DNA from: an uncultured Flavobacteriaceae bacterium
GTDB lineage: Bacteria > Bacteroidota > Bacteroidia > Flavobacteriales > Flavobacteriaceae
Assembly: GCA_937929935.1 (NCBI GenBank)
Contig: CALFUL010000003.1
Coordinates: forward strand, 124,001-188,000
Direction of reading: 5' to 3'
Length of the DNA: 64,000 nucleotides
Shown here: one piece after another, positions 1-64,000 of the stretch
Position numbering within the stretch: position 1 is the stretch's first letter
How the letters are laid out: every line of letters starts with the position of its first letter
Notes under the pieces: generated by a model
The model's database searches: none
Seen by the model: the letters and a program-made list of their open reading frames with translations, nothing else
Told to the model about the DNA's origin: nothing
Made by a program: the position numbers and the translations under genes

Positions 1-230
1 AAGTTAGTTGTAAAGAGTTAGACTTTTTAGTAAATATCACTAAAGATTTACCCTATGTTTTAGGTTCAAGAATGATGGGTGGTGGCTTTGGGGGTTGTAC
101 CATTAATATTGTTCATCAAGACCATGTTGAAGATTTGATTCAAAGTAGTTCTTGGGCTTACAAGAAAGAGTTTGATATTGACTTAACGCCAATAGTAACC
201 ACCATTAGCGATGGGGTTTCAAGAATATAA
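1..230 (+). CDS. galK: Galactokinase, C-terminal fragment (cut by window edge)
   Basis: The reading frame is open from base 3 to the TAA at 228-230, and the 5' part lies outside the window. The 75 visible residues contain GSRMMGGGFGGCTINIV, the glycine-rich third motif of GHMP kinases in the form typical of galactokinase. That enzyme phosphorylates galactose to galactose-1-phosphate in the cytoplasm (Leloir pathway). The stop lies only 14 bases before the ATG of the next gene, a GH13 glucosidase, so the two are probably co-transcribed. Other GHMP kinases are possible, but this form of the motif fits galactokinase best. Confidence 0.82.
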   Translation, partial: VSCKELDFLVNITKDLPYVLGSRMMGGGFGGCTINIVHQDHVEDLIQSSSWAYKKEFDIDLTPIVTTISDGVSRI

Positions 231-244
231 ACAGTTTGAACAGA

Positions 245-1900
245 ATGTGTAGAACGTGGTGGAAAGAAAGTGTAATCTATCAGATTTATCCGAGGTCTTT
301 TTTTGATACTACCGGCAATGGTATGGGCGACCTTATGGGCATTCAAAAAAAGGTAGCATACATCAAAAATTTAGGGGTTGATATGGTGTGGCTTTGTCCT
401 GTATATGAATCTCCTAATGATGATAATGGTTATGATATTAGTGATTATACCAAAATCATGGATGAGTTTGGCGGAGATGCCGCTTTTGACGAATTACTCC
501 GAGAACTTCATGCTAACGGATTAAAATTAATGATGGATGTGGTGTTCAATCATTCTTCAGATGAACATCATTGGTTTCAAGAATCGCGAAAATCAAAAGA
601 TAATAAGTACCGTGATTATTACTTCTGGAAAGAGGGAAAAGAAGGTGGTCCACCGAATAACTGGACTTCCTTTTTTGGCGGAAATGTTTGGAAGTATGAC
701 GATTTGACCAAAGAGTATTACTTGCATTTATTCACTGAAAAACAACCCGACCTCAATTGGGAGAACCCGAAGGTGCGAGAAGAATTAAAAAATGTGCTTG
801 AATTTTGGTTAAAGAAAGGGGTGGATGGTTTTCGAATGGATGTAATTTCATTGATTTCAAAACAACTGCATTTTCCTGATGCTGAGTCTCAAGATTTTAA
901 AGAAATCATTACAAGTTATTATAGCAACGGCCCTAGAATTCATGAGTTTTTAAAGGAGCTAAATCATGATGTACTCAGTAAGTACGATATTGTAACAGTA
1001 GGCGAGGGGCCAGGTATTGATATCAAAAACGGACCTTTATATGTGGAAGAAGATCGAGATGAGCTGAACATGGTTTTTCATTTTGATCATATGTTCATTG
1101 ATGCCGGACCGGGCGGAAAGTATGACCCCTTAGATTTTGATTTTGTGCGCTTTAAGCAAGTATTCAATGACTGGGATGAAAAACTACATCAAAAAGGTTG
1201 GGGCAGTATCTTTTTAGGCAACCATGATTTTTCAAGAATGGTATCTCGTTTTGGTAATGATACCATTTACAGAACAGAGTCCGCCAAACTTTTGGCAATG
1301 CTTTTATTGACCCTACGTGGTACGGTTTACATATATCAAGGCGATGAAATAGGTATGACCAATGTAGCCTTTCCAACTATTGAAGATTATAATGATGTTG
1401 AGACTTTAAATAACTGGAAAGAAGCTAAGGCAAAGGGCGAAGACATGACTGAATTCTTGAAAATTGTTCATAGGCAAAGTAGAGACAACGCCCGAACACC
1501 TATGCAATGGAATAATACGCTAAATGCAGGTTTTTCTATAGGTACACCTTGGTTGAAATTGAATAAGAATTATGAAGAAATTAATGTTGAAAATGCTTTA
1601 AACGATGAAACCTCAATTCTAAATTTTTATAAAGAAATGATTGCGTTCAGAAAACATAATTTATGTTTGGTATATGGCGATTATGAGTGTCTTGATGTTG
1701 AAAACAAACAAGTTTTTGCCTACCGTAGGTATGATGCAAATGATGCGTTTTTAATCCTTTTAAACTTTAGTGATAATTCTATTTCTTGGCATCATGAATT
1801 TGTTGTGAAAGACTATACACTTGTAAAATCAAATCTCAAAAATTCAGCATCGAATTTTGATTTAAAACCTTGGCAGGCTAAATTATTTAGAAAGATTTAA
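245..1900 (+). CDS. GH13 alpha-glucosidase (oligo-1,6-glucosidase type)
   Basis: This 551-residue enzyme of the alpha-amylase family should hydrolyse short alpha-glucosides. The N-terminus reads WWKESVIYQIYPRSF, the usual opening of GH13 glucosidases. The catalytic set is visible: nucleophile Asp199 in DGFRMDVIS, acid/base Glu254 in TVGEGPG, and Asp328 in GNHDFSR. Valine directly after the nucleophile is the residue associated with alpha-1,6 (isomaltase-like) rather than maltase specificity, so isomalto-oligosaccharides are a plausible substrate (inference). There is no signal peptide, so it is probably cytoplasmic. I chose the ATG at 245; a TTG at 236 would add three residues. It follows galactokinase closely and ends at a strong hairpin. 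Confidence 0.93.
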   Translation: MCRTWWKESVIYQIYPRSFFDTTGNGMGDLMGIQKKVAYIKNLGVDMVWLCPVYESPNDDNGYDISDYTKIMDEFGGDAAFDELLRELHANGLKLMMDVVFNHSSDEHHWFQESRKSKDNKYRDYYFWKEGKEGGPPNNWTSFFGGNVWKYDDLTKEYYLHLFTEKQPDLNWENPKVREELKNVLEFWLKKGVDGFRMDVISLISKQLHFPDAESQDFKEIITSYYSNGPRIHEFLKELNHDVLSKYDIVTVGEGPGIDIKNGPLYVEEDRDELNMVFHFDHMFIDAGPGGKYDPLDFDFVRFKQVFNDWDEKLHQKGWGSIFLGNHDFSRMVSRFGNDTIYRTESAKLLAMLLLTLRGTVYIYQGDEIGMTNVAFPTIEDYNDVETLNNWKEAKAKGEDMTEFLKIVHRQSRDNARTPMQWNNTLNAGFSIGTPWLKLNKNYEEINVENALNDETSILNFYKEMIAFRKHNLCLVYGDYECLDVENKQVFAYRRYDANDAFLILLNFSDNSISWHHEFVVKDYTLVKSNLKNSASNFDLKPWQAKLFRKI

Positions 1901-1910
1901 GGTATTCGAT

Positions 1911-1945
1911 TTTTTTAGCTCTCGTCTTAGACGAGAGCTAAAAAA
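1911..1945. terminator. Bidirectional intrinsic terminator
   Basis: A perfect 16-bp stem (left arm 1911-1926, right arm 1930-1945) encloses a 3-nt loop. The left arm begins with six T and the right arm ends with six A, so it can end transcription from both sides. It lies between the convergent glucosidase gene and the lipoprotein gene. Confidence 0.9.
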
Positions 1946-1961
1946 CTTCCACAGGTTAATT

Positions 1962-2444
1962 TTACTCAAAATTGACTTTAAAAGCACCGTTTGTTATTGT
2001 TCTACTATTGCTTTGGTCATCTATTTCTAATGCTTCAAATTCAAAAGTACCCGTAGTTTCTTGCTCAGTATCAGTTGCAACGGTTATGCTAACAGATCCG
2101 CCATCACCGCCAGCAGTACTCCATACATTATCTCTAGTTGAAAATTGCCCTAGTGTATCTCCACCTGCATCATTATAAGTACCTGGACCACCATATTCGG
2201 AAATTGAAAGAACAATAGCATTGCCATCATTGTCAAAACCTTGAATCAATAAGGTTGTAAATTGACTGCCTTCTATTTTTGCGGCAGATGTTGCATCAAT
2301 AGTTCTTGATGACTCAAATTCAAAACCCTCAACACTAGCAACTATAAATTCGCCATTTCCTCCTGAATCATCTGAACCTTCATTTGATGAAGAACAACTT
2401 GAGATAAGAAAAAATGCTGTTATTAATAAGATAGATTTTAACAT
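1962..2444 (-). CDS. Small secreted lipoprotein, DUF6252-like
   Basis: This 160-residue protein has a lipoprotein signal peptide (LITAFFLISSC, lipidated Cys near residue 17) followed by a Ser/Gly/Asp-rich linker. The mature part is predicted all-beta and ends in TITNGAFKVNF, the pattern I associate with DUF6252-type lipoproteins of Flavobacteriia. No catalytic motif is visible and the function is unknown. It is transcribed alone from the minus strand and shares the terminator with the convergent glucosidase gene. Confidence 0.75.
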   Translation of the reverse strand: MLKSILLITAFFLISSCSSSNEGSDDSGGNGEFIVASVEGFEFESSRTIDATSAAKIEGSQFTTLLIQGFDNDGNAIVLSISEYGGPGTYNDAGGDTLGQFSTRDNVWSTAGGDGGSVSITVATDTEQETTGTFEFEALEIDDQSNSRTITNGAFKVNFE

Positions 2445-2579
2445 GCTACTTTTTAAATTAAAATTATTGTTTTAACAAGTTACTATATTATTAGTAGTTA
2501 AAAATACTTAGCGCTCTTAGCTTAAAAACATAAGGGCATTGGTATACTTCTGGTATAGTAAAATTATCTTGAATCTTTG

Positions 2580-2963
2580 CTAAGCGTTTACTTCTTGTGT
2601 ATTTTTTTTACCGAGTATTTCGACAATCCAATAAATCAATTGTCCAAGTCCGTTAACAAAAACGAATAAAAGAATCCATACCATTAGTGAATTACCTTGT
2701 TTTAAATTCGGGTTTTGAACGGCATGCATGATATAGAAAATTAAGCTTCCTAAGCTCATCAACATGGCAAGAAGAATAAAAATAAAAAACACTCCCATGC
2801 CCGCAAATAAAGACGCAGGCGGGCCATCTCCAGTATTATTTTCTAGTTCAGAAACTTGACTAATGAATGAAAATATGAAAATGAAATATCCGATAAAGAA
2901 TAAAATAAACAGAACAATGGGCGCAATGGCAAAAAAGCCTTGCCAGAATCTATTTTGAAGCAT
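2580..2963 (-). CDS. Small integral membrane protein
   Basis: This 127-residue protein has three strongly hydrophobic segments at about residues 10-33, 53-78 and 90-115. A polar loop (SELENNTGDGPPAS) separates the first two, and the tail is Lys-rich (GKKNTQEVNA). The third segment (NSLMVWILLFVFVNGLGQLIYW) resembles the short PLDc_N-like or DUF membrane proteins common in this phylum. I see no functional motif. It appears to stand alone between the lipoprotein gene and apt. Confidence 0.7.
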   Translation of the reverse strand: MLQNRFWQGFFAIAPIVLFILFFIGYFIFIFSFISQVSELENNTGDGPPASLFAGMGVFFIFILLAMLMSLGSLIFYIMHAVQNPNLKQGNSLMVWILLFVFVNGLGQLIYWIVEILGKKNTQEVNA

Positions 2964-3115
2964 ATCAAGTTTGTTTTAATTAATGATGAAAATGCAGTTT
3001 TTTACTAACATTCTCATTAAAGATATTATTTTATGAGCTAAAGATCTTGAGTGGCTCATATAAAATTTATAATTCGACAATCTTTTGGGTTTTTGGGTTT
3101 CTTTGAGTTAGATTT

Positions 3116-3628
3116 TTAAAAGTGTAAGAGAGATTTTACGTTTTGCCCTTTCAATTTATCTTTTCCGTTTAAAAAATCTAATTCAATCAAAAAATTACAT
3201 TGTACAATTTCTCCGCCTAAGCGCGTCACTAACTTACATACTGCTTCAGCAGTACCTCCGGTAGCTAGAACATCATCATGAATTAAAACTCGATCTCCTT
3301 TTTGAATAGCATCTTCATGTATTTCAAGAACATCCTCTCCGTACTCCAAGGCATAGGTCTCTTGAATTGTTTTTGCAGGTAGTTTTCCAACTTTTCGAAC
3401 AGGAACAAATCCTGCTTTTAAATGTGAGGCAAGTAAAGGGGCAAAGAAAAAGCCTCTACTCTCCATTCCTACCACTTTATCAATCTTTTTGTTTTCGATA
3501 AAATCAAGCAAAGCTTCAGTAGTTTTAGCAAATGCATGGGCATTTTTTAAGAGCGGAGTGATGTCTTTAAATACGATACCTTGTTTAGGGAAATCTTCAA
3601 TATCACGAATAAAGGATTTTAATTCCAT
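3116..3628 (-). CDS. apt: Adenine phosphoribosyltransferase
   Basis: This is a cytoplasmic purine-salvage enzyme that converts adenine and PRPP to AMP and pyrophosphate. It has 170 residues, the normal family length. The N-terminus has the characteristic DFPKQGIVFKDITPLL, and VGMESRGFFFA forms the adenine-binding region. The PRPP-binding loop is VLIHDDVLATGGTA at about residues 114-127. The start is the only Met giving the usual N-terminus. It is divergent from the following tRNA-Arg gene, whose promoter lies about 20 bases upstream. Confidence 0.97.
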   Translation of the reverse strand: MELKSFIRDIEDFPKQGIVFKDITPLLKNAHAFAKTTEALLDFIENKKIDKVVGMESRGFFFAPLLASHLKAGFVPVRKVGKLPAKTIQETYALEYGEDVLEIHEDAIQKGDRVLIHDDVLATGGTAEAVCKLVTRLGGEIVQCNFLIELDFLNGKDKLKGQNVKSLLHF

Positions 3629-3646
3629 TTCTTTTGTATCAGTTAT

Positions 3647-3677
3647 TTTGTGCTAAAAGTAAAAAGAAATATATTTG
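3647..3677 (+). promoter_or_regulatory. Promoter of tRNA-Arg (Bacteroidetes type)
   Basis: TTTG at 3647-3650 and TATATTTG at 3670-3677 are separated by exactly 19 bases, matching the Bacteroidetes housekeeping consensus TTTG-N19-TAnnTTTG. Transcription should begin near 3683, about 19 bases before the mature tRNA. Confidence 0.8.
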
Positions 3678-3701
3678 CACCCCTGTTTCAGGGAAATAAA
3701 C

Positions 3702-3775
3702 GGCCTCGTGGCGCAACTGAATAGCGCACTTGATTACGGCTCAAGAGGTTACAGGTTTGAATCCTGTCGAGGTCA
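3702..3775 (+). tRNA. tRNA-Arg (anticodon ACG)
   Basis: A 74-nt cloverleaf. Acceptor arms are 3702-3708 and 3768-3774 (one G-U pair) with discriminator A at 3775. The anticodon stem CTTGA/TCAAG encloses the loop TTACGGC, giving anticodon ACG (arginine, CGU/CGC). The T arm is ACAGG-TTTGAAT-CCTGT. CCA is not encoded. Its 3' end and downstream flank recur at 19924-20043, so this gene marks one edge of a candidate integrated island. Confidence 0.95.
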
Positions 3776-3880
3776 CGAATAAATAGTTCAATAAGAAAAA
3801 ACGCCAAGCTTGCTTGAGCGTTTTTTTGTTTGGACTATTTTCAAAGCGGAGCTTTGTCAGGAAAACCGAATGTCATGAGG
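3760..3880 (+). repeat. Island-boundary repeat, left copy (tRNA 3' end plus flank)
   Basis: This segment runs from the T arm of tRNA-Arg through its terminator to GAATGTCATGAGG. It aligns over roughly 120 bases with 19924-20043 in direct orientation. A 21-base core (3767-3787) is identical to 19931-19951. It covers the tRNA 3' acceptor strand, which is typical of tRNA-type attachment sites. The alignment was made by eye. Confidence 0.75.
3796..3827 (+). terminator. Terminator downstream of tRNA-Arg
   Basis: AAAAAACGC at 3796-3804 pairs with GCGTTTTTT at 3818-3826. An inner CAAGC/GCTTG stem and one unpaired A lie between them, and a T tract follows. It ends the tRNA transcript. The inner part is the reverse complement of the same region in the hairpin at 19947-20003. 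Confidence 0.85.
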
Positions 3881-4243
3881 TAATCCTTTTAAAATTATAT
3901 TTAGTTTGGATTTTTTATTTTCAGTGCGGAGCTAATAGGATGTTCAAGCGTAGCGAAGAAAATCCTGTAGACAAGATGCCAGCACACCGGTTGGCTCCTC
4001 ACTATAAAAGACCTGCCAGGTCTTTTGTAATCTTTCGGGCCCCTGTCGATCGCATTTCTATATTAGCTCTGCATGCCTTCAAATACTGTGTCACGAATAA
4101 ATTGTTCAACAAGAGCAAAGTGCATTATCAATCACCCATCTCATAAAAAAATCGACTCATATAAATGTTTTTGAATTTGATCGGTCGCTAAGCTCATTTA
4201 TGTTGAATTGTCCATTATAATTATGTGGAGTTAAAAAAATTAT
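3881..4243. other. Intergenic region with degenerate repeat fragments
   Basis: I see no convincing gene between the tRNA terminator and the susC promoter. The stretch has a second TATTTTCA..GCGGAGC motif near 3918 that echoes 3836-3852. A further partial copy of the tRNA downstream flank is at 4090-4119. An open frame crosses this region but is built from repeat sequence and has no protein-like composition. Confidence 0.5.
4090..4119 (+). repeat. Third, degenerate copy of the tRNA-Arg downstream flank
   Basis: About 26 of 30 bases match 3772-3801, starting GTCACGAATAAAT, with the acceptor-stem bases before it lost. It may be the scar of an earlier insertion or excision at the same tRNA site. 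Confidence 0.5.
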
Positions 4244-4272
4244 TATATTTGTTTTGTATACGGTATACAAAA
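4244..4272 (+). promoter_or_regulatory. susC operon promoter element and GntR-type operator
   Basis: TATATTTG at 4244-4251 is a good Bacteroidetes -7 element; no clear -33 element is visible. Directly after it lies a perfect 21-bp palindrome at 4252-4272 (half site TTTTGTATAC, central G). The predicted start site near 4257 falls inside the palindrome, which suits repression. The same palindrome sits over the promoter of the GntR gene at 19369-19389. A weaker half-similar copy follows at about 4273-4285. The implied 5' leader of the susC mRNA is about 225 nt. Confidence 0.75.
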
Positions 4273-4481
4273 TTCGGTATTCAAATTTTTAAAAAGCAAA
4301 TTAATTCGTAGTACCATTAATGTTGATCAAGGATAAATACGTTATGGTATAGAATAAAAAGTGCCATTTTATAAAATGGAAAAAGTGTCTGAATACAACC
4401 AAAACATAAACTTTTTAATAAGAAAATTTCAATTGCTGTGAAGAAAACTAATAATCAAATTTCAACTCAAATTCAACTTAA

Positions 4482-7400
4482 ATGGTAAAATGTAAATTAT
4501 TATTAATTGCGTTACTAATATGTATGACGCAATTTGCCTTGGCACAAGAAATTAATGTGTCAGGTACTGTAACGGATTCAGATGGAAACCCGTTGCCAGG
4601 AACTAATGTGGTTGTGAAAGGAACCACAAATGGAACACAAACAGATTTCGATGGTAATTATAACATCGCAGCTGCATCTAATGGTGTTTTGATTTTTAGT
4701 TACCTCGGTTATGTAACTAAGGAAATGGCTATAAGTGGTAACTCAAACATCAATGTGAGCCTTGTTGATGATGCACAAGCTTTAAGCGAAGTGGTTGTAG
4801 TAGCTTATGGTACCACCACCAAAAAAGATTTAACGGGAGCTATTGCCGTTATTGGCGCAGAAGCATTAAATACTTTTCCTGCAACGACAGTTGATCAGGC
4901 ATTACAAGGAAAGACCGCTGGTGTTCAGGTTACATCTAACTCAGGTGCACCAGGAGCATCTGTCTCTGTAAACATTCGTGGCGTAGGTTCTTTTGGAAGT
5001 ACCACTCCTTTATATGTGGTTGATGGTTTCCCTACACGTGACATTAATTTTATCAATCCAAATTCAATACAATCAATTTCAGTATTGAAAGATGCATCTG
5101 CAACTGCATTATATGGCGTACGTGCAAGTAATGGCGTTGTAATTATTCAAACCAAACAAGGTACAAGCGGTAAAGTGCAAGTAGAGTTAAATACCTTCGT
5201 TGGTTTCCGTACGCAACCTAACAAGGTTGATGTTCTAGATGTCGATCAATTTGCAGATTTGGCTACAGAATTGAGCAGTAGTGCAGACGCTAATGTTGCT
5301 GGTGCGGCAATACCGTATGCAGGTTGGAGCAATCCAAGTTCTTTAAGAAATATAGATTGGCAAGATGAAATTTTTAGCTCTGCGGTTACTAAAAGTTCCA
5401 CTTTAAACGTACTTGGGGGTGGAGAAAAATCTAGATTGGCTTTTACAGCCGGTATATTTGACGAAGAAGGTACACTGCTTGCATCTAAATATAAAAGGTA
5501 TGATTTCGGATTCAACGCTGGTTTTGATATTTCAGATAATCTCCGCCTAAAAAGTAATATTAAATACATTACTTCTCAAAGTTTTCAACCTTTAGGTACA
5601 GGACGTGGTGCTTTACTAAATCTGTATGCTACTGTGCCACATTTGGCTCCAGCAGGTGAGGCTAATCTTATCGGAGGGACTAACCCTACAGATCTTCCTG
5701 TTGATGCAAATGGTAACTTTGGTGCGTTCCCAGATGTAACTGGCGAAGCATTTCGTGATGGTAGAAACTGGGTAGCAAGAGCTTTGGAAAATGATCCAGA
5801 TAATGTGACCAATACTATTTTAGCAAATATTGATGTTGAATGGGATATTTACGGAGGACTTTCAACCCAATTAAAAGTTGGTGGTAGGGTAGATAATTTC
5901 GCAGGTGAAAACTTTCAGCCAGCATATTACAGAAGTAGTGGTAACATTGATTTAAGAGATAATGCGGTCTACAATTCAAGACAGTCAACTTCTAATGAGT
6001 GGTTGGCGGAATATTTATTAAAGTATAAGAAAACGTTTAATGAAAAACACACCATAGATGTACTTGGGGGTGTTTCAGCTCAAAGAAGATATAGAAGATT
6101 TGCTGGTGCAGATGGTGTTGGCTTTTTAAATAATGATGTGCGAAGTATTGCAGGAGCGAACGATGTGCAAAATGCATTTGGATTTTCTGATAGAAGAACA
6201 CTAGCCAGTACCTTTGCAAGGTTAAATTACAGCTATGATAGTAAATACTACTTAACAGGTACAATACGTAGAGACGGTGTTGGTGATGTCTTTAGTCCTC
6301 AAAATTTATGGGGTGTTTTTCCTTCTTTTGCCGCTGGATGGAATATTGATGAAGAGGCCTTTATGGAAGATAGTACATTCAACACCTTAAAGTTTAGAGC
6401 TAGCTGGGGTGAAACTGGAAACTTCGACGGAATTGAATCGTTCCAATATCTTGCATTCTTTACGGGTCAAGCTGGAAGAAACGATACTAATTATAGTTTT
6501 GACGGAACAACAAATGGTCAACTAGGTTTAGCACCGCTAGTTTTAGCTAATACAGACTTGAGTTGGGAAACACAAACACAAACCAATATAGGGCTAGAAG
6601 GCTCTTTATTAAATAACAAACTTTATTTCACAACAGACTATTTTATTAGAGAATCTGGTAATTTCTTATTCAATCAAACAGTGCCAGCACAGACAGGTTT
6701 TACCGTGCAACCACAAAATGGGGGCACAGTTGTGAATAAGGGTCTAGAATTTTTACTGGGTTACCGCCAAAATGAAGGTGATTTTACCTACGATATCAAT
6801 GCGAATGTTACCTTTTTAGACAATGAAATTACAGAAATAGATAATCCGTCTAGAGAAGTGGTCTTTAGCAATCAATTTCTAAATGACTTCGATCAAGCTG
6901 GTTTTTGGTATGACATTACTAGAGCCCAAGAAGGTGGTGAAGTAGGTTCTTTTTATGGTTTTGTTGCTGACGGTATATTTCAGAATCAGGCAGAGGTAGA
7001 TGCTGCTCCAACAAGACCAAACGGTACTCCTTCACCGGGTGACCGTAAGTTTAAAGATTTAAATGGTGATGGTGTAATTAATGGTGATGACAGAACCACC
7101 ATTGGTAGTCCAGTTCCTGATTTCTTTGGTAGTTTGAACCTTACATTCAACTACAAGAATTTTGATTTAGGACTAAACTTCTATGGTTCTTACGGTAATG
7201 ATATACTTAATTTGGTAAAACGTGAATTAGAAAGTGCCTCTGGTTATGGTAATTCTGCCTCTTTTTCAAACGTTAGTCAAGAATACTATGACAATAGATG
7301 GAATGGAGATGGTAGTACCAATGAATTTGCAAGAGCGCTACTTGATGATGGAAATATTCAGAACACAAGAGCCTCTAGCCATTTTGTTGAAGATGGTTCT

Positions 7401-7655
7401 TATTTCCGTTTGCGAAACCTGAATTTAGGGTATAGTTTACCAAATAAAGTTATTGATAATTTAGGTTTGTCAAATTTGAGATTCTATATGAGTGCTCAAA
7501 ATTTATTTACAATAACAAACTACTCTGGTTCTGATCCTGAGATTGGCCAAAATTCTGATATTAATGGAAATAGTAGTGTTACAACGCGTGGCATTGACGC
7601 TGGGGCATATCCATTGTCTAAAACCTTTACATTAGGACTTAATTTGAAATTTTAA
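4482..7655 (+). CDS. SusC/RagA-family TonB-dependent outer-membrane receptor
   Basis: This 1057-residue transporter imports oligosaccharides across the outer membrane using TonB energy. A signal peptide (to about LAQE at residue 23) is followed by a carboxypeptidase-regulatory-like domain (VSGTVTDSDGNPLPGTNVV, residues 26-100). The SusC plug follows with LSEVVVVAYGTTTKKDLTGA, QGKTAGVQVTSNSGAPG and the signature LKDASATALYGVRASNGVV. The rest is a 22-strand barrel ending in an aromatic-rich strand with terminal Phe. The length is usual for SusC. It is the first gene of a four-gene plus-strand operon and has an operator over its start site. The substrate cannot be read from the sequence. Confidence 0.96.
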   Translation: MVKCKLLLIALLICMTQFALAQEINVSGTVTDSDGNPLPGTNVVVKGTTNGTQTDFDGNYNIAAASNGVLIFSYLGYVTKEMAISGNSNINVSLVDDAQALSEVVVVAYGTTTKKDLTGAIAVIGAEALNTFPATTVDQALQGKTAGVQVTSNSGAPGASVSVNIRGVGSFGSTTPLYVVDGFPTRDINFINPNSIQSISVLKDASATALYGVRASNGVVIIQTKQGTSGKVQVELNTFVGFRTQPNKVDVLDVDQFADLATELSSSADANVAGAAIPYAGWSNPSSLRNIDWQDEIFSSAVTKSSTLNVLGGGEKSRLAFTAGIFDEEGTLLASKYKRYDFGFNAGFDISDNLRLKSNIKYITSQSFQPLGTGRGALLNLYATVPHLAPAGEANLIGGTNPTDLPVDANGNFGAFPDVTGEAFRDGRNWVARALENDPDNVTNTILANIDVEWDIYGGLSTQLKVGGRVDNFAGENFQPAYYRSSGNIDLRDNAVYNSRQSTSNEWLAEYLLKYKKTFNEKHTIDVLGGVSAQRRYRRFAGADGVGFLNNDVRSIAGANDVQNAFGFSDRRTLASTFARLNYSYDSKYYLTGTIRRDGVGDVFSPQNLWGVFPSFAAGWNIDEEAFMEDSTFNTLKFRASWGETGNFDGIESFQYLAFFTGQAGRNDTNYSFDGTTNGQLGLAPLVLANTDLSWETQTQTNIGLEGSLLNNKLYFTTDYFIRESGNFLFNQTVPAQTGFTVQPQNGGTVVNKGLEFLLGYRQNEGDFTYDINANVTFLDNEITEIDNPSREVVFSNQFLNDFDQAGFWYDITRAQEGGEVGSFYGFVADGIFQNQAEVDAAPTRPNGTPSPGDRKFKDLNGDGVINGDDRTTIGSPVPDFFGSLNLTFNYKNFDLGLNFYGSYGNDILNLVKRELESASGYGNSASFSNVSQEYYDNRWNGDGSTNEFARALLDDGNIQNTRASSHFVEDGSYFRLRNLNLGYSLPNKVIDNLGLSNLRFYMSAQNLFTITNYSGSDPEIGQNSDINGNSSVTTRGIDAGAYPLSKTFTLGLNLKF

Positions 7656-7666
7656 AAAAAAACGTT

Positions 7667-9223
7667 ATGAATATAAAAATGATAAATACTAAAAGAATGG
7701 CTCTTTTAGCCGTCTTTGCGCTGGTCACTTTAGTGGCTTGTTCAGAAGAGTTCTTGATCGACACAAATAATAAAGATCTCACAGGCGAAGTAGTCTTTGG
7801 TTCAGATGCAACAGCAGTTGCTGTTGTCACAGGGGTGTATGATGCATTTCAAAATGATTCTCAAGGAGATTCAGGAATTCCAAATGAGTACAACGTTAAA
7901 GGTGTACACCGTTGGGCAAATAGTACTGGCCTAGATTTTTTGAACAATGAAAATCCAGAAACAAGTGATTATTTAAATTTTAACCCAGACCCGTCAACAA
8001 GCGATGTTGCCGTTAAAATTTGGCCTAATCATTACAGACAAATAGGGAGAGCAAATATCGCGCTTGAAAACATGCGATTGGCAGTCGAAAACGAGAACAT
8101 CACAGTAGACTTAGGTAATCGTCTAATAGGTGAATTGTTGGTATTAAGAGCGATTTCTTACCAATATTTAGCTGAAGTTTATGGTGATGTCCCATTAATG
8201 TTGAGTACAGAAGATGATCCATTCAGAGCTAGAGACCCTCAAGATGCGGTTTTCCAACAGATTGTAACTGATGCTGAGGAGGCAATAGATTTATTGCCAT
8301 GGGTCTATGATGCGGAAAAAGGTCGAGTAACCAAGGCGACTGCGTATACGGTTTTAGGAAATGCCCACATGTGGCTAGGTCAATATGGCGATGCTGTTAC
8401 AGCTTACGAAGCATTGGAAAATAGTCCTGTTCTAGACTTGGAAGCAGATTTCTTCGATATACATGCTGTTGACAATCCTAATGGTAAAGAATCAATATTC
8501 GAAATTCAATGGGCTGCAAATGGAGATTTAGGATGGAATAGAAATGACGAAGTAAATATTTTACAATTATTTGCTATGCCCACTGATATTACCGGTGGTG
8601 GTGGATTTACAGGAATTCCTTCCAAAGAATTATACGATGCTTTTGAGCCTGGCGATACAAGAAGAATGGCAACAGTTATAGCACCTGGAGAAGAACATCC
8701 TGATCCGAATATCAACATCATCGATTATGACGGTGTTGAAATAAATACGGTTGGTACTGTTGCTGAACCTTGGACAGGTGGTTCGCCAGAAACGCGTTCG
8801 GGTTACTGGGCCATTAAATCTTGGAGAGATCCAAATATAGAAGGATGGGGTAGATCAGTACTTTTTGGAGGCCAAGGTCATATTTGGATGCGCTACGGAG
8901 GTGTTTTACTAAGTTTATCTGAAGCTGCATTAAAAGATGGTCAAACCGCTAAGGCACAGGCCGCTTTTGATAGAGTAAGAAATAGAGCTTGGGGAGGCAC
9001 AGCACCTGCCAAAACAGTCACAATGGATGCGTTACTACAAGAGTATAGGTTAGAATTAGCTGGTGAGTTCTCACTTTGGGGGGTTGTCAGACGTTCTGGT
9101 GAAGCTGTTAAATTTGTACAAGATAATTATGGATTAACAATGCCTACAGATCGGCAAATTTATCCTATACCAAGTGATCAGTTAAGTGCTAATCCTAATT
9201 TAGTACAGAACCCAGGATATTAA
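7667..9223 (+). CDS. SusD/RagB-family glycan-binding lipoprotein
   Basis: This 518-residue surface lipoprotein forms the lid of the SusC transporter and binds the incoming glycan. The lipobox is in LVTLVACSEEF. The SusD signature is seen in RLIGELLVLRAISYQYLAEVY (TPR-like helices near residues 145-165), and the C-terminus has the usual LAGEFSLWGVVRRSGEA and IYPIPSDQLSANPNLVQNPGY. It starts 11 bases after susC. ATG 7667 was chosen; ATG 7679 would also leave a signal peptide. Its presence makes this a SusCD-type polysaccharide utilisation locus. Confidence 0.95.
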   Translation: MNIKMINTKRMALLAVFALVTLVACSEEFLIDTNNKDLTGEVVFGSDATAVAVVTGVYDAFQNDSQGDSGIPNEYNVKGVHRWANSTGLDFLNNENPETSDYLNFNPDPSTSDVAVKIWPNHYRQIGRANIALENMRLAVENENITVDLGNRLIGELLVLRAISYQYLAEVYGDVPLMLSTEDDPFRARDPQDAVFQQIVTDAEEAIDLLPWVYDAEKGRVTKATAYTVLGNAHMWLGQYGDAVTAYEALENSPVLDLEADFFDIHAVDNPNGKESIFEIQWAANGDLGWNRNDEVNILQLFAMPTDITGGGGFTGIPSKELYDAFEPGDTRRMATVIAPGEEHPDPNINIIDYDGVEINTVGTVAEPWTGGSPETRSGYWAIKSWRDPNIEGWGRSVLFGGQGHIWMRYGGVLLSLSEAALKDGQTAKAQAAFDRVRNRAWGGTAPAKTVTMDALLQEYRLELAGEFSLWGVVRRSGEAVKFVQDNYGLTMPTDRQIYPIPSDQLSANPNLVQNPGY

Positions 9224-9306
9224 GATAGCAGTTAGTTTTAAGTTAGTTTGAAAAAGGGGCTTTTGATTTAATTCGAAAGTTCCTTTTTTTTTACCTTTAT
9301 TATAAT

Positions 9307-12300
9307 ATGAAAAGTATATACATCGTCGCTATTATAATTTTATTAATCTCGTGTACAGAACAAAATAAAAAACAGTTTAGCTTAATTTCTTCTATGGATA
9401 CGGGCATCGCATTTTCAAATGATATTGTTGAAACTGACAGCCTAAACTATTTTAACTACCCATACATGTATATGGGTGGCGGGGTTTCAGCGGGAGACAT
9501 CAATAATGACGGACTCATCGATTTGTTTTTTACTTCCAACATGAAGTCCAATTCCCTTTATTTAAATAAGGGAAATTTCAAATTTGAAGATATCACGGCT
9601 ACTGCCCAAGTTGGTGGAGATGATAGATGGTTTACGGGCACTACCATGGTTGATATTAACAATGACGGGTATCTTGATATCTACGCAAGCGTATCAGGTA
9701 AGACCGAAAACCGAAAAAACCAATTGTATATTAATAATGGAGATGAAACTTTTACTGAAAAAGGAAGTACCTATGGTATAGATGACAATGGCCATACCAC
9801 CCAGAGTACTTTTTTTGATTATGACAATGATGGCGATTTAGATTTGTATTTGGCAAACTACCCTCCCACCCCTTTTAAAAGTCCGGTGGAACTCTATCAA
9901 AATAAGTCAAAAAATCCCAAGTTAAAAGAGTCAGATGTACTCTATAGAAATAATGGAAATGGAACATTTACCAATGTGACCATCGCATCAGGTATTTTGA
10001 ATTTCGGACTTTCATTGAGTGCTACAGCAGGCGATTTTAACAATGATGGATGGAAAGATATCTATGTCTCAAACGATTTTGATTCGGCGGACTACCTCTA
10101 TATTAATAAGCAAGATGGTACTTTTGAAGAAATAGCTAAGAATGCTTTAAATCATACGTCACAATATGGTATGGGAGTTGATATTGCTGATTACAACAAT
10201 GACAACCTTCTCGATATTGCCCAGGTAGATATGACGCCTGAAGATAATAGAAGATCAAAAGCAAACATGGCAAGCATGAACCCTTTAGGGTTTACTAAAA
10301 TGGTTGATGCCGGGTTGAACTATCAATACATGCAGAATAGCCTTCAGTTAAACAGAGGCACCGATAGTATTGGAAATCCTATTTTTAGCGAAGTATCTCG
10401 AATAGCTGGAATATCTACTACCGACTGGAGTTGGTCTATCTTATTTGCTGATCTAGACAATGATGGTTGGAAAGACCTTACCATATCAAACGGTACAAGA
10501 AGAGACATTAATAATCGTGACTACTTTTTACAACTCAAATCAAGAAATCACTTTGGCGGGGTTAAACTTTCTGCTGAAGAAATTGAGCAAATTCCATCAG
10601 AGAAAGTTTCCAACTATATTTATAAGAACACCCAGAATCATACCTTTAAAAATATGGTTTCCGAATGGGGTTGGGAAGAAAAAACCTTTTCCAATGGTGC
10701 CACCTACGCCGATTTAGATAATGATGGAGATTTAGATGTTGTACTTAATAACATCGACCAGAAAGCTTCTGTGTATCGCAATAATAATAAAGCAGATAAT
10801 AATTTCCTTCAAGTGACCTTGGTCGGGCCTGAGTCGAATACCAAAGGTATAGGCACCAAAGTATACCTTAGCACAGAAGAAGGCGAGCAACTGAATGAAT
10901 TAACCATGACCAGAGGGTTCCAATCCTCAGTATCGCCACGATTGCATTTTGGTCTTGGAAAAAATGATTCAATTGCCAGAGTAAAGGTGGTTTGGCCCAA
11001 TGGCAGCGTTTCAAAACTTGATGCTGTTAAAGTCAATCAAAATCTGACTGTAGAATTCGTCTCTGCCAAAAAAATGAACTCCTTAGAATCGGAGAATGCA
11101 CCTTTATTTGAAACCGTAAATTTAGATAGTATCGGTCTTCAATATCGCCATAAAGAAAACAACTATTACGATTATGCTTTAGAGCCTTTGTTGCCGCACC
11201 AAACTTCAATGTTAGGTCCGGGCGTGGCTGTTGCAGATGTCAACGGAGACGGTTTAGACGATTTTTATGTGGGGGGAGCATCCCAGCAAGCAGGCACTTT
11301 GTTTATTCAAAATACATCGGGGAAATTTCAAAAAACGAATACCGCCATTTGGGAAGCTGATAAATCCAAAGAAGATATGAGTGCCTTATTTTTTGATGCG
11401 GACAATGACGGAGATCAAGATTTATATATGGTTAGCGGTGGTAATGAAAAAACCAATGATAGTACAAGGTTTCAAGACCGCCTTTATACAAACAATGGAA
11501 AGGGAGATTTTGTAAAAAGTGAAAACAGCCTACCAGAAATTAACACCAGCGGATCTAGGGTAATAGCAGGAGATTATGACAATGACGGCGACCTTGATTT
11601 ATTCGTTGGCGGAAGACTTGTAGCTGGTCAATATCCTTGGCCTACCAAGAGTTATCTATTACACAATGAAAATGGCGTTTTTAAAGATGTTACCTCTCAA
11701 ATTGCGCCTGACTTTGAGCAGCTCGGAATGATAACAGATGCTAGTTGGAGCGATTTTAACGGCGATGGCACCCTGGATCTTGTCATTGTAGGCGAATGGA
11801 CACCGATTCTTTTTTACAGTAATACAGACGGAAAATTTAAAAATGTAACGACCGATACTGGTTTAGAAAACACCAATGGTTGGTGGTCTAGCCTTATACA
11901 AGATGATTTTGACGGCGATGGCGACATCGACTATGTAGCGGGTAATCTTGGCCTCAACTATAAATATCAAGCTACTGCTGAAGAGCCTTTTGAAGTGTAT
12001 GCCGATGATTTTGATAACAACAAACGTAAAGATATCGTCTTAAGCTATTACAACTTCGGAAAGTTATTTCCAGTAAGAGGGAAGTCGTGCTCATCACAAC
12101 AGATGCCATCGCTAAAAACAAAATTTGAAAATTATGGCTCTTTCGCTGAAGCGGATGTTTCCCAGGTGTATGGGAAAGAAGCATTAGAAAATGCCGAAAT
12201 ACACTACAAGGCCTACACCTTTGCGAGCAGTTATCTTCAAAATTTAGGCGGTGGAAAATTCAAACGTATTGAACTTCCTAATGAGGCACAATTCTCATCT

Positions 12301-12582
12301 GTAAATAAAATTATCAGTGATGATATTGATAAAGACGGTCATAAAGACCTTTTACTTGCCGGAAACTTATATTCCTCAGAAATTGAAACCCCAAGAAATG
12401 ATTCCAGTATTGGCACATTTTTAAAAGGCGATGGCACAGGTAATTTTAAGGCTATAGCCAGTCAGGATAGTGGTTTATTTATAAAAGGAGATGTGAAAGA
12501 CGCAGCGTCCATCCGAATAAATAATACTGAATTCATAATAGCCGTGAAAAATAACGACTATATGCAATTGATAAAACGGTAA
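9307..12582 (+). CDS. ASPIC/UnbV-type FG-GAP (VCBS) repeat lipoprotein
   Basis: This 1091-residue secreted lipoprotein has its lipobox in LLISCTEQ. Many calcium-binding FG-GAP/VCBS repeats occur along the chain: DINNDGLIDLFF, DFNNDGWKDIYV, DLDNDGDLDVVL, DVNGDGLDDFYVG, DYDNDGDLDLFVG and DFNGDGTLDLVIV. Together they form two beta-propeller blocks. Between them lies an ASPIC/UnbV segment (TMTRGFQSSVSPRLHFGLG, VWPNGSVSKLD, about residues 500-590). Such proteins are often found beside SusCD pairs in marine Flavobacteriia, probably as cell-surface binding or adhesion partners. No enzymatic residue is recognised. It follows susD by 84 bases in the same operon. Confidence 0.9.
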   Translation: MKSIYIVAIIILLISCTEQNKKQFSLISSMDTGIAFSNDIVETDSLNYFNYPYMYMGGGVSAGDINNDGLIDLFFTSNMKSNSLYLNKGNFKFEDITATAQVGGDDRWFTGTTMVDINNDGYLDIYASVSGKTENRKNQLYINNGDETFTEKGSTYGIDDNGHTTQSTFFDYDNDGDLDLYLANYPPTPFKSPVELYQNKSKNPKLKESDVLYRNNGNGTFTNVTIASGILNFGLSLSATAGDFNNDGWKDIYVSNDFDSADYLYINKQDGTFEEIAKNALNHTSQYGMGVDIADYNNDNLLDIAQVDMTPEDNRRSKANMASMNPLGFTKMVDAGLNYQYMQNSLQLNRGTDSIGNPIFSEVSRIAGISTTDWSWSILFADLDNDGWKDLTISNGTRRDINNRDYFLQLKSRNHFGGVKLSAEEIEQIPSEKVSNYIYKNTQNHTFKNMVSEWGWEEKTFSNGATYADLDNDGDLDVVLNNIDQKASVYRNNNKADNNFLQVTLVGPESNTKGIGTKVYLSTEEGEQLNELTMTRGFQSSVSPRLHFGLGKNDSIARVKVVWPNGSVSKLDAVKVNQNLTVEFVSAKKMNSLESENAPLFETVNLDSIGLQYRHKENNYYDYALEPLLPHQTSMLGPGVAVADVNGDGLDDFYVGGASQQAGTLFIQNTSGKFQKTNTAIWEADKSKEDMSALFFDADNDGDQDLYMVSGGNEKTNDSTRFQDRLYTNNGKGDFVKSENSLPEINTSGSRVIAGDYDNDGDLDLFVGGRLVAGQYPWPTKSYLLHNENGVFKDVTSQIAPDFEQLGMITDASWSDFNGDGTLDLVIVGEWTPILFYSNTDGKFKNVTTDTGLENTNGWWSSLIQDDFDGDGDIDYVAGNLGLNYKYQATAEEPFEVYADDFDNNKRKDIVLSYYNFGKLFPVRGKSCSSQQMPSLKTKFENYGSFAEADVSQVYGKEALENAEIHYKAYTFASSYLQNLGGGKFKRIELPNEAQFSSVNKIISDDIDKDGHKDLLLAGNLYSSEIETPRNDSSIGTFLKGDGTGNFKAIASQDSGLFIKGDVKDAASIRINNTEFIIAVKNNDYMQLIKR

Positions 12583-12662
12583 TCTCCATATTACACGCGC
12601 ATAAGGATGGCTTATGCCATCGAAAATACCAACGAATCAAAATAACAATAAGAACCCTGTTT

Positions 12663-15470
12663 ATGAAACTATCTAACGGACTTCAATACTGCTTTATTTC
12701 TGTACTTACTTTATTCTTGCTAACCGCTTGCAATAATGGAATTCCGGAAAATTGGCAATGGGAAACCCTTAATACAACAGACCAACCAACAGCTCGCCAC
12801 GAAGCCGGATTTGTAGCGTATAAATCAAAACTGTATTTGATGGGTGGCCGCCGTATCAATCCGACTTCTGAATTTGATGTTACCACAAATACTTGGGTTG
12901 AAAAAGCGCCAACACCTATAGAATTGCATCATTTTCAGCCGGTTTTATATGAGGATGCTATTTATATCATTGGAGCGATGACCGGGAAATGGCCGAATGA
13001 AACACCAGTAGAAAAAGTAATCATCTATTATCCGGAACGTGATGAGTATGTGTATAGCCATCCCATTCCTGAGCATAGACGCAGAGGCGGAGCCGGCACC
13101 GTGGTTTACAATGATAAAATATATTTGGTCGGCGGCATTACAAAGGGCCATATGAATGGCTATAAACCTTGGTTTGATGAATACGACCCTGCTACGGGCG
13201 AATGGAAAGTTTTGGAAGATGCGCCTAGTGCACGAGATCATTTTCAAGCAGTGGCAAACCAAGACAAACTTTATGCTTTTGCAGGCCGCACCACCTCAAA
13301 GAAGACCGAACAAGATATGGCTTTAACTATTGGTCATGGCAACGTCTATAATTTCTCCACACAAAAATGGGAAACCGTTACCAATAATTTGGCGATTCCG
13401 ACCGAGCGTGCCGGAAATTTTGCCTTTGCATGGAACAACGCCATCGTTGTTGGCGGGGGCGAAAGTATTGCGCAGGTAAAAGCCCATAGTGAAGTTGAGG
13501 CGTATGACACCGAAACAAAGCAATGGAGTAAATGGCCCGCGCTCAATGAAGGAAGACATGGTTCTGGATTTGCAGTGATAGGCAATTACGTGTACACGGC
13601 ATCAGGATGCGGAAACCGAGGTGGTGAACCTGAACTAACCACTATTGAGCGTTTAGAGTTGCCCAAAGGCACACCTGAACCACTCGCCCAAGCTGTGGAC
13701 AAAAGCCCTGTAGTTTCACAATGGCATACGGTAACACTTTCTTTCGACGGTCCTGAAACATCGGAAACGGCAACTGAAAATCCGTTTTTAGATTATAGGC
13801 TAAATGTTGAATTTCAGCATGAAGAAACAAAGCAGACCATTCGTGGTTTTTATGCCGCCGATGGCAACAGTGCTGAAAGTAGTGCGACCTCGGGGGCGAC
13901 CTGGCAAGTGCGATTTACACCCGATAAGGTAGGCAAATGGACATATTCAGCTGTAATGCAAAAGGGCGATAGTATCGCATTGCATAAGGATCTAAGCAAA
14001 GGCGAAACTGTTTCTATTACCAATGCTAAGGGTAATTTTGTAGTAGTGCCTTCGGATAAAGAAATGAGCGATTTTAGAGCTAAAGGAAGGCTTGAAGCCT
14101 CCAAAGGTTATTTTAAATTTCGTGATAGTGACACCTATTGGCTTAAGGCAGGAACCAATAGTCCTGAAAATCTTTTGGGCTATGTTGATTTTGACGATAC
14201 TTATAGAATATTGGCGGAAGCAAGGGATGGCGAAGCTGCCGCACCCGACTCCATACATCGTTTTGGGCCACATTTAAAAGATTGGAAAACTGGAGATACC
14301 ACATGGAAAAACGGAAAAGGAAAATCGCTTGTAGGCGCTATTAACTATTTGGCATCCAAAGGAATGAATTCTGCCTATTTTTTAACCCTAAATATTTTAG
14401 GAGATGGAAAAGATGTCTGGCCTTATGTTTCTCCGGATGAGTTTACCCGTTTTGATGTCAGCAAGCTAGACCAATGGGAAGTCTTATTCCAGCACATGCA
14501 GGCAAAGGGAATTTTACTGCACGTGGTACTACAGGAAACGGAAAATGAAACCATGTTAGATAATGGAGAGACTGGCCCGTTGCGTCAATTGTATTTTCAA
14601 GAACTTATCGCCCGCTTCGGGCATCATCTCGGGTTAGTATGGAATTTGGGAGAGGAAAATGGCCCTGCCCCGTGGGTACCTGTTGGTCAAAATGATGCCC
14701 AACGAAAAGCCATGGCAAAATTTATTAAAGAAAATGACCCGTATCAACATCCCGTGTTGTTACACACACATTCTGAAGACCCCTTACGGTCGGATATTCT
14801 CGATGATATTGTCGGTTTCGAATATGTAGATGGATTATCATTACAACAGGCCGAACGTGAGCATACTCCAGCTATAATCGCAGAATGGCGAACCAAAGCG
14901 AGTAATACAAATCACGATTGGGTCATTACCATGGATGAAATTGGAAAATGGCATACAGGAGCCCGAACCGATGCACAAGACCCAAACCATGATAGTTTAC
15001 GACAGCATGTACTTTGGGGAAGTCTACTATCAGGAGGTGCCGGTGTTGAGTGGTATTTTGGTGCAAAACAACCGCAGAACGATTTAACTTCGGAAGATTG
15101 GCGTCAGCGCAATCGTCTTTGGGAAATTACGAATCATGCAAAGGAGTTTTTCAATGCGCATATCCCCTATTGGGAAATGCAACCCAATCATCAACTCATC
15201 AACTCAAAAGAAGCCTTTTGCTTGCAAAAAGCCAATGAAATTTATGCCGTATATGTACCCAATTCAAAACGCCACACCATCAACTTAAAAAATGCCAAGG
15301 GTTCATATAGTGTTCAATGGTATAATCCATTAGAGGGTGGCCCATTAGCGTCAGGATCCAGTGAAATAATAGCGGGTGGAGGCATTCGAAATTTAGGAAA
15401 TCCACCTAAAAACAAAAACACAGTGCCCAATCAAGATTGGGTATGTCTGATACAAGTAGTTAGTGAATAA
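12663..15470 (+). CDS. Kelch propeller - DUF5060 - glycosidase-like fusion lipoprotein
   Basis: This 935-residue lipoprotein (LLTACNNG) has a composite layout. Residues about 30-345 carry Kelch repeats of the YLMGGR, YLVGGI, YAFAGR, VVGGGES type. Residues about 350-470 match a DUF5060 beta domain (VTLSFDGPE, TWQVRFTPDKVGKWTYS). Residues about 480-830 look like a TIM-barrel glycosidase of the DUF4038/apiosidase-like kind, with LVWNLGEENG holding a candidate catalytic Glu and IIAEWR a second one. A small C-terminal beta domain (VQWYNPLEGG) follows. It is likely anchored at the cell surface and acts on the locus glycan. Catalytic residues and substrate are inferred, not proven. Confidence 0.8.
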   Translation: MKLSNGLQYCFISVLTLFLLTACNNGIPENWQWETLNTTDQPTARHEAGFVAYKSKLYLMGGRRINPTSEFDVTTNTWVEKAPTPIELHHFQPVLYEDAIYIIGAMTGKWPNETPVEKVIIYYPERDEYVYSHPIPEHRRRGGAGTVVYNDKIYLVGGITKGHMNGYKPWFDEYDPATGEWKVLEDAPSARDHFQAVANQDKLYAFAGRTTSKKTEQDMALTIGHGNVYNFSTQKWETVTNNLAIPTERAGNFAFAWNNAIVVGGGESIAQVKAHSEVEAYDTETKQWSKWPALNEGRHGSGFAVIGNYVYTASGCGNRGGEPELTTIERLELPKGTPEPLAQAVDKSPVVSQWHTVTLSFDGPETSETATENPFLDYRLNVEFQHEETKQTIRGFYAADGNSAESSATSGATWQVRFTPDKVGKWTYSAVMQKGDSIALHKDLSKGETVSITNAKGNFVVVPSDKEMSDFRAKGRLEASKGYFKFRDSDTYWLKAGTNSPENLLGYVDFDDTYRILAEARDGEAAAPDSIHRFGPHLKDWKTGDTTWKNGKGKSLVGAINYLASKGMNSAYFLTLNILGDGKDVWPYVSPDEFTRFDVSKLDQWEVLFQHMQAKGILLHVVLQETENETMLDNGETGPLRQLYFQELIARFGHHLGLVWNLGEENGPAPWVPVGQNDAQRKAMAKFIKENDPYQHPVLLHTHSEDPLRSDILDDIVGFEYVDGLSLQQAEREHTPAIIAEWRTKASNTNHDWVITMDEIGKWHTGARTDAQDPNHDSLRQHVLWGSLLSGGAGVEWYFGAKQPQNDLTSEDWRQRNRLWEITNHAKEFFNAHIPYWEMQPNHQLINSKEAFCLQKANEIYAVYVPNSKRHTINLKNAKGSYSVQWYNPLEGGPLASGSSEIIAGGGIRNLGNPPKNKNTVPNQDWVCLIQVVSE

Positions 15471-15475
15471 TTCTT

Positions 15476-15898
15476 TTAGTCGAATTCGTCTAGTGCCTCT
15501 AAAACGACAACTTCGTCCATTTCGGCATCCATTGTGCCAGCTACGGCAATACCCCCAATTATCTCATTCTCATGCGTGATAGGATACCCTCCTTTTAAGG
15601 GTATATAAGGTTGTGATGTACTATTGTTTAATATCAGCATAGGCGAACGGCCACTTAAAATAACATCTTCTATACTTTTGGTTGGTCTTTGAAACGCAAC
15701 TGCTGTAGCCGCTTTACCGTTAGCGATATTGGTAGCGGCCTGCATGGTGCCGTCTAATCGCTCTACTAAAATTAAATGCCCTCCACTATCAACAATAGCA
15801 ATGGCTCCGGGCACCTTATGTTTGGTGGCTGAAGCCACTGCGGCTTTCATTAATTTTTTCGCCTCTGCGTAGCTTATAGAACTTTGAGTTTTGGGCAT
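15476..15898 (-). CDS. GlcG/HbpS family (DUF336) protein
   Basis: This 140-residue cytoplasmic protein has the family pattern: helix AKKLMKAAVASA, strand PGAIAIVDSGGHLI, then GKAATAVAF, and near the end GGYPITHENEIIGGIAVAG. Family members are linked to glycolate, diol or aldehyde catabolism and to haem binding, but the biochemical role is unsettled. It is the last gene of the minus-strand operon headed by the GntR regulator and meets the Kelch fusion gene tail to tail with a 5-base gap. No signal peptide is present. Confidence 0.85.
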   Translation of the reverse strand: MPKTQSSISYAEAKKLMKAAVASATKHKVPGAIAIVDSGGHLILVERLDGTMQAATNIANGKAATAVAFQRPTKSIEDVILSGRSPMLILNNSTSQPYIPLKGGYPITHENEIIGGIAVAGTMDAEMDEVVVLEALDEFD

Positions 15899-15908
15899 CT
15901 ATTTTTTA

Positions 15909-16868
15909 TTAGAGTCTATAGATTTCTTTACGGACTAGTTTCATCAAATCCATATGCTTTTCTTCATGCATGAGTCTTCTGTACTTATCGCGATCTAAAT
16001 TTTCTACGATGTTCCAGATAGCCTTGTTCATTTCAGCATGCTCTGTAAAGAAATCTACCATATCAAAAATACGGGGCGAAGCATCTGCGGTAAAGTATTT
16101 ATCATACCCAAATTCCTTAGCGTAAAAAAAGAATTCAACAGTATGCAAGAAGTTTCTAGACCCACCTATTAAATCCCAATCAAACTGCCAATCATTGTCA
16201 TTGGTATGCAAATAATAATCTACATTCGATTGCTCACACATCGCCAGCACCTCAGCAGGATTTTCTTTCGCCAAAAGAGAATGACCAAAATCAATGGTAA
16301 TACCTGTAGCAGCATTTTGAACTTCCTTTAAAAATACAATAGTCTTTGCACAGCTGTCTAAAAAGCAATTCACTCTAGTTTCATTGATTTTGTACTCAAC
16401 AAAAAGTGGCATTTCTGGTTTATAATCCGCTGCTTCGGCAAAAGCATCGATCATGTACTTCCATCCTTTTTGATAATCTACCTGAAACAGGTTGTCATAT
16501 CCATCAGATAAAGGGCAACAAGTAACCAACGGCGCGCCAACTGCAATGGCATAATCTTTGGCATCTTTTATTAATTGTACGGCACTTTTTCTCAAATCTG
16601 CATCGGGTCTAGATAAAGCCCCAGGCACCCATTTGGTTTCCTTTTTTATATTGGCGTTTACTGCGGCAAAATTAAGTCCCATCTCATGCATCAGTGCTTT
16701 GGTAGCAGCAGCTTTTTCCGTTTCATACGGAAAAACAATTTCTACACCTGTGACACCATCTATCTTTTTTACCGTTTCAAGCCGTTCTCTAAGTCCGGTA
16801 GGTTTTTGGTATTCAGAAAATCTATCTTGCGTTTTACTTAAAAACGCGGTAATAATACTTTGCTTCAT
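15909..16868 (-). CDS. Sugar isomerase/epimerase-like TIM-barrel protein
   Basis: This 319-residue protein is of the xylose-isomerase-like TIM-barrel (AP-endonuclease 2) superfamily. Strand ends carry putative metal ligands: FVEYKINE (Glu), TIDFGHS (Asp and His), YYLHTNDND (His and Asp). These are the positions of metal-binding residues in sugar epimerases such as tagatose-3-epimerase. It probably isomerises or epimerises a free sugar or sugar acid delivered by the neighbouring MFS transporter. It lies between the lyxose-isomerase-like gene and the GlcG gene with gaps of 10-21 bases. The precise substrate is unknown. Confidence 0.8.
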   Translation of the reverse strand: MKQSIITAFLSKTQDRFSEYQKPTGLRERLETVKKIDGVTGVEIVFPYETEKAAATKALMHEMGLNFAAVNANIKKETKWVPGALSRPDADLRKSAVQLIKDAKDYAIAVGAPLVTCCPLSDGYDNLFQVDYQKGWKYMIDAFAEAADYKPEMPLFVEYKINETRVNCFLDSCAKTIVFLKEVQNAATGITIDFGHSLLAKENPAEVLAMCEQSNVDYYLHTNDNDWQFDWDLIGGSRNFLHTVEFFFYAKEFGYDKYFTADASPRIFDMVDFFTEHAEMNKAIWNIVENLDRDKYRRLMHEEKHMDLMKLVRKEIYRL

Positions 16869-16889
16869 TTACTAAATTTTAGCTATAAT

Positions 16890-17432
16890 TTATTTTTCGA
16901 TTACCGTATCTCTAACAATATTAGGATCGGTAAATTGGTCATTTAAATCTGTTACAGTGGTTGAAAAAGAGTACATAACTGCTCCTTTCGCCCCAGCTTG
17001 AAACCAATGTTTTGTTCCTGCCGGAAGTTCTAATTGATCACCGGGTTTCATATCTACCTCATGCCGCATGGTATAAAAATCTTCCTTACCGTCTACAATA
17101 AAGCCTTTTTTCATATTGTCTTCTCCAGGGATATAGAAATAGAGATCTCCGCCCAATGCCCGAATGACTTCCTCTTTTCCGGGGTCGTCGCCCACTGTGG
17201 GGTGCCAATGCTCGGGTTCTGTTTGAAAAGGCAACAGCACCAATATTTTTCCGGCGATTCGACCGGTTTGAAATAGGGTCAATATTTGAATACCCTCTTT
17301 CTTTATTTCGTTTAAACCAAAATCAGCCGCTGTCATTTTCAGCTTGTCTGCTTCGGTAAGTAAAAGACCTGCCTTTTCAATCATTGCAATTGATTTTTGA
17401 CAAACCTCTTTAAAATCTTTCTTTGTTATCAT
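16890..17432 (-). CDS. D-lyxose ketol-isomerase-like cupin
   Basis: This 180-residue cupin carries the metal site of D-lyxose isomerases: His75 and His77 in EHWHP, Glu88 eleven residues later, and His142 in AGTKHWF. Members interconvert D-lyxose and D-xylulose, and often D-mannose and D-fructose. Length and spacing of ligands match the family. It sits between the MFS transporter (5-base gap) and the TIM-barrel epimerase, so it probably works early in cytoplasmic breakdown of the imported sugar. Other aldose-ketose pairs are possible. Confidence 0.85.
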   Translation of the reverse strand: MITKKDFKEVCQKSIAMIEKAGLLLTEADKLKMTAADFGLNEIKKEGIQILTLFQTGRIAGKILVLLPFQTEPEHWHPTVGDDPGKEEVIRALGGDLYFYIPGEDNMKKGFIVDGKEDFYTMRHEVDMKPGDQLELPAGTKHWFQAGAKGAVMYSFSTTVTDLNDQFTDPNIVRDTVIEK

Positions 17433-17437
17433 TCCAA

Positions 17438-18706
17438 TTATTTACTTAAATCTAAAACCTCATCGGCCCGTATGTTCATCCAAAAGAAAATGGCAAGCAC
17501 ATTCAAGATAGCCGCAAGCACAAAGAATGGGGTTACCGAACCTGTGAATTCAATCATGTATGGAAATGCCAAAGCCGTTAAGAAAGAGCCTAGATTTCCG
17601 GCCATATTCATAGTACCACTTACTGTACCAGAATTTTCTTTTCCGATATCGACACAGGTTGACCATGACGGACTCAAAGTCATATCAGCACCAAAAACGG
17701 CAATCGAAATAAATAGGATCGCCCCATTAACCTCGTTCATAAAAATGCTCATAATGATACCAAAAGCTGCTAGGGCAAATCCTATAATCGCAGGCAACTT
17801 TCTTGATAAGGCCCATTTTCCTTTTTTATAAGTGCTATCCACAAGCCATCCAGAAAACCAATTCCCCAATGCACCGCATAACAAGGGTGCAGATGCATAT
17901 AAACCTGCTTCCATAGAATCTAGATGATACGTACTTTTAATATGTGGAAAAAGCCATGTTAGGCAAAAGAAAAAAGTGAAATTACTGGAAAAATACTGCC
18001 CCATTAACAGCAGCATATTCTTCGACTTGAACATTTTTAATAATGACGTTTCACTTTTGGTTTCAGCTTTTTCTTTCTCTGTGTGTTCTTGAATGTATTT
18101 AATTTCTTCTTCAGAAATATACTTATGATCCTCCGGATTATCACGAAACCATAAATACCAACAAACCGCCCATACAACACCAAAAACACCCAATATCACA
18201 AAACTGATTTTCCAACCTACCAAATCAATAAGCCATGCGACAACAGGCAGTGCTATGGCAGCACCAATACGGCCACCAGAAAAATTAATACCATTGACAA
18301 TGCCACGTTCGCTGATAGGAATCCATTTATAAATTGCCCTTGCCATACTTGGGAAAGCACCAGCTTCGCCAGCTCCAAATAAAAAGCGTATTATAAGTAT
18401 GGAAATCAAATTGAAGGCTGCACCAGTTATTGCTGTGAAAAAAGACCATAAACTTACGATTAGGACAAGTGTTTTACGAGGCCCATGCTTATCAACAAAA
18501 ATTCCAGAAGGAGTTTGAAACAAAGCATAACCTAATGCAAAAATGGCTAAAACCCAACCCATTTCAGTATCAGAAAGAGAAAGTGATTCTGAAACTGGAT
18601 CTTTGGCAACTGAAATCAAAACACGATCAAAAAGTACGATTAATGCGAGCAAAAAAGTTGCTCCCACCATTTGATGACGAACTGGGAATAATTTTTTATG
18701 ACCCAT
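17438..18706 (-). CDS. MFS transporter, anion:cation symporter (hexuronate-like) type
   Basis: This 422-residue protein has 12 predicted membrane helices. The N-terminal half carries MGWVLAIFALGYALFQTPSG and FVDKHGPRKTL, the motif A region typical of the ACS family that transports hexuronates, glucarate and galactonate. FLFGAGEAGAFPSMARAIYK is a second family hallmark. It should import a sugar acid or sugar across the inner membrane after periplasmic release. Its 3' neighbours encode two isomerases. Its 5' end overlaps the GntR regulator gene by 11 bases, which indicates translational coupling. Confidence 0.92.
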   Translation of the reverse strand: MGHKKLFPVRHQMVGATFLLALIVLFDRVLISVAKDPVSESLSLSDTEMGWVLAIFALGYALFQTPSGIFVDKHGPRKTLVLIVSLWSFFTAITGAAFNLISILIIRFLFGAGEAGAFPSMARAIYKWIPISERGIVNGINFSGGRIGAAIALPVVAWLIDLVGWKISFVILGVFGVVWAVCWYLWFRDNPEDHKYISEEEIKYIQEHTEKEKAETKSETSLLKMFKSKNMLLLMGQYFSSNFTFFFCLTWLFPHIKSTYHLDSMEAGLYASAPLLCGALGNWFSGWLVDSTYKKGKWALSRKLPAIIGFALAAFGIIMSIFMNEVNGAILFISIAVFGADMTLSPSWSTCVDIGKENSGTVSGTMNMAGNLGSFLTALAFPYMIEFTGSVTPFFVLAAILNVLAIFFWMNIRADEVLDLSK

Positions 18707-19343
18707 TCGCCAATTTTTCTAGAATCAATGTTTTAGATTTTAATAAGTGAACTTTACACAACGCCTCTGCCTTTTCAGTATCGCGCTGTTTTACGGCTTC
18801 TATAATATCTAAATGTTCTTGAAGCGTTTCTTCAGGAGGCCGCACTAGACCAATGCGTACAATACAACTCAATAGATTTGCTTGAGTAACTAATTTTCTT
18901 AAAAAATCATTCTGACATTTCTCAATGATTGTCTCATGGAATTGCAAATCTGCTTTTGAATACTTCGCATTATCAATAAGACCTTTCTTATTTACAAAAG
19001 GAAGAAAAATAGATGCTAATGTCTCAACATCTTTGTCAGAAGCCGATTCAGTAAACAAGGTTATGGCCATACATTCCAAAGCTACCCTACAGTCATAAAT
19101 TTCAACAACTTCGCGATCGCCAAATTGTTTCACAAAGACACCTCTTCTTGGCACTGACTCAACCAAATATTCAGATTCTAATCGATTCAAAGCGTTTCGC
19201 AGTGGGGTTCTACTGATACCTAAAGTCTCTGCCAATTTATCTTGAACAATTTTTTGACCTGCCTTCAATTCATTGGATAAAATCATTTCTTTTACCCTGT
19301 CATAAGCAATGTCTCCCAGTCCATCTATAGCGATTAAACTCAT
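18696..19343 (-). CDS. GntR family (FadR/FCD subfamily) transcriptional regulator
   Basis: This 215-residue regulator has an N-terminal winged helix (residues about 5-75, recognition region LAETLGISRTPLRNALNRL and wing ESVPRRGVFV). The C-terminal helical FCD ligand-binding domain has conserved residues in DCRVALECMA and FHETI. FCD regulators usually sense sugar acids or other small carboxylates. A 21-bp palindrome covers its own promoter and an identical one covers the susC promoter, so it very likely represses both operons. It is the first gene of the catabolic operon. Confidence 0.93.
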   Translation of the reverse strand: MSLIAIDGLGDIAYDRVKEMILSNELKAGQKIVQDKLAETLGISRTPLRNALNRLESEYLVESVPRRGVFVKQFGDREVVEIYDCRVALECMAITLFTESASDKDVETLASIFLPFVNKKGLIDNAKYSKADLQFHETIIEKCQNDFLRKLVTQANLLSCIVRIGLVRPPEETLQEHLDIIEAVKQRDTEKAEALCKVHLLKSKTLILEKLANGS

Positions 19344-19368
19344 ATGTTAATTTGTTAGTATAGTTGTC

Positions 19369-19389
19369 TTTTGTATACCGTATACAAAA
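19369..19389 (-). promoter_or_regulatory. GntR-type operator, autoregulatory copy
   Basis: A perfect 21-bp palindrome (half site TTTTGTATAC, central C on the plus strand). It is the exact reverse complement of the palindrome at 4252-4272. It overlaps the -7 element and the predicted start site of the regulator operon. Confidence 0.85.
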
Positions 19390-19414
19390 TTAAAAATATT
19401 ATTGACTTACCCAA
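19385..19414 (-). promoter_or_regulatory. Promoter of the GntR-MFS-isomerase operon
   Basis: On the minus strand TTG at 19414-19412 and TAATTTTG at 19392-19385 are separated by exactly 19 bases, as in the Bacteroidetes consensus. The start site would fall near 19379, within the operator. Confidence 0.75.
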
Positions 19415-19923
19415 GTAATTAAGGGGCTATATTACAAAAAGGTGCTTTTTAAGTAAAAAAATCTGTTTAGAAATTGTCACATTGCGTCTTTGAGGGTAAA
19501 TAACACCACTGTCCTTAGTATTATTTGTCATCTTTGTGCACTTCTTCTTTATTTGCCCAATTAAACTAATTACCACAAAAGCCTAAAAACCTATTTTATT
19601 GAAAATATTAATAACCATTTTCTGTCCTTGAATTATGCCTCCCAAAGTACGGCTTTTTGTTGATTTTCGTATTTACAGATTGGGTTCCCTTTTACTTCAG
19701 CATCAACCAGCAGATTTCAAGCATGCTCATGTAAGTTCAGCTATGCTTTTATAAACCTCATGTAAGTTTGTAGCCTCTATGGAATTTTTTATATTTTTTC
19801 AATACTTTTAATCTTGATTGTGTTCTTTTAAAATTAAACTATAATCGAGTGAATGACTAGGTGGTATTTATAAAAAAAATAATTATAACTTATTGAAAAT
19901 AAATAAATTAAATTATAATTTAT
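19415..19923. other. Intergenic region at the island's right side
   Basis: This AT-rich stretch has no intact gene. It holds a possible 3' gene remnant (19633-19716) and a 12-base direct repeat CTCATGTAAGTT near 19727 and 19758. A very AT-rich run (about 19860-19925) comes immediately before the tRNA-end duplicate. No integrase or transposase fragment was recognised. Confidence 0.5.
19633..19716 (-). pseudogene. Possible 3' remnant of a lost gene
   Basis: On the minus strand 27 codons read with protein-like composition (KGNPICKYENQQKAVLWEA followed by TAA), preceded by an in-frame TGA. No start is present. It may be the C-terminal end of a gene deleted during island rearrangement. The stretch is short enough to be chance, so this call is weak. 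Confidence 0.25.
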
Positions 19924-20043
19924 AACCCTTTCGAGGTCACGAATAAATAGTAGAATAAGAAAAAACGCTCAAGCAAGCTTGGCGTTTTTTCTTATTCTAC
20001 TATTTTCAAAGCGGAGCCTGAGGGAAAACCGAATGTAATGAGG
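19924..20043 (+). repeat. Island-boundary repeat, right copy (tRNA-Arg 3' end duplicate)
   Basis: This copy begins within the T-arm sequence (AACCCTTTCGAGG against AATCCTGTCGAGG in the tRNA). It includes the acceptor 3' strand, the hairpin and the downstream block ending GAATGTAATGAGG. The first 21 bases of core (19931-19951) are identical to 3767-3787. No complete tRNA precedes it: only the 3' end is duplicated, as expected for an attachment-site remnant. Confidence 0.75.
19947..20003. terminator. Long perfect hairpin within the right boundary repeat
   Basis: A 22-bp perfect outer stem (19947-19968 with 19982-20003) is followed by an inner CAAGC/GCTTG stem with a single bulged T. It carries A and T tracts, so it can act as a terminator on either strand. 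The central 13 bases are the exact reverse complement of the matching bases in the tRNA-Arg terminator at 3805-3817. Confidence 0.8.
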
Positions 20044-20051
20044 AACTAGAA

Positions 20052-20204
20052 TTAATCTAACGCATTGGTAGTTACATAATACCGCCAACCAACTAGTGCC
20101 AATTGAAATTTAGAAGCTTTGGCTAAATCTAATCGTTTCTTAGAGTAAGAAGGTAGCAATACCTTATTTACTTTGGCTAAGAATTTGAAAAACGATTTTT
20201 TCAT
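20052..20204 (-). CDS. Small conserved basic protein (50 residues)
   Basis: Starting at the ATG complementary to 20202-20204, this encodes 50 residues opening MKKSFFKFLAKVNK and ending GWRYYVTTNALD. It is Lys-rich and predicted helical, with no signal peptide or membrane segment. I recognise the pattern of very short basic proteins recurring in Flavobacteriia, but no function is known to me. A longer version with 19 extra hydrophobic residues is possible but less likely. It stands just outside the right island repeat, so it probably belongs to the ancestral chromosome. Confidence 0.65.
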   Translation of the reverse strand: MKKSFFKFLAKVNKVLLPSYSKKRLDLAKASKFQLALVGWRYYVTTNALD

Positions 20205-20249
20205 CAGATTTGTTTTTACAAATATAATTACTTTGATAGTAGAAAATAC

Positions 20250-20273
20250 AAAGACCGCCATAGGGCGGTCTTT
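20250..20273. terminator. Intrinsic terminator hairpin
   Basis: AAAGACCGCC (20250-20259) and GGCGGTCTTT (20264-20273) form a perfect 10-bp stem with a 4-nt loop. It lies upstream of the 50-residue minus-strand gene, and no gene in the window clearly ends here. It may insulate neighbouring transcripts. Confidence 0.65.
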
Positions 20274-20715
20274 GCTATATAGGCCTATATGATTTTACTT
20301 AAACTATTATCATGATCAATGATAATATCATTACTAACAAAAACTTTACAAGTGTAATCATAATGGAGGGTTTTAGGTTAGACATTTATTTTACCAATCG
20401 ATTGTTCAATCAAGATATATTTATTTCAACCTTATTTGCAACTATTTTCATGAAAATCGATGCAAGTGAATGCATATTTAGAAGTAAAAAGATGCTAATG
20501 GTTATAATATTACAATTTATGCCCTAAAAAAGTAACAATTTGAAACTATAAGTTTTGTTTACGTTATAGAATATAGTAATCGTAGGGGCCTTTTTTGAAC
20601 TTTTTTGCTTTGCAAGGGGACAGTCATTTTCAAAACATCACTTTTTGGGTATTCTATCATTTTTATGGAAATCACTTTTGTAAAATCGTCAAATATTATT
20701 TCTTAATTCTTCTGT
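20274..20715. other. Intergenic region without a supported gene
   Basis: A low-complexity AT-rich stretch. A 71-codon open frame at 20312-20527 has neither a start context nor a recognisable composition, and I do not call it. No RNA gene was recognised. Confidence 0.4.
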
Positions 20716-20723
20716 TATCTTTG
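20716..20723 (+). promoter_or_regulatory. -7 element of the antiporter promoter
   Basis: TATCTTTG matches the Bacteroidetes -7 consensus TAnnTTTG and places the start site about 8 bases before the antiporter ATG. A -33 TTTG at the ideal spacing is not evident; the nearest lies 25 bases upstream. Confidence 0.45.
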
Positions 20724-20736
20724 TCCAAATCTTAGC

Positions 20737-21675
20737 ATGCAAAATTATCTTTTTATTATAGCTGGTCTGGTTCTTTTAATTGCAGGCGGAAATTGGTTGT
20801 TGAAATCAGCAGTTGCCCTATCTCTGCGTTTAAGTATACCTAAAATAGTTATTGGTATGACTGTGGTGTCTTTTGCCACATCAGCACCTGAGCTTATTGT
20901 TAGTATTAAGGCTGCGCTGGATGGTTTTCCGGATTTGGCTTTAGGAAATGTAATAGGGTCGAATATTGCCAATTTAGGCTTAGTATTAGGAATTACTATC
21001 CTTTTAGGAAGTATGGAGGTCAATAAAAGTTTCTACAAAACTGATTGGCCCGTGATGATGTTAGCCTCATTTATATTCTTTGGTTTTATTTATTTTGATG
21101 GCGAATTGCAGCGGTATGAAGGTATCATCATGGTGGTAGCACTCTTCTTGTTTTTAGTGTATGTGTTACGTTTTCAAAAACCGGCCGTAGTTGATGAAAA
21201 GCCTGAAGATGATGTGCTTTTACCCATTTATAAAACAGTTTTGTTGTTAGGGTTAGGAGGAGTTTGTTTGTGGGGTGGTTCAGAACTATTGATTGAAGGT
21301 GCTGTTGGTTTGGCTCAAAATTTCGGAGTGAGTGAACGCGTAATAGGTATTACGGTGGTTTCAATTGGCACTAGTGTACCTGAACTTGCTGCTTCAATAA
21401 TTGCAGTGCTGAAAAAGGAAAAAGCAATTTCTTTAGGAAACTTAATAGGTTCAAATATTTTTAATTTATTAGCAGTATTAGGCATCACTTCTATTATTAC
21501 CCCAATTCGCGTTATGGATGAAACGTTGCTTAGTAATGATATTTTCTGGATGCTGGGTATATCATTTTTAGTACTTCCTTTGGTGTTTCTACCAAATAAA
21601 CTACGATTAAACTGGCGTGATGGCATTGTTCTTCTGGCACTATATATCGCGTTTATTTACATCACTATTCAGTAA
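20737..21675 (+). CDS. Calcium/sodium antiporter (YrbG/CaCA family)
   Basis: This 312-residue inner-membrane exchanger has ten predicted helices in two inverted halves. Each half bears the alpha-repeat of the Ca2+:cation antiporter superfamily: SFATSAPELIVSIKAA with GNVIGSNIANLGLVLG in the first, and SIGTSVPELAASIIAV with GNLIGSNIFNLLAVLG in the second. These conserved acidic and polar residues form the ion-binding site. It probably exports calcium in exchange for sodium. It is a monocistronic plus-strand gene. Confidence 0.95.
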   Translation: MQNYLFIIAGLVLLIAGGNWLLKSAVALSLRLSIPKIVIGMTVVSFATSAPELIVSIKAALDGFPDLALGNVIGSNIANLGLVLGITILLGSMEVNKSFYKTDWPVMMLASFIFFGFIYFDGELQRYEGIIMVVALFLFLVYVLRFQKPAVVDEKPEDDVLLPIYKTVLLLGLGGVCLWGGSELLIEGAVGLAQNFGVSERVIGITVVSIGTSVPELAASIIAVLKKEKAISLGNLIGSNIFNLLAVLGITSIITPIRVMDETLLSNDIFWMLGISFLVLPLVFLPNKLRLNWRDGIVLLALYIAFIYITIQ

Positions 21676-21800
21676 AAGTCTTTATAACTGATTCAGCACT
21701 TTAAATAAAGAAGTGTTCTCGATACAATTTTTCCTTTTCGTTTCACTTAAAGAAAAAACCACTCGAACTGACAAACTTTATAACAGCTTCTTGAAAAATA

Positions 21801-21832
21801 AAAACCGCCTTTGAATAGTCAAAGGCGGTTTT
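21801..21832. terminator. Terminator of glnA
   Basis: A perfect 14-bp stem (21801-21814 and 21819-21832) with loop ATAG and flanking A and T tracts. It lies between the convergent antiporter and glnA genes and serves glnA most directly. Confidence 0.88.
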
Positions 21833-21853
21833 TTATTCAACAATTAATTGTAC

Positions 21854-22870
21854 TTATACTTTCGCAGATTTAACTGTTTTAATAATTCTTCCTGCAATTT
21901 TGTATGGATCTCCGTTAGAAGCTGGTCTACGATCTTCTAGCCAACCTTTCCATCCTTGTTCTACTGTGATAATTGGAATACGAATTGAAGCGCCACGATC
22001 AGAAATTCCGAAAGAGAAATCTGTGATTGCCGCAGTTTCATGATCACCAGTTAAACGTTGATCGTTGAATTCACCATATACCGCGATGTGTTCTTTTACC
22101 AATGGGCGGGAAGCTTCACATATTTTTTCATAGGTAGCTTTATCACCACATGTTCTCAAGGTTGTATTTGAGAAATTAGCATGCATACCAGAACCATTCC
22201 AGTCCATGTCTCTTCCTAATGGTTTTGGGTGGTACTCAATATAATATCCGTATTGCTCTGTCAAGCGATCTAGTAAATAACGAGAAACCCAAATTTCGTC
22301 TCCTGCTTTCTTGGCACCTTTGGCAAACAATTGATATTCCCATTGTCCTGAAGCAACCTCTTGGTTGATACCTTCAAAATTAAGTCCGGCTTCAATACAT
22401 AAATCAGCATGCTCTTCAACTAAACCTCTGCCATGTGTGTTTTTTCCACCAACTGAACAGTAGTACATTCCTTGAGGGGCAGGGTAGCCACCAACAGGAA
22501 AGCCTAAAGGCAATTGCGTCGCAGTGTCCATAATGAAGTATTCTTGTTCAAAACCAAACCAAAAATCATTGTCATCATCATCAATACCTGCTCTACCGTT
22601 TGATTCATGCGGAGTTCCGTCAGCATTTAATACCTCAGTCATTACTAAGAATCCATTCTTACGCGCTGGATCCGGATAAATTGCTACTGGTTTAAGAAGG
22701 CAATCTGAAGAACCACCTTCTGCTTGTCTTGTTGAACTTCCATCAAAAGACCACATTGGGCAATCTTCTAATTTGCCGCTAAAGTCGTTCACAACTTTAG
22801 TCTTGCTTCTCATGTTTTGTGTCGGAAAGTATCCATCTAACCAGATGTACTCTAATTTTGTTTTACTCAT
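21854..22870 (-). CDS. glnA: Glutamine synthetase, type II (eukaryotic-like)
   Basis: This cytoplasmic enzyme joins ammonia to glutamate using ATP. It has 338 residues, matching the short GSII form rather than the roughly 470-residue GSI. Hallmarks are LEYIWLDGYFPTQNMRSKT at the N-terminus, DGSSTRQAEGGSSDC, FGFEQEYF, DWNGSGMHANFSN (ATP-binding region) and SFGISDRGASIRIP. It is divergent from the type III synthetase gene, with a 214-base shared regulatory region that contains a CCCC/GGGG dyad. Confidence 0.96.
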   Translation of the reverse strand: MSKTKLEYIWLDGYFPTQNMRSKTKVVNDFSGKLEDCPMWSFDGSSTRQAEGGSSDCLLKPVAIYPDPARKNGFLVMTEVLNADGTPHESNGRAGIDDDDNDFWFGFEQEYFIMDTATQLPLGFPVGGYPAPQGMYYCSVGGKNTHGRGLVEEHADLCIEAGLNFEGINQEVASGQWEYQLFAKGAKKAGDEIWVSRYLLDRLTEQYGYYIEYHPKPLGRDMDWNGSGMHANFSNTTLRTCGDKATYEKICEASRPLVKEHIAVYGEFNDQRLTGDHETAAITDFSFGISDRGASIRIPIITVEQGWKGWLEDRRPASNGDPYKIAGRIIKTVKSAKV

Positions 22871-22984
22871 AATTTTAGCCGTTAATTATACCAAATTTTA
22901 AAAGACAAGCAAAAATATATTTTTTAAATAATTAACCTAGTTTTTCAGGGGTTAAAGTTATTAAAAGTTATTATTTTTATTCTT

Positions 22985-23003
22985 CCCCCTATTTTTATGG
23001 GGG
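22985..23003. promoter_or_regulatory. Candidate nitrogen-control dyad between glnA and glnN
   Basis: CCCC (22985-22988) and GGGG (23000-23003) are separated by 11 AT-rich bases and share the 11-mer CCCCTATTTTT with the reverse complement of a site upstream of glnK. It lies about 60 bases before the predicted glnN start site and about 90 before that of glnA. Its role is inferred from this recurrence only. Confidence 0.5.
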
Positions 23004-23084
23004 TTCATTACGAAAAAATTAATTTACAGTGTAATTTTTGTCATATTTGCAAATAGTAAACACAAAATAATATCAAATTCTATT

Positions 23085-25271
23085 ATGGCTAAAGCAAGAT
23101 TTGAAGCAATTGCAGAAAGTAGAACACGAAAACGAATTGTTATTGAAGAAAAAGGAAGACGTTCTGACCTCTTTCTACAAAGCGTTTTCAATGAAGAGCG
23201 CATGTTACAATATTTAACAAAAGATGCCCTAGAAAGTGTTCAGAGTGCAATTTTTTCTGGATCTAAAATTGATCGTAAAATTGCAGATCAAGTGGCAGAG
23301 GCTATGAAAGGTTGGGCAATTTCAATGGGGGCTACCCATTATACCCACTGGTTTCAGCCATTGACAGGTTCAACGGCAGAAAAGCACGATGCTTTTTTTG
23401 ATTTGCTACCTGATGGTCGAGCCCTTGAAAAATTTGGAGGTGGTCAATTGGTGCAACAAGAACCAGATGCCTCTAGTTTTCCAAGCGGTGGTATTCGCAA
23501 TACTTTTGAAGCTCGAGGGTATACCGCATGGGATCCTACGAGTCCGGCATTTATTTATGAAACTACATTATGTATACCTACCATATTTGTATCCTATACG
23601 GGCGAGGCTTTAGATAATAAAGCACCTTTATTGAGAGCACTTAGTGCGGTTGATGAAGCCGCGACAGCGGTGGCTAAATATTTTGATAAAAATGTTTCTA
23701 AAGTCAATGCTACGTTGGGTTGGGAGCAAGAATATTTTTTAATTGATAAGGCCTTGGCTGATTCAAGAATTGACCTTCGTTTTACGGGTCGAACTTTAGT
23801 TGGGCAGGCAGCTGCTAAAGGGCAACAACTAGACGATCATTACTTTGGAACTATTCCGGATCGTGTATTGAGTTTTATGAGTGAACTCGAAAAGGAATGT
23901 ACCAAATTGGGAATTCCGGTAAAAACACGTCATAATGAAGTAGCTCCAAATCAGTTTGAATTGGCACCGGTTTTTGAGGAAGCCAACCTTGCTGTAGACC
24001 ACAACTTATTATTAATGGATGTGATGGATAAAATTGCCGAAAAGCATCAATTCAAAGTGCTTTTTCACGAAAAACCATTTGCGGGTATTAACGGATCTGG
24101 TAAACACAACAATTGGTCATTAGCCACTGATACAGGGGTTAATTTATTGAGTCCGGGGTCAACACCCATGAAAAATTTGCAGTTTTTAACCTTTTTCATC
24201 AATACAATAAAAGCAGTAGATACTTATGAAGAATTGATGCGTTCATCAATTGCATCAGCGAGTAATGACCATAGATTAGGAGCTAATGAAGCCCCACCTG
24301 CCATTTTTTCAATTTTTGTTGGAACGCAATTGAGTGGCGTTTTAGATGAGTTAGAAGGAGTATCAATGGGAAAATTGTCGCCAGAAGAGAAAACCGAATT
24401 GAAATTGAATGTAGTGGGTAAAATTCCTGAAATTTTGATGGATAATACCGATCGTAACCGGACCTCGCCTTTTGCGTTTACCGGAAATAAATTTGAAATA
24501 CGTGGTGTGGGTTCAAAAGCGAATTGCGCAAAGCCCATGACTGTTTTAAATACCATTGTTGCCAAACAATTAATTGCCTTTAAAAAGGAGGTTGATGCCT
24601 TAGTTGATCAAAAAAACTTGAAAAAAGATGAAGCAGTTTTTAATGTTTTAAGAGAGTACATTAAAACCTCAAAAAGAATTCGATTTGATGGTGATGGCTA
24701 CAGTGAGGCATGGTTTAAAGAAGCCAAGAAACGAAAGCTCAGTAATAATAAAACAACCCCAGAGGCATTACAAATATTGACTTCAAAAGAAAGTTTAGCG
24801 CTTTTTAAATCGATGAACGTGATGAGCGAAGTTGAAGTCAAGGCACGCCAAGAGGTAGAGTTAGAAGCATATATTCTTCATCTACAAATTGAAGGCCGTA
24901 TTTTAAATGAATTGGTGTACAACCAAATCATACCTGCCGCTATGGCTTATCAAAATGTTTTGATAAGTAATGTATGCGGATTAAAAGAAATCTACGGCGC
25001 ATCTTATAAAAAATTAGCGGTTAGTCAATTGCAAATTATTGAAGAAATAGCTGAGCATAGTACGGCTTTAAAAGAGAAAACTGATGCGATGATTGCTAGC
25101 AGAAAGAAAGCAAATGCATTAAAAGGCACCTTTAAAAAAGCTACTGAATATACCGAAAAAGTAAAACCTCAATTTGAAACTATCAGGGTGCATAGTGATA
25201 AATTAGAACGTTTGCTTGATGATGAGTTTTGGCCATTAACAAAATACAGTGAACTTTTGTTTATAAAGTAG
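23085..25271 (+). CDS. glnN: Glutamine synthetase, type III
   Basis: This 728-residue enzyme has the length and layout of GSIII, the large form common in Bacteroidota. Family motifs are FPSGGIRNTFEARGYTAWD, NATLGWEQEYFLID, TRHNEVAPNQFELAPVFEE, and GINGSGKHNNWSLATDTG for ATP binding; NDHRLGANEAPPA follows. The C-terminal region is helical. It provides a second, independent route of glutamine synthesis beside the divergent GSII gene. CATATTTG at 23042-23049 is a near-consensus -7 element. The next gene, purM, starts 57 bases later and may be partly co-transcribed. Confidence 0.96.
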   Translation: MAKARFEAIAESRTRKRIVIEEKGRRSDLFLQSVFNEERMLQYLTKDALESVQSAIFSGSKIDRKIADQVAEAMKGWAISMGATHYTHWFQPLTGSTAEKHDAFFDLLPDGRALEKFGGGQLVQQEPDASSFPSGGIRNTFEARGYTAWDPTSPAFIYETTLCIPTIFVSYTGEALDNKAPLLRALSAVDEAATAVAKYFDKNVSKVNATLGWEQEYFLIDKALADSRIDLRFTGRTLVGQAAAKGQQLDDHYFGTIPDRVLSFMSELEKECTKLGIPVKTRHNEVAPNQFELAPVFEEANLAVDHNLLLMDVMDKIAEKHQFKVLFHEKPFAGINGSGKHNNWSLATDTGVNLLSPGSTPMKNLQFLTFFINTIKAVDTYEELMRSSIASASNDHRLGANEAPPAIFSIFVGTQLSGVLDELEGVSMGKLSPEEKTELKLNVVGKIPEILMDNTDRNRTSPFAFTGNKFEIRGVGSKANCAKPMTVLNTIVAKQLIAFKKEVDALVDQKNLKKDEAVFNVLREYIKTSKRIRFDGDGYSEAWFKEAKKRKLSNNKTTPEALQILTSKESLALFKSMNVMSEVEVKARQEVELEAYILHLQIEGRILNELVYNQIIPAAMAYQNVLISNVCGLKEIYGASYKKLAVSQLQIIEEIAEHSTALKEKTDAMIASRKKANALKGTFKKATEYTEKVKPQFETIRVHSDKLERLLDDEFWPLTKYSELLFIK

Positions 25272-25328
25272 CCAATTAATACAACTCAAATTTGTGCATT
25301 TCACTTATTTTTGCCCTAAATCAAATTG

Positions 25329-26507
25329 ATGAGTTCTTCACACAGCGAAAGATATAACCAAAGAGGCGTTTCAGCATCAAAAGAAGATGTGCATAACGCA
25401 ATAAAAAATATTGACAAAGGTTTGTTTCCGAAGGCATTTTGTAAAATAGTGCCTGATTATTTGACTAATGATGAAGATTATTGCTTAATCATGCATGCAG
25501 ATGGTGCGGGTACCAAGTCTTCACTGGCGTATATGTATTGGAAAGAGACCGGCGATATTTCTGTTTGGAAAGGTATCGCTCAAGATGCCTTAATCATGAA
25601 TATTGATGATCTTATTTGTGTAGGTGCTACTGATAATATCATGTTGTCATCAACCATTGGTAGAAATAAAAATTTGATTCCGGGTGAGGTGCTTTCAGCC
25701 ATTATTAACGGTACTGAAGAACTTATTGAAGATTTAAAATCACACGACATTACTATTCATTCAACCGGTGGCGAAACAGCTGATGTGGGCGATTTAGTGC
25801 GCACTATTATTGTTGATTCTACCGTAACCGCAAGAATGAAAAGGAGCGCTGTTATTGATAATGCCAATATACAAGCGGGCGATGTTATTGTAGGTTTCGC
25901 TTCTTTTGGTCAGGCCACTTATGAAACGGAATACAATGGCGGTATGGGTAGTAACGGATTAACCTCTGCGCGCCATGATGTGTTTTCAAAATATTTGGCG
26001 ACTAAATATCCTGAAAGTTTTGATGCTGCTGTACCAACAGATTTGGTGTATTCTGGGCAAACTAAATTAACTGATGCTATTGCTGACTCGGTTTTAGATG
26101 CAGGTAAGCTTGTGCTTTCGCCTACACGTACTTATGCTCCCATTGTAAAAAAAATTCTTGAAAAATATAACGCAGCTGATATTCATGGTATGGTGCATTG
26201 TAGTGGTGGGGCACAAACAAAAATTCTTCATTTTATTGATCAATATCACATTATCAAAGACAACCTTTTTGAGGTACCGCCACTATTTAAGTTGATACAA
26301 GAACAATCAGAAACCGACTGGAAAGAAATGTATCAAGTTTTCAATTGTGGGCATCGCTTAGAATGCTATGTGAATGAAGGGGTTGCAGAAGATCTTATTG
26401 CTATTGCCAAAAGCTTTAATGTAGAAGCCCAAATAATTGGTCGAGTTGAAGAAAGTCAGTCCAAAAAACTTACTATAAGTAGTGAGTTTGGTACCTATCA
26501 CTATTAA
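25329..26507 (+). CDS. purM: Phosphoribosylformylglycinamidine cyclo-ligase (AIR synthetase), Bacteroidetes type
   Basis: This enzyme closes the imidazole ring of 5-aminoimidazole ribotide in purine synthesis, using ATP. The 392-residue protein has the PurM fold signatures: MHADGAGTKSSLAYMYW, QDALIMNIDDLICVGA, STGGETADVGDLVRT and HCSGGAQTKILHF. It is longer than the roughly 345-residue enterobacterial enzyme, which is normal for this phylum. I chose ATG at 25329; a TTG three bases earlier would add only a Met. TATTTTTG at 25306-25313 may be its -7 element. Confidence 0.9.
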   Translation: MSSSHSERYNQRGVSASKEDVHNAIKNIDKGLFPKAFCKIVPDYLTNDEDYCLIMHADGAGTKSSLAYMYWKETGDISVWKGIAQDALIMNIDDLICVGATDNIMLSSTIGRNKNLIPGEVLSAIINGTEELIEDLKSHDITIHSTGGETADVGDLVRTIIVDSTVTARMKRSAVIDNANIQAGDVIVGFASFGQATYETEYNGGMGSNGLTSARHDVFSKYLATKYPESFDAAVPTDLVYSGQTKLTDAIADSVLDAGKLVLSPTRTYAPIVKKILEKYNAADIHGMVHCSGGAQTKILHFIDQYHIIKDNLFEVPPLFKLIQEQSETDWKEMYQVFNCGHRLECYVNEGVAEDLIAIAKSFNVEAQIIGRVEESQSKKLTISSEFGTYHY

Positions 26508-26558
26508 ATCATACGATTAGTTTCAAAATTGCGTTTTCTATAGTAAATACCTACTGCT

Positions 26559-26990
26559 ATGGAAAGAAAACAGTTTTTAAAAAGTTTAGGTGCGGGTGCT
26601 GCTTTTGCACTTACTTTTCCTTGCGTTCAAAGCTGTTCAAAAGAAGGAATACGAGTTGATGAGCCCACAGGTGTTGATTTTACAATTGATTTGACCTCTT
26701 CTGAAGCTTCAAATTTAGCCGAAAATGGAGGGTTTATTCTTAAAGATTTAGTGGTCGTAGCCAAAAACCTTGAGGGCATTTATGTTGCCGCCACTCAGGT
26801 ATGTAGTCATAAAGGCTACGATCAAGTACGATTCGTTTCTACTGAAGGCGGAATTTTTTATTGTGATGTGCATGGTTCAAAATTCAGCCAAACGGGTGAA
26901 CCTTTAAATAAAGTAGGTTTATCAACGGCCAAACCCATAAAGGTATATCAAATTGAACTAAATGGGGGCATGCTTCGGGTTTTTGAATAA
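26559..26990 (+). CDS. Rieske [2Fe-2S] lipoprotein
   Basis: This 143-residue protein has a twin-charged N-terminus and a lipobox-like PCVQSC near residue 26, so it is probably lipid-anchored outside the cytoplasm. The Rieske cluster ligands are complete: Cys82-x-His84 (VCSHKG) and Cys102-x2-His105 (YCDVHGSKF). It should be an electron carrier or redox partner. No cytochrome b or oxygenase gene lies nearby, so its partner is unknown. It follows purM by 51 bases on the same strand. Confidence 0.9.
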   Translation: MERKQFLKSLGAGAAFALTFPCVQSCSKEGIRVDEPTGVDFTIDLTSSEASNLAENGGFILKDLVVVAKNLEGIYVAATQVCSHKGYDQVRFVSTEGGIFYCDVHGSKFSQTGEPLNKVGLSTAKPIKVYQIELNGGMLRVFE

Positions 26991-27022
26991 TTTCAGTACT
27001 TATATTCCTTTGAATGCTAGAT

Positions 27023-27682
27023 TTATTCGGGGCTATACCTAATATATCCCTCGTTTTCTAATTCCCTTATTGACTGTATGAGTTTTGACGACCCATTTTT
27101 AAGAAAATAAAGTTCGTCGCTAACATCTAGAATATCTCTATAATAATGATCGGTAATTAGAATAGCCGCCTCTTGTTTGAGGGCTACAATCATTTTTTTG
27201 ATTTTCTCAATGTATACAGGAGCGATAAACGAAAAGGGTTCATCTAAGAGTAGTATCTTTTTTCTAGAATTCAGTATTAAATAGGTTTCAATGACCCGAA
27301 GTTCTCCGGTTGAAACCTGATTAGTTTTGCTTAATTCATGAACTGCAAAGGATGAAAAATGAGCTACAAAATCTGTCCATGAGGCATCAAAAATTCTAAA
27401 TGCCTTTTTTAAGGATATGTTTTTAGGTAATAAACCATGTTGCGGTAAATAGGCAACGAGGTTTGATTTAAAAAGATGCTGTTTTAGAGGTTGTTTATTA
27501 ATTCGGATGTTTTTGTACTTGGGTTGAAGATCTCCGAAAAGAATACGAATCAGGCAAGTCTTTCCGCAGCCATTCCGTCCTAAAAGTCCGGTAATTTTGC
27601 CAGTCTCAGCTTTTAAGTAAATGCCGTACAGGATCTTTTTATGATCAAAGCTTAGTTCAATACTGTCTATTTCTACAATCAA
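27023..27682 (-). CDS. Small ABC transporter ATP-binding protein
   Basis: This 219-residue ATPase has Walker A GRNGCGKT (residues 35-42), Walker B ILLLDEPF (about 143-150) and the switch His179 in ITDHYY. The signature motif is divergent (VSTGELR at 123-129 instead of LSGGQ). Its start overlaps the stop of a 100-residue membrane protein gene by 4 bases, so the two probably form one complex with an unusually small membrane part. The substrate is unknown. Confidence 0.85.
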   Translation of the reverse strand: MIVEIDSIELSFDHKKILYGIYLKAETGKITGLLGRNGCGKTCLIRILFGDLQPKYKNIRINKQPLKQHLFKSNLVAYLPQHGLLPKNISLKKAFRIFDASWTDFVAHFSSFAVHELSKTNQVSTGELRVIETYLILNSRKKILLLDEPFSFIAPVYIEKIKKMIVALKQEAAILITDHYYRDILDVSDELYFLKNGSSKLIQSIRELENEGYIRYSPE

Positions 27683-27981
27683 AAGCTTTGTATTAAGATG
27701 AAAAGAAAACTAGTAATGAGGATGTCAATCAGAAAGCATCCTAAAAAAAGCGAGACAGAAGAGATGCCAAAATTCTTGTAAAAAACTAATTTTTTCTTCG
27801 AGGTGGGTTGAAAGTGGGCCATCCATAGCATAAGAAAAAAGAAAAATTTCAGACTGATGACAAAGATTATATCTTTTTTTAAAAACCAAAATCCTAGAGA
27901 AATTAATAAGCTTGCTAGCAAATAGGTTTTATAAAAATTGAAAACTATAAAAAGTATTTTTTTGCTTAACAGGCTACGCAT
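27679..27981 (-). CDS. Small membrane protein paired with an ABC ATPase
   Basis: This 100-residue, very hydrophobic protein has three likely membrane helices (about residues 8-28, 30-55, 73-97) and a Lys-rich loop (PTSKKKLVFYK) in between. It shares a 4-base overlap with the downstream ATPase gene. That suggests translational coupling and a shared function. It is too short for an ordinary ABC permease. It is divergent from prfA. Confidence 0.7.
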   Translation of the reverse strand: MRSLLSKKILFIVFNFYKTYLLASLLISLGFWFLKKDIIFVISLKFFFFLMLWMAHFQPTSKKKLVFYKNFGISSVSLFLGCFLIDILITSFLFILIQSF

Positions 27982-28049
27982 CCATTAGATTCAATATTAC
28001 TAAATGTACAAATTTATTGTAAATTCGCAAGCCAAGACTATAGCGCATT

Positions 28050-29126
28050 ATGATTGATAAATTGAATATAGTAAAACAGCGTTTTGATGAGGTTTCTGAT
28101 CTTATCATTCAGCCTGATATAATTTCTGACCAGAAGCGTTATGTGAAATTAACTAAAGAGTATAGTGATTTAAAAGAACTGGTTGGTAAACGCGATCAGT
28201 ATGTTTCGCTAATGAGTAATATTGAAGAAGCTGAAGAAATTATTTCAGACGGTAGTGATGCAGAAATGGTTGAAATGGCCAAAATGCAATTAGAAGAAGC
28301 GAAGCAAGCGATACCTGGTCTTGAAGATGAAATAAAGGTCTTGTTAATACCTAAAGATCCAGAAGATGCCAAAGATGTGGTTATGGAGATTAGGGCAGGA
28401 ACTGGTGGCGATGAAGCGAGTATTTTTGCTGGAGATTTATTTAGAATGTACACAAAATACTGTGAATCAAGAGGTTGGAAAACAAACGTTATTGATTTAA
28501 GTGAAGGAACAAACGGGGGGTATAAAGAAATTCAATTCGAGGTTACTGGTAAAGATGTGTACGGTACTTTAAAGTTTGAAGCTGGTGTGCATCGGGTACA
28601 ACGGGTGCCACAAACTGAAACGCAGGGTAGAGTACATACAAGTGCAGCCACAGTAATGGTCTTGCCAGAGGCTGAAGAATTTGATGTACAGATTGAAATG
28701 AAAGATGTAAGAATTGATTTCTTCTGTTCTTCAGGGCCTGGTGGGCAATCAGTGAACACCACCTATTCAGCGGTACGTTTAACACATATTCCTACTGGTT
28801 TGGTAGCACAATGCCAAGATCAAAAGTCACAACATAAAAATAAGGATAAAGCTTTTCGAGTGCTACGTTCAAGATTGTATGATTTAGAATTAGCCAAAAA
28901 GCAAGAAGAAGATGCAGCCAAAAGAAATTCTCAAGTAAGTAGCGGAGACCGGTCTGCAAAAATTAGAACTTACAACTATTCGCAGGGTAGGGTTACAGAT
29001 CATAGAATAGGATTGACGCTTTATGATTTACAAAATATCATCAATGGCGATATACAAAAGATTGTTGAAGAACTTAGATTGGTTGAAAATACTGAAAAAC
29101 TAAAAGAGGCATCAGAAACGTTTTAA
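28050..29126 (+). CDS. prfA: Peptide chain release factor 1
   Basis: This 358-residue factor ends translation at UAA and UAG codons. The GGQ motif that triggers peptidyl-tRNA hydrolysis is at residues 231-233 ([10 protein letters not shown]). The stop-codon tripeptide is P187-Q-T189 ([10 protein letters not shown]), the PxT form that distinguishes RF1 from RF2. The N-terminal coiled-coil domain occupies residues 1-95. The start ATG follows the divergent membrane protein gene by 68 bases. Confidence 0.97.
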
Positions 29127-29134
29127 AGAGGGTT

Positions 29135-29245
29135 TTTGGTACTTGGTCTGGGGTTGATAATGGTAAAATAAAAAATTGAGAGAATAGAGTTAAATTCCAA
29201 ATTCCAAATTCCAAATTCCAAAATCCAAGTACCAAATTCCAAAAC
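29135..29245. repeat. Intergenic AAATTCC repeat with inverted arms
   Basis: Four tandem 7-base AAATTCC units begin at 29192, followed by a degenerate further unit up to 29245. TTTGGTACTTGG at 29135-29146 is exactly inverted as CCAAGTACCAAA at 29225-29236. The transcript could fold into a large hairpin between prfA and pyrF. It is too short and irregular for a CRISPR array. Confidence 0.65.
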
Positions 29246-29265
29246 CGAAAAACCCAATTATTAAA

Positions 29266-30090
29266 ATGACTACCGAACAACTTGTTGAACAAATTCACAA
29301 AAAACAGTCATTTCTTTGCATTGGCTTAGATACTGATTTAGATAAGATTCCGGAACATTTACTTTCAGAAGAAGATCCAATTTTTGCTTTCAATAAAGCG
29401 ATTATTGATGCTACGCATCATTTATGTGTTGCCTATAAGCCAAACATTGCCTTTTATGAAGCCTATGGGATCAAAGGGTGGGAAGCCCTTAAAAAGACTA
29501 TCGATTATTTAAATGCGAATCATCCTGAAATTTTTACTATTGCTGATGCCAAAAGAGGCGATATAGGCAATACTTCAACTCGTTATGCAAAAGCTTTTTT
29601 TGAAGATATGAATTTTGATTCTGTGACTATCGCACCTTACATGGGTAAAGATTCAGTAGAACCCTTTTTAGCTTTTGAAAATAAGCACACCATTCTACTT
29701 GCCTTAACTTCAAATCAAGGTGCTTTTGATTTTCAAACTAAAACCATTGCCGGTAAAGAACTATATAAAGAGGTTTTAGAGGTGTCAAAAACGTACAAAA
29801 ATGCTGAAAACTTAATGTATGTAGTAGGGGCTACCAAAGCTGAATATTTTGAAGATATCAGAAAAATAATACCCAATCATTTTCTCTTGGTGCCTGGCAT
29901 AGGGGCACAAGGGGGTAATTTACAAGCGGTTTGTCAATACGGTATTACTGATACAGTTGGTTTATTGATAAACTCTTCTCGTGGCATTATTTATGCCTCA
30001 AAGAATGTTGATTTTGCAGAAAGTGCTGCTAACAAAGCAAAAGAGATTCAATTAGAAATGAAGGTAGAACTTGAAAAGCTGAAAGCTTAA
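29266..30090 (+). CDS. pyrF: Orotidine 5'-phosphate decarboxylase
   Basis: This is the last enzyme of UMP synthesis; it decarboxylates OMP. The 274-residue form belongs to the longer PyrF group. The catalytic signature is [14 protein letters not shown] (about residues 91-104), with [14 protein letters not shown] at the N-terminus and [11 protein letters not shown] for phosphate binding. It lies downstream of prfA with a 139-base repeat-containing gap. Its last four bases overlap the end of a convergent small gene. Confidence 0.97.
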
Positions 30091-30272
30091 ACTAAATTTT
30101 CTAAAATCTTATTCAACTTTTGTGCCTTAAGCTCAAAATAGTCTTTAAGTTGAGCATCACTTTTTGCAGCTCTATCTAAAAAATTTTCATACTGATATTG
30201 TAACAAGTGAACAGAACTTCTATTCAATGCTATCGGGGTTACCGCTCCAATTTTACAATACTGATTTTTCAT
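30087..30272 (-). CDS. Small hypothetical protein
   Basis: This 61-residue protein has a mixed N-terminus ([17 protein letters not shown]) and a long amphipathic helix ([20 protein letters not shown] and onward). No motif or membrane segment is present. The composition and a stop overlapping the pyrF stop by 4 bases suggest a genuine gene, but I do not recognise it. Confidence 0.55.
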
Positions 30273-30491
30273 AGCTTTTAATTTAGTGTCAATAAATATA
30301 CGAGTGAAAAGAGGTTTTGGATGTAAATTTTCGATATTCTCAAAGAAAAATTAGTTAACCTGTTAAAATCGTATCATTCTGACCCTAAATACGTTATGGT
30401 TAATCGTTAAAATTAACTTTAAAAGACATCATTCTTTGAAAAGATTTAATACATTGTGGATTCGCAAAATTTGGTTCGCGATTAGAACACT

Positions 30492-31343
30492 ATGCTAAAC
30501 TATACTACCTATAAACACAAAAACTCATTAGTCTGGGTTACCTTCATTCATGGTGCGGGCGGTAGCTCATCTATTTGGTATAAACAAATAAGAGAATTTA
30601 GAAGTCGTTTTAATATTCTATTAATTGACTTGCGTGGTCACGGAAATTCAAAACCCAACATTAAAGATGCTTTTAATGAAAAGTACACTTTTGATGCCAT
30701 CACTAACGATATTGTTGAGGTTATTAATACCTTAAAAATTAAGAAGTCGCATTTTGTAGGTATTTCTCTAGGTACTATATTGATTAGAAAATTAGCCGAG
30801 GAATTTCCTGAGAAGGTAGAAAGCTTGGTTATGGGTGGTGCAATCATGAAGTTAGATGTCAGGTCACAAGTTTTGATGAAGTTGGGCAATGTGTTCAAAT
30901 CAGTTGTGCCTTATTTATGGTTATACAGGTTCTTTGCTTTTATTATCATGCCGCATAGTAATCATAGAGAATCACGAATTTTGTTTGTGCGTGAGGCAAA
31001 AAAATTATGTAAAAAAGAATTTTTAAGATGGTACAAATTAACGGCTGAAGTAAACCCTTTGCTGCGTTTATTTAGAACAACAGAAATTAAAACACCAACG
31101 CTGTATGTGATGGGGGGGCAAGATTATCTTTTTCTACCATCAGTTAAAAAAATAGTTCAGAAACATGAAAACTCAAGCCTGCTTTTAATAGAACATTGCG
31201 GACATGTAGTTAATGTTGAGCAACCAGAAATCTTCAATAATTTAGTTATTAATTACATTTCTGATATCAGTTGGGAAGCCCTGATGATTGAAGAAGTACA
31301 GAAACAAAAAAAACCGATGCTCCCACCGGTTTTTAATAACTAA
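30492..31343 (+). CDS. Alpha/beta-fold hydrolase
   Basis: This 283-residue cytoplasmic hydrolase has an oxyanion region FIHGAGGSSS near residue 20, a nucleophile elbow GISLGT with Ser92, and DLRGHGNS near residue 46. The probable catalytic His is in EHCGHVVNVEQP near residue 240, preceded by a candidate Asp in GGQDYL. It belongs to the broad esterase/peptidase abhydrolase group, and the substrate is unknown. The last codons also encode the left and right arms of its own terminator. Confidence 0.88.
   Translation: MLNYTTYKHKNSLVWVTFIHGAGGSSSIWYKQIREFRSRFNILLIDLRGHGNSKPNIKDAFNEKYTFDAITNDIVEVINTLKIKKSHFVGISLGTILIRKLAEEFPEKVESLVMGGAIMKLDVRSQVLMKLGNVFKSVVPYLWLYRFFAFIIMPHSNHRESRILFVREAKKLCKKEFLRWYKLTAEVNPLLRLFRTTEIKTPTLYVMGGQDYLFLPSVKKIVQKHENSSLLLIEHCGHVVNVEQPEIFNNLVINYISDISWEALMIEEVQKQKKPMLPPVFNN
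31309..31336 (+). terminator. Terminator overlapping the end of the hydrolase gene
   Basis: AAAAACCG (31309-31316) pairs with CGGTTTTT (31327-31334). The hairpin lies inside the final codons of the hydrolase gene (KKPMLPPVF), whose stop is at 31341-31343. Confidence 0.7.
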
Positions 31344-31506
31344 CTAACTCAAAAAATTACTAACTCAAATAAAACGAGTAATCAATTCTTAAAATTGATT
31401 ATCTATTCGAATCTAAAATTACAACGCAAATAATTCTTCAATATTGTTAAGTGATTGATTTTTAGATGTGTTTTAAGTTTTTTTTCTGATTTTTTGCGTT
31501 TGCTAA

Positions 31507-32358
31507 CTATGTAAATACCACTGTTTTGTTATTGTACACAATGGTTTTGTGATTGATATGTTGCTTTAACGCTCTCGAAAGCACAATCTTTTCTAAATCT
31601 TTTCCTTTTGAAATAAGGTCTTTTATGCTGTGGGTGTGCGAAACTGTTATAACATCTTGCTCAATTATTGGGCCCGCATCAAGTTCTTCAGTGATATAGT
31701 GACTGGTAGCGCCAATTATTTTAACACCACGTTTAAATGCTGCATGGTAGGGTTTGGCGCCGGCAAAAGCAGGTAAAAAAGAATGGTGAATGTTAATGAT
31801 TTTATTCACATACTTATTGATGATTAACGGACTAATGATTTGCATGTAACGTGCGAGTACCACAAAATCAACACCTTCTTTTTGAAGCAAGTTCAATTGC
31901 TTTTTTTCTACTTCTTTCTTATTGCCTTTAGTAACTGGAATGTGATAAAACGGAATTGAAAATTGTTCAGCTATATGGCGTAAATCATTATGATTACTTA
32001 TGATTAAAGGAATTTTAACCGCTAATTCACCTGAATGATACCTACTCAAAATATCATAAAGACAATGGTTGTATTTTGAAACAAAAAGGGCCATTTTCTT
32101 AACAACGTCTTCCATTTCAATACTCCATTTCATATCATAAGGCTGAGCTACGTTCTCTTTAAACGCACTTTTAAAATCTTTGATTGAAAAATTAGGCGCC
32201 TCAAATTCGCTCTCAAGACGCATGAAAAAAATATCAGCAATTTTATCTACGTGCTGATCAAGGTAAACAATGTTGCCATTGTTCTTACTAATGAAACCAG
32301 TGATGGCGCAAACAATGCCCTGATTATCTGGGCAACTAATTAAAATGATTGTTTTCAA
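31507..32358 (-). CDS. purU: Formyltetrahydrofolate deformylase
   Basis: This 283-residue enzyme hydrolyses 10-formyl-THF to formate and THF and so balances the one-carbon pool. An N-terminal ACT domain (ILISCPDNQGIVCAITGFI, residues 3-21 onward) is followed by a formyltransferase domain. The latter has VLARYMQIISP, the catalytic region INIHHSFLPAFAGAKPYH, and GATSHYITEELDAGPIIEQD. The length is standard. It is transcribed alone from the minus strand. Confidence 0.96.
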   Translation of the reverse strand: MKTIILISCPDNQGIVCAITGFISKNNGNIVYLDQHVDKIADIFFMRLESEFEAPNFSIKDFKSAFKENVAQPYDMKWSIEMEDVVKKMALFVSKYNHCLYDILSRYHSGELAVKIPLIISNHNDLRHIAEQFSIPFYHIPVTKGNKKEVEKKQLNLLQKEGVDFVVLARYMQIISPLIINKYVNKIINIHHSFLPAFAGAKPYHAAFKRGVKIIGATSHYITEELDAGPIIEQDVITVSHTHSIKDLISKGKDLEKIVLSRALKQHINHKTIVYNNKTVVFT

Positions 32359-32444
32359 TGTTCTGTTTTTATAAAATTAGAACATTTAAAACATCTAAAG
32401 AAACTTAAAATGTGGTATTTGATTCGTGTAGTTAGGTGCCAAAG

Positions 32445-32840
32445 TTATTCAAAAGCATCTTGGTCTTTCCATTTCTTAAAAGACTCTCTAAAAGAGCTTA
32501 GTTCATTTCTCAATAAATTGAGATACTCTTTTTCTTGAACCCCGTCTTTTTCTAGGCCAGTGCAATATGAGTTAATATTGCGCACCATTATTGTTATTAA
32601 ATTGACACTTTTTAATTGTTGGGCATATGATTGCGATTTTTCTGCTTCAGCAATTTGCTCAGGTATCGCAGTTGAATCTGTTAATAATAAATCAATAATG
32701 TTATCTCTTAAACTATTTGAGGTACAGAGTCTTACATTATCTTTACTAAAAGATATGTAGCTACCTAAGGCGCTACTGATTTCTCGTAGCTCCAATGCTT
32801 TTTTATAAACGGGTATAGCTCCTAAATTAGAGTAAGACAT
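32445..32840 (-). CDS. Helical hypothetical protein
   Basis: This 131-residue soluble protein consists almost wholly of predicted helices (VYKKALELREISSALG, SLRDNIIDLLLT, SYAQQLKSVNLITIMVRNI, EYLNLLRNELSSF). The pattern is reminiscent of four-helix-bundle S23/Avd-like proteins, but no diagnostic residue confirms it. It is divergent from an Lrp-type regulator gene, which may control it. Function unknown. Confidence 0.65.
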   Translation of the reverse strand: MSYSNLGAIPVYKKALELREISSALGSYISFSKDNVRLCTSNSLRDNIIDLLLTDSTAIPEQIAEAEKSQSYAQQLKSVNLITIMVRNINSYCTGLEKDGVQEKEYLNLLRNELSSFRESFKKWKDQDAFE

Positions 32841-32954
32841 TTTGTTTTTGTAATTTCTTATCTCAATTTACGTTCATTTAATAATATTTGCATTTAATTT
32901 TATTAGTAAATATGTATTTTTACTTTAAAATTTAAATTATTAAACCATATTACT

Positions 32955-33410
32955 TTGAATATTAAAATTGATGCTCTAAATTGGAGTATTCTTAAATTTT
33001 TGCAAGAAAATGCACGTGCATCTTTCTCAGAAATTGGCCGTCATGTAGGGCTAACTTCGGCTGCGGTTGCTGAGCGTATTAGACGTTTAGAAGAGCTTGA
33101 AGTTATTGAAGGGTATAGTGTGCGTGTTTCTCACGCGAAAACAGGACACCAACTCAAAGCCATCATAACCTTAAGGGCTTTCATGGGTAAACTAAAGCCA
33201 TTTTTGGCTATGGTTACTGAATTTGATGAGGTCATTAATTGTTACCGTATTACTGGAAACGAAAATATTGTTATGGAGGTAGTTTTAAAAGATCAGTTTC
33301 ATTTAGAAAAATTTATTGATAAGCTCATAACCTATGGTGAAACAAGAACACATATTATTCTTTCAAATGTCATTTCTAACGCACCTATTGTTCAAAAGAC
33401 GAAGAATTAA
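32955..33410 (+). CDS. Lrp/AsnC family transcriptional regulator
   Basis: This 151-residue regulator has an N-terminal helix-turn-helix (residues about 5-60, RASFSEIGRHVGLTSAAVAER) and a C-terminal RAM/ACT-like ligand domain (EFDEVINCYRITGNENIVME). Members sense amino acids. The start is a TTG at 32955. No in-frame ATG lies close upstream, and the protein aligns with the family from this point (IDALNWSILKFLQ). It is divergent from the helical hypothetical gene. Confidence 0.92.
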   Translation: MNIKIDALNWSILKFLQENARASFSEIGRHVGLTSAAVAERIRRLEELEVIEGYSVRVSHAKTGHQLKAIITLRAFMGKLKPFLAMVTEFDEVINCYRITGNENIVMEVVLKDQFHLEKFIDKLITYGETRTHIILSNVISNAPIVQKTKN

Positions 33411-33473
33411 GATTAGTAATTTTACCTCACCTAATTTGATGCATATTGGTTATGATTTCTTATTTTTAGTATT

Positions 33474-34298
33474 ATGGATGCTGATAAAATAGAACTGTTC
33501 ATGCAAAACGCACTTGAAAGTGCGATTTTCTTTTTGCCTAAAATTATTATTGCTGGTCTTATTCTGTGGATTGGTTTTAAGATTGTTAAAAAACTATTAT
33601 CCTGGGTAGGAATTTTGCTTGAAAAAGCAGGAGTGTCGCAAACCTTGCGTCCGTTTCTTTCTTCAGTAGCTAATATTGTTTTCAAAGGTGTAGTCATCAT
33701 AATTATCGCCAAAGTTGTTGGTGCTGATTTAACCGGACTCCTTGGTATTCTTGCTGCAGCAGCTTTTGCAATCGGGATGGCATTACAAGGTAGTCTTGGT
33801 AATTTTGCTTCTGGCATCTTAATTTTAACCTTAAAACCTTATAAAATTGGTGATTGGATCCAGCTTGAAGATAAGTTTGGTAGGGTAGAAGAAATAGGAA
33901 TTTTTAGCACAGATTTGTTAACCCCTGGTAATAAGATTCTCATTGTACCTAATTCAAAGATTACTGATTCAGTGGTAACAAATTTTTCAGAGAAAGGAAA
34001 AATTAGGCTTGAGTTATCAGTGACAATGCCCTATGATGAAAGCTTTCCGAAAGTCCAAAAAGTCATTATTAATGCCTTACTTGAATTACCCAAAGTTTTA
34101 AAAGAACCCTTACCTGATGTGGGTATTGAAAATTTTGACTCGCATAATGTTCAATTACTCGTAAGACCATATGTAATGCCAAATGATTATTGGGAGGTTA
34201 CTTTTCAAGCAAATAAAGTGATAAAGGCAGCCTTCAATGCGAATCAAATAAAAGTTGCTTACTCAGAAGGTGTTGAGATGGGAGCTATTGGTGAATAA
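33474..34298 (+). CDS. Small-conductance mechanosensitive channel (MscS family)
   Basis: This 274-residue inner-membrane channel opens on membrane tension to release solutes. Three N-terminal helices (about residues 15-38, 58-82, 90-115) include the pore-lining TM3 with GILAAAAFAIGMALQGSLGN and FASGILIL. The beta domain begins with FKIGDWIQL-like KPYKIGDWIQLED and contains ILIVPNSKITDSVVTN. The length is close to E. coli MscS. A small coupled gene and a secreted hydrolase follow directly. Confidence 0.96.
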   Translation: MDADKIELFMQNALESAIFFLPKIIIAGLILWIGFKIVKKLLSWVGILLEKAGVSQTLRPFLSSVANIVFKGVVIIIIAKVVGADLTGLLGILAAAAFAIGMALQGSLGNFASGILILTLKPYKIGDWIQLEDKFGRVEEIGIFSTDLLTPGNKILIVPNSKITDSVVTNFSEKGKIRLELSVTMPYDESFPKVQKVIINALLELPKVLKEPLPDVGIENFDSHNVQLLVRPYVMPNDYWEVTFQANKVIKAAFNANQIKVAYSEGVEMGAIGE

Positions 34299-34398
34299 CC
34301 GTGATTTTCTCTTTTTTAAACTATTTCTGAAAGGATCTATTGTTTCAGTTTTTTTGGCTCTATTTTTGATATACGTTAGTGAACATTATTTAGAATAA
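34291..34398 (+). CDS. Tiny single-pass membrane protein coupled to mscS
   Basis: A GTG at 34291, inside the end of the channel gene, opens a 35-codon frame. It ends at TAA 34396-34398, immediately before the ATG of the next gene. The peptide has a basic start (NNRDFLFFKLFLKG), one hydrophobic segment (SIVSVFLALFLIYV) and a short acidic tail. The 8-base overlap upstream and zero-base junction downstream suggest translational coupling. It could be a regulator of the channel or merely a coupling leader. Confidence 0.5.
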   Translation: MNNRDFLFFKLFLKGSIVSVFLALFLIYVSEHYLE

Positions 34399-35811
34399 AT
34401 GAAAAAATATTTACTCTGTCTTCTCCTTGGTTTTTCTTTTTTGGGTTTTACCCAACAGATTACCTTGAAAAAAGGGGTCATTATTGATAGTCTAGCTGTC
34501 AATGATTCAATAGCTGAAAACTTTGCACTTTATCTTCCTTCTAAATTTGAAATGAAGAAAAGTTGGCCGGTAGTTTTTGTTTATGACGCTAAAGGTAGAG
34601 GCAAGCAAGTATTGAGTATGTTTAGAGAATCTGCTGAAGAAGAGGGGTTTATTTTGGCCGCGTCAAACACGGTACATGATTCGCTAACACTTTCAAAAAA
34701 TGTACTTATTTCGAGAAATATGTTTCAAGCCCTTTTCTCAATGGTACCTGTCAAAAAGAATGGAATTTTTACTGCTGGTTTTTCTGATGGGGCGAGATTA
34801 GCTTCATTAATGCCCACCTTTTTGAAAGAAGTTAAAGGCGTCATATCAATGAGCTCTGCGGTACCTAATTATGCTGTATTGAGTCGTAATAGCCCGTTTC
34901 ATTTTGTCGGGATCGTTGGTAATGAGGACTTCAATTATATTGAGATGCTCAATGGCCGTAATGCCCTAAAGAACTTAAAATTTCAAAACAACCTTATCGA
35001 ATTTGATGGTGGCGAAGTTTGGCCAGAAAAAGGTAAAATAGCAGCTGCTATGCGTCTTTTAAAATTAGGGCAAATGGTAAAAGGCAATTGGCCTAAAGAT
35101 TCTTTGTATATCAATCAGGCTTATGCCTCACATTTGGGTGATATCAGTTCATTGGTTCAAAAAAATAAGCCATTAATCGCCAATCGGTTGCTTGAAGAGG
35201 TAGCACCTATTTATAAAAAATTGCTTGGCGTTGATTCATTAAAACAAAGTTCAAAGACCTTGAAAAAAACAAAATTATATAGAAGTCAGAACAGAAATCA
35301 CAACAATGTTATTTTCAAAGAAGTCTTAATTAAAGAAGATTACGTTTACTATTTAGAAGAAGATATTTTGACCTATAATTACAATAATTTAGGATGGTGG
35401 CAATATCAAATAGAGCAGTTAGATAAATACAATAAAAGCAGTAATGTATATGAACAGCTAATGGGTAAAAGACTCAAAGGTTATGTCAATGCGTTGATTG
35501 CTGATAATATTGATATTGTAAATGCAGCAACAGTGATTGATGTTGAAGCCCTTAATTTTCTTTGGATGCTCAGTACCGTAACTGCACCTAAATCTTATGA
35601 CGCCTATTTAAAAATAATTTCTATCAGTGCAAAAACTGAGGACTATGGTACGGCTCTTTTTTATCTTGAAGAGCTTTTGAAAAATGGGTATACCAACAAA
35701 GATGAATTATATGCTTTAGAGCATACTGCCTTATTTAAACTGACGCCAGAATTCAATAAAATGGTTGCCAAACACCTAGAAGAAGCGCGTTATGAAATTA
35801 TTGAAGAATAA
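34399..35811 (+). CDS. Secreted alpha/beta hydrolase with helical C-terminal region
   Basis: This 470-residue protein has a signal peptide (to about FTQQ, residue 20). The first half resembles PHB-depolymerase/dienelactone-type esterases: WPVVFVYDAKG, then the nucleophile elbow GFSDGARLA with Ser129, and FHFVGIVGNEDFNY holding a possible catalytic Asp. The second half is helical and TPR-like (TEDYGTALFYLEELLKNGY). The catalytic His is not obvious, so activity is uncertain. It begins right at the stop of the tiny membrane gene and overlaps the convergent DJ-1-like gene by 14 bases. Confidence 0.75.
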   Translation: MKKYLLCLLLGFSFLGFTQQITLKKGVIIDSLAVNDSIAENFALYLPSKFEMKKSWPVVFVYDAKGRGKQVLSMFRESAEEEGFILAASNTVHDSLTLSKNVLISRNMFQALFSMVPVKKNGIFTAGFSDGARLASLMPTFLKEVKGVISMSSAVPNYAVLSRNSPFHFVGIVGNEDFNYIEMLNGRNALKNLKFQNNLIEFDGGEVWPEKGKIAAAMRLLKLGQMVKGNWPKDSLYINQAYASHLGDISSLVQKNKPLIANRLLEEVAPIYKKLLGVDSLKQSSKTLKKTKLYRSQNRNHNNVIFKEVLIKEDYVYYLEEDILTYNYNNLGWWQYQIEQLDKYNKSSNVYEQLMGKRLKGYVNALIADNIDIVNAATVIDVEALNFLWMLSTVTAPKSYDAYLKIISISAKTEDYGTALFYLEELLKNGYTNKDELYALEHTALFKLTPEFNKMVAKHLEEARYEIIEE

Positions 35812-36529
35812 GTTTCTCAACCTGATCGACATTCCAGTCAATGACTAGGCCACCCGCTAAAGATTGCGCAATTTGCTTTCCGTATAAAACCTCGCACAAG
35901 TAGAGCGAAGCTTCAAAACTTTTAGCACCACCTGCTGAAGTGATGTATTTACCATCATGTACAAATAGTACGTTGTCTTTGACTTTTAATTGCGGAAACA
36001 TTTTTTGGTACTTTTCAACATCACTCGGAAAGGTAGTTGAAGTAACATCATCTAATAACCCAGCTTTCGCCAACACAAAGGCACCGTCACAATGACTGGT
36101 CATGTACAAGGCATCTTGATCAATTTTTTTGACAAAATTCAGCATCACTGAATCTTCTAAATCACTATCTAAATGATGCTCAGCACTGGGTATTACCAAA
36201 ATATCAATTTTGGGTACTACATCTTTAGTATAATCAAAATCTGGTAAAATACGCACCCCTTCAAAGGTGGTAATGGGTTCTAGGGTATTCGCCACCGTAA
36301 AGGTATTCATGGCTTTTATACCCTCACGGTATTGGGTATGCTGAAATATATCAAAAGGTGCGGTAAACTCGGTATTATAAGTCCCGTCCATAATCAAAAA
36401 AGCAACATTATAGCGATCCGCTTTTAATTGGGGTACTATTCTTTTTTCTTCGGATGAACTTGCGCTTTCTTTTTCAATGCACGACACCAAAAGGATGAAT
36501 AACGAAAAGGTTAAAAGAAGGTTTTTCAT
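35798..36529 (-). CDS. DJ-1/PfpI-like lipoprotein
   Basis: This 243-residue protein combines a lipoprotein signal (FILLVSCIEK, Cys17) with a class-I amidotransferase-like DJ-1/PfpI domain. The domain starts NVAFLIMDGTYNTEFTAP, has ILVIPSAEHH, and carries the nucleophile elbow TSHCDGAFVLA with Cys147. The Glu of the DJ-1 pair would be E54 in YNTEFTAP. Most relatives are cytoplasmic or fused to AraC regulators, so an extracytoplasmic form is unusual. It is the last gene of a long minus-strand run. Confidence 0.85.
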   Translation of the reverse strand: MKNLLLTFSLFILLVSCIEKESASSSEEKRIVPQLKADRYNVAFLIMDGTYNTEFTAPFDIFQHTQYREGIKAMNTFTVANTLEPITTFEGVRILPDFDYTKDVVPKIDILVIPSAEHHLDSDLEDSVMLNFVKKIDQDALYMTSHCDGAFVLAKAGLLDDVTSTTFPSDVEKYQKMFPQLKVKDNVLFVHDGKYITSAGGAKSFEASLYLCEVLYGKQIAQSLAGGLVIDWNVDQVEKLILQ

Positions 36530-36551
36530 TACAGCATGGTTTTTTAAAAAT

Positions 36552-37157
36552 TTATTGTCCGCTTTTTACTCTAATCTGCGAAATTACTTCATTCAGTTCT
36601 GCGAACAAATTAGAGAATTCAGAATTGCCTGAATTGAGTTCATTAATATTTTTTGAAAAACAATAATTTCCGTTAGGGGTCATAAAATTAAAGGTGGCCA
36701 TGCCCTTGGCCGGTAGTTCTAGATTCTCGATTTTAGTGGCGTGTTCAACATATCGTTGTCCGTTTATCACATATTTTTTTACTACTTCTCGCACACTTTC
36801 GTGTTGTCCGGCGCCTATGAACCCTCCACCTGAACTCAAATAAATACTGGTGTCTCCGGTGGCAAATGTTACCACGGTAACTGTTGCGCCATTCATGTCT
36901 AGTTCTGAAATGATTCCGTATACATCATCTTTATCAATAGCATCTAAACCAATTTGTTCAGCTGTGGTTTTATAGGCCATATTTCGCATATCAAAAAAGG
37001 GATTTTTTCTTGTTTCTTCTTCCATTTCCGGTGCTTTTTCTGTGACCTCTGTTTGTTGACTTTTTTGCGGTGTTTCTTTTTTTGTTTTGGTATTACAACT
37101 TATTAAAAAGGCCATCCAAATAAATACAACTATAGATGTTACTATTGATTTTTTCAT
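36552..37157 (-). CDS. Lipoprotein of unknown function
   Basis: This 201-residue protein has a lipoprotein signal (FLISCNTKTKK). A charged low-complexity linker rich in Lys, Glu and Gln follows (residues 21-52). The globular part contains YLSSGGGFIGAGQHESVRE and QRYVEHATKIENLELP. No known motif was recognised. It is flanked by two other lipoprotein genes with gaps of about 22 bases, so it belongs to the same transcript. Confidence 0.7.
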   Translation of the reverse strand: MKKSIVTSIVVFIWMAFLISCNTKTKKETPQKSQQTEVTEKAPEMEEETRKNPFFDMRNMAYKTTAEQIGLDAIDKDDVYGIISELDMNGATVTVVTFATGDTSIYLSSGGGFIGAGQHESVREVVKKYVINGQRYVEHATKIENLELPAKGMATFNFMTPNGNYCFSKNINELNSGNSEFSNLFAELNEVISQIRVKSGQ

Positions 37158-37180
37158 GGTTCAGATACTAATAAGAGATT

Positions 37181-37756
37181 TTATTTACCCAATAATTTTA
37201 TCAGGGGTTCGCGATAATCGTTATCTTTTTCATTTAAAGAAATGATTCCCTCTCTAAAATTAAAATTTACAAATAACTCAGCATAGTCTTTACCTTCTTC
37301 TAAGAAAATTTTAAAACCACTTTCTCCGTTTGAATAGTCGGTTTTTTCTTGGTTTAGATTAGCACAAGTGAAAATTTGAGAATTTTTTAGGCTAATAGCG
37401 TTGTTTTGTACTTCATATTTATCGGCCATATACTGTAAAAGCCCATCACTTTCATTTCCTTTTGAAATAAATTCAATACCGTCATTAAGAAAAACATTTG
37501 CAGGACTTCCGTTAACAAACCCGGCAGCAATATTTTTTTTTAATTTTATTCGTATCCCAATAGTATCCTTGTCGACGGTAGCACCAACATTATATTCAAA
37601 ATAGCCGTCAACTTCTTTTGTTTCAATAATTGAAAGGGGTATATCTACAAAACCTTCTGTTGGTTTAAAGTTAGTTAAATCAATAATTTTAGAATCTTCA
37701 TTTTTACAACCCACTACTATTAGGGTAAATAATGCTACTAAAAAGATGTTTTTCAT
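37181..37756 (-). CDS. Lipoprotein of unknown function
   Basis: This 191-residue protein has the lipobox LIVVGCKNED. The mature part is predicted beta-rich (GYFEYNVGATVDKDTIGIRI, FKIFLEEGKDYAELFVNFNF). No functional motif is visible. It stands in the minus-strand run of envelope genes between a membrane protein gene and a second lipoprotein gene. Confidence 0.68.
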   Translation of the reverse strand: MKNIFLVALFTLIVVGCKNEDSKIIDLTNFKPTEGFVDIPLSIIETKEVDGYFEYNVGATVDKDTIGIRIKLKKNIAAGFVNGSPANVFLNDGIEFISKGNESDGLLQYMADKYEVQNNAISLKNSQIFTCANLNQEKTDYSNGESGFKIFLEEGKDYAELFVNFNFREGIISLNEKDNDYREPLIKLLGK

Positions 37757-37801
37757 ACTGCTTGTTTTAATAATTTGTCTCGGGGCTTTATTTATGACCT
37801 A

Positions 37802-38443
37802 TTAATCATAGGCGGTGTCAACAACTATTTTTGGCGTTGGATCATTCTCTTTTATTCTTACCCTACACTTCTTTTCAATTTCAAAAACGTTTTTCACTCC
37901 TGAAATAAAAATGGAATCCGGAACAAATTTGTCTGAACCTTTGTTTCTACTTTTCATTTTTCCGGTTCTTAATTCAAGTTCTAAATCTCCTAAATCAGAT
38001 TTGTTTTGCATTTTAATATTACCAGAAAACTGTTCCCAATCGGTCACTGTTATTTCGCCCTTTCTATATTTAATTAATCGCGTTTTTGTACCCACAAAAT
38101 AGCCTCCTTTTTGAAAAAATAAAACCATAGCCCCGATAAACATTCCTATGCCTACTAACGCAAATAAACCAATAAATATACCTGGTACTACTAATGGCTC
38201 TAAATTCTCTAAACTAGCTGAGGTGGGTACATCATTTGATTTAAAACGTACTTCTTCTCCTTTGAAAAGGGGTCTTGCGATAATAAAAATAAAAAAGCCT
38301 ACAAAACCGTTCCAAAATAATGAAAAGACTAAGAGTCCGTATGCTGATTTTATAGGATAATTCCTTGCGCTCTTAATTATGAAATCAGTGGGTTCAGAAT
38401 CAATGACGGTTCTTAATTCAACAGGAATTTGAGTTGCTTTCAT
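37802..38443 (-). CDS. Membrane protein of unknown function
   Basis: This 213-residue protein has membrane helices near residues 32-55 (YGLLVFSLFWNGFVGFFIF) and 90-112 (GIFIGLFALVGIGMFIGAMV). A beta-rich cytoplasmic or periplasmic part follows, resembling a PH-like fold (TRLIKYRKGEITVTDWEQFSG). No catalytic motif is seen. It shares the general two-helix layout of its neighbour at 39443-40000 and lies in the same gene run. Confidence 0.68.
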   Translation of the reverse strand: MKATQIPVELRTVIDSEPTDFIIKSARNYPIKSAYGLLVFSLFWNGFVGFFIFIIARPLFKGEEVRFKSNDVPTSASLENLEPLVVPGIFIGLFALVGIGMFIGAMVLFFQKGGYFVGTKTRLIKYRKGEITVTDWEQFSGNIKMQNKSDLGDLELELRTGKMKSRNKGSDKFVPDSIFISGVKNVFEIEKKCRVRIKENDPTPKIVVDTAYD

Positions 38444-38491
38444 CTGTTATTAATTGAAGGGTTTATTGCCTTTAGTTTTGATAGCAAATTG

Positions 38492-39436
38492 TCATTTTTT
38501 AAAAAATTCATTCTTATCATAATCAATATAGCCGTACTGACCATTTTTGGTCTTAACTTTCGCGTATCCGTTAATGAATTTTCCGATGTGTAGATATTTA
38601 GGTTGAATAATTTTTGAAGGGGTTTTGCTCAAATCAATATACCCAAAAAGTTGTTGCCCGGGGCGTACCATAAACTCAAAACCTGAATACGTAAGTTTTA
38701 TGATTTCATTGTATTTGAAGTCTAATAGCGGTTCTCCTTTCGTATCAAAATAGCCCATTTTTCCTTTTTTGTTGGTAATGTAAAAGCCGCTATCATTTTT
38801 TGTAGGTTTTATTGACGTGTATTCACCAGTAATAATGGGTTGTAATGTATTTAAGTTTAACACTACATGATATTCAAGACCTTTAAGCTTTCTTTTTGCA
38901 ATGATGCCAATTTCTGTAATCGTGTAATCATAGTAAGCTACCTGAGATTTTGTTTCATACATCGTATTGATAAAGCCAACTAATTGACCTTCTTCAATAA
39001 CCTCAATAAATTCTGAATCGCTTTCAAAGCCTACTACTTCGATTATTTCAGGCATAGAATTAAAGCGAAGACCTTGGGTATTTATAAATTGTAATTTTCC
39101 TTTCTCATAAACTTGAATTCCCGTTTCATATATCGCAGCATCATTTTCATAGCCCACTATGAATTTTTGAAAATATCTTGAAATTGAATCAAATTTAGCA
39201 CTGACAATTTTCTCACCTTCAAGATTAATAAAGCCCCATTTGCCTTTTTCTTTATACGCTGCATAGCCGTAATTAAATGGGATTACATCTTCGAACTTAG
39301 GTTTAATTTGTATTTTTTGAGAAGCATCAGAAAACCCCCATTTATCTTTTAGGCGATAGGGTACTAATTCGAAATCTTGAGCTGATGCCGTATAAAGGCA
39401 AAATGATGTTAAAATAAGTAGGAGTGCTTTTTTCAT
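38492..39436 (-). CDS. Secreted WG-repeat protein
   Basis: This 314-residue protein has a signal peptide (CLYTASAQ) and several WG beta-hairpin repeats. Examples are YRLKDKWGFSDASQK, YKEKGKWGFINLEGEK, NKKGKMGYFDTKGEP and KNGQYGYIDYDKN. WG repeats bind partners or ligands, but no enzymatic role is known. Its stop lies 48 bases before the next minus-strand gene and its start 6 bases after the previous one, so it is co-transcribed. Confidence 0.85.
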   Translation of the reverse strand: MKKALLLILTSFCLYTASAQDFELVPYRLKDKWGFSDASQKIQIKPKFEDVIPFNYGYAAYKEKGKWGFINLEGEKIVSAKFDSISRYFQKFIVGYENDAAIYETGIQVYEKGKLQFINTQGLRFNSMPEIIEVVGFESDSEFIEVIEEGQLVGFINTMYETKSQVAYYDYTITEIGIIAKRKLKGLEYHVVLNLNTLQPIITGEYTSIKPTKNDSGFYITNKKGKMGYFDTKGEPLLDFKYNEIIKLTYSGFEFMVRPGQQLFGYIDLSKTPSKIIQPKYLHIGKFINGYAKVKTKNGQYGYIDYDKNEFFKK

Positions 39437-39442
39437 ATAATT

Positions 39443-40000
39443 CTATTTCAATCCTTTTAAAATATTTAAAATGTTTTCAATTTCATCTTTAGGTTGAATA
39501 CTCAACGGATACAGTGCGTTTTTAGTAAGCACTAATTTAATTTCTTGATTCTTATGCAGCCTTGGAAAATTTCGTTCGTCAACAAATTCAACTTTGTGTA
39601 CAGAATTGTATGGCGGACTAAAAAATAAGTCAATCTCTTGCGGACCACCACCTTGCTTGTAAATTACATTTACTACCTTGACTTCAAGCGTTATCTTTTC
39701 TTGTTCAATAACATCTTTTGAAATTTTAGCATATTTAAATGAATGATATAAATATACACTTAGGGCACCCGCTATTAAAAAGAGCATGAGTAATGTAGGC
39801 GCAACACCCATCGAATCAAAAATACTTAGACTTGGATCTGAAACTGATAATCTTCGTTTTCTAGGAAGCAGCCCCATGGGTATAAAAGAGACAATAAATA
39901 GCAAAGCAAAAAGTCCGCCACCCCATGTAAGAATCAAATTTGATATTTTTTCTTTGTGAGCTTCTAATTTAATTTTTTCTTTTAGTTCTAGTTTCTGCAT
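39443..40000 (-). CDS. Two-helix membrane protein of unknown function
   Basis: This 185-residue protein has a charged N-terminal helix (ELKEKIKLEAHKEKI) and two membrane segments (about residues 23-47 and 65-85). A soluble beta-rich tail follows (VKVVNVIYKQGGGPQEIDLFF, NQEIKLVLTKNALYPLSIQ). No motif is recognised. Gaps of 6 and 13 bases to its neighbours support an operon. Confidence 0.68.
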   Translation of the reverse strand: MQKLELKEKIKLEAHKEKISNLILTWGGGLFALLFIVSFIPMGLLPRKRRLSVSDPSLSIFDSMGVAPTLLMLFLIAGALSVYLYHSFKYAKISKDVIEQEKITLEVKVVNVIYKQGGGPQEIDLFFSPPYNSVHKVEFVDERNFPRLHKNQEIKLVLTKNALYPLSIQPKDEIENILNILKGLK

Positions 40001-40013
40001 GAATTACTTTTTA

Positions 40014-41075
40014 TTATTCAATTAGTCTTGCTGAGGTATCTCTAAACGCTGTATATGATTTTGCTTGTTTAAAGGTGCCCTGTACCTCATATTCATACAA
40101 ATTCTCATTGTCTGAAAAAACAAATTTGAGATTAGAAATTTCAGAAGGATTATCAGAGGGTATATATGAAACACGCGCTCTTTTATTCGTGTCAATAAAA
40201 GTATTGGTTTTAGCTGCCCATAAGGTAGTGGTAGTGCTTTTGTTTTCAAAACTAACCAGCGTTAAGGGTTTGCCTAAATTCTGAATTGTGATACCGCTTA
40301 GATGAAAGTTGAACTCTAAAAGTGGTTTTTCAAAGTCTGCAACGGCTATTACTTCAGTAAGTTTTATGTTCTGATTTTGATACGAAGCATCTTCACGATT
40401 TTCAGGTATTAATTTGAGAATTGATTCTCTTGAAAATACTTTTGGTTCTAAACTAGCTGTTGTGAAAACGTTGTGATATTCATAATTAGAATCATACTTG
40501 TCAAAACCGTACACCACATTAGTTACGTAAAAGGTATTGTTTTTTATAGAGTCAACTCTTTTGAAGTTAAGCACATTGTAACTTTCATCAAAAACCATGT
40601 AGTAGGGGGGCGCCACACTATCTAGTTCTTTGATTAACTGTATTCTGGTATCTTCAATTTTTTTGGCGTAATTGGCGCGACGTACTTGGGTGTCAATTTT
40701 ATTGACCATGAAATATCCTAAAAAAGCTGTAATTGCTATGATTGGTGCTAAAAATGAATACCAAGGCGGATAACTTTTAGGATTTACCGTTTTTATTTTA
40801 CGCTCGCAAAGTGCATTAACCTTAAACAATCCGTTTTTATTTCTGATTGTCCATTGTATTCCAGATGGGAAAAACGGAATAAACATGATGTGAAAATATT
40901 TGACTCGTTTTTCAATGCGCGGCTTATCAACGGTCATCGATTTATCGGTGTTCCAGATATCAAATCCGTCATAAGGCACGGCAAAGCTTTCAGCTTCGTC
41001 TTTAGTGATATTAAAATATCTTAAATCATAGGTTCTAACCCTAGTAGTTCTAAATCCGAATCTAATACTTGCCAT
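40014..41075 (-). CDS. Membrane protein with a degenerate zinc-ribbon-like N-terminus
   Basis: This 353-residue protein opens with IRFGFRTTRVRTYDLRYFN and continues with RVKYFHIMFIPFFPSGIQW. The second segment matches the YFHxFFIPxFP pattern that follows zinc ribbons in a family of small membrane-associated proteins, but the ribbon cysteines are absent here. One membrane helix lies near residues 108-128 (FLAPIIAITAFLGYFMV). The remaining 220 residues are a beta-rich domain of unknown function. It belongs to the minus-strand envelope gene run. Confidence 0.65.
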   Translation of the reverse strand: MASIRFGFRTTRVRTYDLRYFNITKDEAESFAVPYDGFDIWNTDKSMTVDKPRIEKRVKYFHIMFIPFFPSGIQWTIRNKNGLFKVNALCERKIKTVNPKSYPPWYSFLAPIIAITAFLGYFMVNKIDTQVRRANYAKKIEDTRIQLIKELDSVAPPYYMVFDESYNVLNFKRVDSIKNNTFYVTNVVYGFDKYDSNYEYHNVFTTASLEPKVFSRESILKLIPENREDASYQNQNIKLTEVIAVADFEKPLLEFNFHLSGITIQNLGKPLTLVSFENKSTTTTLWAAKTNTFIDTNKRARVSYIPSDNPSEISNLKFVFSDNENLYEYEVQGTFKQAKSYTAFRDTSARLIE

Positions 41076-41142
41076 TTGAGAGGTGTTTTTAATGTTTTTT
41101 ATAGTATCTAATAAAATTTAGAATATAGTAGAATGACTAGTT

Positions 41143-42329
41143 TTATTGTAATTCACCTGTTTCAATATTTGTGATACCATATACAGCATCTGTTGAAAAG
41201 TCGACATCTGTTCTGTTTGAACTACCGCAAAAGGTTAATGTGCCATTTTCGTTATCCAAAATTTTATAAATTTTAGAGGATCTCGAAGGTATAGGTAAAA
41301 TACTCATCCAAATTCTGTTTCCCTCAGCGTCAATTTTCATGGGTCCTTTATTCGAGGATGATGCGCCTGATATCAAAAAAAATCAGTACCAGATATAATT
41401 AAATCATTTATCCAAATAAAATCATCTAGATCTATTTCTTTAATGATTTGCCCATCACTTTTATTAACTTCAACCATATAGCCATTTGTAGGTTGAAATG
41501 ATCCGCCAACAAGATAAAGGCTCTGTTCAAGGGGCACAATTTTTCTGATTATATGGGTTGGGCTTGTAACAGCATCATAGGTAATAGATTTAATAGTTGC
41601 GCCAGTTGAAATATCTAAAAAATGAAGTGATGAGTCTGTAGGTTCTTGAATGGTGCCACTCAAATCTGCTACACCAAAATAAACGAGGTCATCAACGTAA
41701 ATAGAACCAGTACCAAAAAAATCATAATCTCTCTGCCATAGCTCATTTAGATTTATGTCTAGGGCTAAAATACTAACGGAATTATTTCCATTTAAAGCTG
41801 CAGTAACAAAGAGCATCCCATTTTTATAAAAAACCTCTGATGTTTTTAAACCGTTACTTGCAGAGACAGAATTTCTATTTAAAATTCTTGAGTTTAACAC
41901 TTCTCCCGTTGCACTTATTATATCAACATAAAAATCAACAAGCCCAGTTTCTTCTCGAGTAAAACTGCCAGTGAGCGCATATGTTGAGTTGTCAATCTTT
42001 GCAACGGAATTCAACACCTCATATTCATTAGTTTCTAAGATAAATTCAGTTAGGCTCTCTAAACTATCATTTAAGGTTCTAATTAGAACATCAGCGTTTC
42101 CTACATATTCAATGTTTGGATCTACCTTGTTTTTAGTTTCAAAGGAAATATACCCTTGAGAGGTTTAGAAAACAGCTATACTTTCATCATAACTACCAGT
42201 TATATCGCCATAGTTTTTTAAGCCAATTGTATTCTTTTCAATAGGAGGAGTTTCAACGGTTTTTTCTTCAGATTTAGAACATGAGATAATGAATAAAGAA
42301 CAAATTAAAATTGATAAATGAACTTTCAT
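41143..42329 (-). pseudogene. Broken lipoprotein gene (nonsense plus frameshift)
   Basis: The frame starts at ATG 42329 with a lipoprotein signal (LFIISCSKSEEK). It is cut by an in-frame TAA at 42167-42165 and continues in the same frame to 41373. There a run of eight T on the coding strand shifts it: nine T would restore the final 77 codons to 41143. The joined product is about 395 residues, with repeated strands such as VYFGVADLSG, LYLVGGSF and TLTFCGSS that suggest a beta-propeller. Either the gene is dead or the poly-T tract is variable. It heads the minus-strand envelope run. Confidence 0.8.
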
Positions 42330-42489
42330 CTTGAGTAATTTAATTTTATTAGTATAAAACAAACGTTTAAAAACTGAACAAATTACCTATTAATCAGTCT
42401 ATTGCAGTTGAAAATAAGTAATTTACTCTGAGTTAGAACAATACGAGATAAAAGGTAACATAATTCGTTTTATAAAAAAGTAAAAAGCG

Positions 42490-42840
42490 ATGTCTTTAGA
42501 GGGAAAAAACTTAAAATTATTTATGTTCACGGCAGGGATTGTTTTCTTATCCTTATTAGGATGCGGAAATAACGGGAATGGATCCAATAGTAACTATGGT
42601 AATAACCCTTTAGCCGAAATACAAAATAGGAGCACAGCCGGATATGTGTATGCTCGAGAACTTAATTTTGAAGAAGCTGGCATCTACTTAATGAAGCTAG
42701 AAAATGATCCTTATCCATTTTTTTTCATAACAGTTTCAGATAGCACCGTATTACGTGACGAAGCCCTATTGCCAATTTTAGAGCAGATAATTGACAAAAA
42801 CAAGTTGAAGAAAAAAATAAATCTCAATCCAAATAATTGA
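42490..42840 (+). CDS. Small lipoprotein
   Basis: This 116-residue protein has a signal with lipobox FLSLLGCGNN and a Gly/Asn-rich linker. A short globular part follows (NFEEAGIYLMKLENDPYPFF, DEALLPILEQIID). No family was recognised. Beyond its TGA the same frame continues with protein-like sequence interrupted by further stops, so the gene may be a truncated form of a longer ancestor. Confidence 0.6.
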   Translation: MSLEGKNLKLFMFTAGIVFLSLLGCGNNGNGSNSNYGNNPLAEIQNRSTAGYVYARELNFEEAGIYLMKLENDPYPFFFITVSDSTVLRDEALLPILEQIIDKNKLKKKINLNPNN

Positions 42841-43052
42841 AATGATTTTAAAGAATCTCCGGCCGAGGTACGCTATATTTATAATCAAGATATCTATACA
42901 TGTTTTGGCTGAAAAGATTTTTACAATTAAAAGGAAGAAGTATGGTTCAGGCTATACATTTCAGGAAATGGAGTAGTTAAACTTTCTATTTTTACTTCTA
43001 ATTCTATCCGCTTTGAGCGAAATAATAGTAAATCGTATTTTTACACGAAATA
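42841..43052 (+). pseudogene. Possible decayed 3' extension of the preceding lipoprotein gene
   Basis: In the same frame as the 42490 gene this segment reads protein-like stretches (NDFKESPAEVRYIYNQDIY, then after two stops EEVWFRLYISGNGVVKLSIF) ending at TAA 43050-43052. An overlapping 44-codon frame at 42842-42976 is an alternative reading. The evidence is suggestive only. Confidence 0.25.
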
Positions 43053-43058
43053 ATACGC

Positions 43059-43712
43059 ATGAAAAATGTTTTATTGATACTACTGGTCTTCTCTTTTATG
43101 GCACTTACTCAGTGTAAGGAAAAGAAGAAGTATCATGATGTTACTGTACAAAAGATACCCGCCAATCAAACTGATGGCGTGGCTGCTATTTTAAAATATC
43201 AACAAAAAGTGAATGCAGATTTTAAAAACCCTGAAAAGTCTCCGCTGCCTGACCGACTCAGAAAGGATTTTGAATCGCTCGATTTTTTTGCGCCAGATAC
43301 CACTTATGTGGTTACTGCAAAATTGGTGCGTACCCCAAATGCAATACCTTTTATGATGCCCACCACAACCAATAGAGAATCTGAAGAGGTAGTGTACGCG
43401 GTGGCTCATTTTACCTTAAACGGAGCTTCAAGACAATTAGAAATATATTTAAACTCAGAACTTCAAAAAGAAGAGGGATTTGAAGAGTATCTTTTCTTGC
43501 CCTTTACTGATTTAACCAATGCTGAAGAGACGTATGGTGGCGGGCGCTATATAGACTTAAAAATGACTGAAGAAGATGAAATAACTTTAGATTTTAATAG
43601 GGCTTATAGTCCGTATTGTGCCTACAACAAAAAGTATTCTTGCCCCTTAGTACCTGAGGTTAATTTTTTAAACACTCGAGTTTTAGCGGGCGTAAAAAGC
43701 TACCAAAAATAA
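43059..43712 (+). CDS. DUF1684 lipoprotein
   Basis: This 217-residue protein has a signal ending in MALTQCKEKK. The mature part matches the DUF1684 pattern: KSPLPDRLRKDFESLDFFAPD, then TTTNRESEEVVYAVAHFTLNG, LFLPFTDLTNAEETYGGGRY, and the Cys/Tyr-rich FNRAYSPYCAYNKKYSCPLVP. The function of DUF1684 is unknown. The gene ends at a strong bidirectional terminator shared with the convergent porin gene. Confidence 0.9.
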   Translation: MKNVLLILLVFSFMALTQCKEKKKYHDVTVQKIPANQTDGVAAILKYQQKVNADFKNPEKSPLPDRLRKDFESLDFFAPDTTYVVTAKLVRTPNAIPFMMPTTTNRESEEVVYAVAHFTLNGASRQLEIYLNSELQKEEGFEEYLFLPFTDLTNAEETYGGGRYIDLKMTEEDEITLDFNRAYSPYCAYNKKYSCPLVPEVNFLNTRVLAGVKSYQK

Positions 43713-43715
43713 AAA

Positions 43716-43749
43716 AGAGAAAGGACCGACTTAGACGGTACCTTTCTCT
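43716..43749. terminator. Bidirectional terminator
   Basis: AGAGAAAGG (43716-43724) pairs with CCTTTCTCT (43741-43749), and ACCG (43725-43728) with CGGT (43736-43739). One bulged A and a 7-nt loop complete the hairpin. It separates the convergent DUF1684 and porin genes. Confidence 0.8.
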
Positions 43750-43772
43750 AATTAACCAACTTAAAATTTTCA

Positions 43773-44810
43773 CTAGAACGAGTAGATCGCTGCTATAGCA
43801 AACGATGATAGGCTATTTGTTGGGTCGCCACTGCTAGCTACGAATGGTTCTAAATCATTACCCCAGTTATCTAAACGAATTTCTGGTACAATTGTAAGGT
43901 TATCTATTGAAAGACTACCGGTAAGTGTGAATGCTAAAACAGAGGGTATATCGCCAGTATCTATACCATCAATTGTTGGTTGAAAAAATTCACCTCTAAG
44001 ACCTAATTTAAAAGTATCAGAAGTTGCCAACTGTGGGTAAAGTGCGGCACCATAAAAACCGTTTCCTTCATCAGTAGCTAATGCGGCATTAATGCCTAAG
44101 AAGAAATCATCTGAGAGGTCAAAACCACCAGTATAATCTACCTCAAAACCTAATACTTCTCCACCATCATAATAAAAATTTAAGTATTGACCAGAGAAAC
44201 CTAACTGAGCACCAAAAGAGTAGGCACCAGTTCCTGAGTTAAAGTTAGTATCTGTTGGATTCATTACCGCTAGCATTAAGCTAAAATCATCAGATAATGC
44301 AAAATCTGCTTTTAAACCAACATGCGAAAAAGGACCACTTGAGAATAAGTAAGACGTACTGTAATTAAAATTTCCGGTTGGTGAAATTACTTCGTAACCA
44401 AGAAAAGTATTAAATCGACCCAAAGTAAGTGTTGTTCCTTCAGAAACATTCCAATACGCATATAATTGATTTACATTAGGGATATCACCACCGACAGCGG
44501 CAGCACCTCTTGGTCCAAAAACTAAATCAGCTACGGCTCCTACTTTACCGCTTTCGTATGAAGCTATTAAATTAGCCATACCTAAGTTAAAACCTGTTCC
44601 ATCAGCAAAAGATGTTCCAGGGTTTTGAGCACCAACATCAGTAGCGCTTAAATTGGTTCTAAAATAGGCATCAACAGAGCCTCCTAGGGTAAAGGTTTTT
44701 GTTGTTTCTTCCTCTTCTTCTTCTTGTGCCATAATATAGCTCGTTGATAGCATTGTTAGGGCTATTATAAATATATTTTTTACGTACTTTGTAAAACTAA
44801 TCGTGTTCAT
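43773..44810 (-). CDS. Outer-membrane beta-barrel porin (BBP2-like)
   Basis: This 345-residue protein has a signal peptide (SYIMAQ) and an acidic stretch of Glu residues. A barrel with alternating strands and a terminal aromatic strand (SSFAIAAIYSF) follows. Segments such as VNQLYAYWNVSEGTTLTLGR and GYEVISPTGNFNYSTSYLF match the putative porin family BBP2/OmpL-like. It follows the ammonium transporter gene by 106 bases, so it may admit nitrogen compounds across the outer membrane (inference). A terminator in between suggests its expression is lower or partly independent. Confidence 0.85.
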   Translation of the reverse strand: MNTISFTKYVKNIFIIALTMLSTSYIMAQEEEEEETTKTFTLGGSVDAYFRTNLSATDVGAQNPGTSFADGTGFNLGMANLIASYESGKVGAVADLVFGPRGAAAVGGDIPNVNQLYAYWNVSEGTTLTLGRFNTFLGYEVISPTGNFNYSTSYLFSSGPFSHVGLKADFALSDDFSLMLAVMNPTDTNFNSGTGAYSFGAQLGFSGQYLNFYYDGGEVLGFEVDYTGGFDLSDDFFLGINAALATDEGNGFYGAALYPQLATSDTFKLGLRGEFFQPTIDGIDTGDIPSVLAFTLTGSLSIDNLTIVPEIRLDNWGNDLEPFVASSGDPTNSLSSFAIAAIYSF

Positions 44811-44873
44811 AATTTTTGAATTTAGATTTCCCTGCGACGGGTTATTAAGATTTGATTTTGTGTTTGCGTTTTT

Positions 44874-44907
44874 AAAAACGGAGCGTTCTGCAAAACGCTC
44901 CGTTTAC
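44874..44907 (-). terminator. Terminator downstream of amt
   Basis: AAACGGAGCGTT (44876-44887) pairs perfectly with AACGCTCCGTTT (44894-44905). Read on the minus strand it is followed by a T tract. It separates amt from the downstream porin gene. Confidence 0.85.
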
Positions 44908-44916
44908 TTTTATTTA

Positions 44917-46149
44917 TTAGTCATTTGTAAAGTCAGGGTAAGCATTCATACCATGTTCGTGAATGTCTAAACCTTGAAGTTCTTCTTCTTTTGATACGCG
45001 AATACCTATAGTAGCTTTAAGTATTCCTATTATAATACCAGAGGTGATAATACAAAATGCACCAATGATAAGCACGCCGTATAATTGCGTCATGAATTGA
45101 CCACCACTAGCTAGATTTCCGAAAAGACCAACAGCTAAAGTACCCCAGATACCACAGATTAAGTGTACTGCAACAGCACCTACAGGATCGTCTAATTTTA
45201 ATTTGTCAATTAGGGCAACTGCAAGTACAATAATAACTCCTGAGATTAAACCAATGATAACCGCTTCATTTGGCGACATCAAATCAGCCCCAGCTGTGAT
45301 ACCAACAAGACCACCTAAGACACCGTTAAGAAACATGGTTAAGTCTAGATTTTTGAAAAATGCATAAGTTGCTACCATTGCAGCAATGCCCCCTGCAGCA
45401 GCAGATAAACATGTAGTTACTAATACTAAAGAGGTTAAAGCTGGATCTGCTGATAATACAGAGCCGCCATTAAAGCCAAACCAACCTAACCAAAGAATTA
45501 ATACCCCTGCAGTTGCTAAAGGAATACTGTGCCCTGGAATTGCTTTTGGTTTGCCATCTTCACTGAATTTTCCAATTCTAGAACCTAAAAGGTAGATAGC
45601 TACTAAAGCTGCCCAACCCCCTACAGAGTGTACAAGGGTTGAACCTGCGAAATCATAAAATCCCCATGAATCAAGAAATCCGCCACCCCATTTCCAAGCA
45701 CCTACAATTGGATATACAAACCCAACGTATAGCACGGTAAAAATCATGAAAGCGCCTAATTTCATACGTTCAGCAACAGCACCAGAAACTATAGTTGCTG
45801 CAGTTGCGGCGAACATACCTTGAAATAAGAAATCTGTCCACCATGTATAACCACCGTCTGCGTAATCAGGCGTCATTCCGTTTTCAGGTGCGCTGATTCC
45901 AAAACCTGCAAAGTCAAGTATGCCTGCAGAATCTTCTGCAAAGCCAGGGTACATTAAATTAAAGCCCCAAGCGTAATAAAGTAGTAACCCAATGGTTATA
46001 ATAAATATGTTTTTAAATAAAATATTGATAGTGTTTTTTTGTCTTGTTAAGCCAATTTCTAAAAAGGCGAAACCTGTATGCATGAAAAATACCAAGGCGG
46101 TACAAATCATCATCCATACATTATTTGCTGTAAATAATCCTGCGTCCAT
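44917..46149 (-). CDS. amt: Ammonium transporter
   Basis: This 410-residue inner-membrane channel has 11 predicted helices and takes up ammonium. Family motifs are FFMHTGFAFLEIGLTRQKN, DFAGSTLVHSVGGWAAL (with the conserved Asp of the recruitment site), FGFNGGS and HLICGIWGTLAVG, which holds one of the twin pore histidines. The first residues form a cleavable or non-cleaved hydrophobic start. It follows glnK by 27 bases on the minus strand, the classic glnK-amtB arrangement in which PII blocks the channel when nitrogen is plentiful. Confidence 0.96.
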   Translation of the reverse strand: MDAGLFTANNVWMMICTALVFFMHTGFAFLEIGLTRQKNTINILFKNIFIITIGLLLYYAWGFNLMYPGFAEDSAGILDFAGFGISAPENGMTPDYADGGYTWWTDFLFQGMFAATAATIVSGAVAERMKLGAFMIFTVLYVGFVYPIVGAWKWGGGFLDSWGFYDFAGSTLVHSVGGWAALVAIYLLGSRIGKFSEDGKPKAIPGHSIPLATAGVLILWLGWFGFNGGSVLSADPALTSLVLVTTCLSAAAGGIAAMVATYAFFKNLDLTMFLNGVLGGLVGITAGADLMSPNEAVIIGLISGVIIVLAVALIDKLKLDDPVGAVAVHLICGIWGTLAVGLFGNLASGGQFMTQLYGVLIIGAFCIITSGIIIGILKATIGIRVSKEEELQGLDIHEHGMNAYPDFTND

Positions 46150-46176
46150 TATATAAAAGTTTTAGTGGGTTGGTAA

Positions 46177-46515
46177 TTAGTTAATTCCGGCGTGACCGCT
46201 TTCTTTGGTTCGAATGCGATAGGCTTCTTTGATTTCAGAAACGAAAACTTTTCCGTCGCCAACGTTTCCTGTGTATGCTGATTCAAGAATGCAGTTAACC
46301 GTGCGTTCTAGAAATTCATCAGACACAACAATAGATAGATAGCGTCTTTGTATGTCAGCAGTGCTGTATGAGATGCCTCTATAAACATGGCCTTGTTTTT
46401 CGTTTCCAACACCGGTAACATCCCAGTAGCTGAAAAAATTAACTTCAATTTCGTGAAGGGCTTTCTTGACTTCATGAAATTTTGATTTTCGAATGATTGC
46501 TTCGACTTGTTTCAT
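46177..46515 (-). CDS. glnK: Nitrogen regulatory protein P-II (GlnK type)
   Basis: This 112-residue trimeric signal protein senses ATP/ADP and 2-oxoglutarate and gates the ammonium transporter encoded next. The C-terminal signature AYTGNVGDGKVFVSEI and YRIRTKESG are intact. The T-loop (about residues 35-56, GVGNEKQGHVYRGISYST) keeps the tyrosine corresponding to Tyr51 (here Tyr50). It lacks the usual GRQKGHTE sequence, so its partners or modification may differ from those in enterobacteria. It is the first gene of the operon, with two CCCC-N11-GGGG-like sites upstream. Confidence 0.93.
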   Translation of the reverse strand: MKQVEAIIRKSKFHEVKKALHEIEVNFFSYWDVTGVGNEKQGHVYRGISYSTADIQRRYLSIVVSDEFLERTVNCILESAYTGNVGDGKVFVSEIKEAYRIRTKESGHAGIN

Positions 46516-46561
46516 AATATTTGCTTTAGTTGATGTGGTAAATGTATATTAAATTGACATA

Positions 46562-46583
46562 TACCCTTAAAAAAATAGGGGTA
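46562..46583 (-). promoter_or_regulatory. Candidate nitrogen-control dyad, glnK proximal site
   Basis: TACCC and GGGGTA are separated by an AT-rich 11-base spacer beginning TTAAAAA. The site is about 57 bases from the glnK start codon and near -40 relative to a start site inferred from a TACATTTA element. It shares CCCCTATTTTT (reverse complement) with the glnA/glnN dyad. Confidence 0.5.
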
Positions 46584-46614
46584 TTGTATTAATTTTTATT
46601 TAATTTATAATAAG

Positions 46615-46635
46615 ACCCCTTAAAAATGATGGGTA
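46615..46635 (-). promoter_or_regulatory. Candidate nitrogen-control dyad, glnK distal site
   Basis: ACCCC and GGGTA flank an 11-base spacer that again begins TTAAAAA. Its centre lies 53 bases, about five helical turns, from that of the proximal site. Confidence 0.45.
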
Positions 46636-46896
46636 CATAATTATTTAAACTATTTTTTGAGAATATCAAATAGGGCCTACCCATTGTTCTCATTTTTTTA
46701 GTTTAGAAAGAAAGTTTGAGGCTTTTTTTTAGGCATTCGCAATAGGGCATAAAAAAATTGCGACGTAAATAATCGCAATTGCTTGATACTTAGTTTTAGA
46801 ATTGTCCGCCCGTTCGGGTTGAACAGGTAAAGAACACAAGTTATATTTTTTGAATGCCAGGCGGCCTCGCTCCAAGCGTGTTATCTATACTATAGG
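46636..46896. other. Intergenic region between glnK and crcB
   Basis: No gene is supported here. A short hairpin ATTGCGA/TCGCAAT (46757-46763 with 46773-46779) may end a transcript reading from crcB. The rest is AT-rich without recognised structure. Confidence 0.4.
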
Positions 46897-47268
46897 TTAG
46901 ATTAATTTTGAAAGCCATAGCCCTAGAGCCACAGCAAGTATACCTACGACAATACTGGCAATGGTATATACTGCAAAATGTACCAAATGGCCATTACTTA
47001 ATAAGGAGTGTTTTTCAAAAGCGAAGGTTGAAAAGGTGGTGAAGCCGCCACAGAATCCGGTTGATAGTAACAGCATTTGGTTTTGAGACAAGTAGTTATT
47101 TTTGAATGAAAGGCCCAGAATGAAGCCAATCAAAAGGCATCCTACAATATTGACTATAAAAGTACCTAAGAAAAAATGTTGAAAATAAGTGTTGAGGTTT
47201 TTTGAGATGAGATATCGTAAAAGACTTCCTATCCCTCCTCCTAAAAAAACAAGTACTAATTGTTGCAT
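46897..47268 (-). CDS. crcB: Fluoride efflux channel CrcB/Fluc
   Basis: This 123-residue membrane protein has four helices and exports fluoride as a dual-topology dimer. Family hallmarks are GGGIGSLLRYLISK at the N-terminus, FIVNIVGCLLIGF, and the pore motif STGFCGGFTTFSTFAFE. The length is typical. No fluoride riboswitch is visible in the short upstream gap. Two small membrane genes lie upstream on the same strand. Confidence 0.95.
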   Translation of the reverse strand: MQQLVLVFLGGGIGSLLRYLISKNLNTYFQHFFLGTFIVNIVGCLLIGFILGLSFKNNYLSQNQMLLLSTGFCGGFTTFSTFAFEKHSLLSNGHLVHFAVYTIASIVVGILAVALGLWLSKLI

Positions 47269-47285
47269 ACCCTAAAGGTATAAAA

Positions 47286-47462
47286 CTATACTGCTTTCTT
47301 AAATTTTGAAGAAAGTAAATTCATTGATAAAATTTCAGCAGAATTTGCTTTTAAAGCTGCACTTGAAGTTTTCTCTTTTAAGCTTGCACTAGCACGTGTA
47401 TAAAGTACCATAGCTATGTTTAAAGCTACTATTAGAAAAAGAATACTAAAAAAAATGATCAT
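47286..47462 (-). CDS. Small single-pass membrane protein
   Basis: From the ATG at 47462 this encodes 58 residues, with an N-terminal hydrophobic helix (IIFFSILFLIVALNIAMVLY) and a basic, Ser/Ala-rich tail. A longer form from 47489 would add nine residues including Lys and Arg; I prefer the shorter one. It lies 17 bases upstream of crcB on the same strand and could be co-transcribed. Function unknown. Confidence 0.55.
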   Translation of the reverse strand: MIIFFSILFLIVALNIAMVLYTRASASLKEKTSSAALKANSAEILSMNLLSSKFKKAV

Positions 47463-47568
47463 GATGTTGCCCCTTTTATATGCTAACAACGTAAAATTAC
47501 GCTGTTTGGTATGATATACGGGATAAAATGTAAAATAGTTTACTAAAAATGACCTTTTTATGAATACT

Positions 47569-47769
47569 TCAAGAAACTTGATTCATTTTAAGCAAATACT
47601 TAATAGCTACTAAAATAACTATGAATATTGTGAAGAAAATACCTACCCACTTAACACCTTTGTAATTTTTTATATGTAATTTTTTGTCTTTTCTGTATGA
47701 AATGATAATTATTATAGTAAAAACAACAATAAAAAGCGCTGCAAAAATTAATTGTCCGGTGCTGAACAT
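47569..47769 (-). CDS. Small two-helix membrane protein
   Basis: This 66-residue protein has two membrane helices (residues about 7-23 and 42-60) joined by a basic loop (SYRKDKKLHIKNYKGVKW), with a Lys-containing tail. The clear positive-inside pattern supports a real gene. No family function is known to me. It is divergent from the MazG-like gene, with 42 bases between starts. Confidence 0.65.
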   Translation of the reverse strand: MFSTGQLIFAALFIVVFTIIIIISYRKDKKLHIKNYKGVKWVGIFFTIFIVILVAIKYLLKMNQVS

Positions 47770-47811
47770 ATTCTTTATTTTTGCGCTAAATTAATGTAAA
47801 AAAGAACACCT

Positions 47812-48198
47812 ATGCAAGACAAAATAAATGCCGTTAAATTATTTCATAATTCTTTTGGGCTAGGGGTATCAGAAACGATGAAATCGAATCTAGGTGAGTC
47901 TAAAAATTTGCTTCGTTTTAATTTAATGGATGAAGAGAATAAAGAATATTTTGAAGCTGCTCAGAATAATGATTTAGTAGAGGTTGCTGATGCCCTTGGC
48001 GATATGCTATATATACTTTGTGGCACCATTTTAGAACATGGCATGCAGCACAAAATTGAAGAAGTATTTGAAGAAATTCAACGCAGTAATATGAGTAAGT
48101 TAGGTGCTGACGGTAAACCTATTTATAGAGAAGATGGTAAGGTTTTAAAAGGGCCTAATTATTTCAAACCAAATATTCAAGAAATATTAGAAAAGTAG
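47812..48198 (+). CDS. MazG-like/PRA-PH nucleoside triphosphate pyrophosphohydrolase
   Basis: This 128-residue helical enzyme is of the all-alpha NTP pyrophosphatase superfamily. The metal-binding acidic motif EExxE plus ExxD is present as DEENKEYFEAA and VEVADALGDMLYI. A C-terminal extension (KLGADGKPIYREDGKVLKGP) is shared by phage- and Bacteroidota-type members. It probably hydrolyses (d)NTPs to monophosphates, as house-cleaning. It is convergent with the DUF1059 gene, whose end is 2 bases away. Confidence 0.88.
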   Translation: MQDKINAVKLFHNSFGLGVSETMKSNLGESKNLLRFNLMDEENKEYFEAAQNNDLVEVADALGDMLYILCGTILEHGMQHKIEEVFEEIQRSNMSKLGADGKPIYREDGKVLKGPNYFKPNIQEILEK

Positions 48199-48200
48199 AC

Positions 48201-48437
48201 CTAGTCTTCAGGTAGGTTAGCAAATTCAGTTCTTTTATTTTCAAACCAAGCTGCCATGGCTTCAGGTGATTGCATCAAAGTGCACATGTCATTCATTGCT
48301 TTCAAATGAGCTTCATCTGATTCTTGAAACATTTGTGTACCATGCTTTTTGCTTAAGGCAGCAATTTCTTCAAAAGTGTTGGCTGTGAATTTCATATCAC
48401 AAGCACCACCTAATTGCTTACAGGTCATTGTCTTCAT
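48201..48437 (-). CDS. DUF1059-like small protein
   Basis: From the ATG at 48437 this encodes 78 residues opening MKTMTCKQLGGACDMKF, with two conserved cysteines, followed by a helical region (TFEEIAALSKKHGTQMFQ and onward). The pattern fits DUF1059, whose role is unknown. Longer starts would overlap the upstream carboxypeptidase gene and lack composition support. Confidence 0.8.
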   Translation of the reverse strand: MKTMTCKQLGGACDMKFTANTFEEIAALSKKHGTQMFQESDEAHLKAMNDMCTLMQSPEAMAAWFENKRTEFANLPED

Positions 48438-48493
48438 GGTCTCTAATTTAGTATTTCTGGTGTGTAAATTTAGTCTAAATATTTGATTGTCAG

Positions 48494-50947
48494 TTATTTT
48501 ACCATAAAAATAGCATTGGCAAAGAATAACTTTCCGTTTTCCCAAAAGCCTCTGAATAGCGGATTGTCAACCATATAAACCACACTACCTCTGCCATAAT
48601 GATCAGCACCAAAAATTAATGTTTTGTCAATCTTTTTCTGCGCTTCGCTACCTGCAAAGCCTGAAACAGGTTGGTTTTGATTACTTTCTAAATACACCAC
48701 ATTACCATTGCTTAAATATTCAATAGCATTGTTGCTCAATTTTAAAGTGAAATAATTTTTATCATAACCAAATGCCAGTGGATTGGTGTTATCAACCTTT
48801 GCTTTGAAAATAGCACCCGTAATGGTATTCTTAATACGTTCTCTTTCTGAGCCGTCATAAGGTTGCAAATTTTTACTAGTGTCTTTTTCTACTTCTTTCT
48901 TTTGTAATCCAAATCCTTTTGAACCAGAAACTGAATTTATGGCTTGCCCCATGGCAATTAGTTTTCCGCCATTTTGTACCCATTGTTTGATGTCTTTCAA
49001 CATAGGTTCATTCATAAAACTACGGTAGCCCCATCCGTCAGGTAAAATAAGAACATCATATTCTGACAAGTTGACGCGGTTCATATAACTCGCATCAATT
49101 ACGGTAAAAGGGTAGTGTAATTGTTGTTCAAAAAAGTGCCATATTTCGCCAAATCTCAACGTAGATGTGGGTTCGCCTGAGAGTACTGCTATTTTTACAT
49201 CATCAATCATTTGCACCCAATTTGAGCCAAAATCCTTGCCGCCGTCAACAAATCCTGTAGGTACAGAAGTAAGTTGCTTGCTGTGTTTTTTCTTTATTTG
49301 CTCAAGACTTTCAATGAAGCTTTTGTGATGTTGATTATCTCCTTTTGTGATAATTAGTGATCCTCTTTTGTATTGCTTTCCATTCAAAGAAAAAGGTTTG
49401 AAATTATAGCGTGTTCTAATTTTTGCTTTTATTAAATCTGCCAAGAATCGGGCGTCTTTCATACTATTCCAATCCGTCACATAGGCATAAGCATCTTTTT
49501 CTAAAGTTGAATTATCGATGGCTTTTTTGGTATAATCACTTCCTTTTATTGATGTTGAGGTCGCAATTGCATCAAGGCCGTATGCATGTGGCAATGACCA
49601 AGCTGTGATATCATAAGTAACTGAATCACTTAATTTTGCATTAGGTTCAAAAAGAACCTTAACCAAAGTACCCTTAGTTTGATTGCTGGGTATGACCAAA
49701 CTCTTATTGGTCATTTTCATACTGCCCGTACGTGATGTTTTGTATTGAAAACCTTTTACAGTACCTGACGTACCAGACTTGTATTTAATCTCATGTTTGT
49801 CTAAAAGTTTGGTAAGCGCATCAAGCTTATCATCATCGCCATTTAAAACATAGTTTTTGTAAATAAAGTTTTTATTACTGTAGAATTTTTTGAACTCATC
49901 ATTTAATTTTTGAGCATTTTTAGATGCAATTTCAACGGTTGATAAGCCTGTAGTATGATGATGGTCAATTCTATTTTTCAAAGTTAAAGTATCGCCAATA
50001 CTGGTAATAATACCTAAGCCAGCACGGCCGCTTCCGCCTTGCTCATAAGTCATACCAATACTACCATTATATATAGGGTAGGTATCGCCATAACTTGGGT
50101 ATAGTAAATCAAATACCTCTTTTGTGAAATACAACCACCCGTTGGCATCAAAATATTTCGCATGGTTTTTACCCACAGTTTTTTGAAAATCACGCTGAAA
50201 ATCACTGATGACTTCATGATAGGGTTCAGCTGCAGGAGCGAAATAATAGGGGTTATCAACACCCTGCTCGTGAAAATCAGCATGAACATGTGGTAGCCAT
50301 TTGTTGAAAAATTTTAAACGTTGTTGACTCTCAACTTGAGTTAACCATGCCCAATCACGATTTAAATCAAACATATAATGATTAGCACGCCCGCTAAGCC
50401 ACCCTTCATGATGTTCTTTGCTATTAGGGTCAAAATTACTAGGCGTATTTTTGGTTTCATTATACCAATTTACATAGCGATCTCTACCGTCAGGGTTGAT
50501 GCATGGATCTATTAAAACAACCGTGTTTTTTAAATAATCTGATTTAGAAGTGAGCAATTCATATGCGGTTTGCATTGACGCTTCAGTGCTCACACTTTCA
50601 TTGCCATGAACATTATAGCTCAGCCATACAATTGCCTTACTTGGGTTGCCTTGACCTTGGGTACTGGCGATATGCGCTTCTCTAATTTTTTCAATGTTTT
50701 TAATGTTATTTGCTGAACTTATATACGCTAATAAAAGAGGTCTTCTTTCATTGGTTTTACCGTATTTATTTAATTGAACACGCGCGGGGTCAGCGGCTGC
50801 TAAATATTGGTAGTAATCAACTACTTCATGATGCCGGGTAAATTGTGTGCCCAATTCATATCCTAAAAACTCAGAAGGTGATTTTAAATCTTGACTTTGG
50901 CTAATTAAAGTAAATAGAGAAAGGGTTAAGAGAAGGAATTTCTTCAT
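48494..50947 (-). CDS. Secreted M14-family zinc carboxypeptidase
   Basis: This 817-residue protein has a signal peptide (LLTLSLFTLISQSQ). The peptidase domain carries zinc ligands His114 and Glu117 in NVHGNESVS, the substrate-binding INPDGRDRYVNW, and a third His ligand in HVHADFHEQG near residue 222-226. A long C-terminal region follows, including a GATase-like segment (EYDVLILPDGWGYRSF). This layout is common in Flavobacteriia. I chose ATG 50947 because it gives a clean signal peptide. It is probably periplasmic or secreted and degrades peptides. Confidence 0.92.
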   Translation of the reverse strand: MKKFLLLTLSLFTLISQSQDLKSPSEFLGYELGTQFTRHHEVVDYYQYLAAADPARVQLNKYGKTNERRPLLLAYISSANNIKNIEKIREAHIASTQGQGNPSKAIVWLSYNVHGNESVSTEASMQTAYELLTSKSDYLKNTVVLIDPCINPDGRDRYVNWYNETKNTPSNFDPNSKEHHEGWLSGRANHYMFDLNRDWAWLTQVESQQRLKFFNKWLPHVHADFHEQGVDNPYYFAPAAEPYHEVISDFQRDFQKTVGKNHAKYFDANGWLYFTKEVFDLLYPSYGDTYPIYNGSIGMTYEQGGSGRAGLGIITSIGDTLTLKNRIDHHHTTGLSTVEIASKNAQKLNDEFKKFYSNKNFIYKNYVLNGDDDKLDALTKLLDKHEIKYKSGTSGTVKGFQYKTSRTGSMKMTNKSLVIPSNQTKGTLVKVLFEPNAKLSDSVTYDITAWSLPHAYGLDAIATSTSIKGSDYTKKAIDNSTLEKDAYAYVTDWNSMKDARFLADLIKAKIRTRYNFKPFSLNGKQYKRGSLIITKGDNQHHKSFIESLEQIKKKHSKQLTSVPTGFVDGGKDFGSNWVQMIDDVKIAVLSGEPTSTLRFGEIWHFFEQQLHYPFTVIDASYMNRVNLSEYDVLILPDGWGYRSFMNEPMLKDIKQWVQNGGKLIAMGQAINSVSGSKGFGLQKKEVEKDTSKNLQPYDGSERERIKNTITGAIFKAKVDNTNPLAFGYDKNYFTLKLSNNAIEYLSNGNVVYLESNQNQPVSGFAGSEAQKKIDKTLIFGADHYGRGSVVYMVDNPLFRGFWENGKLFFANAIFMVK

Positions 50948-51185
50948 TTCATTTTCATTTTTAGGTAGCGACCAAGCTAATAAAAAATGATTAATATCAA
51001 ACAATTATTCTTTGTTTTACACCATAATCGAGATTAAAATACACAGTCATTCGATAGTTTTTTTAAAATTTTTAAACGCACATTCTTTTGGATAGGTTAC
51101 TTATTTTTTATGATGAAGTAATTAACTTATTTTTACGATGTTTAAAAAAGGGAGTTGAGCAATGAATCCTGATTTTACATAGCCT

Positions 51186-52787
51186 ATGAATATTGACTGT
51201 TTACCGTTTAAACAAACTGGATATTTTTCAGAATTAATCACTGATTATCTTGATGAAAGTGCACAGTTAAAACCATTTTATCATCGTTTTCCAAAACTTG
51301 AAAACTTTAAAGGTCAAATAGAAGAAAAAGCCAAACAATTTCCACAAGAAAATAGGCAAGTTTTACATGATGTGTTGCAAGAGCAATATGCCAAACTAAA
51401 AGCATCTAAAAAGACCCAAATACATATCAATCAGCTAAAAGAAAAGAATACTTTTACTGTGGTTACGGGGCATCAACTTAATTTGTTTACGGGGCCATTA
51501 TACTTTTTATACAAGATTATTTCTACTATAAATTTAACCAAGCAGTTAAAAAGTGCCTATTCAGAATATAATTTTGTTCCTGTTTATTGGATGGCGACTG
51601 AGGATCATGATTTTGATGAAATCAATTATTTTAATTTCAAGGGACAAAAAGTAAGCTGGAATATTGATGCAGCAGGCGCGGTAGGAAGATTATCAACTGA
51701 AGGACTCGATGCCATTTTTAAAACCTTTTCTAGTCAATTAGGAAGTTCTGAAAATGCTGAAACACTAAAGAATTTGTTTCAAAAGGCATATTTAGAGCAT
51801 GAAACTTTAACCGATGCTACACGGTATTTAGCTAATGAATTATTTAAAAATGAAGGTTTGGTTATTATTGATGGCGATAGCCGTCAATTGAAAGAAAAAC
51901 TAGTGCCCTATATAAAGAAAGATATTTTTGATGGGTTGTCATTTGAAAAAGTAAATGAAACAGCATTAGCCTTAAAAAAGGCTTCAAAGAATTATACCGT
52001 ACAAGTTAACCCACGTGAAATTAATTATTTCTATATCAAAGAAGGGTTAAGAGAGCGTATCATTGAAACAGATACTAGATATGCTGTAAATAATACGGAT
52101 ATCACTTTTTCAAAGGATGAGCTTCTCAGTGAATTAAAAAGCAATCCTGAGTGCTTTTCGCCTAATGTAATTGCCAGACCTTTGTATCAAGAGGTTATTT
52201 TGCCTAATCTTTGTTATATAGGTGGTGGTGGCGAAATGGCGTATTGGCTAGAACTCAAGTCGATGTTTAAGAGCATGCAAATTACATTTCCAATTCTGCT
52301 GGTGCGTAATTCTGTTTTACTGGTTTCTCAAAATCAAGCTAAAAAAGTAGAAAAAATAGGAGTTTCAATCGCTGATTTATTTTTAAAACAGAATACATTA
52401 ATCAACAAACGAATACGAGAAATATCAAATATTGATATTGATTTTTCGCCACAAAAAGTAGCGTTAGAAGAACAATTTAAGTCATTGCATGAAATGGCTA
52501 CAAAGACTGATGAGTCATTCTTGGGTGCTGTTAAGGCACAAGAAGTAAAACAAAAAAAAGGATTAGATCATTTAGAGAAAAGACTTTTAAAGGCGCAAAA
52601 GCGAAAATTAAAAGATGAAGTGATGCGACTTGCAGAACTTCAAAATCAACTCTTTCCGGATCAGACTTTACAAGAGCGAAAGCAAAATTTTTCTAATTTC
52701 TATTTAGAATACGGCGATACTTTAATACCTGATCTTCTAAAAGCCTTAGAGCCTTTGAAATTGGAGTTTACAGTTTTGGTCAAATAA
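51186..52787 (+). CDS. bshC: Bacillithiol biosynthesis cysteine-adding enzyme
   Basis: This 533-residue enzyme adds cysteine to glucosaminyl-malate, the last step of bacillithiol synthesis. Family segments are TVVTGHQLNLFTGPLYFLYK, FVPVYWMATEDHDFDEIN and ARPLYQEVILPNLCYIGGGGE. A C-terminal coiled coil (about residues 430-500) is also typical. The length is standard. It shows that the organism uses bacillithiol as low-molecular-weight thiol. bshA and bshB are not in this window. Confidence 0.95.
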   Translation: MNIDCLPFKQTGYFSELITDYLDESAQLKPFYHRFPKLENFKGQIEEKAKQFPQENRQVLHDVLQEQYAKLKASKKTQIHINQLKEKNTFTVVTGHQLNLFTGPLYFLYKIISTINLTKQLKSAYSEYNFVPVYWMATEDHDFDEINYFNFKGQKVSWNIDAAGAVGRLSTEGLDAIFKTFSSQLGSSENAETLKNLFQKAYLEHETLTDATRYLANELFKNEGLVIIDGDSRQLKEKLVPYIKKDIFDGLSFEKVNETALALKKASKNYTVQVNPREINYFYIKEGLRERIIETDTRYAVNNTDITFSKDELLSELKSNPECFSPNVIARPLYQEVILPNLCYIGGGGEMAYWLELKSMFKSMQITFPILLVRNSVLLVSQNQAKKVEKIGVSIADLFLKQNTLINKRIREISNIDIDFSPQKVALEEQFKSLHEMATKTDESFLGAVKAQEVKQKKGLDHLEKRLLKAQKRKLKDEVMRLAELQNQLFPDQTLQERKQNFSNFYLEYGDTLIPDLLKALEPLKLEFTVLVK

Positions 52788-52920
52788 ATTTGACTCGATA
52801 ATCGAGATTTAAAATGCTCTGACGCTTGGGTCGAAATCAATGTTAATTTTCCTTTTAATGCATGGTGGGCTTGCCCCGAGTTTATTTACTATACCTAACT
52901 ATTCTAAATCAATATTGCGC

Positions 52921-53100
52921 TTAAGCTATTGCAGCTAAAGCTGATAAGCTATCAATACTTGCGTATACATTAAGAATAGACTGCGTATAAAGTTTATAGC
53001 TTGCAGGGCCTAAAAGCAATAATAAAAAAGCAACTGAAGAAATCACAAGTCCTGCTTTTTGCTTTTGATTATTTGAAATAAGGTGGGTATTTTTTTTCAT
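52921..53100 (-). CDS. Small single-pass membrane protein (59 residues)
   Basis: The frame from ATG 53100 to TAA 52921 encodes a basic N-terminus (MKKNTHLISNNQKQKAGL), one membrane helix (VISSVAFLLLLLGPASYKLY) and a short Ser/Ala-rich tail. The positive-inside layout and codon use look genuine. A 40-codon gene lies 35 bases upstream on the same strand. No homologue is recognised by eye. Confidence 0.6.
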   Translation of the reverse strand: MKKNTHLISNNQKQKAGLVISSVAFLLLLLGPASYKLYTQSILNVYASIDSLSALAAIA

Positions 53101-53135
53101 AGCAATGATTGTTAAAACAATTGTAGTTTGATAGG

Positions 53136-53258
53136 TTAAGATTTTGAAGAATTTTTCTCAATTTTTAATTCATTAGAATTTAAAAAGTCAAGAAGTTTTG
53201 CACTAAATTTTGCATCATCCTCTTTTAAAGGCTGCTGCTCAGAATTTGCAGTTTTCAT
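53136..53258 (-). CDS. Very small hydrophilic protein (40 residues)
   Basis: The frame from ATG 53258 to TAA 53136 encodes MKTANSEQQPLKEDDAKFSA followed by KLLDFLNSNELKIEK and a Lys/Ser tail, probably one helix. It precedes the 59-residue membrane gene and may form a two-gene unit with it. Short length makes this uncertain. Confidence 0.4.
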   Translation of the reverse strand: MKTANSEQQPLKEDDAKFSAKLLDFLNSNELKIEKNSSKS

Positions 53259-53545
53259 TATTTTTTCGATTTGGGTTCGAGTGGCTAACCTATGAAGAGC
53301 CTTTGACAACGGCCTGAAATAGAAAAAATAGTCGTTTAATTACCTGAATGTTCTTTTAAAAACCAAAGGCTAACGGTTTGCCCAAGTTTTGTGTATTTTG
53401 TCTTTTTGCTTGCCTTAGTTGAATGGTATTATTTTACAGGTAAGGGGTAATTATTTTAGAGATTCTGAACTATCTAAAATCAAAAACGTGAAAATTGGGT
53501 AGGGATTTTTATGATTCAACTGTTACTTAATAAATTGCTATGAAA

Positions 53546-53661
53546 ATGATTTTATGAGGTATGTATTAATGCATACCTCCATTAATCATTTAGTTTAATT
53601 ATTAGGTTGGTTCTTTGATTTTGTTTGAAAGTCTGGGGTGGTTCCCAGGCTTTCTTTTTTA
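53546..53661 (+). ncRNA. Candidate structured small RNA
   Basis: A long hairpin at 53546-53589 has outer ATGATT/AATCAT and inner AGGTATG/CATACCT arms. It is followed by a 11-bp hairpin (53627-53637 with 53644-53654, one G-T pair) with loop GTGGTT and a T tract that would end the RNA. No promoter of ideal form was found. Confidence 0.35.
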
Positions 53662-53798
53662 AAAGCTTTATTCATTGTCATTCTGCAGAAGAGTAGAATC
53701 TTTACAAAATATTTTTTTCTGTAAGGAAATGAATATTAGGCAGTCTAAACCATCAGTTATGAAAAAGAAAATTTAAAATAGTTGTTTAGGTTTTTTAA

Positions 53799-53848
53799 CT
53801 CAGGTGGTTCTGAGAAATTAAAGTTCGAAGTTTACTTCGGACTTTTTT
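53799..53848 (+). terminator. GTGGTT-loop hairpin and terminator before guaA
   Basis: CTCAG/CTGAG (53799-53803 with 53810-53814) encloses the same loop GTGGTT. A second stem AAGTTCGAAG/CTTCGGACTT (53821-53830 with 53835-53844) with a following T tract is a typical intrinsic terminator. Confidence 0.6.
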
Positions 53849-53924
53849 TTATGCCTGTTAAAAAACTCTCACAAATATCTTCGAAGAAGTCGTTTCCAAA
53901 TTTTCGATTTTCCTATTTTTGTTC

Positions 53925-55457
53925 ATGCAAAACAAAGTCCTAATTCTAGACTTCGGTTCTCAGTACACTCAGCTTATTGGTAGGCGTGTTCGTGAACTGA
54001 ATATTTTTTCAGAAATCAAACCTTTTAACAACCCTCCGAAAGACCTATCTGAATACAAGGCCGTTATACTTTCAGGCTCGCCATATTCAGTAAGAGCTGA
54101 TGATGCGCCACACCCCGATCTTTCTGAAATACGGGGTAAGAAACCTTTGTTAGGTGTTTGTTATGGGGCTCAATATTTAGCACATTTCAATGGTGGTAAT
54201 GTAGAGAAATCGAATACTAGAGAGTACGGCAGAGCTAATCTTTCTATGGTCGATTCTGATAATCCGTTTTTGAAGAATGTTGATATGGGCAGTCAAGTAT
54301 GGATGAGCCATGCTGATACCATTAAACAGCTTCCTGAAAATGCACAACTTTTAGCCAGTACGCATGATGTTGAAAATGCGGCCTTTAAATTTGATGACGA
54401 AGATACTTACGGCATACAATTTCATCCAGAGGTATATCACTCAACTGATGGAAAACAATTATTAGAAAATTTCTTGGTCAATATAGCGGGATTAGCACAA
54501 ACTTGGACCCCAGATGCTTTTGTTGATACAACCGTTGCCAATTTGAAATCTCAACTGGGCGATGAGAAAGTCATATTAGGTTTGTCGGGTGGTGTTGATT
54601 CTTCAGTAGCGGCTGTGTTATTGCATAAAGCCATTGGTTCAAATTTGCATTGCATTTTTGTGAATAACGGATTGCTGCGAAAAAATGAGTTTCAAAGCGT
54701 ATTAAAACAATATGAAGGAATGGGGCTCAATGTTAAAGGAGTTGATGCTTCGGCACGCTTTTTGGATGCATTGGCAGGAGAGAGCGATCCTGAGAAAAAG
54801 CGTAAGACCATTGGTCGCGTTTTTATAGAGGTTTTTGATGATGAGTCGCATTTAGTAGATAATGCAAAATGGTTAGCCCAGGGTACTATTTATCCTGATG
54901 TGATTGAATCAGTCTCAGCAACTGGCGGCCCTTCAGCAACCATAAAAAGTCATCATAATGTAGGCGGATTGCCAGATTATATGAAATTGAAAATAGTAGA
55001 GCCTTTAAGAATGTTATTTAAAGACGAAGTAAGAAGAGTAGGGGCAAGTATGGGATTAGATAAGGAGTTGTTAGGAAGACATCCTTTTCCGGGCCCAGGA
55101 CTGGCGATTCGTATTTTAGGTGATATAACCAGAGAAAAAGTGGCCATTTTACAAGAGGTAGATCATATCTTTATTGACGGACTCAAAACTGCTGGTTTGT
55201 ATGGTGATGTTTGGCAAGCTGGTGCTATGTTGTTACCTGTTAATAGCGTAGGGGTAATGGGTGATGAGCGTACTTATGAAAAATGTGTAGCTTTACGAGC
55301 TGTTGAAAGTACTGATGGTATGACCGCTGATTGGGTTAATTTACCTTATGAGTTTTTGCAAAAAACATCAAATGATATTATAAATAAAGTCCCTGGAGTG
55401 AATCGTGTCGTATATGATATAAGTTCAAAACCTCCTGCAACAATAGAATGGGAATAA
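53925..55457 (+). CDS. guaA: GMP synthase (glutamine-hydrolysing)
   Basis: This 510-residue enzyme aminates XMP to GMP. The N-terminal class I amidotransferase has the nucleophile Cys in [13 protein letters not shown] and the His-x-Glu in [10 protein letters not shown]. The ATP pyrophosphatase domain has the PP-loop [15 protein letters not shown]. The C-terminal dimerisation domain ends KPPATIEWE. The start is ATG 53925; a TTG six bases upstream is unlikely. TATTTTTG at 53914-53921 resembles a -7 element but would give almost no leader. The next gene begins 2 bases after its stop. Confidence 0.97.
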
Positions 55458-55459
55458 CT

Positions 55460-57646
55460 ATGAATCACTATATCAAAAGCGCTTTAATCATCTTTATGGT
55501 TCTGTTTTGTGCTTGTAAATCACTTGCACAAAAATTCACGACTCATGCAGTTAAAAGGGGCGAAACACTTGCCTCAATTAGTGAGCAGTACAAGGTGAGT
55601 CAAGATGACATATTAAAATACAACAAAGAGATTAAGTCATCAAAACAAGTAAAAGCGAATACTATTTTGGTTATTCCGTTAGAAGTAGTTCGTGAAAAAC
55701 CTGTAGCTAACACTCAAACCAAAATAGAAGAAAAATTAGCGGATCCTATTGAACAAGAAGAGCCTATTGGTTTTACATCTTATAAAGTAGGTAAGAGAGA
55801 GACTATTTATAGTATCTCTAAAAGATTCAATATTACTGAAGAACAACTAAAAAAGTATAATCCTTTTTTGTATTCATCGCCATTAAAGAAAAAGGCGGTT
55901 TTGCGTATTCCAAAATACAAGAGGGTAAAAGCTGATGAAAATCAGGTTAGCGAAGATAATTTTGAAACCTACACTGTAGCTGCTAAAGAAACAAGATGGA
56001 GTATTGCTCATAAATACGGAATTACTATTGATAGTATGGTAGCCTTAAATCCTCTATTAGGTTCAAATACTAACTATTTAGCTGAAGGTCAAGAGCTAAG
56101 AATGCCAAAAAAGGCAGGCAGTAGTATTAAAAATCAAGTAACTGAATTGTTTGTATCGTATGTGGTGCCACCTAAAATGAACTTTTTTCAATTAGAAAAA
56201 AAGTTCGGTGTTAAATCAGATGAGATTATTCGATTAAACCCTGAAATAAAAGAGCGTGGTGGTTTAAAAGAAGGGATGACACTTCGTATACCTGAAAAGA
56301 AAGTTGCTACGGGCGATGTGAATACTGAGAACTATAATTTTTATGAAGTAAAGCCAAAGCAGACAGAATTTTCTCTGACTCGTAAATTGGGTATTTCGTA
56401 TGAAGAATTGAAAGCCTTGAATCCTGATTTACAAAATGGTTTAAAAGCAGGCATGGTATTGAAATTACTAAAAGAACAAAAAGGCGAGTATGAGGTGCGT
56501 AATGCCTTGGTCTTAGATAAATTCAATTTAATAGATAGTATTCAAGTTGAAAATAAACCAAAGATTATGTTTTTGCTACCTTTTCGATTAGATAAGATGG
56601 ATTTTGAAAACACCGCTAATTCTAAAGACACCATCGATAGTCGTAAAGATTCGAAAATCAGTTTGAGCCTTTACTCTGGGGCCTTAATTGCTCTCGATTC
56701 TATCGCGAGTTTAGGCGTGTCAGTTGATGTAAAAACTTTTGATAATCAACTTGATTTAGGCACAACAAGAGCGATTCTTCAGAAAGAGAATTTAGTAGCA
56801 TACGATGCAATTATTGGTCCGCTTGATGTGGCTTCATTTAGAGAGACTGCTGTGAGAAGTTCTACTGAGAAAATACCGGTTATTGCGCCAATTCCGATCA
56901 AATCAGACTTAAACATGAGTAACCTCTTTTTTTCTTATTCGTCTGAAGAAGTTTTAAGAAGGCGAATGATTAACTATGTCACGGGTCAAATGAATGAAGA
57001 AAATATTATCATCATTGCTGATAAAGACAATAAAACTGCAAGTGACTCTTTACTAGCTGCTTTTCCAAAGGCAAAGATTGTAAAGGTTATCGAAGAAGAA
57101 AGAAATATTGGTATTGTAAGAGATAGCTTGTCAACTAATCTTTCAGAAGATGTTGAAAATTGGATTTTTGTCGAGTCTAATAATTATAAATTAATTTCAA
57201 GTGTGACCTCTATTTTAAATTCTTTTCATAATTCACTTATCGATCCTGAATTGAGTAAAAAGAAGGTGGTATTGAAAATGTTTACCACCAATAAAAATGG
57301 TCATTTTGATAATGATAAAATATCAGGTTCGCATTTATCGAATTTGAATTTTACCTATCCTTCGGTTTTTAAAGAAGTAAGTAATAGCAATTTCTATAGA
57401 AATTATCAAAATCGTTTTGGCGATAGCCCTGACCGTTATGCGACTAGAGGGTTTGATATAACCTATGACATACTTTTAAAACTAGCCTACCAGAAAAACT
57501 TAATTAGTGTTTCAAATCTAGTGGGAGAAACAGAATATGAGGGTAGCAAATTTTCTTATAAAAAGTCAAATTCAGGTGGCTATTTTAACCAGGCTTCATA
57601 TATAATGGGGTACAAAAATATGCGGATCAAACAAATTACAGAGTAA
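55460..57646 (+). CDS. LysM-repeat protein fused to a PBP1-type ligand-binding domain
   Basis: This 728-residue exported protein has a signal peptide (LFCACKSLAQ). Five LysM repeats lie in residues about 25-350: VKRGETLASISEQYKVSQDD, YKVGKRETIYSISKRFN, YTVAAKETRWSIAHKYG, VVPPKMNFFQLEKKFG and YEVKPKQTEFSLTRKLG. From about residue 365 a periplasmic-binding-protein type 1 fold follows (KIMFLLPFRLDKM, YSGALIALDSI, AIIGPLDVASF). It probably binds peptidoglycan. The role of the PBP1 part is unknown. An alternative start at 55448 overlaps guaA by 10 bases. It sits in a guaA-LysM-osmC-DUF922 row. Confidence 0.88.
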   Translation: MNHYIKSALIIFMVLFCACKSLAQKFTTHAVKRGETLASISEQYKVSQDDILKYNKEIKSSKQVKANTILVIPLEVVREKPVANTQTKIEEKLADPIEQEEPIGFTSYKVGKRETIYSISKRFNITEEQLKKYNPFLYSSPLKKKAVLRIPKYKRVKADENQVSEDNFETYTVAAKETRWSIAHKYGITIDSMVALNPLLGSNTNYLAEGQELRMPKKAGSSIKNQVTELFVSYVVPPKMNFFQLEKKFGVKSDEIIRLNPEIKERGGLKEGMTLRIPEKKVATGDVNTENYNFYEVKPKQTEFSLTRKLGISYEELKALNPDLQNGLKAGMVLKLLKEQKGEYEVRNALVLDKFNLIDSIQVENKPKIMFLLPFRLDKMDFENTANSKDTIDSRKDSKISLSLYSGALIALDSIASLGVSVDVKTFDNQLDLGTTRAILQKENLVAYDAIIGPLDVASFRETAVRSSTEKIPVIAPIPIKSDLNMSNLFFSYSSEEVLRRRMINYVTGQMNEENIIIIADKDNKTASDSLLAAFPKAKIVKVIEEERNIGIVRDSLSTNLSEDVENWIFVESNNYKLISSVTSILNSFHNSLIDPELSKKKVVLKMFTTNKNGHFDNDKISGSHLSNLNFTYPSVFKEVSNSNFYRNYQNRFGDSPDRYATRGFDITYDILLKLAYQKNLISVSNLVGETEYEGSKFSYKKSNSGGYFNQASYIMGYKNMRIKQITE

Positions 57647-57647
57647 A

Positions 57648-58052
57648 ATGACTTCAAAAGTTAGGTATACAGGAGATTTGCGTACCGTATGCGAGCATAT
57701 CAAATCAGGAGATACATTTATCACTGATGCACCAACAGATAACAACGGTTTAGGAGAAGCTTTTTCGCCAACAGATACCGTAGCAACGGGCTTAGCTAGT
57801 TGTATTTTGACAATAATGGGTATCAAAGCAAAGAACTTAGAAATTGAATTAAAAAATTCGACAGCTGATGTGACTAAACACATGGCTTCAGATCCCCGAA
57901 GAATTTCAAAAATTGAAATGGTTATTATGTTACCGTCTTCTGTTTCTGAAAAACACAGAAAAATATTAGAACATACTGCACATACTTGCCCAGTGCACCA
58001 TAGCTTGAGCCCTGATATTGATAAAGAAATTACATTCAATTGGGTTTTATAA
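57648..58052 (+). CDS. OsmC-family protein
   Basis: This 134-residue cytoplasmic protein has the OsmC pattern: FSPTDTVATGLASCILTIMG holds the first active-site Cys, and HTCPVHHSL the second. Members reduce organic hydroperoxides by a thiol mechanism. An RNA- or lipid-related function is also possible in the wider family. It starts one base after the LysM gene's stop and overlaps the next gene by 13 bases if that gene uses its TTG start. Confidence 0.92.
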   Translation: MTSKVRYTGDLRTVCEHIKSGDTFITDAPTDNNGLGEAFSPTDTVATGLASCILTIMGIKAKNLEIELKNSTADVTKHMASDPRRISKIEMVIMLPSSVSEKHRKILEHTAHTCPVHHSLSPDIDKEITFNWVL

Positions 58053-58564
58053 AATTTTTGATGATATGTGGGTTGCTATTGTTGCAGCCTGCCCAAGATT
58101 ATGACACCCTTAAATGGGAAAAGAATAGTCAGCTAACTTGGAAAGATTTCAAAGGCAAAATTCCTATTTCTTCAAGAGCTGCAGCAACTACGGCTAGTGG
58201 TATTACGTATCGCTATTCAGCATCTGGGAATAGGGATAGTTTTGATGTTAATTTTGATGTGCACGCCATGTTTTATCCCACTAAATCATGGTATAACCCT
58301 GAGTTATGCGACAAGGCGATATTACAGCATGAACAATTGCATTTTGATATTTCTGAATTGTATGCACGAACCTTACTCAAGCGATTGTCAGAGCAAAGTT
58401 ATACACGTCAAAATGTGAAAGCAAAAGTGAAAAACATATATAAAGAGGTCAGTAAAGAATTAAATGACTTTCAAAATTTATACGACCAAGAAACCAACTT
58501 TTCTAGAAACGCTGAAGAACAACAGCTTTGGAACAAAAAAACATCCATACTCTTAGAAGATTAA
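58040..58564 (+). CDS. DUF922-type putative zinc protease
   Basis: This 174-residue secreted protein contains HEQLHFDISELYARTL near residues 94-109, the HExxH-like zinc motif of the DUF922 family. LTWKDFKGKIP lies near the start of the mature part. I list the TTG start at 58040 because it adds MGFIKF and gives a complete signal peptide. The first ATG (58061) would leave only a short hydrophobic N-terminus. The choice remains open. It is the last gene of the guaA row. Confidence 0.82.
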   Translation: MGFIKFLMICGLLLLQPAQDYDTLKWEKNSQLTWKDFKGKIPISSRAAATTASGITYRYSASGNRDSFDVNFDVHAMFYPTKSWYNPELCDKAILQHEQLHFDISELYARTLLKRLSEQSYTRQNVKAKVKNIYKEVSKELNDFQNLYDQETNFSRNAEEQQLWNKKTSILLED

Positions 58565-58597
58565 AAGCATGGATATTTTAATATGTTTAGAATTCGA

Positions 58598-59119
58598 TTA
58601 AAATCGAAATGAAACACCAATGTTAGCAAAAGCTACCCCGTAACCAAGTTCTAGAGATGCTGCAATATTATCTGAAAAATAGTAGCGACCACCAGCGAAA
58701 ATGGTAACTCCTAAGCCACTTGAGGCAGTTGAAAAAGTGGAATCACCTGAGAAAGAAACATTATTGAATGAAATCATTGCACCACCATATAGGTCAAGAT
58801 TGTCAACATTAAGGCTATTAAAATGGTAAGCCCCACGTGCACCAATAATGGTGTATGATAATTTGCTACTAAAAGCATCAAATTTAAATGTTTTTCTTCC
58901 TAAATAACCACCAAGACTAACTACGTCTTCTCCTACTTCCCAAATACCTCTTTCAAAGTTTACTGATAAACCTAGCCCTTCTGAACTACCAGTAGTTCCA
59001 AATGAACTTCCAATACCAACTTGTGCAGTTAATACATTTTGATTTACTGCAAATTCTTGCCCATACACTAAGGCAGAGAAACAAAGCATTACAATGCTTA
59101 AATAAATTGATTTTTTCAT
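58598..59119 (-). CDS. Small outer-membrane beta-barrel protein
   Basis: This 173-residue protein has a signal peptide (CFSALVYGQ) and about eight amphipathic strands (LGLSVNFERGIWEVG, VSLGGYLGRKTFKFD, VTIFAGGRYYFSDNIAASLE). It ends FANIGVSFRF with the terminal Phe recognised by the BAM machinery. It is of the OmpA/OmpW-like eight-stranded barrel type. Function unknown. It is convergent with the DUF922 gene. Confidence 0.85.
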   Translation of the reverse strand: MKKSIYLSIVMLCFSALVYGQEFAVNQNVLTAQVGIGSSFGTTGSSEGLGLSVNFERGIWEVGEDVVSLGGYLGRKTFKFDAFSSKLSYTIIGARGAYHFNSLNVDNLDLYGGAMISFNNVSFSGDSTFSTASSGLGVTIFAGGRYYFSDNIAASLELGYGVAFANIGVSFRF

Positions 59120-59199
59120 AGTAATTAATTTTAATGGTTTTGGTTAATTTTCGTCTAATTTAAAAGCACAATATACAGTATTTTTAAAATTGTTGGCTA

Positions 59200-60072
59200 T
59201 TAAATGTCGCAAATTGTAACACCTTCTTTTAAAGCTGCAAGTTTGTCATCCCAAGTAGGAATAAACTCTTGTGCTACATAGCCTTTATAGCCTGTTTCTA
59301 ATATGGCTTTCATTATAGCTGGATAATATAATTCTTGTGTTTCATTGATTTCATTTCGACCCGGATTTCCGCCTGTATGGTAATGCCCAATATACCGATG
59401 ATATTCTCTAATATTTCGAATGACATCACCTTCCATAATTTGCATATGATAAATATCATAGAGCAGTTTAAAATTATCAGAAGCTATTGCTTTACATAGT
59501 TCAACGCCCCATACAGTATGGTCACACATATAATCTTCATGATCTACCTTTGAGTTTAGTAATTCCATTTGAATGATGATGCCATGTTTTTCTGCTAATG
59601 GCATTATTTTTTTTATTCCCTCGGCGCAGTTTTTTAATCCTTCTGCATCATCCATGCCGTTTCTATTACCACTAAAACAAATTAAATTGGTGTAGCCCGC
59701 TTCTGCTACTAGTGGTATAACTCTTGTATAATTGGCAATTAAGACGTTATGAAATTTAGGGTCATTCCATCCTTCTGTTAAGCTAATTTCAGCCCCCCAA
59801 CACATTGATGCATGTATGCCGTATTTTTTCATTAGTGGCCAATCTTCAGGTCCTGTTAGGTCCATGGCTTTAATGCCTAATGAATTGAGGTTTTTCAAAA
59901 ATTCTTCCATAGGTATTTTCTCATAACACCAACGGCATACACTATGGTTAATGTTCTCTTTTAATTTTGTAAAATATTTCTGGTCAACTGTTGGTATTGC
60001 TGCCTTAGCTTGGCATGCCACCAAACCTAAAGAAGCTACGGCTGAGGTTCCTAAAAATTTTCTTCGTTCCAT
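59200..60072 (-). CDS. Hydroxypyruvate isomerase-like TIM-barrel protein, exported
   Basis: This 290-residue protein has a twin-arginine-like N-terminus (MERRKFLGTSAVASLGLVAC) that also forms a lipobox, so it is probably exported. The mature part has the xylose-isomerase-like TIM-barrel fold. Metal-ligand regions are IIIQMELLNSKVDHEDYMC, LLYDIYHMQIMEGD and YIGHYHTGGNPGRNEIN; the last is characteristic of hydroxypyruvate isomerases. Whether the exported protein is active on hydroxypyruvate or another sugar is unknown. Confidence 0.85.
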   Translation of the reverse strand: MERRKFLGTSAVASLGLVACQAKAAIPTVDQKYFTKLKENINHSVCRWCYEKIPMEEFLKNLNSLGIKAMDLTGPEDWPLMKKYGIHASMCWGAEISLTEGWNDPKFHNVLIANYTRVIPLVAEAGYTNLICFSGNRNGMDDAEGLKNCAEGIKKIMPLAEKHGIIIQMELLNSKVDHEDYMCDHTVWGVELCKAIASDNFKLLYDIYHMQIMEGDVIRNIREYHRYIGHYHTGGNPGRNEINETQELYYPAIMKAILETGYKGYVAQEFIPTWDDKLAALKEGVTICDI

Positions 60073-60123
60073 TCCCTTTTTAAATTTTAGTGTTACTAAA
60101 GATATATTTTTTAATTTTAGTCT

Positions 60124-60366
60124 GTGGAAATTAAACCTGATAAAGAAAAGTTAATCGAATTAGCACATTATAGAATGCCTTTTGGTAAATATAAAGGGCG
60201 CTACTTGGTCGATTTACCAGAGGCTTATTTGGTATGGTTTAATCAAAAAGGTTTTCCGGATGGTAAGCTCGGATTTCTTCTGAAATCGATGTTTGAAATT
60301 AAGGTAAATGGTCTAGAACCACTTATTCGTCAGGTTCAAAAAGATTTTCTTCCAAAGAAACGTTGA
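60124..60366 (+). CDS. DUF3820 family protein
   Basis: This 80-residue cytoplasmic protein matches DUF3820 throughout: RMPFGKYKGRYLVDLPEAYL followed by VWFNQKGFPDGKLG. The start is a GTG at 60124; no ATG gives the conserved N-terminus. The role is unknown, though relatives resemble a small helical domain found with exonucleases. It lies directly upstream of pyrG. Confidence 0.88.
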   Translation: MEIKPDKEKLIELAHYRMPFGKYKGRYLVDLPEAYLVWFNQKGFPDGKLGFLLKSMFEIKVNGLEPLIRQVQKDFLPKKR

Positions 60367-60391
60367 TTTCAGCTAGCATTTTATATCTTTG
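60362..60391 (+). promoter_or_regulatory. Promoter of pyrG
   Basis: GTTG at 60362-60365 and TATCTTTG at 60384-60391 are separated by 18 bases, close to the Bacteroidetes consensus. The start would fall about 20 bases before the pyrG ATG. Confidence 0.6.
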
Positions 60392-60413
60392 AACCCCGTA
60401 ACAAAGAAGTTGA

Positions 60414-62036
<1,623 letters not shown>

Positions 62037-62068
62037 TGCCAGTTTGGCATAAAAAGTACAAATGGGCA

Positions 62069-62076
62069 TATATTTG
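62069..62076 (+). promoter_or_regulatory. -7 element of the yidC promoter
   Basis: TATATTTG matches TAnnTTTG. A TTTG at 62043-62046 lies 22 bases upstream, slightly more than the usual spacing. Confidence 0.5.
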
Positions 62077-62118
62077 CTGATGCTCGAATATCAGAACACA
62101 AATCAAATGATTTTTTAA

Positions 62119-63984
62119 ATGGAAGAAAAAAAATTAGATATCAATTCTATAATTGGCTTTGTGCTCATTTTTGGCATTTTGCTTTTTTGGATGTATCAAA
62201 ACCAACCTACCGCAGAAGAATTAGAGGCCCAAAAACAAGAGCAACAACAAGTTGAGGCCACAGAAAAAGCGAGTAATCAAAAAGAAGCGAAAACTGCTGT
62301 GATGCAAACTCCTGCAATCAATCTTCAAGATTCTGTAGCAGTTTCAAATTATAAAAGTTCAGTTGGAGTTTTTGGTTTTACCAATACTTCTGAAGGTACT
62401 ACTACCCTTGAAAATGATTTACTTTACCTTGAAGTGAGCAATAAAGGAGGGCAAATTGTTGAGGCTAGAATGAAAACTTTCAACACCTATGATTCAATTC
62501 CTATTTATTTAGTTAAAGATGGCAATGCCCATTTCGGAATCAACTTTTCAACTACTGATAACCGTGTTCTGAATTCTAAAGATTTATATTTTGAACCTAC
62601 ATTCTCAAATTCAGGCGATAATCAGGTGTTATCAATGAAGGCTAAAGCTGGTGTAAATCAGTTTTTAGAATATCGATATGAAATGAAACCTGATGATTAT
62701 TTGGTTGATTTCACAGTGCGTTCTCAGGGTTTAAGCGGAGTCATCAATGCGAGCCAACCGGTAGAATTAGAATGGCAATTAAAAGGTATTCGACACAATA
62801 AAAGTATTGCCTATGAGAACCGATATACCCGACTAACCTATTCACATGAAGACGGAAAAATTGATAAATTATCAGAAGGCAGTGATGATGATGATTCTGA
62901 GGTTGATGTGAAATGGTTGTCATACCGCCAGCATTTCTTTAGTTCAATTTTAGTGGCTAAAGATGAATTTAAAAAGGCAGCTATGACTTCAATAAATTTA
63001 GTTGAAGAAGAATCTAGAAGTGCTGGTTTTACAAAAGAATATAATTCTAAAGTTCCTTTAGAGTTAACGGCTGGCGAATTGGCCACAAATATGCATTGGT
63101 ATTATGGCCCAACTGATGTGGCTGTTTTGTCTACATATGAAGATTTAAATCTTGATGATAGTATTCCGTTTGGCTGGGGTATTTTTGGATGGATTAACCG
63201 TTATGTTTTCACTCCCTTTTATACTTTCCTAAGTAGCTTTTTACCCTACGGTATTGCAATTATTGTAATGACTATTTTAGTGCGTTTGGCAATGTCGCCA
63301 GCAACCTATAAATCATATTTGTCGCAAGCCAAAATGAAAGTTTTAAAACCTGAGATTGCTGAATTAGGTGAAAAGTACAAAGATAACGCCATGAAAAAGC
63401 AGCAAGAAACCATGAAATTGTATGGTAAAGCAGGGGCTAGCCCCATGAGTGGTTGTATACCTGCGGTTATTCAAATGCCAATATTCTATGCCCTTTTTAT
63501 GTTTTTTCCAACTTCATTCGCGTTGCGTCAAAAATCATTTTTATGGGCTGATGATTTATCGTCTTTTGATACTATATATCAATTTCCTGAAGGATTTTCA
63601 ATTCCGTTATACGGTGATCATATAAGCCTCTTTCCAATTTTGGCGTCAATAGCTATATTCTTTTATATGATGATGACCACGGGTCAAAATATGCCCACCC
63701 AGCCAGGAATGCCAAATATGAAATTCATTATGTATTTAATGCCTTTCTTTATGTTGGTGTTCTTTAATAATTATGCGAGTGGATTAAGTTTATACTACTT
63801 TATTTCAAACTTAATTACCATTGGAATTATGTTGGTTATCAAAAACTTCATTTTAGATAATGAAAAGATACGCCTGCAAATACAAGAGAATAAAAAGAAA
63901 CCTAAAAAGGAAAGTAAGTTTCAAAGAAAAATGCGTGAAATGATGGAACAAGCTGAAGCGCAAAAGAAAACAGGTAAGAAATAA
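62119..63984 (+). CDS. yidC: Membrane protein insertase YidC
   Basis: This 621-residue insertase helps proteins enter and fold in the inner membrane. The first helix (residues about 5-23, IIGFVLIFGILLFWMYQN) is followed by a large periplasmic beta domain (residues 25-370). The conserved C-terminal five-helix core begins at FTPFYTFLSSFLPYGIAIIV, includes MSGCIPAVIQMPIFYALF, and ends with a basic coiled tail (KKPKKESKFQRKMRE). The length is typical for Gram-negative YidC. It follows pyrG on the same strand. Confidence 0.98.
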   Translation: MEEKKLDINSIIGFVLIFGILLFWMYQNQPTAEELEAQKQEQQQVEATEKASNQKEAKTAVMQTPAINLQDSVAVSNYKSSVGVFGFTNTSEGTTTLENDLLYLEVSNKGGQIVEARMKTFNTYDSIPIYLVKDGNAHFGINFSTTDNRVLNSKDLYFEPTFSNSGDNQVLSMKAKAGVNQFLEYRYEMKPDDYLVDFTVRSQGLSGVINASQPVELEWQLKGIRHNKSIAYENRYTRLTYSHEDGKIDKLSEGSDDDDSEVDVKWLSYRQHFFSSILVAKDEFKKAAMTSINLVEEESRSAGFTKEYNSKVPLELTAGELATNMHWYYGPTDVAVLSTYEDLNLDDSIPFGWGIFGWINRYVFTPFYTFLSSFLPYGIAIIVMTILVRLAMSPATYKSYLSQAKMKVLKPEIAELGEKYKDNAMKKQQETMKLYGKAGASPMSGCIPAVIQMPIFYALFMFFPTSFALRQKSFLWADDLSSFDTIYQFPEGFSIPLYGDHISLFPILASIAIFFYMMMTTGQNMPTQPGMPNMKFIMYLMPFFMLVFFNNYASGLSLYYFISNLITIGIMLVIKNFILDNEKIRLQIQENKKKPKKESKFQRKMREMMEQAEAQKKTGKK

Positions 63985-64000
63985 TTTTTATAAAAACTAT

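Follow-up and report, generated by a model that had tools for sequence, protein, structure and literature searches.

Background

Duplicated 3' ends of tRNA genes are routinely used for calling genomic islands, and in a different phylum the tycheposons are islands bounded by tRNAs that contain partial tRNA copies along with nutrient genes, and some of them have no integrase. Besides such tRNA-targeted islands, the closest described systems to the locus considered here are the polysaccharide utilization loci of Bacteroidota and, outside bacterial chromosomes, SegB of phages T4 and T6, which excerpts of PMC13096335 describe as a free-standing GIY-YIG homing endonuclease adjoining tRNA genes, with its segment tandemly repeated.

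The window, i.e. the whole stretch of 64,000 nucleotides that we analyzed (contig C3, 124001-188000), belongs to the 3.1-Mb draft assembly of an uncultured Flavobacteriaceae bacterium, 85% complete in 40 contigs. It contains a 16-kb block that resembles islands moved by tyrosine integrases in its apparent use of a tRNA 3' end as target, the direct duplication of the tRNA tail, the intact target tRNA at one end and the integrases that relatives carry at this tRNA; it differs from them in that no integrase was found, the repeat is a widespread hairpin cassette and the locus is inverted. With tycheposons it shares the tRNA bounds, the partial tRNA copies, the nutrient genes and, for some of them, the lack of an integrase. 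Like the polysaccharide utilization loci it combines a SusC/SusD pair with a regulator, a transporter, isomerases and common candidate operators, but unlike them it reaches no glycoside hydrolase family model, the candidate enzyme being a fusion of a Kelch propeller with DUF5060.

Organization of the locus and its terminal repeats

The features of the block and its flanks are as follows:

3116-3628, minus strand: apt, adenine phosphoribosyltransferase (NCBIfam apt equivalog); inverted here versus g50 and the exchanger, judged by the order in 88 distinct loci
3702-3776, plus strand: tRNA-Arg(ACG), the presumed target gene (ARAGORN, Rfam RF00005)
3777-3886, plus strand: left tRNA-tail cassette, a terminator-like hairpin followed by an interrupted T-arm-like end (84% to right copy; model R1 at 3768-3856; family-wide copies)
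3918-3972, plus strand: degenerate second unit, TTTTCAGTGCGGAGC ... AATCCTGTAGAC (by eye against locus L059; resembles the cassette end in G004)
4091-4118, plus strand: possible third tail-like remnant, TGTCACGAATAAATTGTTCAACAAGAGC (by eye; model R1 gives just E 0.69 over 4086-4202)
4254-4270, no strand: palindromic operator candidate of the left operon (one of two own-genome sites at no more than 1 mismatch)
4482-7655, plus strand: SusC-type TonB-dependent transporter (TIGR04056, E 9e-265)
7667-9223, plus strand: SusD-type binding lipoprotein (PF07980, E 4e-22)
9307-12582, plus strand: FG-GAP / UnbV-ASPIC protein (PF13517, PF07593)
12663-15470, plus strand: Kelch propeller fused to a DUF5060 ... 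collagen-bind_2 part, 935 aa, possibly a glycosidase (PF24681, PF16586, PF12904)
15476-15898, minus strand: HbpS-like protein (PF03928, E 5e-29)
15909-16868, minus strand: xylose-isomerase-like TIM barrel (PF01261; 3ktc, E 2e-27)
16890-17432, minus strand: D-lyxose/D-mannose isomerase-like cupin (7nzo, E 2.6e-39)
17438-18706, minus strand: MFS transporter, nearest model a galactonate transporter (PF07690, E 4e-62; TIGR00893 best but under its cut-off)
18696-19343, minus strand: GntR/FCD regulator, candidate binder of both operators (PF00392, PF07729; same palindrome 5' of the G013 homolog)
19371-19387, no strand: palindromic operator candidate of the right operon (second of the two own-genome sites)
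19913-20045, plus strand: right tRNA-tail cassette, a decayed T-arm and tail, then a perfect hairpin with inverted loop (repeat alignment, model R1, loop count)
20052-20261, minus strand: g50, small conserved gene with no Pfam match (immediately follows apt in 58 of 88 distinct loci; in relatives it overlaps or adjoins the stop codon of apt)
20737-21675, plus strand: Na/Ca exchanger family protein, the conserved right anchor (PF01699, E 6e-68; located behind apt in 54 of 88 distinct loci)

The tRNA-Arg(acg) at 3702-3776 is the sole tRNA that ARAGORN calls in the window. An earlier note on this DNA had observed that the 3' end of this gene recurs with its flank about 16 kb away, and this is indeed the case: 3760-3880 aligns with 19924-20045 in direct orientation at 84% identity (E 5.7e-28, spacing 16.16 kb). 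The 21-base identical core that had been read by eye (3767-3787 and 19931-19951) is exact and is the longest identical run, the two copies diverging along their whole length. Each copy comprises the tRNA-Arg(ACG) 3' end and about 110 bp of flank; there are two full copies in the own genome and no third, every other match being either the hairpin matching itself in antisense or a word no longer than 20 bases. The homology runs farther left than had been noted (21 of 28 bases equal between 3749-3776 and 19913-19940), and so a decayed T-arm seems to be included in the right copy as well; out of 2000 random windows taken from the island, 3 matched equally well over the 19 bases upstream of the core.

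A covariance model (R1), trained on 32 cassette copies that include both of the window, recovers both repeat sites on the plus strand (E 2e-25 and 3e-19) together with their antisense hairpins, and finds no further match below E 0.36 across the window. At gathering thresholds Rfam reports nothing in 3300-20700 besides the tRNA. The exact 20-nt core had no match in IMG/VR, nor did the left repeat match phage records at the settings used.

The enclosed sugar-utilization genes

Between the copies lie two convergent operons, SusC-SusD-FG-GAP/ASPIC-Kelch+DUF5060 on the plus strand and GntR-MFS-cupin-TIM-HbpS-like on the minus strand. Their initial assignment to one carbohydrate system, here termed PUL2, is supported by Pfam and NCBIfam and by a common palindrome. 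With at most one mismatch this palindrome, TTGTATACNGTATACAA, occurs at exactly two sites of the 3.1-Mb assembly, 4254 and 19371, which precede the first genes of the two operons by 212 and 28 bases. Genome G013 has a GntR-MFS-cupin-TIM operon (56-79% identical) with TTGTATACNGTATACAA once, upstream of GntR. Since the only TTGTATACNGTATACAA sites of the genome head the two operons, and that of G013 is placed likewise, both PUL2 operons are probably controlled together via this predicted operator. PUL2 would then be a further self-contained sugar regulon that comes with a candidate operator.

None of the PUL2 proteins reached a glycoside hydrolase family model in Pfam or NCBIfam. The DUF5060/collagen-bind_2 region is the one candidate carbohydrate-active part by Pfam, and a PDB search with the protein that contains it matched the Kelch part alone among the best 60 of 91 matches. 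The C-terminal part of this protein has relatives elsewhere in the genus (up to 74% identity), and PUL2 relatives in the genus are scattered pieces at other sites. A computed profile bears out the impression that the island genes are richer in G+C: 0.385 in 3881-19923 and 0.345 in the window outside 3701-20045, with 0.43-0.45 reached in the Kelch and DUF5060 parts and in the HbpS-like gene. The right operon had no match in plasmid records at the settings used. In line with the earlier statement that no integrase is present, Pfam integrase families matched none of the nine scanned genes between the copies.

Gene order in relatives

We compared the locus with 10 apt loci of the genus and 80 of named genomes (88 distinct), of which 72/90 reach at least 5 kb on both sides. 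In relatives the tRNA-Arg gene lies antisense to apt, at most 2.1 kb away on its 5' side, in 56/88 loci, and in the opposite orientation in 1 of 88; g50 is antisense right behind apt in 58/88 and farther away in 2 more, and the exchanger is behind apt in 54/88. The remaining loci have no recognisable partner or end too early. Near apt none of the 90 loci has a PUL2 gene at a cut-off of at least 35% identity over half of the protein. The tRNA 3' side is occupied in 4 of the 10 genus loci by acs, coding for an AMP-binding enzyme (PF00501), at distances of 92 bp (G005), 326 bp (G012), 1736 bp (G010) and 4896 bp (G004); at 45% identity acs was found neither in four other genus loci that extend 7.1-8.5 kb to that side nor in any of the 80 named loci, and the left anchor is therefore supported by few genomes.

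In the own genome acs is followed by PUL1, two small genes, apt and the tRNA (both reversed), PUL2, the right cassette, g50 and finally the exchanger. The tRNA and apt are thus reversed versus g50 and the exchanger, and also versus acs where relatives have it, and the right cassette ends about 10 bases or less from the g50 stop codon. PUL1 is a 17-kb carbohydrate locus (GntR, SusCD, FG-GAP, Melibiase-like, SSF, FAD-dependent glycerophosphate-oxidase-like, galactokinase and GH13), of which relatives have near apt a lone symporter homolog (59%) in 2/90 loci and otherwise nothing. The empty site predicted in the earlier note, with the tRNA followed by one copy of the flank and the 50-residue gene, is wrong because of this inversion of tRNA and apt relative to g50 and the exchanger, an order in which relatives differ. 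A vacant site does exist with another partner: PUL2 is missing from the 90 apt loci, and in G005 the 3' side of the tRNA is empty, with acs 92 bp off. A tyrosine integrase homolog, pointing away from the tRNA, lies less than 600 bp from the tRNA 3' end in 7/56 apt-tRNA loci, 52 of which have at least 700 bases on that side; Pfam confirms both integrases used as queries (Arm-DNA-bind_5, SAM_5, PF00589). The variable distances of acs, the nearby integrases and the empty G005 together identify the tRNA 3' side as a variable spot.

The apt and g50 sides of the break have a common 8-base word, equalled by 26/2000 random pairs and hence weak as a target-site duplication, although the break may stem from an event that duplicated its target and not from a plain inversion.

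A family of hairpin cassettes behind tRNA-Arg genes

A search of 199 Flavobacteriaceae genomes with 3767-3880 as the query gave matches in at least 60 at E 0.001, a lower bound as 4 candidates were scored per genome, and one that includes some short matches (from 22 bases). At least 34 of the genomes, the own included, have a match of 80 bases or more at 84% or better, and at least 18 genomes other than the own have one of 87 bases or more at 93% or better. A tRNA-Arg gene is found within 170 bp in 26 of 30 fetched loci, the own included (ARAGORN: 18 acg, 7 tcg, 1 tct; no tRNA in 4). Several of these are arrays, in which the tRNA is followed by a unit, a copy of the last 17 tRNA bases, the next unit and the next copy; in others no tail copy is recognisable behind the cassette. 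There are two unit types, in either order, and the tail copies match the local tRNA variant, e.g. AATCTTGTCAGGGTCAC in G002 and AATCCTCCCGCGGTCAC in G162.

The hairpin is conserved as a structure: in 32 sequences 98.2% of cells are paired, and 39 cells changed on both sides compared to 7.7 in shuffles (0/500) and 3-8 in slid controls. Template switching at quasi-palindromes could also generate such paired stem changes. The right copy of the window forms a perfect palindrome, its loop facing the opposite way from that of the 37 canonical tail-anchored cassettes that were counted, and it looks like the product of a template-switching event. An apparent second inverted-loop cassette (L168) proved to be a canonical one read on the wrong strand. 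In a phylum-wide search the hairpin model was found in at least 13 of 296 genomes, 12 in Flavobacteriaceae (own included) and 1 in another family of the class, which is a lower bound given strict filters and 14 scored candidates per genome.

Tail copies with at most 2 mismatches lie within 600 bp downstream of 24/80 distinct tRNA-Arg loci and 8/61 other tRNAs, against 0 and 1 respectively in the upstream control, although the tRNA-Arg set is biased because part of it was fetched for carrying a cassette; among tRNA-Arg(acg) entries fetched via apt the count is 12/54. Since they also stand behind other tRNAs, we reject tail copies as proof of an integrase element. The small cassettes leave in Flavobacteriaceae the same sign as an island, and because they mimic duplicated tRNA 3' ends, calls of islands at tRNA genes in this family need a prior check for a cassette.

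Comparison of cassette and apt identities was entered with 10 loci, 9 of them with an apt match and 8 with a cassette measure. The cassettes of L203, L204 and L205 match the left cassette at 97.5% identity, while their apt genes match at just 63-67%; for other loci the respective values are 90.0% and 67.7% (L216), 93.8%, found twice, and 64.4% (L201) and 92.5% and 62.2% (L213), but for relatives within the genus the cassette value is no more than 87.5% with apt at 71% (L059) and 91.2% with apt at 68% (L066). The excess of cassette over apt identity between genera suggests that the cassettes moved between genera or are under very strong constraint.

Proposed origin of the island

The explanation that we favor, at a probability of about two in three, is that PUL2 was acquired on the 3' side of tRNA-Arg(ACG), that its ends are older tRNA-tail cassettes and that an inversion took place later. 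The block would be one sugar-use regulon taken up 3' of a gene that serves as a repeated uptake spot in Flavobacteriaceae. Its ends would be two related cassettes that predate the island, rather than att sites made by it; such cassettes are taken to be short ORF-less units that carry a terminator-like hairpin, in many cases end in a copy of the tail of the local tRNA, and accumulate behind tRNA-Arg genes. Entry was most likely at a cassette array, either with a tyrosine integrase since lost or by recombination between cassette-bearing flanks; speaking against the former, the block shows no recognisable integrase gene or remnant. The segment made up of cassette, island, tRNA and apt would later have been inverted, which would have brought the right cassette against g50, PUL1 now lying between acs and apt.

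The route of entry is shared by two other accounts. One, which differs from the favored explanation in the nature of the repeats, is a classical island that integrated at the tRNA 3' end by its integrase, restored the tRNA and its terminator, left attR and the old flank at 19.9 kb and lost the integrase later. Tyrosine integrases directly behind the same tRNA in relatives speak for it, as do the two cassettes between tRNA and integrase in G203 and a direct orientation and 17-nt tail compatible with an att core. However, the scanned genes of the block include no integrase, the repeat continues about 110 bp beyond the tRNA, and the gene at the far side, g50, does not lie 3' of the tRNA in relatives. 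Moreover, as other genomes have the same repeat at tRNA-Arg genes that lack a neighboring PUL2, repeats alone are no proof of a classical integrated island, and we regard this account as rather unlikely. The integrated island of the earlier note accordingly survives in the discrete gene set 3' of tRNA-Arg, its absence from 90 apt loci and the hot spot with integrases in 7/56, but not in the repeat as its footprint. A repeat behind many tRNA genes, which was to count against an island, is not seen in the own genome with its two copies, but is approached across the family (at least 60/199).

The second of these accounts, homologous exchange between tRNA flanks, had been raised early as an alternative and gains weight. 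Under it the block entered free of any integrase by recombination between the cassette arrays of two tRNA-Arg loci. The cassettes are found behind ACG, TCG and TCT tRNA-Arg genes, and their identity between genera (up to 97.5%) exceeds that of apt (63-67%), so that cassette-bearing flanks may move between genomes. Yet the two copies in the window are just 84% alike, and no donor with PUL2 beside a tRNA-Arg gene was seen among at most 39 whole genomes and the 90 loci; taken by itself this account appears doubtful.

It is improbable that nothing was acquired, PUL2 being an old neighbor and a rearrangement having placed tRNA and apt between two carbohydrate loci. Unrelated carbohydrate loci do flank tRNA-apt on both sides, and the gene order implies an inversion or relocation of tRNA-apt, but PUL1 and PUL2 were not found near apt in the 90 loci, save for the lone PUL1 symporter homolog in two, and the PUL2 relatives of the genus are scattered at other places. 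A false contig join inside the right-hand palindrome, conceivable in a draft genome with a perfect palindrome of inverted loop at that point, is very improbable, as the copies differ throughout with no more than 21 identical bases in a row, and the regulator and operator at one end fit the operator at the other, which marks the island itself as coherent.

GIY-YIG units at tRNA genes

The ORF-less cassettes may be moved by GIY-YIG nucleases, by the integrases at tRNA-Arg or by plain recombination. A small GIY-YIG gene (PF01541) is flanked by tail copies downstream of tRNA-Phe in the own genome and of tRNA-Met in G150, where five such units form a run with a 391-bp period. With eight tRNA-adjacent GIY-YIG proteins as query, relatives were found in 109 of 149 genomes of the family. 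Among the best 30 loci, 4 of which are those the query came from, 28 contain a tRNA; in 25 it is within 300 bp, and in 25/25 on the strand of the GIY-YIG gene. Outside annotated tRNAs, 18 or more bases of the nearest tRNA recur in 16/28 loci (4 of them query loci) compared to 0/84 shuffled loci. The query family was preselected, while position was no part of the model; as evidence to the contrary, of 18 small GIY-YIG loci in six genomes chosen by Pfam family alone, 10 have no tRNA sequence nearby. The partial copies that we inspected by eye are mostly broken by small palindromes. GIY-YIG-related units thus occur at several kinds of tRNA, often in tandem and with partial tRNA copies.

In excerpts of PMC13096335 SegB is likewise a free-standing GIY-YIG gene by a tRNA with tandem repeats; the flavobacterial units, known from their sequence alone, differ in their location in bacterial chromosomes, the several tRNA kinds, the palindrome-broken partial tRNA copies and the ORF-less cassettes. 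In the open-licence PMC literature, covered by titles and the starts of abstracts, we found no description of GIY-YIG/tRNA cassettes in bacterial chromosomes, and the excerpts of PMC9897764 contain no mention of GIY-YIG or Flavobacteria.

We tentatively propose, at clearly less than even odds, that Flavobacteriaceae host an undescribed class of tRNA-targeting cassettes. Its autonomous members would code for small GIY-YIG nucleases in tRNA sense, leave one intact tRNA and leave a partial copy broken by a small palindrome, which may block re-cutting. The members without an ORF would consist of a hairpin and a tail, about 100-180 bp in all, and would spread between tRNA-Arg genes and genera. The island ends would be ORF-less members, and such arrays, not the att sites of an integrase, would have made the docking place. 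If the GIY-YIG link is true, the units would represent a bacterial equivalent of the phage enzyme SegB, remodelling tRNA loci throughout a large family. The two cassettes of the window have no GIY-YIG ORF and no room for one, and we did not adopt a GIY-YIG reading for them. The link between GIY-YIG units and the island's own ORF-less cassettes is one that we infer from loci at which both kinds meet: in G147 (L352) the array behind one tRNA-Arg(tcg) consists of a GIY-YIG unit, then a tail copy, then an ORF-less unit, and in G225 and G096 GIY-YIG units stand before the same tRNA-Arg that ORF-less cassettes follow.

Possibly related units with GIY-YIG nuclease genes at other tRNA genes

In three loci small GIY-YIG nuclease genes lie beside tRNA genes of different kinds, and two of these loci are in the window's own genome (coordinates are those within each locus, L):

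L251:1530-3559, a row of five GIY-YIG units, each 391 bp long, in tandem behind tRNA-Met
L250:6903-7310, GIY-YIG gene (PF01541) and a broken second copy in tandem, behind tRNA-Phe, own genome
L282:1286-1775, GIY-YIG gene preceding tRNA-Leu(caa), own genome

At tRNA-Met the closing end of each of the five units corresponds to tRNA positions 41-75, and at tRNA-Leu the gene is flanked on both sides by exact partial copies of the tRNA, comprising positions 7-24 and 24-64. Small palindromes, seen by eye, interrupt these partial tRNA-Leu copies. Copies of the tRNA-Phe tail accompany the tandem genes at that tRNA, and a tRNA-Phe-like copy broken by a palindrome is found upstream.

Second carbohydrate locus

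L068:2684-19900, second carbohydrate locus, between an AMP-binding-enzyme gene (acs) and the adenine phosphoribosyltransferase gene (apt); its end is window 236-1900

This locus encodes SusCD, a Melibiase-like protein, a Na/solute symporter, a glycerophosphate-oxidase-like protein, a galactokinase and a member of the alpha-amylase family. This combination of steps for galactose and for glycerol phosphate may point to a galactosyl-glycerol such as floridoside.

Further elements near tRNA-Arg cassettes

L170:1501-1900 (related genome G216), C-terminal remnant of a tyrosine recombinase, a short distance behind a tRNA-Arg cassette (by eye, with a tblastn match)

Arrays with a period of 102-105 bp lie behind tRNA-Arg(tcg) in L253, L254 and L255; the AAAGCGGAGCTTTG part is retained in them and no full tail copy was seen. 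By eye, window 3972-4024 (GATGCCAGCACACCGGTTGGCTCCTCACTATAAAAGACCTGCC...) is similar to stretches close to cassettes in three other loci (L164, L299, L352), and appears to be one more repeat that is dispersed in this family.
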